Assembly (NCBI GenBank): GCA_019614645.1
Contig: JABWDB010000004.1
Location: forward strand, 14,012,001 to 14,076,000
Direction: 5' to 3'
DNA length: 64,000 bases
DNA from: Stratiolaelaps scimitus
Lineage: Eukaryota > Arthropoda > Arachnida > Mesostigmata > Laelapidae
Shown: positions 1 through 64,000 of the stretch, in pieces
How positions within the stretch are numbered: position 1 is the first letter of the stretch
How the letters are laid out: every line of letters starts with the position of its first letter
The notes under the pieces: generated by a model
The model's database searches: none
What the model saw: the letters and a program-made list of their open reading frames with translations, nothing else
What the model was told of the DNA's origin: nothing
Translations under genes and position numbers: made by a program

Positions 1-2
1 AG

Positions 3-605
3 GGCAATCTCGACCTTACGGATAACGTTCGCCAACTCCGCGATGTGATTTTCCGCCAGGCAGAGAACATCCGCATCCTCCGACCCGGCATGGACATTAA
101 TGTGACGGTGTTGAGAAAGAAAGATCTTCCCACGATCCTACCTGCTGATGAAGTCGCGAGACTGCCTCCACCGCCCGAGCGGAAACGCAAGTCTCAGCAG
201 CGTAAGGCGTCTGAGGGCGTTACCGACGCTGCATCGGGTGAGCCCGCTAACAAAAAGCAAAAGACTGAAGGTGGTGCCAGTGATGATGGCGGTAGTGGCG
301 CTCCTGCCGGGGGCGCTGACGGTGCCGCCAACGGTGCCAGCAATGGCCCGGTAACAGCCCCCGAAAAGTCATCAAGCGGCAGTCCCGCAGAGGACGGCCG
401 TGGTGACACAAACGCCGTTGTCGCCAGTAGTGTCAACAACAGCAGCAGCACCAGCAGCACCAGCAACAACAACAATAACAACAGTAGCAGTAGTAGACAA
501 ATGAGTCATAGTAAAACGCTGAACAATAAAGTGAATGCCCAGGGCAATGGCGATGTTGCGGACGCCACAGTGGTCACTACTACAGCAGGCGCGGCAGGCG
601 AGTAA
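3..605 (+). CDS. C-terminal end of an unrecognised protein with Ser/Asn-rich tail (5' end outside window)
   Basis: The frame is open from the left edge (first full codon at base 3) and stops at TAA 603-605, giving about 200 visible residues. The first ~60 residues look like conserved folded or helical sequence (LTDNVRQLRDVIFRQAENIR, then RPGMDINVTVLRKKDLPTIL and a PPPPERKRK stretch). The rest is low-complexity: a basic patch (PANKKQKTEG) that could act as a nuclear localisation signal, Gly/Ala-rich sequence, then Ser/Asn runs. I do not recognise the family; the basic patch and disordered acidic/Ser tail would suit a nuclear or chromatin protein, but that is inference. The ATG at 90 is internal, because the frame is open and protein-like upstream of it. 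The gene is convergent with the giant minus-strand gene. An exon start inside bases 1-45 cannot be excluded. Confidence 0.72.
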   Translation, partial: GNLDLTDNVRQLRDVIFRQAENIRILRPGMDINVTVLRKKDLPTILPADEVARLPPPPERKRKSQQRKASEGVTDAASGEPANKKQKTEGGASDDGGSGAPAGGADGAANGASNGPVTAPEKSSSGSPAEDGRGDTNAVVASSVNNSSSTSSTSNNNNNNSSSSRQMSHSKTLNNKVNAQGNGDVADATVVTTTAGAAGE

Positions 606-813
606 GATTGAAAATCAATCGGAATGGGGTGAATCAGTGTTTGTGTGTGTGAGCGTGAATTATGATGATGAATGCTGGTGATGATAAAGACGACGACGAT
701 CGGTGGTGGTGCTCAAACCACCGAGCATCGATTAGAGAATCGGGCAATAGAGAGGTACACACGAGAGCATACGACACCAACATAACACACAACATACAAG
801 TACACACCCAGTT

Positions 814-872
814 GTATATATATATATATATATAAATACATATAAATATATATTTAGACCACACACACACAC
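814..872. repeat. TA and CA microsatellites
   Basis: A TA run at about 815-833 is followed, after an AU-rich spacer, by an AC run at about 859-872. Both lie within the presumed 3'UTR. Confidence 0.9.
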
Positions 873-1021
873 AGACACAGACACACATATTAGCACACAA
901 CGGCGAAAACAAACGCAGAAAGATAACAGAAAAAAATCAGTTCTATATTAATTATAAGATGATAATAATATTCAATTAATACTGATGATATCGATCACAA
1001 GAAAGATTAAGAGAGATAGAT

Positions 1022-1039
1022 AGAGAGAGAGAGAGAGAA
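1022..1039. repeat. GA microsatellite
   Basis: A short uninterrupted GA run within the presumed 3'UTR. Confidence 0.85.
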
Positions 1040-2007
1040 GCAACCAAACGGGACAGGACTGGTTAGGAGCCTAGATGAACAGTACAGTGAGGATGATTTA
1101 GGGTAAATCAAGCCGCAGCAGCTGGTAGACAAGTAACTGTTAACGTATTTTTTTTCCCCAGCTGAAAAGCGACTTTTTTTAATCATCCTGTATATCACCC
1201 ATGGTTGAATGTGTGATTTAGGCCAGGCGAACACTAAAAATGGGTTGCAGGAAACATGCGTTAGCCACAGGCTCATGCTTCCAATGTATTCACATTGACG
1301 TGGACGCTTTGCTTTTGAATGAAACGGATAATCGGTTGGCCTCACCGAGGCCGACCTGGGCTCGTGGTTGGCCCACACAGGACAGCACTTGCCGGGCTTA
1401 GTTAGCGCGTAAACAATCACAACGACGCAGGCAGACAGGGACACTCTCATTCAATTCGATTAAATTAATTGTGTGCAAAGCATGTAGCAACGAATGGGAA
1501 ATAGCAGTGGGGAAATAGGTAGGCGTGGTAGTCGACACAGTGTCTCGACAAATACCAGGTGAGTAGATTTTGTAACCCGGGACCGGGTGGTAAACACAAC
1601 CAAACGCCACATAGGGTAGGATGTTATATTTACTAATTTTAATATAGTGTAAGGTGGCGCAGGCAGCGCGGTGACACTCTACTTAGACACCATGGGCGAC
1701 TGTGCGATTATCTCCCTCCATCCGTACATGTGTTGGAGATTGCCTTCGATTGATTTACCAGAGAATTAATTTAAGATGGGATGGGAGTCGAGACGTACAC
1801 GCTTAGGGGAAGACGCAGGGGGGGAGATTAAAAACGTATAATTAGATTTGTCTAACGTAACGTTCTCTTTCACGTGCGACCGTATTTCATGGCTATCCCA
1901 TCAAAATACAGCATACGATTGAACTAGAGTGTAACACGAAGCAAATATAGAAAAAGTAACTCAGCTGAGCAGCTGAGCGTGTGAGTTAACTGAGCACTGG
2001 AGGATAC

Positions 2008-2036
2008 AGAGAGAGAGAGAGAGAAAGAGAGAGAGA
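2008..2036. repeat. GA microsatellite
   Basis: A GA run of about 29 bases with one interruption. Confidence 0.85.
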
Positions 2037-2158
2037 TAGGAAACCTTTTTTGTGACTGTGCGCGAGTTAGACTAAAAAAGAGGAGTTCAGCGGCCCTCCG
2101 AGAGTTTCTGCTAGTACTGTATTTTTCTCCCTCTAGCAGATCTTGTGTAGGAAGGAAA

Positions 2159-2276
2159 AATATAAATATATATATATATATGAGCGTCGTCGACGAGCGT
2201 GTAATTGTGACTCTAGAATATTGTCAGATATTACTATAATTACTATTATTATTATTATTACTATTATTATTATTAT
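2159..2276. repeat. TA run and TTA/ATT trinucleotide repeat
   Basis: TATATA at about 2163-2180 and an ATT/TTA repeat at about 2243-2276, inside the presumed 3'UTR. Confidence 0.85.
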
Positions 2277-2592
2277 CCATCGATATAAAATACGGACGAT
2301 TGTGATTATCAATAGTGCTACCTACATCTACTACAATATTCTGAGTATAGGAATCTGTCCAACCCTTTCTCTCTCTCTATCTCTCTCTATCTATCCATAT
2401 GAAAAAGTTTGACAGATGAATGTGTGTAAGGTACAGGTTCCACGGTATTACGAAGCAAAACGATTGGAAGCGACACAGAGAGAAAGGGAGAGATATACCG
2501 AGAGACAGCGATAGCAGACGGCAGAATGTACATAAAACATCGGCGGAGGCCGGTAAAACGGGACACCTCCTCAATTCATGTAAGTGATGAAA

Positions 2593-2602
2593 AATAAATA
2601 AA
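2593..2602 (+). terminator. Tandem AATAAA polyadenylation signals
   Basis: Two overlapping canonical AATAAA hexamers (2593-2598 and 2597-2602) sit about 2 kb after the stop codon of the plus-strand gene. They are the most plausible 3' end signal, with a TGT/GT-containing stretch about 25-45 bases downstream. Confidence 0.5.
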
Positions 2603-2620
2603 GCCTTGATTGTACACTAA

Positions 2621-4839
2621 TGGGCTGCTGGTGTTGTCATTTAGCGCTTGGTAACCAATGGGCTGATGTTTCTTGCAGCGCCATATTATTATTGACCTCT
2701 GCTGAGGAGTTTACTTGTGCAACTCTCTCAATACGTCTCAGCTATTGTTCTGCGCATATGAGGCCACAGCCGATTTGGGACGAAGAGGACGGGTAAGAGC
2801 CAAGCGTATGCTGAGATTAGAACAATTATTATTTCCTAATGCAAAATACAGTTTGAAACGTGTCATCACTAAAGTATACTTCAGCACAGACGTTTTTATG
2901 CCAATATTCGTTATTGCAGAGCTTCAGTAATATAATGTTCATGTACTTCTAGGTAGGCATGTTTGTGGGGAATATTCAGAGTCATTCACTTCCAAATATG
3001 GTCCACAGGTTATTGTCATATTTTGGGGGAAGTCTTCATAGCTTAGGGGCACAACTCCTGAAGTGCCAGTTCCCACTTCGCGACACGACAAGCTTTCTGT
3101 TGTTTAGCTAACAAATAGTGTACAGAATATTAACTGGCTATCCGTTCCTGATGCGGTTGATGTCGACTCAGGCCTTGAGGCGTTCTGTAGTCACCTTCAC
3201 TACGAATACAATAGGGGTTTCTCCGTCGTCGTTGAAGAGAGAGTTCAGTTTTTAGTTCAAATGAGTGTGAATCCTCATCTAGTCTTCGGCAGGGCGCAAC
3301 AGCAACAAGTTGTACAGGTGGTATCCGAGAATTGGCAGTCCAGGAAACAAGTGAATCATGTCGCATCCAACCACTCACTAATATTCAACAACTGGATCCA
3401 AGAAGCCTTCTCAGTCGGGATCTTGAACAGCTTTCATAATGTTGTACTAATCACGCGTTATTCCGCTCTTAACGTATGCTATTAACTTTTCCGACTTCCA
3501 GTATACAGGCACAAGTACTGACCACATAATTCTGGCAAAGGCTATTGCCGGCAGTGGGAAAGTAGCATACAGACGTATTATACTTGGGTTCTTCTTCTAG
3601 TTCAATTGCCTCATGAATACCTATGATATTCTGTAACGTTCTACATACTTTTGCTCATTTGGTAGCTTTTAACTGTGTGTATGGTTAAACAGATCTTTGA
3701 TATCAACTTGCAGATATTCCTTCATTGATACACGTAAAAAAATAAAGAATTATTTCTTCGCAAAGTTAGCTTTCGTCAGGTCAACAAACACACGCATCCT
3801 AACGTACGCACAGGTTGAGCTCGAAAGAGCTGTCAGCCATTCGGACTTCAGAAGAAGTCCAGAGATTTGCTCCAGCAGCACCTGGAGCACCTTGCGAAAG
3901 CAAATAAAACCAGTGTAAAGTTTCCGAGGTCGTCACCGGAGATGATTCGGTCACGCCCGCCAATAACGTAAAGCAAATGACTGAGGCGAGCTGCAAATGC
4001 TAGAGCAGGTGTCGCCGACATCAGCAGTGCTAACAGGGGGCAATAGTAAAAGGCGGGAATCAATAAATGTTATAGCAGGGTTTTTCGAACCCGTACCCGC
4101 CAGAGCCACACATGTTCGATTCGATTGATCTCCTGGTTGAATAAATTCAACTGGGAAATTTGAGTGGGTGAGAGTGCTTGACAACGTTATTTGAATGATC
4201 ACTATTAACGTCACCTAAAGTAAATACTAGGTAACGATTTCAGATTGTGTTATCAGCAGGCTGAACCCGAGCACAGTGCTTGACATGAAATCGATCACGC
4301 TTTTATGTTACGTATGCAGTAACATGCAAATTCTCTAATACGTTTTAACATAGAATGTTATACCCTGATGGCAGCCGGCAATAAAATATATCGCCAGTTC
4401 GGCTAGGTACAATGACATTTTGAATTTCAGAAGCCATCTCCTCCACTGGGCTCTAACCTGCGAGTTTTAGATACAGCTGCATTGGTATTAAGAAACAAAA
4501 CGGGGATTACGCGAATCCGATATGGCTTGGGTACAGGTGAACATAGATGAATAATTTGACTATGTTTACTATCGGAAATAACAATACGAAAATATGCGGT
4601 AATTTCACCATAACAGGTGGCAAGTTTAGTCGTCTAGCCCCCGAAACATCTTCTGTGATATACGAGCTGATTCCGCCACATCTAGTTCAGTCTCTATAAG
4701 GTCGTTAGGAGCTAGAATATTTTGTACATCGAAAATTCTTAGGTAAATTCTTCGAAAAAAAATAACTAGGACAATGATTATTGTTCTTCAATGCGTACGC
4801 ACGGGAGGGTGCGCCGGAAGAAACTTCTTAACGGCAGTA
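2621..4839. other. Intergenic, no supported gene
   Basis: No open frame here shows recognisable protein features and stops are frequent in all frames. The only notable structure is a nested inverted repeat at 4052-4101. Degenerate transposon sequence around 3.1-3.6 kb is possible but not demonstrable by eye. Confidence 0.6.
4052..4101. repeat. Small nested inverted repeat, tRNA-like end
   Basis: GGCGGG (4052-4057) pairs with CCCGCC (4096-4101). Inside it, GGGTTT (4078-4083) pairs with GAACCC (4087-4092) around a TTC loop. The outer stem and T-arm-like inner stem resemble the 3' half of a tRNA, but the D and anticodon arms are missing. It may be a tRNA or SINE remnant, or chance. Confidence 0.3.
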
Positions 4840-5725
4840 TACCTCTCATTTGCGTTACCATAACTGATTTCATTGTCGATAGCTTCCTGAAGCAATCGAT
4901 ATGTGTATAATGCACACCTCCAATTGCCTTTCGTTATGCATGGAAAGAACCATAATCACAAGGGCTTAAACCAGGAGAATATGAAAATTGAACCCGATCG
5001 ATTCATATTGTTGGCCTCTATCCAGTTGATTCATACTATTGCAGCCGTACGGTGACTCTCACGAGTTTTCATCGAGAAGTCACACTGCGTGCTTTCGATT
5101 TCAGAGTCAATCTTTCTGGAGCATTTTTCAATAACTCCAGATATCGGGTTGCAGTGATGTTTTCATTCTTAGCCAGCAATACACAACATAACAAATGCCG
5201 CTAACATCCATAGCAAGTATAATCATTACTTTGGAACCAAATCTATCCGGCACTGCCACTGAGGATGGCCTTTCTTCCGTTCGAAGCCATTTTCTTGACT
5301 CGTCCACCTTTAGCCGTCGGTACAAACTCACCCGAGACTCATCGATCGCAACGGTGTGCTTTACCAGAGGTTTTTGTCGGCTAATGGACGTGTAGGTTGC
5401 ATTTCGGGTATGTCACCATCTGCGCCGGGTCAATTCATCCGAGAAAAAGATTCGAGTCCAAACTCTAGTTTGCTCAAAAGGTGGGGTAATTGTCGCAATT
5501 CGTTCGCTCATGGGATGTCCTGAAATGAACTCACCTCCTCTGTGGTCTCCAACAGTTCAACCACGCCCCCTGAATCGATTACACCAGTAGTAAACCCTTT
5601 TCGAAGGCCTCCCTGTCAAATGCGTTTACTAATTATATTCGACGTTCGTCCTCCAAAAAGCAAAAGCTTGATCACGGAATGCTGATTTTCAGCACTAAAC
5701 TAATCAAGTGCCGCTTCTAGATTCA
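4840..5725 (-). mobile_element. Decayed mariner-family (Tc1/mariner) transposase
   Basis: The minus strand, read with frame changes, gives mariner transposase landmarks in order. Near 5.70-5.60 kb is an HTH-like segment (QHSVIKLLLFGGRTS). Near 5.50-5.45 kb is ERIATITPPFEQTRVW. Near 5.365-5.33 kb is a first catalytic-block equivalent (VAIDESRVSL). At 5.31-5.13 kb follows KVDESRKWLRTEERP and then DRFGSKVMIILAMDVSGICY. Near 5.06 kb is TAAIV, and near 4.97-4.93 kb a SPGLSPCDYGSF-like block that corresponds to the SPDLxPxDY signature of mariners. In-frame stops, frameshifts and loss of the second catalytic block (no HDNARPH) make it a dead copy. I could not find clear terminal inverted repeats, so the borders are those of the coding remnant only. 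Confidence 0.72.
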
Positions 5726-8084
5726 TGTCTGTTCTAAGAAACTGAACCAGCGCTGAGCTACATGTTAGCAAAAGTATAAACAGGTCAAATTTCTCATAGC
5801 TATGATGTTGAGCTCGAAGGATATTCGATGTTTGATACAAAAGAGCAATATATAGTATCCAGACTATATAGCCAGGATTCAGATATAAAATTGCGAGAAT
5901 AGATATATTCTCCCGATTAATTACACTTGTCTTCGAGCTAAAAATAAAAACACACAGGTAAGTGGTCGTTGTAGGAATCTATCTCTGTCAATTTATTAAA
6001 TCTACGTTGCTTCTATTCGTTTATGTGTGACCAATAAGTAATGATTACTCACCGGTCGATCGTTGCAGATTTAAGTATCGGAATGGATAGGAGGTGGGTG
6101 GTGCATAAGAGAGACAAGGTTTTGCGTATAAACCTTATCGTCTACTTTCTATCTATGTAGCGAAGTCGAAGGCATCGTCGTTCGATTAGGTCTTGAGTCT
6201 ATACAGCGTATACACCTGATGACTGTCATCACCGGAGCGAAGATCTCAAAATAGACCGAAAACAAATACTAGATCACTAGTAATATCTGTGCTAGATACA
6301 ACCGTTTCGGTACCGTCTCTCTCTCTCTCTCTTTCTCCCTCTCGACGTGTCTTTAATAAAAGACAGACCAGATTTATTAATCTATAATAAATTAAGTTTG
6401 CAACAGTCCTGTCACATGGATCCTTCCCAGACGATTTTACACAAGTATGGCTGCACGAGGTGGTATGTCGCCGGCGTCCCAAGGGGAAACACGGACGCCG
6501 GAAAGATCCCACCCCGGCACCTGGTCCTTGTTCTTTATGGTCTATGCTTTACTTATTGTTGTCAGTTCTCTGTGCACAAGGGCGAGATGTCGAAGAACAA
6601 ATCCACAAGAAATCGTCGTCCGAATTAGATATCTCCGGATTTTCCTGTTAGTTCAGTACTTTCATTGAACTTTTTCTCGCCGAGGAACGTCACATGTCAG
6701 GAGATTGTTTGCAAATTAAGTCCACCTTCGTTATTCAGTAGTCACTTACCTAATTAATGAACCAACGATAAATTAAACATCTGATGATAATAGATTTCAA
6801 CATGATCGTAATAACAAAATAAAAAAAGAAAATTAATAATATTCGCAGTTAACATCACATTTCTACACAGACTGAATTGCTCGTTCAGAGTTCATCCTTT
6901 GGCTACTCTCCAGTATACTATTACATTCTGTTCATTGGTGTAATCTTCGGTCTTCACGCCAGGCGCAAACTATGAGGGAGGACCATCTAGGCTAGGCAAA
7001 CAGAACGAGCTTTCGAGATGTTCAATTCGTAGACCATTCTTCAGTTCATTTACGTTCTACCCTATCAATCTGGGGTGTCCGAATATTAGCGAACCAATGA
7101 TGTATCCGGAGTAGCTATATAGGATCTACCGCATTAGTGGGACCGGTGGTTATCTTTTGTCTGGTGTGTGCCTGTTTGTGTGTGTGTCACTGATATCCCT
7201 GTTATGGATTTTCGTGTACGCGCCCTTTGGTATGTGTTCGCTCATCTATTTTCTGGAACTTTCCTTGTTTAGCTGTATACCCTGTGTCTGTGTCCCTGAG
7301 TGAGTATAGTTGTTTAGTAGCTTCAATGTATATCTCCTATCTCGCATTTACCGCTAGCCGATCTCATTCGGAAATGTATAGTGAAACCCAACTACCGTTT
7401 GGCCAGTTAATTCCACATTCGATATGTTCGTGCCCACCGACGAAGTGTACTTCTACGAGTCCCTGCATGAACAATACAGTCAGCTTTTACACACTCAGCA
7501 ATTTCACACTACCACGAATACAAGTTTAAATCGCATTCACAGCCTGATGAACGCTTCTTATCTACATCTTTCTTCGTTGATTGCCTCGTTTTGCCGCATG
7601 ACCCGAACGCCTTGGTGCAACTACTGCAATCTCTAATCTTGCCAATCTCTCAAGATTGCGTCTAACAAGCGGATAGCACAGATGCTTTTCTTTGGCTTGC
7701 ATAGATGTATTTACGTATGTCCCTGATCACGGTACGTTCTTCTTGCAGAAGCCGCCTGTCTCCTTGGGTATGTTTTCCTTGTTGATGAACAAAGACGTCC
7801 GCACTGATCAACCAGCTTATCCTGCTACCTTCACATAATCGTCCTGCGGATTGAGTCTTCCTTGCTTCGTCTTCACGCATTGAGGTTCACATAGATATCA
7901 TACGAATTAGTTCGAATTGATGAGGCTCTCGGACCAAAATTCATAAGGCCGGCAAATATAAATGGGAAGGGGGGAGCATACAACGCGCTTAGCACTGGGT
8001 AGCTGTACGCCTTGAAACACCACGTTCGTATTTCACATGTATTCGCAACCTCTCACACATTCGACGCTAGCCACACTAACAGTG
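5726..8084. other. Intergenic, mostly featureless
   Basis: AT-rich sequence with a CT run at about 6317-6335 and a TG stretch near 7165-7190. No gene is supported apart from a weak candidate exon at 6447-6620. The convergent 3' ends of the two genes flank this gap. Confidence 0.5.
6447..6620 (+). CDS. Weak candidate exon with a hydrophobic segment
   Basis: A GC-richer patch in AT-rich intergenic DNA opens with ATG in a fair context (acaagtATGGct) and encodes a polar N-terminus (MAARGGMSPASQGETRT) followed by a hydrophobic stretch (WSLFFMVYALLIVVSSL) and a basic CTRARCRR segment, as in a single-pass membrane protein. A second frame (ATG at 6538) also gives a signal-peptide-like start (MLYLLLSVLCAQG) and ends at TGTTAG, which overlaps a GTTAGT donor-like site. 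Two competing frames and no recognised family make this uncertain; it may be chance. Confidence 0.15.
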
Positions 8085-8090
8085 TTTATT
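8085..8090 (-). terminator. Candidate polyadenylation signal of the nesprin-like gene
   Basis: TTTATT on the plus strand is AATAAA on the minus strand, about 360 bases after the KASH stop codon. Other AATAAA hexamers occur further downstream, so the true 3' end is not fixed. Confidence 0.4.
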
Positions 8091-8446
8091 TATCTTTTTA
8101 TCTTGTTAACGCTAGACAATCTGCGCCATCGTCGACAACGTGCGCGTGTTGACGATTCTGTAATTCCAGCAAATATCTTCATCCCCCTGTTCAAATGTGG
8201 GCAATGCTATGCGGCACACCTATTCCGTATCTTAGATTCCACCGTGTCACTGCTCACAATACCCTTGACACTTCTTGGAAAATGGCGATCCCGTCTGATG
8301 AATTCGCCGGTGCCATCTGGGAATCAACCACTTTTGGGCTGCAAAGAGGCACGGGTATCGAGCACACGGTTATAATAACCGCCTTTTTCGTATCTCCTTT
8401 TTGTGGATGGCGGTTTCTTGCTAGTTTTCTTGCTGGGGCTCGTTTT
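8091..8446 (-). other. Probable 3'UTR of the nesprin-like gene
   Basis: Non-coding sequence between the stop codon (8449-8447) and the first downstream AATAAA on the minus strand. Confidence 0.4.
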
Positions 8447-8704
8447 CTAGACGGGCGGTGGCCCGGCAGGGAACTTAAGCATGGGATTCATCGATCTGGC
8501 AAAGTTGTTGGCGAACACGCAGCTGAAGTCGTCCTCGCTGATCGGCAGGAGACTGGCGGCGCCAAGTAGTAACAGGAGGAGCGCCTGGATAGGGAGGGAG
8601 GTTCGCATCACGCGGCCCACGAACCATTGCCAACGCGTTTCCGCCGGCTCACCCAATGGCAGAAGGTCTTCTACCGAGCTAGCTGGCGATACCTCGTGGG
8701 ACAC
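8447..8704 (-). CDS. Msp300: Nesprin/Msp-300-like, terminal exon: KASH domain
   Basis: This last coding exon has 85 residues plus the stop. It begins after a TTTCCAG acceptor in phase 0 and ends at TAG 8449-8447. It encodes a linker ([20 protein letters not shown]), a [16 protein letters not shown] segment just before the membrane, a transmembrane helix ([14 protein letters not shown]), then the short luminal peptide ([18 protein letters not shown], then PMLKF) ending in PPPV. The order Arg-rich approach, TM helix, (E/D)DxSC, NNFARS and a terminal PPPx is the signature of KASH domains, which anchor nesprins in the outer nuclear membrane and insert the PPPx end into SUN-domain trimers. The Cys in DFSC matches the position that forms the SUN-KASH disulfide in vertebrate nesprins. 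The final residue is Val rather than the Leu or Thr of vertebrate nesprins. Confidence in the family is high; orthology to Msp-300 rather than another KASH gene rests on gene size and spectrin context. Confidence 0.93.
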
Positions 8705-9035
8705 CTGGAAACACAGAAGAAGGAAAAAATGCATAGGAAATAACATTTGTCGTTGAAAAGGATTTGTTTCGTGGTGGATTGAATCACGCACAAATCCGCT
8801 ACAATCTTCGGTGCAACACCTTTGTGTAATCTTCCGAGGAGGAGTTGAGAATTATACCGACAATAACATTGGACACGTACAAAAAGTATAATGTTATAGT
8901 GAGCTGCAGTGGGCTGTTACGGCAGACTCGTCCGTTCCATCATCATGAAGTGATTAAAGAAGCATATAATAACGCTAACTAATTACCTCTTCGATTGGAC
9001 CAAGCTTAACTCCTATTGCTAATTGTGACACATAC
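8705..9035 (-). other. Intron before the KASH exon
   Basis: Phase 0 intron with donor CAG|GTATGT and acceptor TTTCCAG. Nothing else was seen in it. Read-through or alternative use here would yield an isoform without KASH. Confidence 0.85.
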
Positions 9036-9268
9036 CTGAAGTCCATGCAGTGAGCATAGCGAGAGAAGGCGATCCATTTGCTGGGCCACCAACTCCATTG
9101 AATCGTGCAAAGAGGGACTGAACGTCTCGACCTGTTGAAGTGCGTAGACTAACGGCCGGGCTTGTTCGAGGTCGTCACGAATTGTCGCCAATTCCGCCAA
9201 TTTTCCATCGTCAGTCTCGACGGATGCTAACCGATTTTCGGCTGCTGTCAGCCAGTCAGATAGTTGAC
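9036..9268 (-). CDS. Msp300: Nesprin/Msp-300-like exon: last spectrin repeat
   Basis: This 233-bp exon enters in phase 1 after TCCATAG and leaves in phase 0 at CAG|GTATGT. It encodes GQLSDWLTAAENRLASVE, a classic spectrin helix A with the conserved Trp, then two further amphipathic helices (ATIRDDLEQARPLVYALQQV and VAQQMDRLLSLC). In nesprins the membrane-proximal spectrin repeats adjoin the KASH linker, which fits this position. The first codon (Gly) is completed from the previous exon. Confidence 0.88.
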
Positions 9269-10558
9269 CTATGGAGTTAAGACAGTGCGACGAAAGAGAG
9301 AAATATACGAACATTGACATAAGAGGGCAATCACAGTAGCTATGGAGCTACCACACTGAAGCGTTATTATTATTTCGTTATTTCGATTTATCCTGCACCA
9401 TCTGAGCTGATCAAGATGATCAGTACGAACACTGAAATCCAATGAACTACGTCACAGCATTCGTCACACGTGATACGGCAATCTTGACACGCACACGCCA
9501 TATGCTTAGACTCGGACCAATGGTTTCACCGGTTTGGTTTTCTGTTATATTACGTCGCACATGATCTCCGCAGTCATTCTTTAGTGACTCGTGTGAGCAT
9601 TTTCACTGTACTCTGGCAAAGTGTTATATTCGATATGGCAACGTACGCTGATGGTGACCGGCTCCTCGGATGATCTGCATAGCTGTTCGCTAAACACGGA
9701 CGAGCTACTACTGTTTAGTGAGGCGGACCTCGACGAGATCGTCTTACAGTACCGACTTGGTCTTCTAGACCCAAGAGTGGACCACACAAGGTACAACAGT
9801 TCAATGCGTTCGAAACGAGTGGCCCGCTAGTCTTTGTACGGCCACAGAGGGAGAGGGCAGGTCACGAGATCGGTGTTGTTGCTGCAACGCCACTGCCAAA
9901 CCGGCTCTCTGAGCAAGCTATGCAATGCGTTCTAGAAAACGGAAAACGCTTTCCAATAGCTGATGCACGTCACATTCGGTGATCTGCACAGCAGACACAG
10001 AATGATATATATACGCAGCAGTTCATCGCCCGTTGGCTGTTGCATACCCTAATTTCACCTGATGACACCGCGATATGAGAGCGACACGAGAGTACATTGT
10101 GTTGTTTTTGGCCCGGAGCACATCCAGTGCGCGAATAATGAAATCGCTTACAACACTTCCGGAATCTAGCACGGCCAATCAGCTTCAGCTTGCTGGGTCG
10201 ATGCAAATAGTCGATATAAAAGATGCGTCACAATAAAAACCAGACAATGACCTCAACAATTATAACCTAGAAGGCGGATAGCGGGTCATGTTTGGCGTGT
10301 ATTGTATTACTTAGCTGTTCACAACACATCTGGTCTTCACGAAGACCGTGTACCTCGTATTTCGGAGAAATCACTCAAGTCATCAGTAGCTGTTTCGTCT
10401 TGATAACGACAACAAAAATAACTATTCTTAAAATGAAGCTTCACTATAGAACAATACGTGTACTAATACCTTTCGGCACCTCCCGAGTTCCTATGAATAG
10501 AGTGCAATTAAGCTACGCAGACAGCTAGCTAATGGGTGTTCTGGCGAACAGTACGCAC
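9269..10558 (-). other. Intron, 1.29 kb
   Basis: Donor TTG|GTGCGT and acceptor TCCATAG, phase 1. A Ser-rich open stretch at about 9640-9800 (minus strand) ends at a GTACGT donor-like site. I found no acceptor giving a frame-preserving cassette, so it is left as intron. Confidence 0.75.
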
Positions 10559-11128
10559 CAACTGATTCGTCGAGGTGTGCAGCCTCAACAAGCGTCGCTT
10601 GCAGTTCGTCCTGCGTCTCAGTCAGCGTTGTGGCCACGAGTGTCTCGTACGCATCGCGGATCTCCTCATCGTTGGCAGCGTCTACGCTGCGTTTGATTTC
10701 GTCACAATGAAGGAGCAGCTCACTGAACTCATTGATGCGTCGTCCGATGCTGAGCGTCAATGAGCCGCGAATTCCTTCGGCTCTCGCCTTCAGCTGCTGG
10801 ATCTCCTGTAGCAGCGCTGCAGGGTCAAGGATGGCGTCTGCCTGTGAAGGCGACGTCGCCGACGTGATGGTCTTGGCGTTCGCGTTATTGTCAGCACGGG
10901 CAGCCGAACATGGCCGAGTGCTCGAGCTGTCGAGCGACAGCTGGTTGAGTCGCTGCCTGTTATTACTAGAGGTCATTAGCTGGAGTACGGTAGGATCAAG
11001 GCGGAACTGCTGCGCCGGTTGACGGCAGCGCAGTCGATCAATGTTCGCTAGCAACTCTTTGTGGTGTAGATACAGTGGGCCGAGGTCCAGCTCGGAGCGA
11101 GTAAACACGAGCTCGTCAATGGTGTCAC
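10559..11128 (-). CDS. Msp300: Nesprin/Msp-300-like exon: spectrin-like helices
   Basis: This 570-bp exon keeps phase 1 at both ends (acceptor TGTTTCAG, donor TTG|GTGCGT). It encodes a helical segment (HHKELLANIDRLRCRQPAQQ), a Ser/Ala/Asn-rich loop of about 50 residues (including SSSTRPCSAARADNNANAK), then two long amphipathic helices (ALLQEIQQLKARAEGIRGSL and LTETQDELQATLVEAAHL). The layout is that of a spectrin repeat with a long inserted loop. The donor is the GTGCGT at 10558-10553; an alternative GTACTG six bases on would break the phase with the next exon. Confidence 0.82.
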
Positions 11129-11682
11129 CTGAAACAGAGATCGATTATCCGTTGGGGTGTTAGTCACGCTCACTCGGCAGCGCGTGCGCAGAGCATGGCA
11201 ACAAAAGAAGAAAAAAAAGTAACAACGCCAAACAACGGACAACGGCTACCTGCAGCGGCAGTAGCAACAAGAGCAACAGCAGCAGCAGCAGCAAAAAAAA
11301 CGACGCGACCCCAGTCAGAAGTGATGTCGAGACAAGCAGACGTGTTAAACAATTGAAAAGTGAACAGGGATCACACAGAGTCGGATCCTACTTACGCCTC
11401 CATTTCCTAAAAGGGCGCTTCGAAGGATTCGACCGAGTCAAGCGAATCCCTTCGTTTAGATCGCACTGAAAGAGGACAGCGACTTCTAAGTCCTGCTTCT
11501 AGGAAGTCGCCATTATTATTAATCTATATGTCGCATACTGTTGTAGTCACGAACCCCTTAGTCCCCTTCGTCCCGACTACAACACCAGCAAGTGTTCAAT
11601 CAATTGGCAACACACACAGAAATCGAAATTGAGGACTTATCAGCAGTTTTTGTTGTCTAGCCATCCGGTGAACACAACTTAC
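11129..11682 (-). other. Intron, 554 bp
   Basis: Donor AGAG|GTAAGT and acceptor TGTTTCAG, phase 1. It contains a GCA/GCT-rich low-complexity run at about 11250-11295. No other element was seen. Confidence 0.82.
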
Positions 11683-12205
11683 CTCTCAAATCGCTCGCTT
11701 GTTCTTCCAGCTGCTGCAGCTGTCGTTCAGTGGCCTGGAGACGTTGGCCAACATCTTCGAGATTTTCATCGGAAAGCGGCAGCATTCCTGTAGCCATCTT
11801 CGTCATCTGGATGTCAACCTCGGTAAGCTCGACCATGACGTTGTGTTTGTCGAGCTCGAACCGGCTCCAATGGGATACAGCCTCGGCGGCGTGTGCCGCC
11901 CTCTCAGCGCAACTGGCGTTTAGCCTGTTCCACTTGGTGTTCAGTCGCTTGACACGAGCCAACAGCTCGTCGTTAACGAAGCCGGTGTTTGTAAGCTTCA
12001 GATGCAGCTGGCCCACCCGTGTATGCTGCTCGTCGATACGAGTCTCAAGGCTCTCTTTGATGGCCTGCACGTGCGCCAGCTCATCGGTTGTCGTCGAGTG
12101 AACTAACGTGAGATCTCGCTCAATGTCGAGCAGTGACTCTTCTGCCAGTGCGAGATTTGTACGTAGCTGGTTCCACCCAATCCGCATTGAGCGCAGCTGC
12201 TTGAC
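11683..12205 (-). CDS. Msp300: Nesprin/Msp-300-like exon: spectrin repeat pair
   Basis: This 523-bp exon enters in phase 0 after TATAACAG and leaves in phase 1 at AGAG|GTAAGT. It is almost wholly helical: IGWNQLRTNLALAEESLLDI and ELLARVKRLNTKWNRLNASC carry the Trp/Leu pattern of spectrin helices A and C, followed by WSRFELDKHNVMVELTEVDI and LQATERQLQQLEEQASDLRG. It belongs to the rod that precedes the KASH domain. Confidence 0.88.
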
Positions 12206-12476
12206 CTGTTATACATCGAAACAAGAGGAACCACGCGCGAGACAAAGATGTTATAATCGTTTTCGCATGATGAGAAATATCAAGGTAAAGATGATCAATA
12301 AATTACTCGATGTACCACATAATCTGCCTGCACTCCTCGCGATACAGACAGACTATTCGTATTCGCCAGGCGCAATCCCCATTCTTAACAACGTATTTGA
12401 TTGAATGAAAAACGTGTATTGACCAAGAACAAAAGGTTGTCAAAAATATCGAACGTGGCTCTTTTTGGCAACTTAC
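12206..12476 (-). other. Intron, 271 bp
   Basis: Phase 0 intron with donor AGA|GTAAGT and acceptor TATAACAG. The upstream frame stays open for a further ~170 bases into the intron, but the strong donor and matching acceptor define the exon end. Confidence 0.85.
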
Positions 12477-13788
12477 TCTAGTCTTGTACAGTTTGCAGAT
12501 GACCTCAATTCGTTTGCGACATTCCGTAAGCTGCTTTTTGATCGACTCTTCGGTCTCGGATGGCACTAGATCGTGGTAGTATTTGAGTAGCTCGGTAAAG
12601 CTTCGTTCCAGCGTGAGATAGCCTTCGGCGAGGTGCTTATTCGGTTTTTGTTTCTCGAGATCCTCCATTACCTTGTCCAACTCCGAAGGATCGTTAAAGG
12701 TGAACGGCCTATCGAGGTGCGCCCTCACGTCGTCCATGTTGTGATTGAACGCTTCGAGCGACGCCAGCAAGTCATTCTTGAGGATAAGGACCTGCTGAAG
12801 CCTCCTCTGCAGTTCGTCCATGTTCTTTTCATTCTCCTTTACGAGCTTACCGGACTTGGCAGCAATAGCAGGCAGCTTGCCGCAAAGTTGGTCTTGCAGT
12901 AGGCTAGCTTCGGACATGGGCACAATGTTCTCGTTAAGGTCATAGAAGAATTCCTCTACTGGTTTATCTTGGCTGGTGGCGATTTCCGAGTCAACCTGTC
13001 CATGACTCTCTTGTAGATATTCGAGCGCTGTCTGCTGGTCGACAACGATGGTGTTGAATGTTGGCCGCTGCAGTTCGTCGGCCTGGACGGCCAGTTCGCT
13101 GTTTGGCCGATCCTTTAGGACTTCATTCGCCGCGTCAACTATGTCTTTGATTTTGAGCGCGGCAAGATTAGTCTCGCTATCAAATGCATGCTCTTCGGCC
13201 AGTAACGGCAGATTGGCTGTAACACTTTGCTGGACATCTTGAATCGCCTTTATCTGCTGTTCGATATCTGCCTGCTGGAACATATCGCATACGGTACCTG
13301 CATCGCACACAGCGATACCGCAACGTAGCTTCAAGGTGTCGGATGCCAACTCGGTGAGAAGGAAATGGAGCTTCTCAATATACTCGCGGGTTGTTCCCAG
13401 CAGATCGTCTTCCTCGGCCAATTTTTCAAGTCTTTTCTCGATTTTTGCCAGCTCCTGTTCGAGCTCCATCTGGAAGTCAACCGTCAGCTTGTCTCTAGCG
13501 GCGATTAGCTTGCATCGAATGCGGACGGCGTATTCGCGCAGGTCGGCGGCCTGTGATCGTCTCTCTTCAGGGTTGGGCGACAGGCATGACAGACGGCTCG
13601 CTTGACTGGTGTACTCGAGCAGTTGGTTAACAAGAGACGACTTGTCCTCGCGGATAGCGATCGCTGTTTCGAGTTGGCAGAGCGTTTCAACCAGCCGCGT
13701 GAAGTCATTGTGCCACCGTCGCTGCAGTTCACATTGATTCGGTTGATTCTTCAGATGGTCGCTGGCCTTTAGCATCTCTTTCAGGCAT
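12477..13788 (-). CDS. Msp300: Nesprin/Msp-300-like exon: long spectrin-like rod segment
   Basis: This 1,312-bp exon (about 437 aa) enters in phase 2 after CCTTACAG and leaves in phase 0 at AGA|GTAAGT. It encodes continuous amphipathic helices, for example CELQRRWHNDFTRLVETLCQ, MELEQELAKIEKRLEKLAEE and MDELQRRLQQVLILKNDLLA, with Trp/Leu heptad patterns typical of divergent nesprin spectrin repeats (about four repeat lengths). No other domain was recognised. Confidence 0.88.
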
Positions 13789-14314
13789 CTGTAAGGAGGC
13801 AGAGTGTGCCTTAACGCTTTGTGTCTATAATCATTGGTGCGCTCTAGATCAGTGACGTTGATTTAGGATGAACCACGTTGAAATGTCTCGAACGGCTTAT
13901 TCAAGCAATCACGCATTTATTATGGGTGTATTTTTGCTTGCAATGTTTCAGCGGCTGGATAATATATTGTTTCAAAAAGGCACTTCAATCATGGAGACAA
14001 AATAAATTGTGAACAGTGTTGAGAACATTCAGTCAGGCAGCCGCAACTGAAAGCACTGGCGGCCAGCCTGGTATTACGCATTATCCAGCTGGGCTATTCG
14101 GCCGTTTCGAACAAACCATCTTGTGGCAAACAGCTAAGATCCCTTTTAGAAGATAGGCCCACCGGTCGTCGACTACAACTAGGCGGAGCCTATCAATGAA
14201 ATGGAAAGCTTTCACCTCTAACAATCCATAATAAAATCAAAGGTGCGCTGTACAATCTAAAAAGCTATATAAATATTATAGATGCACTCAAATCTGTCCT
14301 GTCCTTCTACGTAC
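13789..14314 (-). other. Intron, 526 bp
   Basis: Donor CAAAA|GTACGT and acceptor CCTTACAG, phase 2. No embedded element was recognised. Confidence 0.82.
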
Positions 14315-14596
14315 TTTTGCAGCTTCTTTTGATAGACCAGATCGCTTTTGTCCGGCTGTCTAAGCTCCTTCTCAACATTTTCCAACGTGCGAAGCACGTA
14401 TGTCGGATCAAAATCGTACGTCAGCTCGCCGGGAAGTGCGACGGTTCCGATAGCTGCGCGAACCTCAGGGTCTAGTTGGTGGTAGAGTTCAATCGGGGTC
14501 TCACACAAAACGATCTGTTCTTGAGCGTCCCTGACCCGTTGCTGCTCCTCCTGGAGGGCAGCGACCGTCCAAAGCCGCTCCGTAGTCGCCTGCCAT
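14315..14596 (-). CDS. Msp300: Nesprin/Msp-300-like exon: spectrin-like segment
   Basis: This 282-bp exon (94 aa) is in phase 2 at both ends, with acceptor CGTTGGCCAG and donor CAAAA|GTACGT. It encodes WQATTERLWTVAALQEEQQR and later YVLRTLENVEKELRQPDKSD: helical with conserved Trp, about one spectrin repeat. The alternative donor six bases downstream (GTAGAA) would break the phase with the next exon, so GTACGT was chosen. Confidence 0.8.
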
Positions 14597-15003
14597 CTGG
14601 CCAACGTGAAACATTATGGACGTTAGATTTAGCGTTGGTGATGTCATTGCTCGTTGCCAACGGCGCAACGAACTGTAAAAATAGTATTAATGTTTTCTTA
14701 CCTTTATATTTCTTCAAATACACACCGTTTGCGTATGTTTTATGTTGATTCAAGCAAATCCGCCGGATTTTTTTAAAAATAAATAGTTATTGCTTCATAT
14801 TACTGAACGATTTCGCGTATTATTAGTATGAGCTCCGGGAGAGGGGTTATACTGTCTCTCAGAGAGAAAGAGCGGGCTTATATCAGGGGAATATGCGTGT
14901 TGGCTCTACTGTTAGATTCCCTTCGCGGCCTAAGGCTCCTCAACAACAGCAGCTTTGTGCGACGAGCATGGGGTTCCGCATGCGTACACTTGGTTGCAGC
15001 AAG

Positions 15004-15262
15004 TCACGTATAGAGATTCTCCACAAAATATATAGTTTCATACACCTTTCCGGTGACTGAGGTTTTCGGAGGTAGAAGCCTATAGAAGGCGGTTTCGTCT
15101 AAATCCATGGCCATAATCGGCAAAATGTGGTCGCTGGAAATCTGTTCACACACCTCCTGTTCAGCGGGCTCGCCTGGGTACAAATACTGACGACGTTGGT
15201 AACTCTCGGGCTGCATGGGCAATTTGACCCATGTCTCGTCAATCGTGAGAGTGCGTTTGAAT
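15004..15262 (-). mobile_element. Fragment of a Tigger/pogo-like (DDE_1) transposase
   Basis: The minus strand encodes DLDETAFYRLLPPKTSV, which matches the (N/D)xDETgLfyrxLPxkT signature at the first catalytic Asp of Tigger/pogo/CENP-B-type transposases. About 30 residues upstream, QRRQYLYPGEPAEQEV corresponds loosely to the conserved Gly-Glu block before it. No other part of the element is evident, so it is a short fossil in the intron. Confidence 0.5.
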
Positions 15263-15842
15263 TTAATTTCAACTATGGTTTATTAACGGAACGGAACGGC
15301 GATCTTGAAAAAACGTAGACCACAAATCAAATCGGGATATCCCGTCTCTAAGCACGAATACGGTGTTTGCTTTCTTCAGTGGCATTGTTCAATGCTCATG
15401 ACAAATCATGTATATTCATACACTTCATTCATACACTACAGCCATCAATATACTTACAGTTCCCTGTGTAGATAAGCGATTTAAATAGAAACAGGTTAAA
15501 AACCATCCCTAGCAACGAATATAAGACGGCCCCTCATACCACAAATGAGTACACTTCACTAGTGTCACCTGGTGGTGCGGCAATAGATATTTCGCCGTAT
15601 ATTTCTTTGCCACGGCTAATGGAAGAAAATAGAGATAAAGTTTTATCCCATTGCCACAGCCAATGTGATAGAAATTGTGCATTTAACATCTACTTCCTAG
15701 TAGTAGTGACTAGGTTGTTATTTATGCTTTGGCGTTTATATTATGTAACACTAGAATATATGACGTGGTTATAGAGCATCCTTAGAATACAGATTGCATA
15801 TAATTAGCATCACTTAATAAATAGTGCTCCTTGTGCGACATT

Positions 15843-15844
15843 AC

Positions 15845-15876
<32 letters not shown>
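15843..15876. repeat. ATT trinucleotide microsatellite
   Basis: About eleven TTA/ATT repeats within the large intron. Confidence 0.92.
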
Positions 15877-15878
<2 letters not shown>

Positions 15879-16429
15879 AATATAACTGCACCACATTTAT
15901 AATAAACAGTAATGTCGCACAAAATTGCCCAATAGTGACTTTAAAGTCAGTCTTCATTTTCTCATCAACTCGACATCGGTTCATCCATGAATCGCTTCTA
16001 CAGGGGAAGAGCTGTGCAGTGTGAAAGACTGCACCACGCATGCTTGCAGAATATACCATAGACTGTTAGCGGCTGGTTGCGTATCCGAGCGAAAAGCAAA
16101 CGCACCGAGGCCAGCCTACGCAGAAATGTGTCTGTCAGAATCGGTGACGGAATATATAATATTATAAGACACCAAAATGAGAAAAATGCTTGAAGGAATA
16201 GATAGAAGATGCAGTTTCGGCAGCATGAGAACGGGGAGAAGATAACAACGACGTGCTTCGTCTGGTTATGTAAATGCCAAGGAGGATCCAAGGAATTACA
16301 CGCTATTAAATACTAATCCCTTCTGAGAAAATTAGTTAACCGGGTCATCGCCTAGCGAAGCTGATTATGCAATGGTATTATATATAAAATGCACATAACA
16401 TAACCATATGTCCCAGTACCGTTCCAATA

Positions 16430-16446
16430 AATATATATATATATAT
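16430..16446. repeat. AT microsatellite
   Basis: A short AT run within the large intron. Confidence 0.85.
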
Positions 16447-16999
16447 GGGTGTCGCTTTTATTAATGCTATATAATAATCATAACGATATATTCAACTAGA
16501 GGAGTCCGTTCACAGAGATGATTTAGATAAGGCCCCACCTTTCATCAGTCGGAGCGTTGACGAAAGAACTTAGAAGGGTATAACAGGCCCGACCCTTTTT
16601 GTTTGATAGCATTTTCGCAATGCTTGCCGTAGAGCCGGATTTATTGTTTTCACAAGGAACACACGCAACGCTCAGGAGTCGTGAAAGTATCTGTATTTAA
16701 GCACAGTCTCATAACCTTCCACCGAACGTCTACTTGTCGATCATATAATGCTGAGAGCAATACCAGCTATCAATACTCATTGTGAGCTCGGTGCGCACTA
16801 GACAAAACACATCAGTCGCTGGAAGTGTCGGCGGGTCAAACTACAACCAACAGTGAACACAATCGGCTAGAGAAGCTGCACCTTTAGATCAGACTTCCTT
16901 TTCTTTTAAGTTGCGATAACAGCAACACGACGCTGGCCTAACCTTCCAAAGGAACTTGCTCTAGAGAATAACTTGCTCTCTGGTCCCGTATAGTTAGTA

Positions 17000-17860
17000 T
17001 TTGGAAAATGATAAATCACATATAGACACACTGCAGAACGAATACAATCGCCGGCGCCGCCGAACTGATCGTCAGCAACACACAACAAAAACGCCAACTG
17101 ACGAGTGTGCCCCCGCACAAGTTGTCACACTTGACGGCTACCCTTTCTCGGCTTCGGTCAACTTGAAAGCAATTTTTCGCCGGCCACCGGCTCCTTGGGA
17201 TGGGCAACACGCAAGAGCGGGTCAATGTGACAAACGAACTTTGGCTCCGCTCACCGAAACTACGTCAAACTTCTTTCACATCACGCGGACACAACCACTC
17301 GCGCACACGCGCAAACCTAGACACTCAAGTGTGCAGGGACACACATGGCCCACTATGGCTGTACGCAATCGAAAATCGGAGTCGACGCTCACCGACACCG
17401 TCGGCGCGACCGTCTGGGGCTGACGAACAGCAAGAATATCAACCGACTCAGTGAGGAAGCACTTGAGACATTGGTGGTCGTAGTTTATGCTGTCAGGGGC
17501 TCCTCGCCGCTGTCCACCACAGATTGCCGAAATGGAGCCGGTGACAGTCGGGCACGAGATTTTCGAACAGAACTTGCCGTTCACTGTCTCGTTGCTTCGT
17601 TGCGCCAGCAGAGTCAATACCGCTCGGTACAGCATGGACGGCCACTGCATCGGCCACGTGCGTTTCGAGTGGCGTTGAATGGACAAATGGATGAGTAGGC
17701 AGCGCGGGTATGGTGGACTCTCTCCACATCGCGCAGTGGCTAGCTCGCTGTACGGATGTGAACAACGACGGCGGCAGTCACTGAGCGACGAGCGGTATCG
17801 ACTATCCGACCCGGATTGATGTCCAGCATCACCGCCATCCTAATTGTTGAAAAAATAGGA
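17000..17860 (-). promoter_or_regulatory. GC-richer island in the large intron, possible internal promoter
   Basis: In an otherwise AT-rich intron this stretch is visibly GC-richer and open in several frames. On the minus strand an arthropod Inr-like TCAGT lies at 17784-17780, and a donor-like CG|GTGAGC at 17392-17391 would end a first exon of about 390 bases. KASH genes commonly use internal promoters for short isoforms, so a short-isoform promoter is possible. The coding start and the phase needed at 14596 were not established. Confidence 0.25.
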
Positions 17861-18231
17861 GATGTTTTTGGAAAACATCCTGATCGTGGTCTACCGCGAT
17901 GACTTCTCCTACGCGTGTGACAAGCTGCCGGTAGCCCTTATACTAAGCGTTGTTGGAAGAGAGCGCTGGAGCACGAAAGTGGAGATGATAAATAAGTGTT
18001 CTAGACAAGTGGTGTGGATGCTCAATGTTGGCTGAGAGTCAGCCCGAAAATATTTATTTATTTAGACAACCAGAATTACCGACAGCGTATGCATGAACAT
18101 CGATAGCGCGAACGGCGTTTGCTGTTCGTGTGTTTGTATGCCTAAGGAAAGGAGCATGTTCGATGGCATGCATAACTCAATTGCTGTGGCTATCTTTATC
18201 TCTGCCAGCTTCCGATCGAAGTTCGACATAC

Positions 18232-18240
<9 letters not shown>

Positions 18241-18264
<24 letters not shown>
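18241..18264. repeat. AT microsatellite
   Basis: Twelve AT repeats immediately beside the hairpin at 18274-18380. Confidence 0.92.
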
Positions 18265-18271
<7 letters not shown>

Positions 18272-18273
18272 AA

Positions 18274-18380
18274 CATAAGCCAGATGGTTCCATGCTCGGC
18301 AATTGTTCAGAACAATTTTGTTATATATATGATAAAATGTTCTGAGCAATTTCCGGGCGTGGAACCATCTCTAGCTTATG
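18274..18380 (-). ncRNA. Candidate intronic pre-miRNA-like hairpin
   Basis: Bases 18274-18314 and 18338-18380 are imperfect inverted repeats: cataagc, agatggttcca and tcagaaca pair with gcttatg, tggaaccatct and tgttctga, with a few mismatches or bulges and a loop of about 23 nt. A stem of about 41 bp with a terminal loop is the size of an animal pre-miRNA with its lower stem. The strand is given as that of the host gene; the other strand would also fold. A short MITE is the main alternative. I do not recognise the arm sequences as a known miRNA. Confidence 0.35.
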
Positions 18381-19011
18381 TCTAATTGTTATTTAAATAA
18401 TTTGTTTATTTGTCAGTTAAAGCATCCGGCGGAATGACTAACGTGTAAAGGTATATGATAAAGGACGATAGTTTAACTACGTATTAGAACATGTATAAAC
18501 AAAAATACGTGAACTACAGGGGGGTAGTAAAGTTCAGCAACTCGATGGGATTCATTCCAAAGTTGGCTAGTTTTGAAGTTGACCTTCCATAGAAATTTTT
18601 GTTTCTATAGATACATATTTAGACGGTAGCATATATTGGAAAACAAAAGTCGGAGAGGAAATTTACAGAAGACAATGTTCAACTTTCAAGACTCTACCTG
18701 AGGTGCTTGTGCTAAATGATTTCAAATATGACCTCTGTGATAGCGTTTTGTGGGCTTTTCTTTTTTGTTATGAAACACATAATCCTATTTAAATATGTAT
18801 ATATAGAAAGTAGACAAAATATGTAAATAGATATATAAATAATAAATCTATATTACTAAATATATAAAAATAATAATCTATACTTTCGGGAGTCTTACGG
18901 TCAGTAGACCAGCGCGTGGCACAGAAGTCCCTCCCTCAAGATTGAGTTTGCTTATATTTTAGATGGTACATTTAGAAAATTACTGTAAAAGGAAGAAAAT
19001 TATGTTCTTAC

Positions 19012-19566
19012 GTCTTTGTGATATTCTCCACCTTCTGTGGGAAGTTCTTCACCGAGCGGAGTTTCGTTAAGAGGCTCTCCCGATTCTGCATTACTTGCTG
19101 GAGTGCACCTACACCCACGTGAACCATTTGAGCATCGTCGATGGCCACCTGCATCTGCTGAAGGAAATCATCCGCTTCGCGTAGGGTACCTTCCTCTTGC
19201 GATAGCTCACTGATGCGTCTGTCGACAACTTCTCGGAGTCCATTTATTCGACTGTTCACTTGTTGCAGGCCGCGGTGCATAGTGACCATCAGGCGAGCGT
19301 CGATTCGTCTCAACGCTGCGACAATCAAAAGGCGTAAGCTTCGAAGTCGCTCGGGATCGTTTTCGGCGCCAATGTTACCAGCTACAAGTTGGCCCTCGAA
19401 TATGTCATGCTGAACCTCGAGAATTAGAGTCTGAATGTCTTCCTCGAGTGGAGATGGGCAAGGCTTTTCTTCAGACGACGCTTTATTGGCAGAGTCGCTG
19501 ACGGCATCGAGAATAGCGGCCATACGGTGGCTAGTCGTGTTCGTGCCTACCTCTTCATAATGTTGG
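19012..19566 (-). CDS. Msp300: Nesprin/Msp-300-like exon: spectrin-like segment
   Basis: This 555-bp exon is in phase 2 at both ends (acceptor ACTTTCAG, donor GAC|GTAAGA). It encodes helical sequence, for example LEEDIQTLILEVQHDIFEGQ, RLRSLRLLIVAALRRIDARL and ISELSQEEGTLREADDFLQQ, with spectrin-like heptads. It follows a very small intron (131 bp). Confidence 0.85.
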
Positions 19567-19697
19567 CTGAAAGTGAGCATAGAACATAGGAAGTTAAAAT
19601 CGGAGATGAAGCGCCTTTAGATAGACACGCATCTGGCTGTATATGACGGTGGTCGCGTTAAACATCAACGTGTATGCTCGAACAGGGAGGAACTTAC

Positions 19698-19878
19698 TTC
19701 CAGCTGTCGACTGCTTGCAGGCCACACGGTATATCAAATGATGGACTCTTCTTATCTCGAACCATACTTAGGAGGAGCTCTCGAAGGTTCCTTACGGCAC
19801 GAGCCGGAAGGTCTTTGGTGGCGTTGATGATTTCGTCTCCGAACCTTTCCAAATCATTGGCTACATCGTGCAGCATTT
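19698..19878 (-). CDS. Msp300: Nesprin/Msp-300-like exon: helical segment
   Basis: This 181-bp exon enters in phase 1 after TGTTTTCAG and leaves in phase 2 at GAA|GTAAGT. It encodes EMLHDVANDLERFGDEIINA and LPARAVRNLRELLLSM, helical sequence of the same rod. Introns on either side are 226 and 131 bp. Confidence 0.85.
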
Positions 19879-20104
19879 CTGAAAACAGCGGTAGGAATGT
19901 CAGCAATTAGCTTGAGAAAAATTGGTAGATTCGATTTATTAAATTGGTCTGATAACGTTCCACAATCGATGTCATCGTGTTGTCCAGCTTCAAATGAGAA
20001 ATGCAAGCCGATTTCTGAAAATGAAATCGATTGCGGTTAGCTATCCGAATAATTAAAAAATATATCAACTTCAAAATGCTTTGCATGCCCTATTGGCATC
20101 TTAC

Positions 20105-20807
20105 CAGCCTGCCTAGATGAAAGCTTGGTGGCGAGATCTCTAGCATCGAGTGAAAGACGACTGGTATCGATCATATCGAGGATAGCATCGGCCTTCAGCA
20201 ATGCGGGGACGCTGTTGTTTTCGGCGAATTGGTCTTGAAGCTTCTCAGCTGTTCGAAGCTGTTCGATAACGTCCCGATCGTTCGACTCCTTGACCTGCTG
20301 TCGAAGTCGACATCGAAGAGCTGTTCGTACTTCAATCCGGCATCTTCTCAGCTCGCGTAGACGGTTGTAGACGGCTCGTAGTACTTCTTCCACGAGCACA
20401 GTATTGGTTGGCAGCTCTTGTATTCGCAGGGCAAGTCGCTGCTCGTCGAGAGATGTAACTTCTGCTGGAATAACATCCTGCGTAACCTGCCACATGTCAG
20501 CGTAAAGCCTCTGCGCATTACGCAGACGAAGAATTGTATCATCTGCGAGTTGGACACCCTCGATGCAACGCGCGATCGCCTGCGACAGGTCGTGCTCACT
20601 TTTCATTGCTGACTGCTGAAGTTTATAGAGCGATGTCTTAAGGGAATGCCGGAGCGATGTTAGGTAGTTGATGGCCGCATCCAGATCATCTAGTGTGGCT
20701 ACCTGTAGTGGAACGTTTTCGATGAAGTCACGATCGATTTGAGCACACACGATGTTGGCGTGATGGCTAAGATTTCTGCTCAGTTCAGTGGTGTTCTTTG
20801 AGGTTCG
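20105..20807 (-). CDS. Msp300: Nesprin/Msp-300-like exon: spectrin-like segment
   Basis: This 703-bp exon enters in phase 0 after TTTTTCAG and leaves in phase 1 at GCTG|GTAAGA. It encodes SKNTTELSRNLSHHANIVCA, then long helices such as LDAAINYLTSLRHSLKTSLY, ILRLRNAQRLYADMWQVTQD and VLRAVYNRLRELRRCRIEVR. Divergent spectrin repeats are the best reading. Confidence 0.87.
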
Positions 20808-21065
20808 CTGAAAAATAACAAAATGGGATGATTTCTAGAGTTTAGCTTTGAAGCTATGAGAATATATATGAATGAATCAGTGGTGTTGCTTGCAAATGAC
20901 ATCTTGCCGCCAATATTATATTTGAATATATTTCTAGATAGCGAAATCCTGGAACCCAGCAAAGTTCTAACATCAATGCAATGACTAAAACCATGATTTA
21001 TGCTTAGGTATAATGCCCAAAATTATTTACTACCTATATGACACGATGCCATCTTTTCTACTTAC
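20808..21065 (-). other. Intron, 258 bp
   Basis: Donor CGG|GTAAGT and acceptor TTTTTCAG, phase 0. Nothing further was seen. Confidence 0.87.
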
Positions 21066-21907
21066 CCGGGTAAGTTTTGGTTTTAACCGTTGAGTTTGTG
21101 GTGCATGCTGTTGCGTGGCTGTTGCCAGCATCTGTAAGGCAGAATCAATATCGTCGAGCATTGTCTGCAGTTGTGAATCCTTGGGAAAGAGACGTCCCGC
21201 CTGGTCCTGCAACAGCTGGAATAAATTACGAAGCTGCGATTGCTCCTCGATCGCGGCGGAATGGTTCAGCTGCGTGTCAACGTGACGCTGAAGGAAGATC
21301 ACCTTTTCCATCAGAAGTCGTAATAGGTGTAGATATTCGACACGGGAGACGTTATCCGTTGAGGATCGTTGAACAAGACGTTCCGCCAGAGAGCACAGGT
21401 TATGTGTCGGTTCAGCTATCGTAGGCCGCACGATGGGCGGTGGCTCTGCCTGCTGAACCTGAACGCCTTCAGCAGTAAAAATGCCATCTGATGTTTCCTT
21501 ATCTATGCCTGTTAGCATGTATCGAAGCATTTGTAGCTCGAGATCGCGTGTGCTGTCGTCGCTTGACCGGTCTAGAGAGTCGAGTTGACGTTGGCGCTCC
21601 TCGAGTTGGCGAACTGTTCCGTCCACTTCGCTCTGTTTGGTTAGACAGTCTTTGCTTAACCGTTGTATGAGTAGGATGAGGTCATGGAGGCGTTGCTTGT
21701 ACATCTGGAACGAGGATGACGCTCGTAACAGGGATACGTCTAAATTGAGAATTTGCCGGGCGACATCGAGCACGTCACTCAGGTGCTTGTCCTTGGCAGC
21801 AAGATCTTGATCCTCGGTAAGCGTGTCAGATGTTTCAATCTCAATGAGTTCTGCTGAACCTGGCACGGGACCTACGCTGTGCTCAGGAAGTTCCTCCTTT
21901 GGCTCAC
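21066..21907 (-). CDS. Msp300: Nesprin/Msp-300-like exon: first helical exon after the giant exon
   Basis: This 842-bp exon enters in phase 1 after TCATTAG (completing a Gly codon from the giant exon) and leaves in phase 0 at CGG|GTAAGT. It starts acidic and unstructured (EPKEELPEHSVGPVPGSAEL), then turns helical: QMYKQRLHDLILLIQRLSKD, VDGTVRQLEERQRQLDSLD, LLRLLMEKVIFLQRHVDTQL and LRNLFQLLQDQAGRLFPKD. It marks the switch from the disordered repetitive region to the spectrin-like rod. Confidence 0.88.
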
Positions 21908-22511
21908 CTAATGATGGTAATATGGAAAACCACTCTATTTAGCGCAGATTGTTGCATAATAAGATCTCCCCAACATATGGTCAAGTTGCATTTATCATAC
22001 CTAGTACACCAGAACTATAGTTCACAGAATCATAAAGTGAGTCTTTTGGAGGGATTACTTAACGGAACTATTATACAAGACAATAAGAATACTCCCTTAT
22101 TTAAAGCCAAGGAAGGCCATTACTACATTTACAGCATTATTGCTTCCTTAAGATTCGAGCCGCAAACGAGGCAAAGACGTTTATTTGCTCCACCGTACGA
22201 CCCCTTCGAAGATTATCTTCTCGAATAATCAGGAAATGATAGTATTTAGCTGGCCTGCTTATATTACCCTTCTTCGTTAGTAATGTGTGGCAAATAATTT
22301 CCGTAAGTTTGTGTGCTACCAGTATCACCTCCTGCTGGTTGCAATCGTCTAAATTTCGACGAGGAAGGATATCATACATTGAGAGCAAATTTTCAGACAC
22401 CTCTTCTGGTAAGAGACTTTCAAGGATCGGTTACATGTCCTTATCACACGAGTGTGTACATTCTAGTGGGCAGAAAATTTACGTGGTGTGAAACGTTTTT
22501 TTTTTACTAAC
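21908..22511 (-). other. Intron, 604 bp, between giant exon and rod exons
   Basis: Phase 1 intron with donor CCAG|GTTAGT directly after the last giant-exon codon and acceptor TCATTAG. The donor lies next to an A-run on the minus strand. No embedded element was recognised. Confidence 0.87.
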
Positions 22512-23190
22512 CTGGTAGCGACCCCAGTGAGTCTTTGTTGGTGTCGCTAAAGTCGTCCCACGTGGCGTCTTGACTTGTGTTGGCTTTGCTCGAAGAATCG
22601 GTAGGAGGCGTAATGTCACTTAGAGGTGTTGGGGTGGCTGTCTCCTCGGACGACTTTGTGAGCCGTCGTTTCGCTTTGCGAATTTTGCGTCCACCAGATG
22701 CCTCGCTTGTTGGTGACTCAACGAACAGTTCCGGAGCTTCAACGATGTCGCTGGATTCGGTACTGATAAGCATTCGAGCGGCGGCTCGTTCACCCGAAGC
22801 AGTTTCGTCTTTTGGGATTGTCTCAAGATCGTATGACGTACTCTCAGTGTTCACGATCGGTGACAGATTGACTTCCTCGCTCGGCAATCGTACAGCATCA
22901 GCGGAGGCCAAACCCTCGAGAGGTACCTCTGGATCGTCGTCTTTCTCCTTACCTGTGGTCGTTCGCTTCTTCCGGCCTTTCTTCTTTGTTTTCTGACTCG
23001 TGTCCACCTTGTGGGTAGCCTCATCTTGGACTGGGCTCTTTGCCACTTCCACTACTGTAACGGCGGTGGTTTCGGGTTCAGTGGATTCGGTCACTCTGAC
23101 AGGCGAGGTGTCCACCGAGTCATCGGCGGACTTGAGCACTGAAGCTAGCGTCTCACGTGCGGTGTCCTGCGACACCATCGATGCTGCTGT
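22512..23190 (-). other. C-terminal tail of the giant exon product
   Basis: Non-repetitive acidic Ser/Thr-rich sequence punctuated by two basic patches (KKKGRKKRTTTGKEKDD and GRKIRKAKRRLTKSSEE), ending WDDFSDTNKDSLGSLPG at the splice donor. The basic patches look like relics of the K-block found throughout the exon. Confidence 0.8.
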
Positions 23191-26100
23191 GGACTTGACT
23201 GACTCGTGCACTATCTGATCGGCGAGTGCCTCAGCCAGCGACTCCATTTCTGCGGTTGCTATTTGTTGCTGAACGTCGCTGGGACCCTTTCGATCATCGG
23301 CAGGGATTGCTTCCTCCGCAGACGGCGGATGCACTATCTGATCTGCGAGTGCCTCAGCCAGCGACTCCATTTCTGCGGTTGCTATTTGTTGCTGAACGTC
23401 GCTGGGACCCTCTCGACCATCCGCAGGAATTGCTTCCCCCGCAGACGGCGGATGCACTATCTGATCTGCGAGTGCCTCAGCCAGCGACTCCAGTTCTGCC
23501 GTTGGCATTTGTTGCTGAACACCGCTGGTACTTCCTCGATCATCGGGTGGCATCGCCTTTTCCGAAGACGGTGGATGCACTATCTGATATGAAAGTGATT
23601 CAGCCAGCAATTCGAGTTCTACTGGCGGTATGTGCTGCTGAACGCCGCTGGGACTCTCTTGATCATCGGCGAACATCATTTTTTCCGGGGACGGCAGAGG
23701 CACCATCTGATCCAAGAGTGCTTTAGCCTGCGGTTCGATTTCCGATGGTAGTATTTGCTGCTCAACACCTCTGGCACTTTCCGGATCAGCGGCCGGCAAG
23801 GCCTTTGCCGGTGACGGCGGACGAACAGGGATCGGCTGCCGATAATCTTCTTCTTGCTTCTTCTTCTTCTTTCCGCCTTTCTTTTTCTTACCGTCCTTTT
23901 TCTCGCCATCGGACTCTCCCCCGCCTCCGGCGGTTCGTACGGCCGTTTTCTCGGGCGATGATGTGGTATCAGGAATGTCATCCGTATCAAGAACAGAATG
24001 ACCCTCGTACTCCGTCACCTGCGAAATGTCCTCGTTGTCATGTACTATCGTATCGGTATCGGTGAGGGCGTCAAGGACGTTGCTGGTGTCGTCAGGCGGC
24101 TCGGCAGTGGCGGCGGCGGCAGTGGCGACGACAGCCGCGGCGATGGCGGCGGCGACTGCAGCGGCATGGTCTGGTGTTGTTTCTTTCGAGGCCTCAGGTA
24201 CAGTTTCGAGATGCGGGCTCTCCACGGTTTTTGTTCGCCGGGGCTTGTCTACAGCCACGGCGGCAAACGGATCATCCAGCATCAACGTAGGTGGTTCGAC
24301 AGTGGAAATTGTTTCGGGTTCGGCCAGGTCATCGGGCATCATCTCCCACCAGTTTTTACTAGCGGCGGCAGCATTGCTCTGATTCACATTACCTACGTTA
24401 CTACGTTTTAAAGGTGTTTGTGTGCATGGTAGATGATCAGTGTGTTTGGTGGTGGAAGTCACGGGTTCAGCCGTGATTCCCTGTCTCTGTGTGTCACGTA
24501 GTGTGTTTACCTCTTCAGCACTGACGATCTGCTCTTGGGACTGGTCAGTCTCACAGACAGGTGGGACCTCAACAAAAGCGTCTAACATATCCTTTCGTTC
24601 GCCTGATGTTACATCGCTAACGGGGCTCTCTCTTTCACTGCGTCTCTTATCCTTTGATTTTTTAGACTTCTTTTTGTGCTTCTGTTTTTTATCGGTGGCA
24701 GGCAAATTACTATCCGTCGACTGCACACTCTCAGATCCGTCTAGCTGCATGGGCTCCGCAGCTTTGTCCTCGGGTTCGATGCTCAGTTGCTTCAATGACT
24801 CGCCTTGATGTTCAGTGTCAACCGGCTGTGGCAGTGCTTCCAAATCGGTTTGGACCAGGTCAGGCCTGGGTTGCTCTGTCGAGTCTGTTTTGATGGGAAG
24901 TGTTTGCTTCGTATCGTCAAACCAGTCGGGGCTAGTTGACGGCTGAGCGTCTGACGCGGCACCCAACACCTCACTCTCCTCTAATTCTGTTGGAACTGGC
25001 CATTCTTCTCCTGAAACGGGGCCCCAGATATTCTTGGGTGAAATCGAGCCGGTGTCTGTGAAGGAGTTTCTGGGTGTTGGTGGAACAACGTCAATGTGGT
25101 CAGGAGACAGCTCCTGCAGTACCTTGGGCGCCGGTGATTGGAGAGCAGTAAGAATTTCATCCCAACATTGTGGAGGCAATCCGCGTGTTATGTCTATGTT
25201 TTCAGACACTTCTTGCGGACGCTTTGGGTCTGGAGGAAGTTCCAACTGAGAGGTTGCTCCATCATCTTTCGTTTGAGCTGATGTTGTAACTTCCGTCTCA
25301 TGGCGGGCATCAGGGCTTTCCTTGAGGAAGTTCTTCCAGGCGTCGCTCACTTCGGGATCCATTGTAAGAAAGTCTTGTGGGGCCCCAACCATTGATCCCA
25401 CACTGCTGCCCGAGATTTGACGAACTCTGCTATTATCCTGAACTCGTTCTTCGGGGACATTTGGTACGTCGGTTGGCTGTCCGAAGAATTCATCCCAGGC
25501 GTCGGACACGGATGGAGATCCGGCTAAAAGCGGTGCAGGGTAAAGCTGTTGCTCTTGGGCCGAAGGGTCCGTGGGTCTACTGGGTTGTTCCTCCGGCGTT
25601 GGTGCTGGCGTTGGGTATTGGTTCCACTCTGAACCAAGGCTCTTAGTTTGAGGAATAGCAGCTTCCGCTGGTACGTCATCGATGCTCAAATTGGAACTAG
25701 AGGGAATAGCGACTGTCAGAGGAGAAAGACGTTCAGCATGGTCGCCACAGGGTTTGGAAACTTTATACTTTTTAAAGGCCTTTTGAATTGTTCGTGCGGC
25801 TATCTCTTCTTCGGTAGTGTTCAGTGCACTGGCTTTCTCCTGGAAATATCCAGTACCATCACTGCTTCGAACCAGTTCGCTACTACTGCCCCCGGCAACT
25901 GTGGCTGAATCTTCAACGATTGGATGGATCTCCTCTCTGTCTTGTTCTTTCGGTTGTATCGAAGCAGGAATGGTTTTCTCCACTTCGGTCACCTGTGCAC
26001 TTTTCTGTTCTGATACAGGTGATTCCTTTTTGGCTTTTTTCGATTTCTTCTTTCTAGCTTTTGGCTCCGTGCTGCTTTTGATGTAGCCACTGTCCTGTGC

Positions 26101-29100
26101 GAAAGAAGCAGTAGGCTGGTCTTTGTTCTTGCTCGACTCTTCAGAGTCCTCGAAATAGCCTTGCGAAGAAAGAGGAACGGTTTGGTCAGGCAACTGTTCA
26201 CTGTCCGTCTGTGGAGCAGTCCGAGTTCGATGTTTGCGGAACGCTTTCTGAATCTTGCGTGCTGCAGCGTTTTCTTTTTCTAAGCCTTGGATGCTAACTG
26301 TCGGTTGATCGTGTCGCGTGCTGGAAGAAGGGTCTCGGTGCTTTCGAGAGGCAAAGCGACGGTAGGCCTTTTGAATCTTACGTGCTGCTACTTCCTCTTC
26401 TTGCACGCTACCTGTACTCACAGAAGTTGAGGCAACTGGCTTGCGGTCGTCCTTTCGCTTTCTATATCTTTTGTACGCCCTTTGGATCGTTCTGGCAGCG
26501 TACACGTCCTGTTCCTCTTGCGTGGAATCACCCTGTAGAGAAGTAGCGACTTCAACTGGTGGTTCTTTTCGGTTGTGATACTTCCGGTACGCTCTCTGAA
26601 TCCTTTTTGCAGCCTGCTCTTCATCTGATCTCTTTTTCAGTTCAGACTCACGGCCTTTCCTTGTTTTGAAGTTCTTGAAAGCCTTCTGAATTTTACGTGC
26701 GGCTTTATGCATTTCCTGAAGGGCAGAGTCCGAAAAATAGCCCGCGCCATCAATATGTTCCTTCGGTGTCGGAAGAGGTGACTGGCTCTTGCGAGTTCTA
26801 TAATGTCGATAGGCCTTTTGAATGGTTTTCGCAGCCTTTTGGACGTCGTCCAAACCAGGCTCAGGTGTCAGACCTCTTGTGGCCTCCAGAGCAGAGGGAA
26901 GGAAGAAATCATGATCAAACGTGGTGCTGGGCCTGACTGGTTCTTTTGTCTCTGCAGTACTGATAGCGGATATCTCCACTTGAGGGATGGCTGGAGGAAT
27001 AAGATCTCCTTCAAGTTGGAAAGTCTCTGCGCCTCCGTAAGCCGTCGCCGCAAGAAGGATTTCATCTGTTGGCATGGCAACTGCCGGTTTTGGATAGATC
27101 CCATGAGCTCCAGACCCTGAGGCATGTGCTTCATCGTCGTGTGGTATGTTCTCAACATCCGCTAGCGACAGATCCTCCTCGGTATCAAACGTTTCAGTGT
27201 AACCGGTCGTCTGACGAGTCTCATCCTTGGTACTCACTACGGCAGGAGGTGGCCCTGCCTCTACGCTTTCTAAAGGTCTACCTGTTGTTCTTAACGTTTC
27301 CGCTCCCAGGATATTTAGCTCAGTGCCAGTAACATTATATTCCGGTGTTTTGGTCAGCAGATCAGAAGGGCGCGTTCTTTCCACTGGCGATTGTTGGTTC
27401 ATGCCAGTTATTGCACCGGGCAAGTTGTCTGATGAAGGTTGGATAGAGCCAGCAACTGCCTGAGACCTTCTCTTTGCCTTTTTGGACTTCTTCTTGCCGA
27501 GTTTGTCCTTACTAATACCATCTTTAAGATCTGCGGTGGGTTCCTTTACTCCCGAAGCCTCTAGCGGGGCAGCTTGCGTGGGATATAACACCTCATGCAC
27601 TTCAACCTGCTCCATTTGGACTTCACTCGGCGTATACTGGGTTGCCATGCCTTGCTTGCTCTCAAGGCCTTCTACAGCAACTTCAAAGCCGGAACCCACT
27701 GGTAGTTCTGTTTGCTCTACGTTATCGTGAAGTATGCCCTCGGGTGGTTGGGACTCTTCCATCAGCCGAGCAGAACTCAGGTTGGTAATACCCTCCTCGC
27801 TCGGCGTATCAGTTACAGTGGTTGGTGCAAACGTGACACTTTGTCCTATAACGGGTTCGACGCTTATAGTTGTTTCGTTAAGATCCCTATCCCACTTACG
27901 AGCATCTGCGACTTCTTCGTATACCGCAATCTGTTCTTCCGCTTTGATGAAACCCTGCTGAATGTCGTGCTTACTAAAAATATCGTCCGTAGTATCCTGC
28001 ACGGGTGCTAAAGTTCCCTGCGGTAAGCTACCAAGATATTCAGACGGCTTTGTACCGTCCGCAACATTTGTGTCGGTGATGTCCTCTGATGTAGGCCACG
28101 CCTCGCTTGTTCTGGTCTCGCTGTGCAGCTCGGATGTAAAGACTTTCCTACTCTTCTTGGACTTCTTTTTACGTTCTTTAGCTCCATCATCGGTTTTATG
28201 GTCCCCTTTATTGCCTGCAGCGAATTCTACCTGCTTCGGGGTGCCTTGGAAAGCCTCTTCCGGAGGCACAGCTTGTTCTTTTACAAGCTCGCTAGTGTTT
28301 AGGTGAGTAGTACCTTCAATAAACTGGGACAGTTCTTCGGGGGCAGATGGTATTGGCGCTTCTTCGCTGACCCATTCCGCTTGCAAGAAGGTTTCTTTTG
28401 TGGCTATAATATCTTCAGTGTAGTCATCTGCACCCATGGAGGGGTCGGCAACATGCTTAGTTTGTTGGTCGAGCGATTGCTGAGACGCGCTCCAGACCTC
28501 TTCACTGCCTCGCAACAGATCATCATCTGTAGTCGTGGTAACTTCTGAAAAAACTCTGGTAGACTTCGTCTTTCCCTTTTTGTTCTTCTTTCGGTGGGTT
28601 TTATCTGCGCCTTCGCTGGGCTCATGCTCGGTAACGGCATCTTCGGTAACGCAGACTACGCGCAGTGTTGTCGCATCTTCGTTCACATCAATCTCAAGCG
28701 GTTTGGAATGCATGCCTATAAGGTCTGGGTGGGCAGCTTCTCCTAACATGTCACTAACGGTAACTCCTGATGCTTCAGTGGCTTCAAGTAGCTCCCCAGA
28801 AAATCCGGCCAGGTGATCTATAGTATGTGGAATCGTATCAAGTTCATCGGCTGCATACTGAGTTGGTTGCGTAAAGGGCCTGCTCAATATTGGGCTACCC
28901 TCCTTTGCTGGTATACCCACGGCTGCAACGCCACCAAGATCACTGGTAAGTTTCATGGCATCGGTAGTTGTTTGTTCTTCGCCCACATAAAGCGGAGTTC
29001 TGGTTGGCTCATGTCTGTCCACTCCTTCTATATATTCCACCGCATCACTGGTGGCTCTCGCTCCTTCATCAGCAGTTGATGCTATCTTTTTATTCTTCTT

Positions 29101-32100
29101 CGATTTCCTCTTCTTCTTGTCGCTTTTTCCAATGGCTTCGCTGAGGTCGGGCTCGCTTACCAACGGTTGTGCAGCATCAGCTCCGCCTAACAGTTCTTCA
29201 CTGTCCCGAGTTTCTTTCTCAGGATCTTCGATAGTATCTGGTACGGACTCGAGGGTAACCTCACTGGTGGTTGGTTGTGTGTCTTCCATAACTGTACTTT
29301 CGGGCGTGACCTCTTTGTCAGTTGCTGCTAATTTATTTTTGCCTTTTTTACTCGTTGTTTCCCGAGGTTTGCCCGCCTCGTCCATAACAAGCTTCGGGCC
29401 AACCGTATTCTCGCCAGTATATTTGGCTGCGTCAACTGGGTCGGCTATTTGTTCTTCGCGGACGCGTAGGGCTTCATGATCCGTGGATGGTTCTTCCCAG
29501 TATGCAGGCACATCCACGCCGGAGTACTTGGCTGCGTTAGTTGCGCCGACCTTTTCTTCTTCAAGATCCGTGGATCCTTTTTCCCAGGATCCAGGGACAT
29601 ATTCGCGCGTGTCATTTGCGCCAATCCTTGGTTCTTCAAGGTCCGTGAATCGATCTATCCAGGATCCAGGCACCTCCACGCCGCAGTACTTGGCCGCGTC
29701 AGTTTCGCCGATCTTTTGTTCTTTAAGATCTATGGATTGTTCCTCCCAGGAGGCAGAAACATGGCCCTCAGTGTACTTGGCTCCGTCAATTGCGCCAATC
29801 TTTGGCTCTGTAAGATCCGTGGATTGATCTATCCAGGATACAGGCACATCCACGCCAGAGTACTTGGCTGCCTCAGTTGCGCCGATATTTTGTTCTTCAA
29901 GATCCGTGGATTTTTCCTCCCAGGAAACAGGCACATCCTCCCCTGTGTACTTGGCTCCGTCAGTTGCGCCAATCGTTGGTTCTTCATGCTCCGTGGATCG
30001 GTCTACCCAGGATACAGGCACATCCACGCCGGAGTACTTGGCTGCTGCAGTTGCACCGATCTTTTGTTCTTCAACATCCGTGGGTTCTTGCTCCCAGGAT
30101 GCAGGGATATCCTCCCCTCTGTACTTGGTTCCGTCAGTTGCGCCAATCTTTGGTTCTTCAAAATCCGTGGATCGATCTATCCAGGATGTAGGCACATCCA
30201 CGTAACTGTACTTGGTTACGTCCGTTGTGCCGACATTTGTCTCCTTAATATCCGTGGATTGTTCCTCCCAGGATACAGACACATCATCCCCTGTGTACTT
30301 GACAGCGTCAGTTTCGCCGACCATTTGTTCATCGCGTACTGGTTGGAATCGTTCAAGGTCTGTAGATCGTTTCTCCCAGGATGCAGGTACATCCTTCTCT
30401 GCGTCAGTTTTGGCGGCCATTTGTTCTCGTACATTTAGGGATGGTTCGAGATCCGTGGATCGTTCGTCCCAGAATGTAGGCACATCCTCCTCTTTGTACT
30501 TTGCTGCGTCAGTTGTGTCGACCATTTGTTCTTCGCTTCCATTTAGGGATAGTTCAAGATCCGAGGATCGTTCTTCCCAGGATGCAGGTACATCCTCTCC
30601 TGTGTGCTTGACTGTGTCAGTTGTGCCGACCATTTGTTCTTCACGTACACTTCGGGATGGTTCAAGAACCGAGGATCGTTCTTCCCAGGATGCAGGTACA
30701 TCCTCCTCTGTGTGCTTGGCTGTGTCAGTTATGTCGACCATTTGTACTTCGCGTGGTTCAAGATCCGAGGATCGTTCTTCCCAGGATGCAGGTACATCCT
30801 CCCCTGTCTGCTCGGCTGTGAGAGTTGTGCCGACCATTTGTACTTCGCGTGGTTTAAGATCCGAGGATCGTTCTTCCCAGGATGCAGGTAGATCCCCCCC
30901 TGTCTGCTTGGCTGTGAGAGTTGTGCCGACCATTTGTTCTTCACGTACACTTCGGGATGGTTCAAGAACAGAGGATCGTTCTTCCCAGGATGCAGGTACA
31001 TCCTCCTCTGTGTGCTTGGCTGTGTCAGTTGTGTCGACCATTTGTACCTCGCGTACACTTCGGGATGGTTCAAGCTCCGATGATCGTTCCTCCCAGGATG
31101 CAGGAACATTCACCCCGGTGTACATGGCCGCATCAGTTGCGCCGACATTTTGTTCTTCAAGATCAGTCGATCGTTCTTCCCACGATGCGGGCACATCCTC
31201 GTAAGCAGGACCAGCAGAACGTTCTCGTCTTTCATCCATGACAGGTGAAACCTTTTTACTCTTTTTAGATTTCTTTTTACCTTTGACCGATGTATCTACG
31301 ACACCAGTTACAGATAGCCGTCCTTCGCTAGTCTGAGTTTGTTCTTCGAGAGAATCTTCATCGTACTTCGTGTCCTCGTAGACAACGCCTGGATGACTAG
31401 TAACTGATTCTACCTTGCCCGTATCAGTCGTTTCGGGAGAAGCTTCTGCTTTGTCAGTTATCGTTGACTTTTTCTTACCCTTCCGTGCTCTCTTCTTGCT
31501 CTGCTTATCCGGTCCCTCAGTGGTAGCTAGTTCCGCGGCGTGTTCCTTAATACTAGCGGCCACCTCTTGCTGTACGGTCTCGGACACCATTTCTGAATGT
31601 ACTGGCTGTCCGGAAGTAAGGGCGTCTTCAGCTCCAAGCTTTTCACGTTTTTTGGATCTTTTCTTATTTGATTTACCTGTACCCTGATTAGCATCAATGT
31701 CGCTTAGAGACTCTTCGGGGACACTAACTATCAGCAACTGGCTATCATCGGTTGACGTCCGTGCTTCAATAGCAGGTTCCTCTATAGAAGTTGGTGGCAA
31801 TCTTATTTCTTCGTCTACCGTCACTTTACTCTTAGAACCCTGTATGTCGGTGTTCTCCTTTATACCCTCCACTTGGATCACACTACTGGCAGCGCTCGCT
31901 TCCTCAAGCTGATCACGCAGCAAAATAGATTCAAGTGGTTCATGAATTGAGTCAAGTGGCAGGTAAGTGGCGCCTTGCTTGGCATGGTGTTCACCCTTAT
32001 CCTTAGCTGTAGTACACAGCTCTTCAGCGCCTGTATCTTCGGCAACTTTCAGTGTGCTCTCACCGATGGCGTACCCTGTAATGGTCTCTTGGGGTAAACT

Positions 32101-35100
32101 GACCGTGTGCACTCCCTCCAGCAGGGCCTTTGGAAGTGTCTCACGGGCTTCACTACCTGTAAGGTGAGAAACATCATCAGCGAAATCGGGCAAATCGAAA
32201 ACAACGGCCGCTTCGAGGATTGTCTCTCTCTGCGTGCTTACAGGTATCTTACAGCTGCCGATATCTGGTTCGTTCTCTCCATCTCTGCCATGACGTGCGG
32301 GTTCCTCGGCTGCTGTTTGTGCCTGCTCCTTGGACACTGGAGAAACATCCTCAGCACGTTCGTGCTGTTCTGCAGGAGATCCTAGGGTTGAGAGTTTTGC
32401 ATCCTCAGCTGTAAGCGACTCACCGATTGTTATTGAGCGAGTACTTCCGGATTCATGAGTTTCCCAGTTGTCTTTTTCTGGATCATCCGATAGCTTGGCT
32501 GCCGGAGATGGGCTGACTATGGTTTCGGTAACAGCCGCCGGTCGTATCGACTCTTCGGAAACCGGAAGGAATACATCAGTATTGTCAGGTGGTTCAAGGT
32601 ATTCCAGGTTTTCGTCTCTAAATTCTAACATAGTTTTACCAGAATACAATCCTTCTGCTGCTGCTTGTAGTGTTTCGGAAGGCTCATATTGTTCCATTGG
32701 GAGAATCGCTGCATGGTCGGGAATGTTTTCAATCATCAAGACCTTCGAGCTATCTTTTTCCTCTGATTGTGTTTGCTTCACCTCAGCAATCTCGACATTG
32801 GATATCAATGCAACTACATTATCTACGTTTGCAATAACTTCTTCTTCGCGCTCCTTATTAAGGGCCTGGCTGATATCAACATCAGTGATAGATTGCTCCA
32901 TTATGGGCAATGCGAAAGCATCGCTTAGAGGCTGGACATCCCGATCGGAGACGACGTACTGAACCTCATCTCGTTGAGCAGAACCGGGTTCATTCACATG
33001 TACATGTTGTTCGTCAGCAGGATGAAGGAGTATGGGTTCGCTCGATGGACCTAATTCTTCGATCGGGCGTGGCTCTTCCCCACCCAGCTGAGATGGGGGC
33101 GCCTTCGCGCCTCTCGTTTTTTCCTTCTTCTGTTTCTTGACGTCCTCGGTTCCTGAAGCCTGAATCTCAGAAGGCTGTGTCTGCTCTGCCGAAACCGAGG
33201 GAACCCCTGTCTCGAGTATTTCATTTGGGATCTCAACTGTGGTTGGTGGTAAGGCGTCAGTATTTTTGACGAACTCAAATTGTGCGATTTCCAAACCTTC
33301 CGCCTCAGTTGTTGTCGGATGTATCTTCAGTGTTTGTCCAAGAAGCGACGTCTCCGTTGTTTCGGTAGTCGCCGGTGCTTTGGCGGCCTCAACGGTGAAC
33401 CCTGTGTCACCAGTCAAGCTGTCAACGGTGACTTTTTTCTTGTTCTTTTTGGACCTCTTCTTACCAGATTTTCCAGCGCTCTTATCAATATCAGTGTCCT
33501 TGGCAGATTCATCGAAGGTTTCGTGTGTGCCTGTTTGCGGACTTTGATCCAGTGTTTCGGAATCTGCAATGGGCTGCTCCAACTGAGACTTTGTCGAATC
33601 AGGAGCATCGTTTACAACTGCGGGTGGTTCCATACCTGTGCTTAAGGTTGAACTTGGCCACAAGACTTGACAACCATCTGTAATCGTTTCAGCTCTTGCG
33701 TCGGGTAGGTTGGCAACTTCGCCCACGTTGTCCACTGGTGCAACCCCTTCTCCTGCTTGCTCGGTTAACCAAGGGGCATATTGATCATATTCTTCCCGGC
33801 TAGGTGTTACACATGGGGCTTCGCCAGCGAATTGAATCTCAGCACTAGGAACGGGCTGTCGTTGTGTTTGGGCCTCAAGCTGGTTCTCCTCAGAAGGCTG
33901 ACCAAGTACTTCGTTATCAAACTCCCTCGTAATCGGTTGCTCACTTGTCGCATCACCTAGTGGCGCTCCTACCAATCCACCACTGCTGGAATCTTCAGTG
34001 CCTATATTGTGGTCACCGGTCATCGACGGTTGTAGAGACGACCATGAGGGATCTTGCTGAATTTGCTCAGGTACAGCGCTATGCGACTCGATTTCAGCCG
34101 TTTCTGCCATGCTGTGGCTGTCACATGGGACCATGGTATCCAAACCCGTGGTAGATTCGGCCAGTAATCCAGCAATAACCTCTTGCTGATCTCGAGTGTG
34201 TTGTCGGGACCGTTTTTGTTTGCGTTTCTTTTTCAAGTCATCCGGAACAAGAGTGCTTTCGAAGGCAGACGTCGTGTCTTCCTCTGACAAAGGTATATCA
34301 ATGTCACGTTGTTGCTTCTTCTTCTTTTTGCTCTTCTTTTGTGTACCAGCATCCTGCTGCAATACTCCGTCATGCTCGGTGTCCTTCTCAGAAGACTTTC
34401 GAGAACGTTCCGTGGGTGGCGAAGTTGAAAACTCATCGATAGAATCTCTGTGCATGACGACAGCGACACCACTAGAAAGAAGAGCTTGCGCTGGAGTACC
34501 GAAGTACTCCCGTGTCCCTGGGGATGTTTCCGTCTGCTTTGATACAGCCGTGCTGGGGGCAAACGTGGCACTACGTGGTGGATGTTGTGGCTCTGTGTGT
34601 GTGTAGGCGTGTGTATATGTTGTTTGTTGTGTGCTATATTCTGCCGGTGAGTGCAGACTATAGTCCGCTTGTAGTGTATCATGCGGGCGGTCCTGTTGGA
34701 TAGGACCCTGTTGATCACTTACGACCATCATTGGTTCATTACCTACTACATGAACATAAGTCTGAGGTGTATACCCTGGCTCTCGTACTGGGGTAACACC
34801 TCTGGATGGTCTAGGGCTGGCGGAGGCTCGACCCGCGCACACGTCAGCGTACGAGGGCAACTCTAACGTATCATACTGTTGAGGCTCATTGACCGTCACC
34901 TGTTCTACGAAATGTGTCGTTGTTGGCAAATTTTCTTCCAGATAGCTACCAGGTAACACACCTGCGGATATTTGACGGGATATATTCCCGATCACTGGAG
35001 ACGGCACGTCGTGAAGTGGAGAATATGCCGGTTGAATGTCACACGGCTCATAGGGATTTTCTGGAAAATACTGTGTGAGTTCATCGGCCGGATAGTAGCC

Positions 35101-38100
35101 ATATGGCTCACTGGCCCACAGACCAGTATTATCGGTCACATACTGCATAGCTACCTCTGAGCAACGCCGCTCAAGGCCGACTCGTGGTGTGCCACCCTGA
35201 ACTTGCCCGACAGAGTTTGGATCGTGTAGATCAAGTCTGGAGGACACATCATCAGGCTTGGCTATCCCTGAATCGTCCTGCGGGGGTTGCTGAACAGATT
35301 GACCTAGCTGCTTCACTGGACTTTGCTCGCGTGGAGTGGCTGAACGACTTGCTCTGCCTGAGACAACATCTGCATATGTTGCAGTCTGAGGATGTAGCGA
35401 CCACGAGGATGGAGGCGGCCGAGGAGAGGACATTTGAGATAACGGAACATCCCGCCTAGTTTCTTTAAGGAGCTGCCTCGTCACCTCCTGAACAAACCTT
35501 TCCTCTGGAGAAAATGTTTGTCGAAGATCTGGCCTAATCAAACGCTCACCCTTTTGAGCTCGACGGTTAACAGATTTCGTTCTCTTGGAACGGCCTGTAA
35601 CCAACTGGAATTCGGCCTCGTCAGGAACCCCTCTGTCATCAGCCGGCGGTATTTCAATTGGCAAGGATGTGGAACGAATATTACGATAATTTTCACGGGA
35701 TGGACTTTGAACAATATCATTGGACGTAGGAGACTCACGGGATATAGTAGGAAAACCGCTTGTCAGGAACTGCTCGCATGGTGCTGATGGAGAAGCAACC
35801 AGTTTCTGTGGAGCGTCCTTTTTCTTTCGATGCTTCGATTTCTTTTTACCCAAATTTTCAGCTGGTTCACTGATGCAGGCAATTTGCTCAGCAGGAAAGT
35901 CCGCAGGTATACACTCTATAGTAATTTGAGGGTCGACCTCGCTATATTCGAGCTGGGATTTGATCGGACAAATTGCCGTGTCCGCTCGATGGAAGTCAAA
36001 TTCAGAATCTACAAACTGTTGCGATTTATCTACAGCCACGCCTAATACCGTCCCAGTATAATCGCCCAGTGCTTCTCCAAAGCGAGTTGATGACCATTCG
36101 GAGACATTTTCGACTGTCTGACTCACGGTTACAGTTAACGGCAACTCGGATTGGTCGCCGGTGTCTAGGGCCGCCTTCTTTTTGCTCTTCTTAGGTTTCT
36201 TCTTCACGGCTCTGCTATCTACTACACCAGATTCTGGGGGTGCGCTCTCTATGGTATCCCCTGTCTCCACCCGCTGATCAATCACATCTGAACATCCTGC
36301 TTCACCTTGTGCAGGCGGACCTGCCATTGGATCAATGGGATTCAATTGGTTTAAACCCTCAACCACTGTGGGCGCTTTTTGCGTTTGAGCCCCTATTATG
36401 AAACTATTCTCATCTTCGTTGGCAAGTGGGTACACGCTCTCAACAGTGTCAGTGGCAGAGACGGCCTCTCCTGTCACAAGATAGGTAGCGAGCGATTCCT
36501 CAGGCCTTTGGGCTAGCGCGTCACCATGCCGACTCGGTGGCCTCTCCTTCTCTTGACTAACGGAGGTAGCTGATTTCTTTTTATTTTTCTTGGACTTCTT
36601 CTTGCGGTCCGTATCAATACCGTCCCCGATACCTTGGCCACTGGAGACAGTCTCAACGACCTCAGTAAGCGCATGGGCCATGATGTCTCGACGAGTATCC
36701 GAGGTTGGGGACTCTTCATCCTTCTCTTCAGAAAACGGACGTACAACCGAAGCAGATATTGCACCCGCCACTTGTCCTTCGCTGAAAGAAAGAGACTTGT
36801 CTTCTCCCTTGAAGTCCTCGGACACGGCTTTAGTAACGGCCGTTGAGATAAAATCGCCTACCAAAGGAAGGGTGTGAGGATGTTCGGACTGCTCCTTTCT
36901 AGGCTGAGGTGTCACGAGGTCAGAAATGTCTTCGGTCTCCTGTGTTCCCTCCATAGGGAATGATTCTTGTACAGCCGAAACCTTTGATATAGCGGCAGCC
37001 TCCAGGCTGGTTTCGGCATCCTTGACAGAACAAACCTCAGTGACTATTTCAGTGGACTCCACTGGAATATATGTTGCGTCTGCTTTGGATAGAACAAGAG
37101 AATGGTCCGATTGTTTACTCGGTGGTTGATGTATCATCAGATCGAATGCATCTTCGATTATTTGAGATTCCTCGTCGTGATACGCGGTAAGCTCTGATAC
37201 TGTGGTAATGCTGTGTTCTGCGCTGGGAACCTCTTCTGTCACACTGCTGGCGCTCATGACCTTGACAGCATTCGCAGGAATAAACTCTTCAGCTTCGGCG
37301 GATAGAACTTTAGGGTGTTTCGGTTGTTCTGTTTCACGGCTAGAAACATCACCAGGCCCTCGAAGCTCACCAGAAGAGACCGGTACTGCCTGATCCACCG
37401 CAAGAATTTGTGCATCATCTGCTTGATCAATGGGTGTAACCGGCTTGTTTTTATCTTTCTTTGATTTCTTCTTTTTAGCTTTGTCAGCGTCATCGCTAGT
37501 GTCCTTGTCACTGGCGACACTTGCGACTACAGCCTCAGCCACCTGGAGCCCATATACAACCTCGGATTGTTCCTTAGCCTCAACGATTGCGTAGTCGGCC
37601 TTAGTAACATCGGCCGAAGCGACAGACTCATCATCAAGTGGTAGAACTTGAGGATGCTCAGGTTGTTCCCTTCCAGGTTGAGGTGTCATTAGGTCAAAGA
37701 CGTCTTCGGGTTCTGCGAAGAGTACCTCAGGGTGTTCGGGTTGCTCTCTCACAGGTTGAGGTGTCATCAAGTCGAATGCGTCTTCGATCACTTGGGGCTC
37801 CTCGGTAGGGAGTTGTACATCATCTGCTTGATCAATGAGTGCAAGTGGCTTCTTTTTATCTTTCTTTGATCTCTTCTTTTTAGCTTTGTCAGTGCCCTCA
37901 CTAGTTTCCTGATCACTAGGGACGCTTGCGACTACAGCCTCAACAAAGTGGAGCCCATCTACAACCTCGGATTGTTCCTTAGCCTCAACGATTGCATAGT
38001 CGACCTTCGTAACCTCGGCCGAAATAACAGACTCAAGTGGTAGAACTTCAGGATGCTCAGGTTGTTCCCTTCCAGGTGGAGGTGTCATTAGGTCAAAGAC

Positions 38101-41100
38101 GTCTTCGACCACCTGGGGCTCCTCAGCAGGGGGTTGTACATCACCTGCTTGATCAATGGGTGCAAGTGGCTTCTTTTTATCTTTCTTTGATTTCTTCTTT
38201 TTAGCTTTGTCAGTGCCCTCGTTAGTTTCCTGGTCACTAGCGACGCTTGCGACTACAGCCTCAACAACCTGGAGCCCATCTACAACCTCGGATTGTTCCT
38301 TAGCCTCAGCGATTGCATAGTCGACCTTGGTAAACTCGGCCGAAATGACAGACTCAACATCAAGTGGTAGAACTTCAGGATGCTCAGGTTGTTCCATTCC
38401 AGGTTGAGGTGTCATCATGTCGAATACGTCTTCGACCACTTGGGGCTCCTCGGCAGGGAGTTGTACATCATCTGCTTGATCAATGGGTGCAAGTGGCTTC
38501 TTTTTCTCTTTCTTTGATTTCTTCTTTTTAGCTTTGTCAGTGCCCTCGTTAGTTTCCTGGTCACTAGCGACGCTTGCAACTACAGCCTCAACAACCTGGA
38601 GCCCATCTACGACCTCGGATTGTTCCTTAGCCTCAACGATTGCGTAGTCGACCTTGGTAACCTCAGCCGAAACGATGGACTCAACATCAAGTGGTAGAAC
38701 TTCAGGATGCTCAGGTTGTTCCCTTCCAGGTTGAGGTGTCATCATGTCGAATACGTCTTCGATCACTTGGGGCTGCTCGGCAGGGAGTTGTACATCATCT
38801 GCTTGATCAATGGGTGCAAGTGGCTCCTTTTTATCTTTCTTTGATCTCTTCTTTTTAGCTTTGTCAGTGACCTCGCTAGTTTCCTGATGACTAGCGACGC
38901 TTGCGACTACAGCCTCTGCCACCTGGAGCTCATCTACAACTTCGGATTGTTCCTTAGCCTCAACAATTGCGTAGTCGACCTTGGTAACCTCGGCCGAAAT
39001 GACAGACTCAACATCAAGTGGTAGAACTTCAGGATTCTCAGGTTGTTCCCTTTCAGGTTGAGGTGTCATTAGGTCAAAGACGTCTTCGGGTCCTGCGAAG
39101 AGTACCTCGGGTTGTTCGGGTTGCTCTCTTGCAGGCTGAAGTGTCATCAAGTCGAATACGTCTTCGACCACTTGGGGCTTCTCAGCAGGGAGTTGTACAT
39201 CACCTGCTTGATCAATGGGTGCAAGTCGCTTCTTTTTCTCTTTCTTTGATTTCTTCTTTTTAGCATTGTCAGTGCCCTCACTAGTTTCCTGATCACTAGC
39301 GACGCTTGCGACTACAGCCTCTGCCACCTGGAGCTCATCTACAACCTCGGATTGTTCCTTAGCCTCAACAATTGCATAGTCGACCTTGGTAACCTCGGCC
39401 GAAATGACAGACTCATCATCAAGTGGTAGAACTTCAGGATGCTCAGGTTGTTCCCTTCCAGGTTGAGGTGTCATCATGTCGAATACGTCTTCGGGTTCTG
39501 CGAAGAGTACCTCGGAGTGTTCGGGTTGCTCTCTTGCAGGCTGAGGTGTCATCAAGTCGAATATGTCTTCGACCACTTGGGGCTCCTCGACAGGGAGTTG
39601 TACATCACCTGCTTGATCAATGGGTGCAAGTGGCTTCTTTTTATCTTTCTTTGACTTCTTCTTTTTAGCTTTGTCAATGCCCTCGCTAGTTTCCTGATCA
39701 CTAGCGACGCTTGCGACTACAGCCTCTGCCACCTGGAGCTCATCTACAACCTCGGATTGTTCCTTAGCCTCAACAATTGCATAGTCGACATTGGTAACCT
39801 CGGCCGAAATGACAGACTCAACATCAAGTGGTAGAACTTCAGGATGCTCAGGTTGTTCTTTTCCAGGTTGAGGTGTCATTAGGTCAAAGACGTCTTCGGG
39901 TTCTGCGAAGAGTACCTTGGAGTGTTCGGGTTGCTCTCTTGCAGGCTGAGGTGTCCTCAAGTCGAATATGTCTTCGACCATTTGGGGCTCCTCGGCAGGG
40001 AGTTGTACATCATCTGCTTGATCAATGGGTGCAAGTGGCTTCTTTTTATCTTTCTTTGATCTCTTCTTTTTACCTTTGTCAGTGCCCTCACTAGTTTCCT
40101 GATCACTAGCGACGCTTACGACTACAGCCTCAACAACCTGGAGCCCATCTACGACCTCGGATTGTTCCTTACCCTCAACGATTGCGTAGTCGACCTTGGT
40201 AACCTCGGCCGAAATGACAGACTCAACATCAAGTGGTAGAATTTCAGGATGCTCAGGTTGTTCCCTTCCAGGTTGAGGTGTCATTAGGTCAAAGACGTCT
40301 TCGACCACTTGGGGCTCCTCGGCAGGGAGTTGTACATCATCTGCTTGATCAATGGGTGCAAGTGGCTTCTTTTTATCTTTCTTTGATCTCTTCTTTTTAG
40401 CTTCGTCAGTGCCCTCGTTAGTTTCCTGGTCACTAGCGATGCTTGCGACTACAGCCTCAACAACCTGGAGCCCATCTACAACCTCTGATTGTTCCTTAGC
40501 CTCCACGATTGCATAGTCGACCTTGATAACCTCGGCCGAAATGACAGACTCAACATCAAGTGGTAGAACTCCAGGATGCTCAGGTTGTTCCCTTCCAGAT
40601 TGAGGTGTCATTAGGTCAAAGACGTCTTCGGGTTCTGCGAAGAGTACCTCGGGGTGTTCGGGTTGCTCTCTTGCAGGCTGAGGTCTCATCAAGTCGAATA
40701 TGTCTTCGACCACTTGGGGCTCCTCGGCAGGGAGTTGTGCATCACCTGCTTGATCAATGGGTGCAAGTGGCTTCTTTTTATCTTTCTTTGACTTCTTCTT
40801 TTTAGCTTTGTCAATGTCCTCGCTAGTTTCCTGATCACTAGCGACGCTTGCGACTACAGCCTCTGCCACCTGGAGCTCATCTACAACCTCGGATTGTTCC
40901 TTAGCCTCAACAATTGCATAGTCGACATTGGTAACCTCGGCCGAAATGACAGACTCAACATCAAGTGGTAGAACTTCAGGATGCTCAGGTTGTTCTTTTC
41001 CAGGTTGAGGTGTCATTAGGTCAAAGACGTCTTCGGGTTCTGCGAAGAGTACCTTGGAGTGTTCGGGTTGGTCTCTTGCAGGCTGAGGTGTCATCAAGTC

Positions 41101-44100
41101 GAATACGTCTTCGACCACTTGGGGCTCCTCGGCAGGGAGTTGTACATCATCTGCTTGATCAATGGGTGCAAGTGGCTTCTTTTTATCTTTCTTTGATCTC
41201 TTCTTTTTAGCTTTGTCAGTGCCCTCACTAGTTTTCTGATCACTAGCGACGCTTACGACTACAGCCTCAACAACCTGGAGCCCATCTACGACCTCGGATT
41301 GTTCCTTACCCTCAACGATTGCGTAGTCGACCTTGGTAACCTCGGCCGAAATGACAGACTCAACATCAAGTGGTAGAATTTCAGGATGCTCAGGTTGTTC
41401 CCTTCCAGGTTGAGGTGTCATTAGGTCAAAGACGTCTTCGACCACTTGGGGCTCCTCGGCAGGGAGTTGTACATCATCTGCTTGATCAATGGGTGCAAGT
41501 GGCTTCTTTTTATCTTTCTTTGATCTCTTCTTTTTAGCTTTGTCAGTGCCCTCACTAGTTTCCTGATCACTAGCGACGCTTGCGACTACAGCCTCAACAA
41601 CCTGGAGCCCATCTACGACCTCGGATTGTTCCTTACCCTCGACGATTGCGTAGTCGACCTTGGTAACCTCGGCCGAAATGACAGACTCAACATCAAGTAG
41701 TAGAACTTCAGGATGCTCAGGTTGTTCTTTTCCAGGTTGAGGTGTCATTAGGTCAAAGACGTCTTCGGGTTCTGCGAAGAGTACCTTGGAGTGTTCGGGT
41801 TGGTCTCTTGCAGGCTGAGGTGTCATCAAGTCGAATACGTCTTCGACCACTTGGGGCTCCTCGGCAGGGAGTTGTACATCATCTGCTTGATCAATGGGTG
41901 CAAGTGGCTTCTTTTTATCTTTCTTTGATTTCTTCTTTTTAGATTTGTCAATGCCCTCGCTAGTTTCCTGATCACTAGCGACGCTTGCGACTACAGCCTC
42001 AACAACCTGGAGCCCATCTACAACCTCGGATTGTTCCTTACCCTCAACGATTGCGTAGTCGACCTTGGTAACCTCGGCCGAAATGACAGACTCAACATCA
42101 AGTGGTAGAATTTCAGGATGCTCAGGTTGAGGTGTCATTAGGTCAAAGACGTCTTCGACCACTTGGGGCTCCTCGGCAGGGGGTTGTACATCACCTGCTT
42201 GATCAATGGATGCAAGTGGCTTCTTTTTATCTTTCTTTGATTTCTTCTTTTTAGCTTTGTCAATGCCCTCGCTAGGTTCCTGATCACTAGCGACGCTTGC
42301 GACTACAGCCTCTGCCACCTGGAGCTCATCTACAACCTCGGATTGTTCCTTAGCCTCAACGATTGCGTAGTCGACCTTGGTAACCTCAGCCGAAACGATG
42401 GACTCAACATCAAGTGGTAGAACTTGAGGATGCTCAGGTTGTTCCCTTCCAGGTTGAGGTGTCATTAGGTCAAAGACGTCTTCGACCACTTGGGGCTCCT
42501 CGGCAGGGAGTTGTACATCATCTGCTTGATCAATGGGTGCAAGTGGCTTCTTTTTATCTTTCTTTGATTTCTTCTTTTTAGCTTTGTCAGTGCCCTCGTT
42601 AGTTTCCTGATCACTAGCGACGCTTGCGACTACAGCCTCAACAGCCTGGAGCCCATCTACGACCTCGGATTGTTCCTTAGCCTCAACGATTGCGTAGTCG
42701 ACCTTGGTAACCTCAGCCGAAACGATGGACTCAACATCAAGTGGTAGAACTTGAGGATGCTCAGGTTTTTCCCTTCCAGGTTGAGGTGTCATTAGGTCAA
42801 AGACGTCTTCGGGTCCTGCGAAGAGTACCTCGGAGTGTTCGGGTTGCTCCCTTGCAGGCTGAGGTGTCATCATGTCGAATACGTCTTCGACCACTTGGGG
42901 CTCCTCGGCAGGGGGTTGTACATCACCTGCTTGATCAATGGGTGTAAGTGGCTTCTTTTTATCTTTCTTTGATTTCTTCTTTTTAGCTTTATCAGTGCCC
43001 TCGTTAGTTTCCTGGTCACTAGCGACGCTTGCGACTACAGCCTCAACAACCTGGAGCCCATCTACAACCTCGGATTGTTCCTTACCCTCAACGATTGCGT
43101 AGTCGACCTTGGTAACCTCGGCCGAAATGACAGACTCAACATCAAGTGGTAGAATTTCAGGATGCTCAGGTTGTTCCCTTCCAGGTTGAGGTGTCATTAG
43201 GTCAAAGACGTCTTCGACCACTTGGGGCTCCTCGGCAGGGGGTTGTACATCACCTGCTTGATCAATGGATGCAAGTGGCTTCTTTTTATCTTTCTTTGAT
43301 TTCTTCTTTTTAGCTTTGTCAATGCCCTCGCTAGGTTCCTGATCACTAGCGACGCTTGCGACTACAGCCTCTGCCACCTGGGGCCCATCTACAACCTCGG
43401 ATTGTTCCTTAGCCTCAACGATTGCGTAGTCGACCTTCGAAACCTCGGCCGAAACGATGGACTCAACATCAAGTGGTAGAACTTGAGGATGCTCAGGTTG
43501 TTCCCTTCCAGGTTGAGGTGTCATTAGGTCAAAGACGTCTTCGGGTTCTGCGAAGAGTACCTCGGAGTGTTCGGGTTGCTCTCTTGCAGGCTGAGGTGTC
43601 ATCAAGTCGAATACGTCTTCGACCACTTGGGGCTCCTCGGCAGGGGGTTGTACATCACCTGCTTGATCAAAGGGTGTAAGTGGCTTCTTTTTATCTTTCT
43701 TTGATTTCTTCTTTTTAGCTTTGTCAGTGCCCTCGTTAGTTTCCTGGTCACTAGCGACGCTTGCGACTACAGCCTCAACAGCCTGGAGCCCATCTACGAC
43801 CTCGGATTGTTCCTTAGCCTCAACGATTGCGTAGTCGACCTTGGTAACCTCAGCCGAAACGATGGACTCAACATCAAGTGGTAGAACTTGAGGATGCTCA
43901 GGTTGTTCCCTTCCAGGTTGAGGTGTCATTAGGTCAAAGACGTCTTCGGGTCCTGCGAAGAGTACCTCGGAGTGTTCGGGTTGCTCTCTTGCAGGCTGAG
44001 GTGTCATCAAGTCGAATACGTCTTCGACCACTTGGGGCTCCTCGGCAGGGGGTTGTACATCACCTGCTTGATCAATGGATGCAAGTGGCTTCTTTTTATC

Positions 44101-47100
44101 TTTCTTTGATTTCTTCTTTTTAGCTTTGTCAATGCCCTCGCTAGGTTCCTGATCACTAGCGACGCTTGCGACTACAGCCTCTGCCACCTGGAGCTCATCT
44201 ACAACCTCGGATTGTTCCTTAGCCTCAACGATTGCGTAGTCGACCTTGGTAACCTCGGCCGAAATGACAGACTCAACATCAAGTGGTAGAACTTCAGGAT
44301 GCTCAGGTTGTTCCTTTCCAGGTTGAGGTGTCATTAGGTCAAAGACGTCTTCGGGTTCTGCGAAGAGTACCTCGGAGTGTTCGGGTTGCTCTCTTGCAGG
44401 CTGAGGTGTCATCAAGTCGAATACGTCTTCGACCACTTGGGGCTCCTCGGCAGGGGGTTGTACATCACCTGCTTGATCAATGGGTGTAAGTGGCTTCTTT
44501 TTATCTTTCTTTGATTTCTTCTTTTTAGCTTTGTCAGTGCCCTCGTTAGTTTCCTGGTCACTAGCGACGCTTGCGACTACAGCCTCAACAGCCTGGAGCC
44601 CATCTACGACCTCGGATTGTTCCTTAGCCTCAACGATTGCGTACTCGACCCTGGTAACCTCGGCCGAAATGACAGACTCAACATCAAGTGGTAGAACTTC
44701 AGGATGCTCAGGTTGTTCCCTCCCAGGTTGAGTTGTCATTAGGTCAAAGACGTCTTCGGGTTCTGCGAAGAGTACCTCGGGGTGTTCGGGTTGCTCTCTT
44801 GCAGACTGTGGTGTCATCAAGTCGAATACGTCTTCGATCACTTGGGGCTCCTCGGCAGGGAGTTGTACATCATCTGCTTGATCAATGGGTGCAAGTGGCT
44901 TCTTTTTATCTTTCTTTGATCTCTTCTTTTTAGCTTTGTCAGTGCCCTCACTAGTTTCCTGATCACTAGCGACGCTTGTGACTACAGCCTCTGCCACCTG
45001 GGGCCCATCTACAACCTCGGATTGTTCCTTAGCCTCAACGATTGCGTAGTCGACCTTCGAAACCTCGGCCGAAACGATGGACTCAACATCAAGTGGTAGA
45101 ACTTCAGGATGCTCAGGTTGTTCCCTTCCAGGTTGAGGTGTTATTAGGTCAAAGACGTCTTCGACCACCTGGGGCTCCTCGGCAGGGGGTTGTACATCAC
45201 CTGCTTGATCAATGGGTGCAAGTGGCTTCTTTTTATCTTTCTTTGATTTCTTCTTTTTAGCTTTGTCAGTGCCCTCACTAGTTTCCTGATCACTAGCGAC
45301 GCTTGCGACTACAGCCTCTGCCACCTGGAGCTCATCTACAACCTCGGATTGTTCCTTAGCCTCAACGATTGCGTAGTCGACCTTCGTAACCTCGGCCGAA
45401 ACGACGGACTCAACATCAAGTGGTAGAACTTCAGGATGCTCAGGTTGTTCCCTTCCAGGTTGAGGTGTCATTAGGTCAAAGACGTCTTCGACCACTTGGG
45501 GCTCCTCGGCAGGGGGTTGTACATCACCTGCTTGATCAATGGGTGCAAGTGGCTTCTTTTTATCTTTCCTTGATTTCTTCTTTTTAGCTTTGTCAGTGCC
45601 CTCACTAGTTTCCTGATCACTAGCGACGCTTACGACTATAGTCTCAACAACCTGGAGCCCATCTACGACCTCGGATTGTTCCTTAGCCTCAACGATTGCA
45701 TAGTCGATCTTGGTAACCTCGGCCGAAACGACGGACTCAACATCAAGTGGTAGAACTTCAGGATGCTCAGGTTGTTCCCTTCCAGGTTGAGGTGTCATTA
45801 GGTCAAAGACGTCTTCGACCACTTGGGGCTCCTCGGCAGGGGGTTGTACATCACCTGCTTGATCAATGGGTGCAAGTGGCTCCTTTTTATCTTTCTTTGA
45901 TCTCTTCTTTTTAGCTTTGCCAGTGCCCTCACTAGTTTCCTGATCACTAGCGACGCTTACGACTACAGCCTCAACAACCTGGAGTCCATCTACGACCTCG
46001 GATTGTTCCTTAGCCTCAACGATTGCATAGTCGACCTTGGTAACCTCGGCCGAAATGACAGACTCAACATCAAGTGGTAGAACTTCAGGATGCTCAGGTT
46101 GTTCCCTTCCAGGTTGAGGTGTCATTAGGTCAAAGACGTCTTCGGGTCCTGCGAAGAGTACCTCGGAGTGTTCGGGTTGCTCTCTTGCAGGCTGAGGTGT
46201 CATCAAGTCGAATACGTCTTCGACCACTTGGGGCTGCTCGGCAGGGGGTTGTACATCACCTGCTTGATCAATGGGTGTAAGTGGCTTCTTTTTATCTTTC
46301 TTTGATTTCTTCTTTTTAGCTTTGTCAGTGCCCTCGTTAGTTTCCTGATCACTAGCGACGCTTACGACTACAGCCTCAACAACCTGGAGCCCATCTACGA
46401 CCTCGGATTGTTCCTTAGCCTCAACGATTGCATAGTCGATCTTGGTAACCTCGGCCGAAACGACGGACTCAACATCAAGTGGTAGAACTTCAGGATGCTC
46501 AGGTTGTTCCCTTCCAGGTTGAGGTGTCATTAGGTCAAAGACGTCTTCGACCACTTGGGGCTCCTCGGCAGGGGGTTGTACATCACCTGCTTGATCAATG
46601 GGTGCAAGTGGCTCCTTTTTATCTTTCTTTGATTTCTTCTTTTTAGCTTTGTCAGTGCCCTCGTTAGTTTCCTGGTCACTAGCGACGCTTACGACTACAG
46701 CCTCAACAACCTGGAGCCCATCTACGACCTCGGATTGTTCCTTAGCCTCAACGATTGCATAGTCGATCTTGGTAACCTCGGCCGAAACGACGGACTCAAC
46801 ATCAAGTGGTAGAACTTCAGGATGCTCAGGGTGTTCCCTTCCAGGTTGAGGTGTCATTAGGTCAAAGACGTCTTCGACCACTTGGGGCTCCTCGGCAGGG
46901 GGTTGTACATCACCTGCTTGATCAATGGGTGTAAGTGGCTTCTTTTTATCTTTCTTTGATTTCTTCTTTTTAGCTTTGTCAGTGCCCTCGTTAGTTTCCT
47001 GGTCACTAGCGACGCTTACGACTACAGCCTCAACAACCTGGAGCCCATCTACGACCTCGGATTGTTCCTTAGCCTCAACGATTGCATAGTCGACCTTGGT

Positions 47101-50100
47101 AACCTCGGCCGAAATGACAGACTCAACATCAAGTGGTAGAACTTCAGGATGCTCAGGTTGTTCCCTTTCAGGTTGAGGTGTCATTAGGTCAAAGACGTCT
47201 TCGGGTCCTGCGAAGAGTACCTCGGGGTGTTCGGGTTGCTCTCTTGCAGGCTGAGGTGTCATCAAGTCGAATACGTCTTCGACCACTTGGGGCTCCTCAG
47301 CAGGGAGTTGTACATCATCTGCTTGATCAATGGGTGCAAGTGGCTTCTTTTTATCTTTCTTTGATTTCTTCTTTTTAGCTTTGTCAGTGCCCTCACTAGT
47401 TTCCTGATCACTAGCGACGCTTACGACTACAGCCTCAACAACCTGGAGCCCATCTACGACCTCGGATTGTTCCTTAGCCTCAACGATTGCATAGTCGATC
47501 TTGGTAACCTCGGCCGAAACGACGGACTCAACATCAAGTGGTAGAACTTCAGGATGCTCAGGTTGTTCCCTTCCAGGTTGAGGTGTCATTAGGTCAAAGA
47601 CGTCTTCGACCACTTGGGGCTCCTCGGCAGGGGGTTGTACATCACCTGCTTGATCAATGGGTGCAAGTGGCTCCTTTTTATCTTTCTTTGATCTCTTCTT
47701 TTTAGCTTTGCCAGTGCCCTCACTAGTTTCCTGATCACTAGCGACGCTTACGACTACAGCCTCAACAACCTGGAGTCCATCTACGACCTCGGATTGTTCC
47801 TTAGCCTCAACGATTGCATAGTCGACCTTGGTAACCTCGGCCGAAATGACAGACTCAACATCAAGTGGTAGAACTTCAGGATGCTCAGGTTGTTCCCTTC
47901 CAGGTTGAGGTGTCATTAGGTCAAAGACGTCTTCGGGTCCTGCGAAGAGTACCTCGGAGTGTTCGGGTTGCTCTCTTGCAGGCTGAGGTGTCATCAAGTC
48001 GAATACGTCTTCGACCACTTGGGGCTCCTCGGCAGGGGGTTGTACATCACCTGCTTGATCAATGGGTGTAAGTGGCTTCTTTTTATCTTTCTTTGATTTC
48101 TTCTTTTTAGCTTTGTCAGTGCTCTCGTTAGTTTTCTGGTCACTAGCGACGCTTACGACTACAGCCTCAACAACCTGGAGCCCATCTACGACCTCGGATT
48201 GTTCCTTAGCCTCAACGATTGCATAGTCGACCTTGGTAACCTCGGCCGAAATGACAGACTCAACATCAAGTGGTAGAACTTCAGGATGCTCAGGTTGTTC
48301 CCTTTCAGGTTGAGGTGTCATTAGGTCAAAGACGTCTTCGGGTCCTGCGAAGAGTACCTCGGGGTGTTCGGGTTGCTCTCTTGCAGGCTGAGGTGTCATC
48401 AAGTCGAATACGTCTTCGACCACTTGGGGCTCCTCAGCAGGGAGTTGTACATCATCTGCTTGATCAATGGGTGCAAGTGGCTTCTTTTTATCTTTCTTTG
48501 ATTTCTTCTTTTTAGCTTTGTCAGTGCCCTCACTAGTTTCCTGATCACTAGCGACGCTTACGACTACAGCCTCAACAACCTGGAGCCCATCTACTACCTC
48601 GGATTGTTCCTTAGCCTCAACGATTGCATAGTCGATCTTGGTAACCTCGGCCGAAACGACGGACTCAACATCAAGTGGTAGAACTTCAGGATGCTCAGGT
48701 TGTTCCCTTCCAGGTTGAGGTGTCATTAGGTCAAAGACGTCTTCGACCACTTGGGGCTCCTCGGCAGGGGGTTGTACATCACCTGCTTGATCAATGGGTG
48801 CAAGTGGCTCCTTTTTATCTTTCTTTGATCTCTTCTTTTTAGCTTTGCCAGTGCCCTCACTAGTTTCCTGATCACTAGCGACGCTTACGACTACAGCCTC
48901 AACAACCTGGAGTCCATCTACGACCTCGGATTGTTCCTTAGCCTCAACGATTGCATAGTCGACCTTGGTAACCTCGGCCGAAATGACAGACTCAACATCA
49001 AGTGGTAGAACTTCAGGATGCTCAGGTTGTTCCCTTCCAGGTTGAGGTGTCATTAGGTCAAAGACGTCTTCGGGTCCTGCGAAGAGTACCTCGGAGTGTT
49101 CGGGTTGCTCTCTTGCAGGCTGAGGTGTCATCAAGTCGAATACGTCTTCGACCACTTGGGGCTCCTCGGCAGGGGGTTGTACATCACCTGCTTGATCAAT
49201 GGGTGTAAGTGGCTTCTTTTTATCTTTCTTTGATTTCTTCTTTTTAGCTTTGTCAGTGCCCTCGTTAGTTTCCTGGTCACTAGCGACGCTTACGACTACA
49301 GCCTCAACAACCTGGAGCCCATCTACGACCTCGGATTGTTCCTTAGCCTCAACGATTGCATAGTCGACCTTGGTAACCTCGGCCGAAATGACATGCTCAA
49401 CATCAAGTGGTAGAACTTCAGGATGCTCAGGTTGTTCCCTTTCAGGTTGAGGTGTCATTAGGTCAAAGACGTCTTCGGGTCCTGCGAAGAGTACCTCGGG
49501 GTGTTCGGGTTGCTCTCTTGCAGGCTGAGGTGTCATCAAGTCGAATACGTCTTCGACCACTTGGGGCTCCTCAGCAGGGAGTTGTACATCATCTGCTTGA
49601 TCAATGGGTGCAAGTGGCTTCTTTTTATCTTTCTTTGATTTCTTCTTTTTAGCTTTGTCAGTGCCCTCACTAGTTTCCTGATCACTAGCGACGCTTACGA
49701 CTACAGCCTCAACAACCTGGAGCCCATCTACGACCTCGGATTGTTCCTTAGCCTCAACGATTGCATAGTCGATCTTGGTAACCTCGGCCGAAACGACGGA
49801 CTCAACATCAAGTGGTAGAACTTCAGGATGCTCAGGTTGTTCCCTTCCAGGTTGAGGTGTCATTAGGTCAAAGACGTCTTCGACCACTTGGGGCTCCTCG
49901 GCAGGGGGTTGTACATCACCTGCTTGATCAATGGGTGCAAGTGGCTCCTTTTTATCTTTCTTTGATCTCTTCTTTTTAGCTTTGCCTGTGCCCTCACTAG
50001 TTTCCTGATCACTAGCGACGCTTACGACTACAGCCTCAACAACCTGGAGTCCATCTACGACCTCGGATTGTTCCTTAGCCTCAACGATTGCATAGTCGAC

Positions 50101-53100
50101 CTTGGTAACCTCGGCCGAAATGACAGACTCAACATCAAGTGGTAGAACTTCAGGATGCTCAGGTTGTTCCCTTCCAGGTTGAGGTGTCATTAGGTCAAAG
50201 ACGTCTTCGGGTCCTGCGAAGAGTACCTCGGAGTGTTCGGGTTGCTCTCTTGCAGGCTGAGGTGTCATCAAGTCGAATACGTCTTCGACCACTTGGGGCT
50301 CCTCGGCAGGGGGTTGTACATCACCTGCTTGATCAATGGGTGTAAGTGGCTTCTTTTTATCTTTCTTTGATTTCTTCTTTTTAGCTTTGTCAGTGCCCTC
50401 GTTAGTTTCCTGGTCACTAGCGACGCTTGCGACAACAGCCTCAACAACCTGGAGCCCATCTACAACCTCTGATTGTTCCTTAGCCTCAACAATTGCGTAG
50501 TCGACCTTGGTAACCTCGGCCGAAATGACAGACTCAACATCAAGTGGTAGAACTTCAGGATGCTCAGGTTGTTCCCTTCCAGGTTGAGGTGTCATTAGGT
50601 CAAAGACGTCTTCGGGCCCTGCGAAGAGTACCTCGGGGTGTTCGGGTTGCTCTCTTGCAGGCTGAGGTGTCATCAAGTCGAATACGTCTTCGACCACTTG
50701 GGGCTCCTCAGCAGGGAGTTGTACATCATCTGCTTGATCAATGGGTGCAAGTGGCTTCTTTTTATCTTTCTTTGATTTCTTCTTTTTAGCTTTGTCAGTG
50801 CCCTCACTAGTTTCCTGATCACTAGCGACGCTTACGACTACAGCCTCAACAACCTGGAGCCCATCTACGACCTCGGATTGTTCCTTAGCCTCAACGATTG
50901 CATAGTCGATCTTGGTAACCTCGGCCGAAACGACGGACTCAACATCAAGTGGTAGAACTTCAGGATGCTCAGGTTGTTCCCTTCCAGGTTGAGGTGTCAT
51001 TAGGTCAAAGACGTCTTCGACCACTTGGGGCTCCTCGGCAGGGGGTTGTGCATCACCTGCTTGATCAATGGGTGCAAGTGGCTCCTTTTTATCTTTCTTT
51101 GATCTCTTCTTTTTAGCTTTGCCTGTGCCCTCACTAGTTTCCTGATCACTAGCGACGCTTACGACTACAGCCTCAACAACCTGGAGCCCATCTACGACCT
51201 CGGATTGTTCCTTAGCCTCAACGATTGCATAGTCGATCTTGGTAACCTCGGCCGAAACGACGGACTCAACATCAAGTGGTAGAACTTCAGGATGCTCAGG
51301 TTGTTCCCTTCCAGGTTGAGGTGTCATTAGGTCAAAGACGTCTTCGACCACTTGGGGCTCCTCGGCAGGGGGTTGTACATCACCTGCTTGATCAATGGGT
51401 GCAAGTGGCTCCTTTTTATCTTTCTTTGATCTCTTCTTTTTAGCTTTGCCTGTGCCCTCACTAGTTTCCTGATCACTAGCGACGCTTACGACTACAGCCT
51501 CAACAACCTGGAGTCCATCTACGACCTCGGATTGTTCCTTAGCCTCAACGATTGCATAGTCGACCTTGGTAACCTCGGCCGAAATGACAGACTCAACATC
51601 AAGTGGTAGAACTTCAGGATGCTCAGGTTGTTCCCTTCCAGGTTGAGGTGTCATTAGGTCAAAGACGTCTTCGGGTCCTGCGAAGAGTACCTCGGAGTGT
51701 TCGGGTTGCTCTCTTGCAGGCTGAGGTGTCATCAAGTCGAATACGTCTTCGACCACTTGGGGCTCCTCGGCAGGGGGTTGTACATCACCTGCTTGATCAA
51801 TGGGTGTAAGTGGCTTCTTTTTATCTTTCTTTGATTTCTTCTTTTTAGCTTTGTCAGTGCCCTCGTTAGTTTCCTGGTCACTAGCGACGCTTGCGACAAC
51901 AGCCTCAACAACCTGGAGCCCATCTACAACCTCTGATTGTTCCTTAGCCTCAACAATTGCGTAGTCGACCTTGGTAACCTCGGCCGAAATGACAGACTCA
52001 ACATCAAGTGGTAGAACTTCAGGATGCTCAGGTTGTTCCCTTCCAGGTTGAGGTGTCATTAGGTCAAAGACGTCTTCGGGCCCTGCGAAGAGTACCTCGG
52101 GGTGTTCGGGTTGCTCTCTTGCAGGCTGAGGTGTCATCAAGTCGAATACGTCTTCGACCACTTGGGGCTCCTCAGCAGGGAGTTGTACATCATCTGCTTG
52201 ATCAATGGGTGCAAGTGGCTTCTTTTTATCTTTCTTTGATTTCTTCTTTTTAGCTTTGTCAGTGCCCTCACTAGTTTCCTGATCACTAGCGACGCTTACG
52301 ACTACAGCCTCAACAACCTGGAGCCCATCTACGACCTCGGATTGTTCCTTAGCCTCAACGATTGCATAGTCGATCTTGGTAACCTCGGCCGAAACGACGG
52401 ACTCAACATCAAGTGGTAGAACTTCAGGATGCTCAGGTTGTTCCCTTCCAGGTTGAGGTGTCATTAGGTCAAAGACGTCTTCGACCACTTGGGGCTCCTC
52501 GGCAGGGGGTTGTGCATCACCTGCTTGATCAATGGGTGCAAGTGGCTCCTTTTTATCTTTCTTTGATCTCTTCTTTTTAGCTTTGCCTGTGCCCTCACTA
52601 GTTTCCTGATCACTAGCGACGCTTACGACTACAGCCTCAACAACCTGGAGTCCATCTACGACCTCGGATTGTTCCTTAGCCTTAACGATTGCATAGTCGA
52701 CCTTGGTAACCTCGGCCGAAATGACAGACTCAACATCAAGTGGTAGAACTTCAGGATGCTCAGGTTGTTCCCTTCCAGGTTGAGGTGTCATTAGGTCAAA
52801 GACGTCTTCGGGTCCTGCGAAGAGTACCTCGGAGTGTTCGGGTTGCTCTCTTGCAGGCTGAGGTGTCATCAAGTCGAATACGTCTTCGACCACTTGGGGC
52901 TCCTCGGCAGGGGGTTGTACATCACCTGCTTGATCAATGGGTGTAAGTGGCTTCTTTTTATCTTTCTTTGATTTCTTCTTTTTAGCTTTGTCAGTGCCCT
53001 CGTTAGTTTCCTGGTCACTAGCGACGCTTGCGACAACAGCCTCAACAACCTGGAGCCCATCTACAACCTCTGATTGTTCCTTAGCCTCAACAATTGCGTA

Positions 53101-56100
53101 GTCGACCTTGGTAACCTCGGCCGAAATGACAGACTCAACATCAAGTGGTAGAACTTCAGGATGCTCAGGTTGTTCCCTTCCAGGTTGAGGTGTCATTAGG
53201 TCAAAGACGTCTTCGGGCCCTGCGAAGAGTACCTCGGGGTGTTCGGGTTGCTCTCTTGCAGGCTGAGGTGTCATCAAGTCGAATACGTCTTCGACCACTT
53301 GGGGCTCCTCAGCAGGGAGTTGTACATCATCTGCTTGATCAATGGGTGCAAGTGGCTTCTTTTTATCTTTCTTTGATTTCTTCTTTTTAGCTTTGTCAGT
53401 GCCCTCACTAGTTTCCTGATCACTAGCGACGCTTACGACTACAGCCTCAACAACCTGGAGCCCATCTACGACCTCGGATTGTTCCTTAGCCTCAACGATT
53501 GCATAGTCGATCTTGGTAACCTCGGCCGAAACGACGGACTCAACATCAAGTGGTAGAACTTCAGGATGCTCAGGTTGTTCCCTTCCAGGTTGAGGTGTCA
53601 TTAGGTCAAAGACGTCTTCGACCACTTGGGGCTCCTCGGCAGGGGGTTGTACATCACCTGCTTGATCAATGGGTGCAAGAGGCTCCTTTTTATCTTTCTT
53701 TGATCTCTTCTTTTTTGCTTTGCCAGTGCCCTCACTAGTTTCCTGATCACTAGCGACGCTTACGACTACAGCCTCAACAACCTGGAGTCCATCTACGACC
53801 TCGGATTGCTCCTTAGCCTCAACGATTGCATAGTCGACCTTGGTAACCTCGGCCGAAATGACAGACTCAACATCAAGTGGTAGAACTTCAGGATGCTCAG
53901 GTTGTTCCCTTCCAGGTTGAGGTGTCATTAGGTCAAAGACGTCTTCGGGTCCTGCGAAGAGTACCTCGGAGTGTTCGGGTTGCTCTCTTGCAGGCTGAGG
54001 TGTCATCAAGTCGAATACGTCTTCGACCACTTGGGGCTCCTCGGCAGGGGGTTGTACATCACCTGCTTGATCAATGGGTGTAAGTGGCTTCTTTTTATCT
54101 TTCTTTGATTTCTTCTTTTTAGCTTTGTCAGTGCCCTCGTTAGTTTCCTGGTCACTAGCGACGCTTGCGACTACAGCCTCAACAACCTGGAGCCCATCTA
54201 CAACCTCTGATTGTTCCTTAGCCTCAACAATTGCGTAGTCGACCTTGGTAACCTCGGCCGAAATGACAGACTCAACATCAAGTGGTAGAACTTCAGGATG
54301 CTCAGGTTGTTCCCTTCCAGGTTGAGGTGTCATTAGGTCAAAGACGTCTTCGGGCCCTGCGAAGAGTACCTCGGAGTGTTCGGGTTGCTCTCTTGCAGGC
54401 TGAGGTGTCATCAAGTCGAATACGTCTTCGACCACTTGGGGCTCCTCGGCAGGGGGTTGTACATCACCTGCTTGATCAATGGGTGTAAGTGGCTTCTTTT
54501 TATCTTTCTTTGATTTCTTCTTTTTAGCTTTGTCAGTGCCCTCACTAGTTTCCTGATCACTAGCGACGCTTACGACTACAGCCTCAACAACCTGGACCCC
54601 ATCTACGACCTCGGATTGTTCCTTAGCCTCAACGATTGCATAGTCGATCTTGGTAACCTCGGCCGAAACGGCGGACTCAGCATCAAGTGGTAGAACTTCA
54701 GGATGCTCAGGTTGTTCCCTTCCAGGTTGAGGTGTCATTAGGTCAAAGACGTCTTCGACCACTTGGGGCTCCTCGGCAGGGGGTTGTACATCACCTGCTT
54801 GATCAACGGGTGCAAGAGGCTCCTTTTTATCTTTCTTTGATCTCTTCTTTTTAGCTTTGCCAGTGCCCTCACTAGTTTCCTGATCACTAGCGACGCTTAC
54901 GACTACAGCCTCAACAACCTGGAGTCCATCTACGACCTCGGATTGTTCCTTAGCCTCAACGATTGCATAGTCGACCTTGGTAACCTCGGCCGAAATGACA
55001 GACTCAACATCAAGTGGTAGAACTTCAGGATGCTCAGGTTGTTCCCTTCCAGGTTGAGGTGTCATTAGGTCAAAGACGTCTTCGGGTCCTGCGAAGAGTA
55101 CCTCGGAGTGTTCGGGTTGCTCTCTTGCAGGCTGAGGTGTCATCAAGTCGAATACGTCTTCGGCCACTTGGGGCTCCTCGGCAGGGGGTTGTACATCACC
55201 TGCTTGATCAATGGGTGTAAGTGGCTTCTTTTTATCTTTCTTTGATTTCTTCTTTTTAGCTTTGTCAGTGCCCTCGTTAGTTTCCTGGTCACTAGCGACG
55301 CTTGCGACTACAGCCTCAACAACCTGGAGTCCATCTACAACCTCTGATTGTTCCTTAGCCTCAACAATCGCGTAGTCGACCTTGGTAACCTCGGCCGAAA
55401 TGACAGACTCAACATCAAGTGGTAGAACTTCAGGATGCTCAGGTTGTTCCCTTCCAGGTTGAGGTGTCATTAGGTCAAAGACGTCTTCGGGCCCTGCGAA
55501 GAGTACCTCGGAGTGTTCGGGTTGCTCTCTTGCAGGCTGAGGTGTCATCAAGTCGAATACGTCTTCGACCACTTGGGGCTCCTCGGCAGGGGGTTGTACA
55601 TCACCTGCTTGATCAATGGGTGTAAGTGGCTTCTTTTTATCTTTCTTTGATTTCTTCTTTTTAGCTTTATCAGTGCCCTCACTAGTTTCCTGATCACTAG
55701 CGACGCTTACGACTACAGCCTCAACAACTTGGAGCCCATCTACGACCTCGGATTGTTCCTTAGCCTCAACGATTGCGTAGTCGACCTTGGTAACCTCAGC
55801 CGAAACAATGGACTCAACATCAAGTGGTAGAACTTGAGGATGCTCAGGTTGTTCCCTTCCAGGTTGAGGTGTCATTAGGTCAAAGACGTCTTCGGGTCCT
55901 GCGAAGAGAACCTCGGAGTGTTCGGGTTGCTCTCTTGCAGGCTGAGGTGTCATCATGTCGAATACGTCTTCGATCACTTGGGGCTCCTCAGCAGGGGGTT
56001 GTACATCACCTGCTTGATCAATGGGTGCAAGTGGCTTCTTTTTATCTTTCTTTGATTTCTTCTTTTTAGTTTTGTCAGTGCCCTCGTTAGTTTCCTGGTC

Positions 56101-59100
56101 ACTAGCGACGCTTGCGACTACAGCCTCAACAACCTGGAGCCCATCTACAACCTCGGATTGTTCCTTAGCCTCAACAATTGCGTAGTCGACCTTGGTAACC
56201 TCGGCCGAAACGACGGACTCAACATCAAGTGGTAGAACTTCAGGATGCTCAGGTTGTTCCCTTCCAGGTTGAGGTGTCATTAGGTCAAAGACGTCTTCGA
56301 TCACTTGGGGCTCCTCGGCAGGGGGTTGTACATCACCTGCTTGATCAATGGGTGCAAGTGGCTTCTTTTTATCTTTCTTTGATTTCTTCTTTTTAGCTTT
56401 GTCAGTACCCGCGTTAGTTTCCTGATCACTAGCGACGCTCGCGACTACAGCCTCTGCCACCTGGAGTTCATCTACAACCTCGGATTGTTCCTTAGCCTCA
56501 ACGATAGCGTAGTCGACCTTCGTAACCTCGGCCGAAACGACGGACTCAACATCAAGTGGTAGACCCTGAGGATGCTCAGGTTGTTCCCTTCCAGGTTGAG
56601 GTGTCATTAGGTCAAAGACGTCTTCGGGTTCTGCAAAGAGTACCTCGGGGTGTTCGGGTTGCTCTCTTGCAGGCTGAGGTGTCATCAAGTCGAATACGTC
56701 TTCGTCCACTTGGGGCTCCTCGGCAGGGGGTTGTACATCACCTGCTTGATCAATGGGTGTAAGTGGCTTCTTTTTATCTTTCTTTGATTTCTTCTTTTTA
56801 GCCTTGTCAGTGCCCTCACTAGTTTCCTGGTCACAAGCGACGCTTGCGACTACAGCCTCAACAACCGGAAGCCCATCTACAACCTCTGGTAGTTCCTTAG
56901 CCTCAACGATTGCGTAGTCGGCCTTAGTAATATCGACCGAAGCGACAGACTCAATATCAAGTGGTAGAACTTGAGGATGCTCAGGTTGTTCCCTTCCAGG
57001 TTGAGGTATCATTAGGTCAAAGACGTCTTCGACCACCTGGGGCTCCCCGGCAGGGGGTTGTACATCACCTGCTTGATCAGTGGATGCAACTGGCTTCTTT
57101 TTATCTTTCCTTGATTTCTCCTTTTTAGCTTTGTCAGTGCCCTCGCTAGTGTCCATGTCACTGGCGACAGTTGCGACTACAGCCTCTGCCATCTGGAGCC
57201 CATCTGCACCCTCGGATTGTTCCTTGGCCTCAACGATTGCGTAGTCGACCTTGGTAACATCGGCCGAAATGGTAGAATCAACCTCTAATGGTAGAACTTG
57301 AGGATGCTCAGGTTGTTTCCTTCCAGATTGAGGTGTAATTATGTCAAAGACATTTTGGGGTTCTGCAAAGAGCACCCCAGGTTGTTCACTTGGCTGCGGA
57401 TTCATCATGTCAGAAACGTCTTCAATCACTTGGAGATCCTCGACAGGAAGCCTTGCTTCGTCGCCTCGATCATCATCTGGATCGGTTGTCTTTTTAACTT
57501 TCTTGGATTTCCTCTTTTTACCCCGGTCTCTGTTCTCGCTAGTGTCCATGACACTGGCGACGTGGACAATAGCATGCTGGCAGGTATATTGAGTGTCTTC
57601 AGGAGGTGCAGGCTGTAGTGCTAGAACACCAATGCTATCCTCAGTTACCACGTGCTCATATGCCGTTGATGACTCATCTAATGGCTCCTCATGCTGTATA
57701 GTTTCTTCCTTCTCTATCTTGGGTTTCTTTTTTCCCGCATTGTTTATAGACTCGCTTATATCATGGTCACTAGAGGTATCCATAGGAACTACTGTGTCAT
57801 CTTGAACGTCAGTGGGTTTACGAATGATATCCGAACCCATATCTCGTTCTTCCCAAGACAGAGGTGTCATTGACCGTCTCTCCAGAAGAGCCGGCTGATC
57901 TTTAGAGATCCCATGCTCGGGTTGTGCCCTTCCAGGCTGAGGTGTCATCAGTTCGAAGATGTCTTCGACGACTTGAACCTCACCTGCCACGAAGAATTCT
58001 CCCCTTTGAGGGGTAGCTGATTTCATAGTTTCCCCGGTTACATCAATGTCAGTTACTAAAGCTGCAGTCTCTTCCGAAGTAAATGTATCTGTGTTTGTGG
58101 GAATACTTGACTCCTCGGCAGTGATTATAAGAGCAGTATCCTTCTGCTCACCAAAGGACTTAATGGAAACGTTCACAGTGTCGACTTCCTCCGTAGCAGG
58201 TAAATTACTAGGCTGAACTGAATCGGTAACAACTGAAGCTTTAGAGGCATCATCGACTGATTCGTGGTCGGTCCCTACTCTGATAGCCTCTTGTGAAACG
58301 GGTTCATCAGTTTGTGCCGTGAGAACTCCAGGATGTTCGGGCTGTTCTCTTACAGGTTGATGAGTCATCGAGTCGTAGAAATCAACAACGTTTTGACACT
58401 TATGGGCAGCTAACGGCTCTGTCTTCGCCTTCTCAGCGGTTGCTAACGATTTCTTGTGTTCCCTTTGAGACTTCTTATCTTTAGCCTTCTGGGCAACCTC
58501 GTTCATTTCTTGGTCACTTACAGTGGTTGTTTGAATCGCGGTATAGCTCTGTTTCTCGGATATTTTAACAGCGCCGTCGGAATACTCATCCTGTTCCCTC
58601 GATACCGATGATTTTATCAAGTCAGAGACATCAGTCATCAGTGGAAATTCGTCACTTGTAGGCCAACCCTGATCTTTGGCGGGAGAATGGGTGGTAGTCT
58701 GATTCTCAGTATCAACCGATGGAAGAGGTTCGCCCCTTATTGGATGAATTTGAGGTGGTTGGGGCTGCTCTCGTGGATGTTGAGATGTCATAAGGTTGAA
58801 GGCATCGATTTCAGTTTCCTGAACAGCAGCAGCGTCTCTTGTGCAGATCGTGTCCACATCGTACCACTCCGTATCAATATTAGTGACCATTTCAACAGCA
58901 CCCGCCAAAATTGATTCTTGGGAGCCTGTAGAAATTCCTTTACATTTGTGGTCTTGCTGATCAGTAGGCTGAGTTGCCATCGAACCAAGGACACCTTCAG
59001 TCACTTCGACCCTAGTTGAGGACAACGGTAAAGTATCAGTCCGGTCGGCGGCTGAAATCGCCTTACTTTTGTCTTTCTTGGACTTAATATTTTTTTTATT

Positions 59101-62100
59101 GTCGATACTCTTACCCATGGAATAGTCGCTAGGAGCAGCTATAGGGGATGCAGCGCGTAAACCTTCGCCTTCTTCCTTCAAAGATGGAGACTCTATCAGA
59201 CCGGAGATATCACTCTTCACTTGACTTTCGTCTACGTATTCGCGTGAGTCACCCTTATCACTGACCTCGACGGTATCACCCCCTCTGGAAATACCCTTGA
59301 TGCAGTCTGCTGGAATTAACACTTTCTCATTCACGTCAAGACTCGGATGATGATCAGGCTGTTCTCTTATAGGCAGAGGTGTCATTAAATCGAAAACGTC
59401 ATCGGAAACTTGAGTTTGTTGCGGCACGGGAACTGCTGATTCTTTAGATACCTTTAATTTCTCTTTGTCACCTTGTAGATCAGAATCCGCGCATGGGATC
59501 GCCGGACTATCATCGGTTTCCTTCACCGGTGGAGGTGTAGTCATATAAGGTGCATCAATAACTTTGGTAACGTCGGCCGAAATGGTAGGCTCAACCTCTA
59601 ATGGTAGAAATCGAAGATGGCCAGGTTGTTCCCTTCCAGATAGAGGTGTCATTAGGTCAAAGACGTCTTCGGGTTGTACGAAGGGTACCTCTGAGTGTTC
59701 GGGTTGCTCTCTTGCAGGCTGTGGTGTCATCAAGTCGAATACGTCTTCGATCATTTGGGGCTCTTCGCCAGGGGGTTGTACATCATCTGCTCGATCAATG
59801 GATGCAACTGACTCTCTTGCAGGCTGTGGCTTCATCAGATCAGAACCATCTTCAATTTTGAGTTCTTCTACTGGTAGGGGCACACTTGAAACAGTGATTT
59901 CTGGTTCCCTCTCGAACGTGTCTCTATCGACAGTTGCTTCTATGGCTGCCGTGTGGATGAATCCCTCAGATGCTGCAGAGACTACCTCGGGGTGTCCGGG
60001 TTGTTCGGTTGTAGGCTGTGGCGTCTTCAGACCAGAAACGTTTTTAATCACTTGCGATTCTTCGGCAGGAAGTTCTACCTTCGCTGCTTGATCAACAGGT
60101 GGAACTGGCTTCTTTTTATCTTTCCTCGACTTTTTCTTTTTAGCCTTTTCGGTGCTTCCGATAATATCCTCGTCACTGGCGACACTTGCGACGACCGCAT
60201 CCGACACCTGAGCCCCAGCTACAACGTCAGATTGTTCTTTTGCTTCAACGATTGCATAGTCGGTTACAGACGTAGTGACATCGACCGAAATGTATGAGCC
60301 ATCCTCTAGTGGTAAAATTTGAGAATTCTCGGACTGTTCTCTTGAAGGCTGTGGCATCATTAGATCAGAAGCGTCTTCAATGGGCTGTGTTTCTTCTGCT
60401 GGTCGGGGCACACCAGCTGGTTCTGTGGTTGCCGTGGAGGTGAATTCTTCGGGTGCTGCAGAGAGTACCTCGGGATGTTCGGGTTGTTTTCTTGCAGGCT
60501 GTGGTGTCATTAGATCAAAAACGTCTTCAATCTCTTGGGGTTCTTCAGCAGGAAGCTCTGCCTTCACTGCTTGATCAACAGGTAGAACTGGCTTCTTTCT
60601 GTCTTTCTTCGACCTTTTCTTTCTTGCTTTGTCGGTGCTTTCGCTAATATCCTGGTCATTGGCAACACTTGCGCCGACTGCATCCGACACCCGGGCCCCA
60701 TCTACTGCGTCGGGTTGTTCTTTTGCTTCAACAATTGCATAGTCGGTTACAGACGTGGTGACATCGGCCGAAATGTTGGAGCCATCCTCTAGTGGTAATA
60801 TCTGAGAATACTCGGATGATTCCCTTGAAGGTTCCGGCGTCATTAGATCAAAAACGTCTTCAATCACTTGAGGTACTTCTACTGGTAGTGCCACGCCAGA
60901 GGAAGTGATTTCTGGTTCCTTCTCAAAAGTGTCTCTATCGACAGTTGCTTCTGTGGCTGTCGTAGAGATGAATTCTTCAGATGCTGCAGATAGTACATCG
61001 GGTTGTTCCCCAGCAGGCTGTGGTGTCATCAAATCGAAAACGTCGGGTTCTTCAGCAGAGGGCTGTACATCATCTGCTTGATCAACGGGTGCGACTGGTT
61101 TCTTTTTATCTTTCTTCGACTTTTTCTTCTTAGCTTTGTCGGTGCTTTCGGCATTATCCTGCTCGATGGCGACACTTTTCACGACAGCATCTGCCACCTG
61201 GGCCTCACACACAGCCTCGGGTTGTTCTTTCACCTCAAAGTGTTCGGGTTGTTCCCTTGAAGGCTGTAGCGTCATCAGATCAGAAAGATCTTCAGTCACT
61301 TGGAGTTCTTCTACTGGAAGGGGCACACTTGAAACAGTGATTTCTGGTTCCTTCTCGAACGTGTCTCTGTCGACAGTTGCTTCTATGGCTGCCGTGTGGA
61401 TGAATCCCTCAGATGCTGCAGAGACTACCTCGGGGAGTCCGGGTTGTTCGGTTGTAGGCTGTGGCGTCTTCAGACCAGAAGCGTTTTTAATCACTTGCGA
61501 TTCTTCGGCAGGAAGTTCTACCTTCTCTCCTTCATCAACAGGTAGAACTGGCTTCTTTTTATCTTTCTTCGATCTTTTCTTTTTAGCCTTTTCGGTGCTT
61601 CCGATAATATCCTCGTCACTGGCGACACTTGCGACGGTCGCATCCGCCACCTGAGCCCCAGCAACAACATCGAATTCTTCTTTTACTTCAACGATTGCAT
61701 GATCGGTTACGGACTTGGTGACATCGACCGAAATGTTGGAGCCATCCTCTAGCGGTAAAATCAGATCAGAAACGTCTTCGATGGGCTGTGTTTCTTCTGC
61801 TGGTCGGGGCACACTTTCTATTGAGTCGCTGTCGTGAGTTTCCCCTGTGACTACCGCAGAGGCGAACTCTTCGGATGCTGGAGAAACCAGTTGTACACTT
61901 GCAAGCTGTGGCGTCATCAGATCAAAAACGTCTTTAGTCACTTGGGGTTCTTCACCGAGAAGCTCTGCCTTCGTTTGTTGATCGACAGGTAGAACTGGCT
62001 GCTTTTTATCTTTTCTAGATTTCTTCTTGTTAGCCTTAGCTACGCTCGCGTTGGTATAGTGACCACTAAGTACATCCTGCTCAATATTTTTAATATCGGG

Positions 62101-64000
62101 GACAACCTCGGCTGTCTTGGCTAAAGCCACGTGTTCACTCGCTGGGGCAAGCACATCTGAATTTTCTGGTTTTTGTCTTACAGGCTGAGGTGTCATCATG
62201 TCAAATACATCCTCAGAAACCTGAGCTCCTTCAACAGGGTAGAATCCAGTCTCCAAAGTAATCTCTTGTTCCTTATCCGTTACAGTTTTCCCAATATCAG
62301 TGACTGCATCAAAAGCCACAGAAGAACCAATGTGTTTCACTGCTGCGGCGAGCATGACTGGCTGTTCTTTTACAGGCTGAGATAACATTGGATCAAATAC
62401 ATCACCTACAGCCTGGCCTTCATCCACGGGAAAGCACACTGTCTCGGAAATGATTTCTAATTTAATATCCTCTACGAGTTGTTCTGGATAGGTGACTGTC
62501 CCAAGAGCCACAGCGGAGTTAATTTCTTCTTCTGTTGCACATCGCACGTATGGTTGCTCGAGTTGTTCCTTCACAACAGCACCAGGTTGAGGTGCTATCT
62601 CTTCAATGGTACCTTCGCTCACATGTGTTTCTGTTGCAACAGTTGGAACAATTCCTACAGGATCGACTCTTGAAACCGGCTTCTTCTCGTCTCTCTTAGA
62701 TTTTTTCTGTGTATCTTTGTCTGTGCTTTCATTAGTGTCAAGGTCGCTGGCAACCACCTTATCCTCCTTCTTGGATCTATTCTCCGCAATTCTGACTGTA
62801 CTTTCATTCGTATTATGGTCGCATGGAACGTGTATTTGAGGAACAACATCGATTTGTTTATCAGAGGCTGTAGCAATGGTGGGCAAACCACCAATTTCCT
62901 CCAACTCAGATGGGGGAGCCACCATGTTCGACACGTTGTCTGTCAATGGAGGCTCAACTTCATCCACAAACTCATTTTTGTGCTCGGCCGTCTTTATGTC
63001 GGTGACCGTTGTGACAACACCCGTCGAGGCAGATATTAATTGATTGGAGATATCATCCACTAACTGCACCCCATCCACAACCAATCGCCGATCTCTATAT
63101 TCAGTGGTTTCTGTTTCGACGACGGCTCCGTCGGCACCCATCGGAATTGGTTCCGCGGCAACCGCGGGAAAGTCTTGGGTGCCCTCGGGTTGTTCCTTTG
63201 CAGGCTGAGATGTAGGGTAGAATTCTAACGTTTCAGTGACCTCTAATATTTTAGCCTTCTCGGCTTTGTCGATGTCAGTGATAAATTCCGCAGGGCCTGC
63301 CGGAGTAAATTCCTTGTCTCTATTTTCTCTCTTATCAGGTTCGCTTATACCACACTCACTGACACCCGCATTGTCCTGGGTACTTTCGAGAACACCGTGA
63401 TGCGTCAGTTGTTCTTCTTTGGGCTGAGATGCCGCCAAACCCACTTGATCTTCGAGTATAGGTTGTTCGCTCGTCACTTGCGGTATCAAAGGAGGTTCTT
63501 CTGTTTGTAGGTCTCCTTTTCTCTTCTTTATCTTTGATTTCCTTTTGACTGGTCTTCTTGAGCTTTCATTCGTGTCATGGTCGCTACAAATATCCGCAAG
63601 AAGCGATGCACGATCATCAGGGGGCTTGGGAGAGGTGGCTGGAGTCTCACCTCGAACCTCCACAGATGAAAGGCTTGCCATACCTACAGCACTGATTACT
63701 TGGTCTTTGTCCTGTTCTACGGTTTCGTAGATCCCAGTTACGTTAGAAGCTTCTGATGAAAGAACCACTGGATGTTCAAGCTGGTCCGTTGTTGGCCGGG
63801 CTGACATCCAATCAAAGACATCATCGGTTACCTGAGGCTCGTCAGCCTCTTTCTTTTTGTCCCTTTTATGTTTTGTCTGTTTAGCTTTGTCAGTACTCTC
63901 GGCTATAAGGCGATCACTCCAGACTCCTTTAATGAGCGCCACCTGATCCGATGCTTGAATGCCCTCATGACACACAGATTCATCTTCTAAAGCGGCAGCT
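22512..64000 (-). CDS. Msp300: Giant nesprin/Msp-300-like exon, at least 41.5 kb, open at the window edge
   Basis: One reading frame is open from the right edge (frame A|GCT GCC GCT at 64000-63994) to the donor CCAG|GTTAGT at 22511, giving 13,829 codons without a stop or any needed intron. The first in-frame ATG is not meaningful because the frame continues past the edge. Composition is Glu/Lys/Pro/Val/Asp/Ser/Thr-rich with almost no Trp or Cys, so it should be largely disordered. Order in protein direction: irregular K-block/DVFDxMTP units (64000-57140); 53-unit tandem core (57140-37450); unique linkers with KKKSKK blocks (37450-31200); a 19-copy VPxSWEERS repeat (31200-29420); linker (29420-26840); seven IQ motifs (26840-25755); acidic Trp-containing linear motifs and poly-Ala (25520-24100); a 123-bp repeat (23830-23190); then a final basic patch and WDDFSDTNKD. 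It joins in frame to the exon at 21907. No actin-binding CH domains are visible; they would lie outside the window. Confidence 0.93.
23190..23830 (-). repeat. 123-bp (41-aa) coding tandem repeat, about five copies
   Basis: Units carry ESLAEALADQIVHPPSAEEA followed by a VQQQ-containing stretch. Exact 123-bp spacing is seen between the ATGCACTATCTGATC copies at 23331 and 23454 (plus-strand reading). The two units nearest 23.2-23.5 kb are nearly identical; those towards 23.8 kb are increasingly diverged. The helix-like core (LAEALADQIV) may be an amphipathic binding motif; its function is unknown. Confidence 0.85.
23836..23905 (-). other. Lysine-rich block
   Basis: Encodes GEKKDGKKKKGGKKKKKQEE, an extreme version of the K-block of the tandem units. 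It is likely polybasic and may contact acidic partners or lipids. Confidence 0.8.
24100..24176 (-). repeat. Poly-alanine tract
   Basis: Encodes HAAAVAAAIAAAVVATAAAA from GCN codons of mixed type. It is a low-complexity Ala-rich helix-prone tract in otherwise polar sequence. Confidence 0.9.
25316..25522 (-). other. Duplicated acidic Trp motif (SDAWxxF)
   Basis: SVSDAWDEFFGQP (about 25478-25522) and EVSDAWKNFLKESP (about 25316-25358) are two copies of a short linear motif. Related Trp-acid motifs occur further on (CWDEIL, DWFDDT, WWEMMPDDL and WDDFSD at the exon end). Trp-acid motifs of this kind often bind adaptor domains; the partner is unknown. Confidence 0.6.
25754..26841 (-). other. Cluster of seven IQ (calmodulin/EF-hand-binding) motifs
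   Basis: In protein order: AAKTIQKAYRHYRTRK (about 26790-26840), AARKIQKAFKNFKTRK (26656-26704), AAKRIQRAYRKYHNRK (26566-26613), AARTIQRAYKRYRKRK (26454-26502), AARKIQKAYRRFASRK (26342-26390), AARKIQKAFRKHRTRT (26218-26266) and AARTIQKAFKKYKVSK (25755-25803). All fit the IQxxx[RK]xxxx[RK] pattern or near it, with an AAxxIQ[KR]A[YF] core. Spacing is irregular (about 85-460 bp) with diverged linkers, unlike the back-to-back IQs of myosin necks. IQ motifs bind calmodulin or related EF-hand light chains, often without Ca2+. Confidence 0.88.
29420..31200 (-). repeat. 19-copy VPxSWEERSTDLEE coding repeat
   Basis: I count 19 units, each opening with a V(P)xSW or close variant. The later nine or so are about 29 aa (87 bp) and alternate between SWEE(Q/K)STDLEEQ and SWIDRSTDLEEP forms, giving a 174-bp dimer period (for example 29833 to 30007 on the plus-strand reading). 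The earlier ones are longer, 31-37 aa, with an inserted SRSVREEQMV segment. The conserved Trp and the GATDAAKYSG tail recur. The family is not one I recognise. Confidence 0.88.
34795..35390 (-). other. Duplicated YADVxxGRASxS motif in a Pro/Tyr-rich linker
   Basis: TYADVVSGRASRSATP (about 35335-35385) and SYADVCAGRASASPRPSRG (about 34800-34860) are two copies about 540 bp apart, in a stretch unusually rich in Tyr, Gln and Pro compared with the K/E repeats around it. Just upstream is a basic EFQLVTGRSKRTKSVNRRAQ patch (about 35540-35615). It may be an older, non-repeat-derived functional segment. Confidence 0.6.
37450..57140 (-). repeat. Core tandem array: about 53 coding units of 405 bp or 327 bp
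   Basis: Each unit runs K-block (KKKSKKDKKKPLAPIDQA), linker (PAEEPQVVEDVFDLMTPQP), GREQPEHPEVLPLDVES, VDYAIVEAKEQSEVVDG and LQVVEAVVVSVASDQETSEG. Long units (135 aa, 405 bp) carry an extra 26-residue AREQPEHSEVLFAGPEDVFD-type segment, so DVFDLMTPQP occurs twice; short units (109 aa, 327 bp) lack it. I count about 30 long and 23 short units. 30x405 plus 23x327 is 19,671 bp, matching the span. Central units (about 45.5-55.9 kb) are nearly identical in DNA; both flanks are more diverged. All units keep frame because both lengths are multiples of three. Confidence 0.92.
45500..55900 (-). repeat. 1,137-bp higher-order repeat (two long plus one short unit)
   Basis: Equivalent points in the array (plus-strand starts 47865, 49002, 50139, 51603, 52740, 53877, 55014) are 1,137 bp apart, except one interval of 1,464 bp that has an extra 327-bp unit. 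In protein order the triplet is KKEPLAPIDQA-short, DDVQLPAEEP-long, PLTPIDQAGD-long. Private variants track the triplet: gacaacagcc occurs at 50431, 51895 and 53032, spaced 1,464 and 1,137 bp. Confidence 0.85.
57140..64000 (-). repeat. Irregular, diverged copies of the same K-block/DVFDxM unit
   Basis: The recurring elements (KKKSKKDKKKP, VFDLMTPQP or FDWMSARP, EHPEVL-like, VDYAIVEAKE or TDYAIVEAKE) are present from the window edge onward, but with variable spacing, indels and unrelated inserts. They look like older units of the family that formed the core array. The first recognisable one is DDVFDWMSARPTTDQ at about 63.83-63.78 kb, so the family probably continues beyond the window. Confidence 0.8.

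Follow-up and report, generated by a model that had tools for sequence, protein, structure and literature searches.

Near-identical repeats make up about half of a coding exon of 41.5 kb or more in a nesprin-type gene of Stratiolaelaps scimitus

The window analysed here, i.e. the whole stretch of 64,000 nucleotides from Stratiolaelaps scimitus, contains on its minus strand a reading frame that stays open from 63,999 to 22,510, encompassing 13,830 codons with no stop. We read it as a giant internal coding exon, or as the 5'-most exon of a shorter isoform, in a gene of nesprin/Msp300 type. The explanation that we favour, with a probability of roughly 0.78, is that this nesprin exon has grown by tandem duplication, is spliced as one unit and encodes a disordered, multivalent tether.

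The open frame and its gene

The first-pass annotation had claimed a single coding exon spanning 41.5 kb or more, continuing through a donor into ten further in-phase exons that end in a KASH domain. Both claims are borne out: the frame runs without a stop between 63,999 and the donor at 22,512, and the rebuilt gene model, in which the giant exon is counted as exon 1, recovers the donor, the ten exons and the domain as follows.

22512..63999, minus strand: giant coding exon, 41,488 bp (13,829 codons plus 1 nt), with its 5' border outside the window
22504..22511, minus strand: splice donor GTTAGTAA
21066..21907, minus strand: exon 2, 842 bp
20105..20807, minus strand: exon 3, 703 bp
19698..19878, minus strand: exon 4, 181 bp
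19012..19566, minus strand: exon 5, 555 bp
14315..14596, minus strand: exon 6, 282 bp
12477..13788, minus strand: exon 7, 1,312 bp, with a low-confidence all-helical model
11683..12205, minus strand: exon 8, 523 bp
10559..11128, minus strand: exon 9, 570 bp
9036..9268, minus strand: exon 10, 233 bp
8447..8704, minus strand: exon 11, KASH domain, terminal PPPV and stop

Across 63,999-22,510 the other five frames contain 370, 413, 603, 607 and 1,447 stops, and their longest open run is about 333 codons; base composition predicts a stop at approximately 5% of codons, which gives a log10 P of about -305 for a frame this long. The donor, CAG/GTTAGT, sets the 3' end of the giant exon at 22,512. At the opposite end, a lysine cluster followed by DDVFDWM, a form of the repeat motif, already lies at most 65 residues from the window edge, so that coding reaches nearly to the edge at least. 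The ten downstream exons are all bounded by GT-AG introns of 604, 258, 226, 131, 4415, 526, 271, 554, 1290 and 331 bp (5' to 3'), their phases are consistent, and the last one closes with PPPV before the stop. The protein that they encode together with the giant exon, incomplete here, has 15,648 residues and a mass of about 1.71 MDa. Scans of the window for tRNAs (ARAGORN) and for Rfam families gave no match.

The KASH domain is certain from its sequence, which matches Pfam PF10541 at 1.8e-21 over positions 1-58 of 58 and the PDB chains of nesprin-1, nesprin-2 and nesprin-3 (nesprin-1 6r15, 3.2e-8); we consequently classify the gene as a KASH gene of nesprin/Msp300 type, a family in which this C-terminal domain comes with a transmembrane span and a terminal PPPx. 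Searching with the last 620 residues, eight proteins were retrieved at E<=1e-3 among 7,985 candidates, all eight carrying KASH, by a procedure confined to proteins 0.55-1.75 times as long as the query, which leaves full-length nesprins outside its reach. Two Rhipicephalus ticks rank at the top, the others including Schistocerca, Uranotaenia and three mammals. The best homologue, Rhipicephalus P0001 (MTO96_015696), matches with an E of 1.1e-23, the alignment covering 45% of the 620-residue query at 25% identity; outside KASH, its match extends over 320 columns at 24.7% identity (E 8e-10). The KASH segment itself is 76% identical to that of tick P0002 and 64% to that of locust P0004. These affinities, from one gene and a limited sample of proteins, point to an arthropod and probably to an acarine.

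Spectrin-family domains were found neither in the 1,819 C-terminal residues nor in the two tick homologues (Pfam, E<=0.1), and when exon 7, in a profile built with the ticks, was compared with the PDB, no spectrin chain came up at E<=1. AlphaFold2 (AF2) folds exon 7 as all helical, but with a pLDDT of 46.9. The pair of calponin-homology domains, which is N-terminal in long nesprin isoforms, would fall upstream of the window.

Repeats, coding signal and copy number

Within the giant exon we distinguish the following features.

57130..63999, minus strand: 5' part, 6.9 kb, with diverged units of the array kind spaced by 131-170 residues where adjacent
37474..57129, minus strand: tandem array, about 19.7 kb, of 109- and 135-residue units
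22512..37473, minus strand: 3' part, 15.0 kb, mostly unique, with scattered lysine clusters
29478..31158, minus strand: minor tandem repeats of VPASWEERS type, with periods of 87 to 108 bp and their multiples
25740..26835, minus strand: seven IQ (calmodulin-binding-like) motifs, by pattern count
23207..23793, minus strand: 123-bp tandem repeat

About half of the exon consists of near-identical repeats, the parts outside the array totalling about 21.8 kb. Lysine clusters divide the array into 53 intervals, 30 of 135 residues, 21 of 109 and one each of 104 and 107, and its main periods, 327 and 405 bp, are both multiples of three. In consensus form, the 135-residue unit equals the 109-residue unit plus a 26-residue repeat of its DVFDLMTPQP block. 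The comparison of units, which covered 50 of the 53 intervals (all 21 short units and 29 long ones, setting aside the final long unit and the intervals of 104 and 107 residues), gives a mean identity of 95.6% in both classes, with ranges of 0.878-1.000 and 0.919-1.000. Exact repeats of at least 200 bp form 75 pairs, the longest being 1,526 bp, and some units are identical; a frequent distance among the 25 repeat pairs listed is 1,137 bp, namely two long units plus one short.

How could such an exon have been built? We propose that it grew by repeated in-frame tandem duplication: the 26-residue DVFDLMTPQP block would have doubled within the 109-residue unit, giving rise to the 135-residue unit, and groups of units would have spread, often with the 1,137-bp period. 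The count of units hinges on the assembly, since exact repeats reach 1,526 bp, and the array could carry a wrong number of them, the true exon then being shorter or longer than 41.5 kb. The 75 exact pairs and the identical units make this conceivable; we consider it quite unlikely, given that a mean identity of 95.6% and 187 distinct minor variants should allow multi-kb reads to place most units, while the non-array parts alone are open, in the same phase, over about 21.8 kb.

Selection at the protein level is modestly supported among the units as a whole and weakly for the short ones, a reading that derives from dN/dS values below those of shifted frames and from the lack of stops among minor variants. 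For the 135-residue units, dN/dS is 0.39 (406 pairs) vs 0.90 and 0.70 in the shifted frames; for the 109-residue units it is 0.57 (210 pairs), little under the shifted values of 0.63 and 0.64. Among the 187 distinct minor variants of both classes there are no stops, vs 6.0 expected (P about 0.0025).

We also computed a coding score from position-specific composition relative to the introns of this gene, in overlapping windows of 198 nt. The score exceeds zero in 416 of 418 giant-exon windows, and the annotated frame outscores the other five in 416 of 418; among intron windows, 8 of 85 score above zero using the best of three frames, and 4.7% of window x frame combinations are open. The three exon windows that are weak or out-ranked all lie at 35,290-35,784, a stop-free stretch that reads like ordinary protein. 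This evidence needs qualification, because the non-array part of the giant exon itself served as training set, so that the score measures uniformity, providing no independent evidence of coding. The independent evidence, judged from sequence, is the combination of a frame without stops, in-phase splicing and the comparison of units.

A satellite-like array open by chance, or a pseudogene, would also be highly repetitive, and a dN/dS moderately below 1, with the 109-residue units near the shifted frames, would suit it. Such non-coding origin is nevertheless extremely improbable, as it conflicts with the open frame expected at a log10 P of about -305, with minor variants devoid of any stop, with ten consistent junctions splicing in phase to a KASH gene and with a coding signal that extends into 15 kb of largely non-repetitive sequence.

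Splicing of the giant exon

Intron definition is usually quoted for introns of up to a couple of hundred bases. The simplest route for splicing the giant exon may be recognition of the 604-bp downstream intron by intron definition, a mode for which this intron is rather long. Exon size is described as limited under exon definition, intron definition limiting intron size instead (PMC2614967). The unusual splicing problem that the first-pass annotation had anticipated may thus be smaller than claimed, since intron definition spares the size of the exon, but the 604-bp intron exceeds the lengths usually quoted, and the upstream intron falls outside the window.

Using matrices of generic metazoan frequencies, 110 donor-like sites (the true donor included) and 59 acceptor-like sites score at least 6 in 63,999-22,400, and many in-phase GT-AG pairs inside the exon, the best 30 of which were listed, score like the real sites of the gene. 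Isoforms with part of the giant exon removed are accordingly possible on sequence grounds. In a broader form of the same idea, the open frame is real but in-phase, stop-free introns (exitrons) are removed from it, either constitutively or in some isoforms. The abundance of candidate pairs is compatible with this, as are the atypical composition at 35,290-35,784 and the strong acceptors of the 3' part, whose number (14) shows no deficit relative to synonymous shuffles (12.3 +/- 3.6). However, the coding signal found in 416 of 418 exon windows contrasts with that in 8 of 85 intron windows (best of three frames), and intron windows are open in 4.7% of the window x frame combinations; any constitutive intron of more than about 200 bp would need a codon composition resembling that of the exon. 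The training set of the score was, again, the non-array part of that same exon. We regard exitrons as unlikely, yet not negligible, and retain splicing as one exon as the preferred reading.

Selection against cryptic acceptors was considered and dropped. By the same matrices, the array has one strong acceptor vs 19.5 +/- 4.3 in synonymous shuffles, but this deficit vanishes once the unit is taken as one observation: among 2,000 synonymous redraws of the consensus 135-residue unit, its single acceptor compares with a mean of 1.66, and 50% of the redraws have one or fewer. The 5' part shows a mild deficit (4 strong acceptors vs 7.0 +/- 1.9 in shuffles; 20 vs 30.8 +/- 5.3 at a weaker cut-off).

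The encoded chain and its relation to known giant exons and nesprins

The giant exon is predicted to encode an acidic, disordered chain of about 1.5 MDa. Titin's PEVK spring is a disordered chain in which P, E, V and K dominate; here these four residues account for a fraction of 0.47 in the array, compared with 0.36 and 0.32 in its two flanks and 0.22 in the C-terminal exons. Charge-hydropathy analysis places both the exon and the array on the disordered side and the C-terminal exons on the ordered side. Modelling one unit with 22 others aligned (a set of five diverged units and 18 long units out of 30, the query being one of them), AF2 returned a pLDDT of 55 and a pTM of 0.10; DSSP gave no output. 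Lysine clusters, by one pattern, number 7, 52 and 16 in the 5' part, array and 3' part, respectively (about 75 in total), and DVFDL-type motifs, also by one pattern, 10, 83 and 1 (about 94). The repetition of lysine clusters suggests binding of acidic partners, for instance microtubules or membranes, while the IQ cluster, whose region matches Pfam PF24609 (7.1e-18, five stretches) and PF00612 (8.6e-11, one stretch), suggests control by calcium/calmodulin. By pattern, none of the eight KASH homologues has lysine clusters, DVFDL or IQ motifs, in models of 1,251-2,995 residues that may lack the corresponding region; two protein searches with pieces of the exon as queries, in which 7,994 and 558 candidates were scored, gave no homologue at or below an E of 1e-3.

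The KASH end of nesprins is held by SUN proteins at the outer nuclear membrane. We infer that a transcript spliced as one exon, with its downstream intron recognised across the intron, would yield a very long disordered acidic chain, rich in P/E/V/K in the array, followed by a putative rod and then by a KASH anchor in that membrane. Most likely, by analogy with the repeats of ANC-1 and the exon28 isoforms of Msp300, the product would work as a long, compliant, multivalent tether connecting nuclei, and perhaps the ER, to the cytoskeleton, possibly under regulation by calmodulin.

If this explanation is true, the length of an animal exon extends beyond 41 kb, and the gene is a naturally occurring test case for the recognition of splice sites, for processive transcription and for translation, on a coding frame of 46.9 kb or more. 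The exon further suggests that an enormous disordered chain of repeats can precede the KASH end of a nesprin, a chain whose copy number could then adjust the length of the tether. A bolder version, in which this is the longest single coding exon of animals and encodes a disordered calmodulin-responsive spring of more than 13,800 residues, its length varying by copy number between individuals or species as an evolvable trait, is speculative and, in our estimate, rather doubtful.

The PKZILLA gene and some bacterial genes have frames longer than the one presented here. Balbiani ring genes, the products of which are secreted and serve in salivary silk, resemble the giant exon, here by sequence only, in having an uninterrupted coding exon of tens of kb made largely of tandem repeats, but they are not KASH genes. 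Chironomus tentans is described as having four of them, of about 40 kb, with four introns and a repetitive central part of about 35 kb (PMC4192438). CpPKS1 of Cryptosporidium parvum is likewise reported as a single 40-kb coding frame without introns; it is, however, a putative polyketide synthase of a protist, and intronless over its whole frame (PMC2995488). The repetitive spidroin AgSp1 of Argiope, another arthropod, has a coding sequence of 42,270 bp, which one intron splits into two similarly sized exons of about 21 kb each (PMC6553539). The length of the giant exon is hence at or somewhat above that of the Balbiani ring genes and CpPKS1: it is extreme but has neighbours, and the assertion that it is far longer than known giant exons was overstated. 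Among the titles and abstract openings listed for the literature on long exons and giant genes, none names an animal exon above 41 kb, which is weak evidence. The titin and mucin yardstick adopted at first omits the nearer cases of the Balbiani ring genes, CpPKS1 and AgSp1.

Among KASH genes, Drosophila Msp300, the nesprin-1 orthologue, is comparable, with transcripts of 21-43 kb in every isoform except F and an exon28, restricted to isoforms E, M and G, the RNAi of which causes nuclei to cluster (PMC8616381); its locus, in contrast, has 41 exons. The likeness between the giant exon and exon28 is one of positional analogy. In Caenorhabditis elegans, tandem repeats that are nearly identical form the bulk of the nesprin orthologue ANC-1 and have a part in positioning nuclei and the ER, and removal of all six of these 903-residue repeats is reported to produce intermediate defects of nuclear anchorage (PMC8139857); those six repeats are predicted helical, whereas here more than 50 units of 109 or 135 residues are predicted disordered. 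Rhipicephalus P0001 shares KASH and a weak similarity in the region before it, but is a model of 2,843 residues in which the patterns for lysine clusters, DVFDL and IQ motifs find no match. What looks new is the setting, namely a giant, largely repetitive exon, predicted disordered, within a nesprin gene.

Composition and repeats of the giant exon

Across 24001-64000 the plus-strand AT skew lies between -0.17 and -0.28, A thus exceeding T on the sense (minus) strand, an excess that is in keeping with lysine and glutamate codons. Two stretches of the giant minus-strand coding exon of the KASH gene deserve separate mention:

29478-31158, minus strand: VPASWEERSTDLE-type repeats, a second repeat family
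35290-35784, minus strand: the only stretch of the exon with a composition unlike the remainder

The repeats recur with periods of 87-108 bp and multiples thereof. The atypical stretch, recognized by weak windows of position-specific coding score against the introns of the gene, carries basic EFQLVTGRSKRTK and YADVVSGR segments, which may be part of a conserved domain; Pfam found no family over 33,001-36,000, the interval spanning it.

Open stretches in the 4.4-kb intron

The intron between exons 5 and 6 of the KASH gene model (19,011 to 14,597, minus strand) holds two open stretches, each without a Pfam match:

15040-15204, minus strand: exon-like, with GT at its end; left out of the gene model
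17279-17839, minus strand: open frame of 187 codons

A short KASH isoform may have part of its promoter or of its first exon in the latter.

A plus-strand frame at the window edge

3-602, plus strand: open frame of 200 codons, beginning at the edge

This frame resembles the C-terminal end of a different gene, on the plus strand; its sole Pfam match, Coilin_N, is sub-threshold (0.053).
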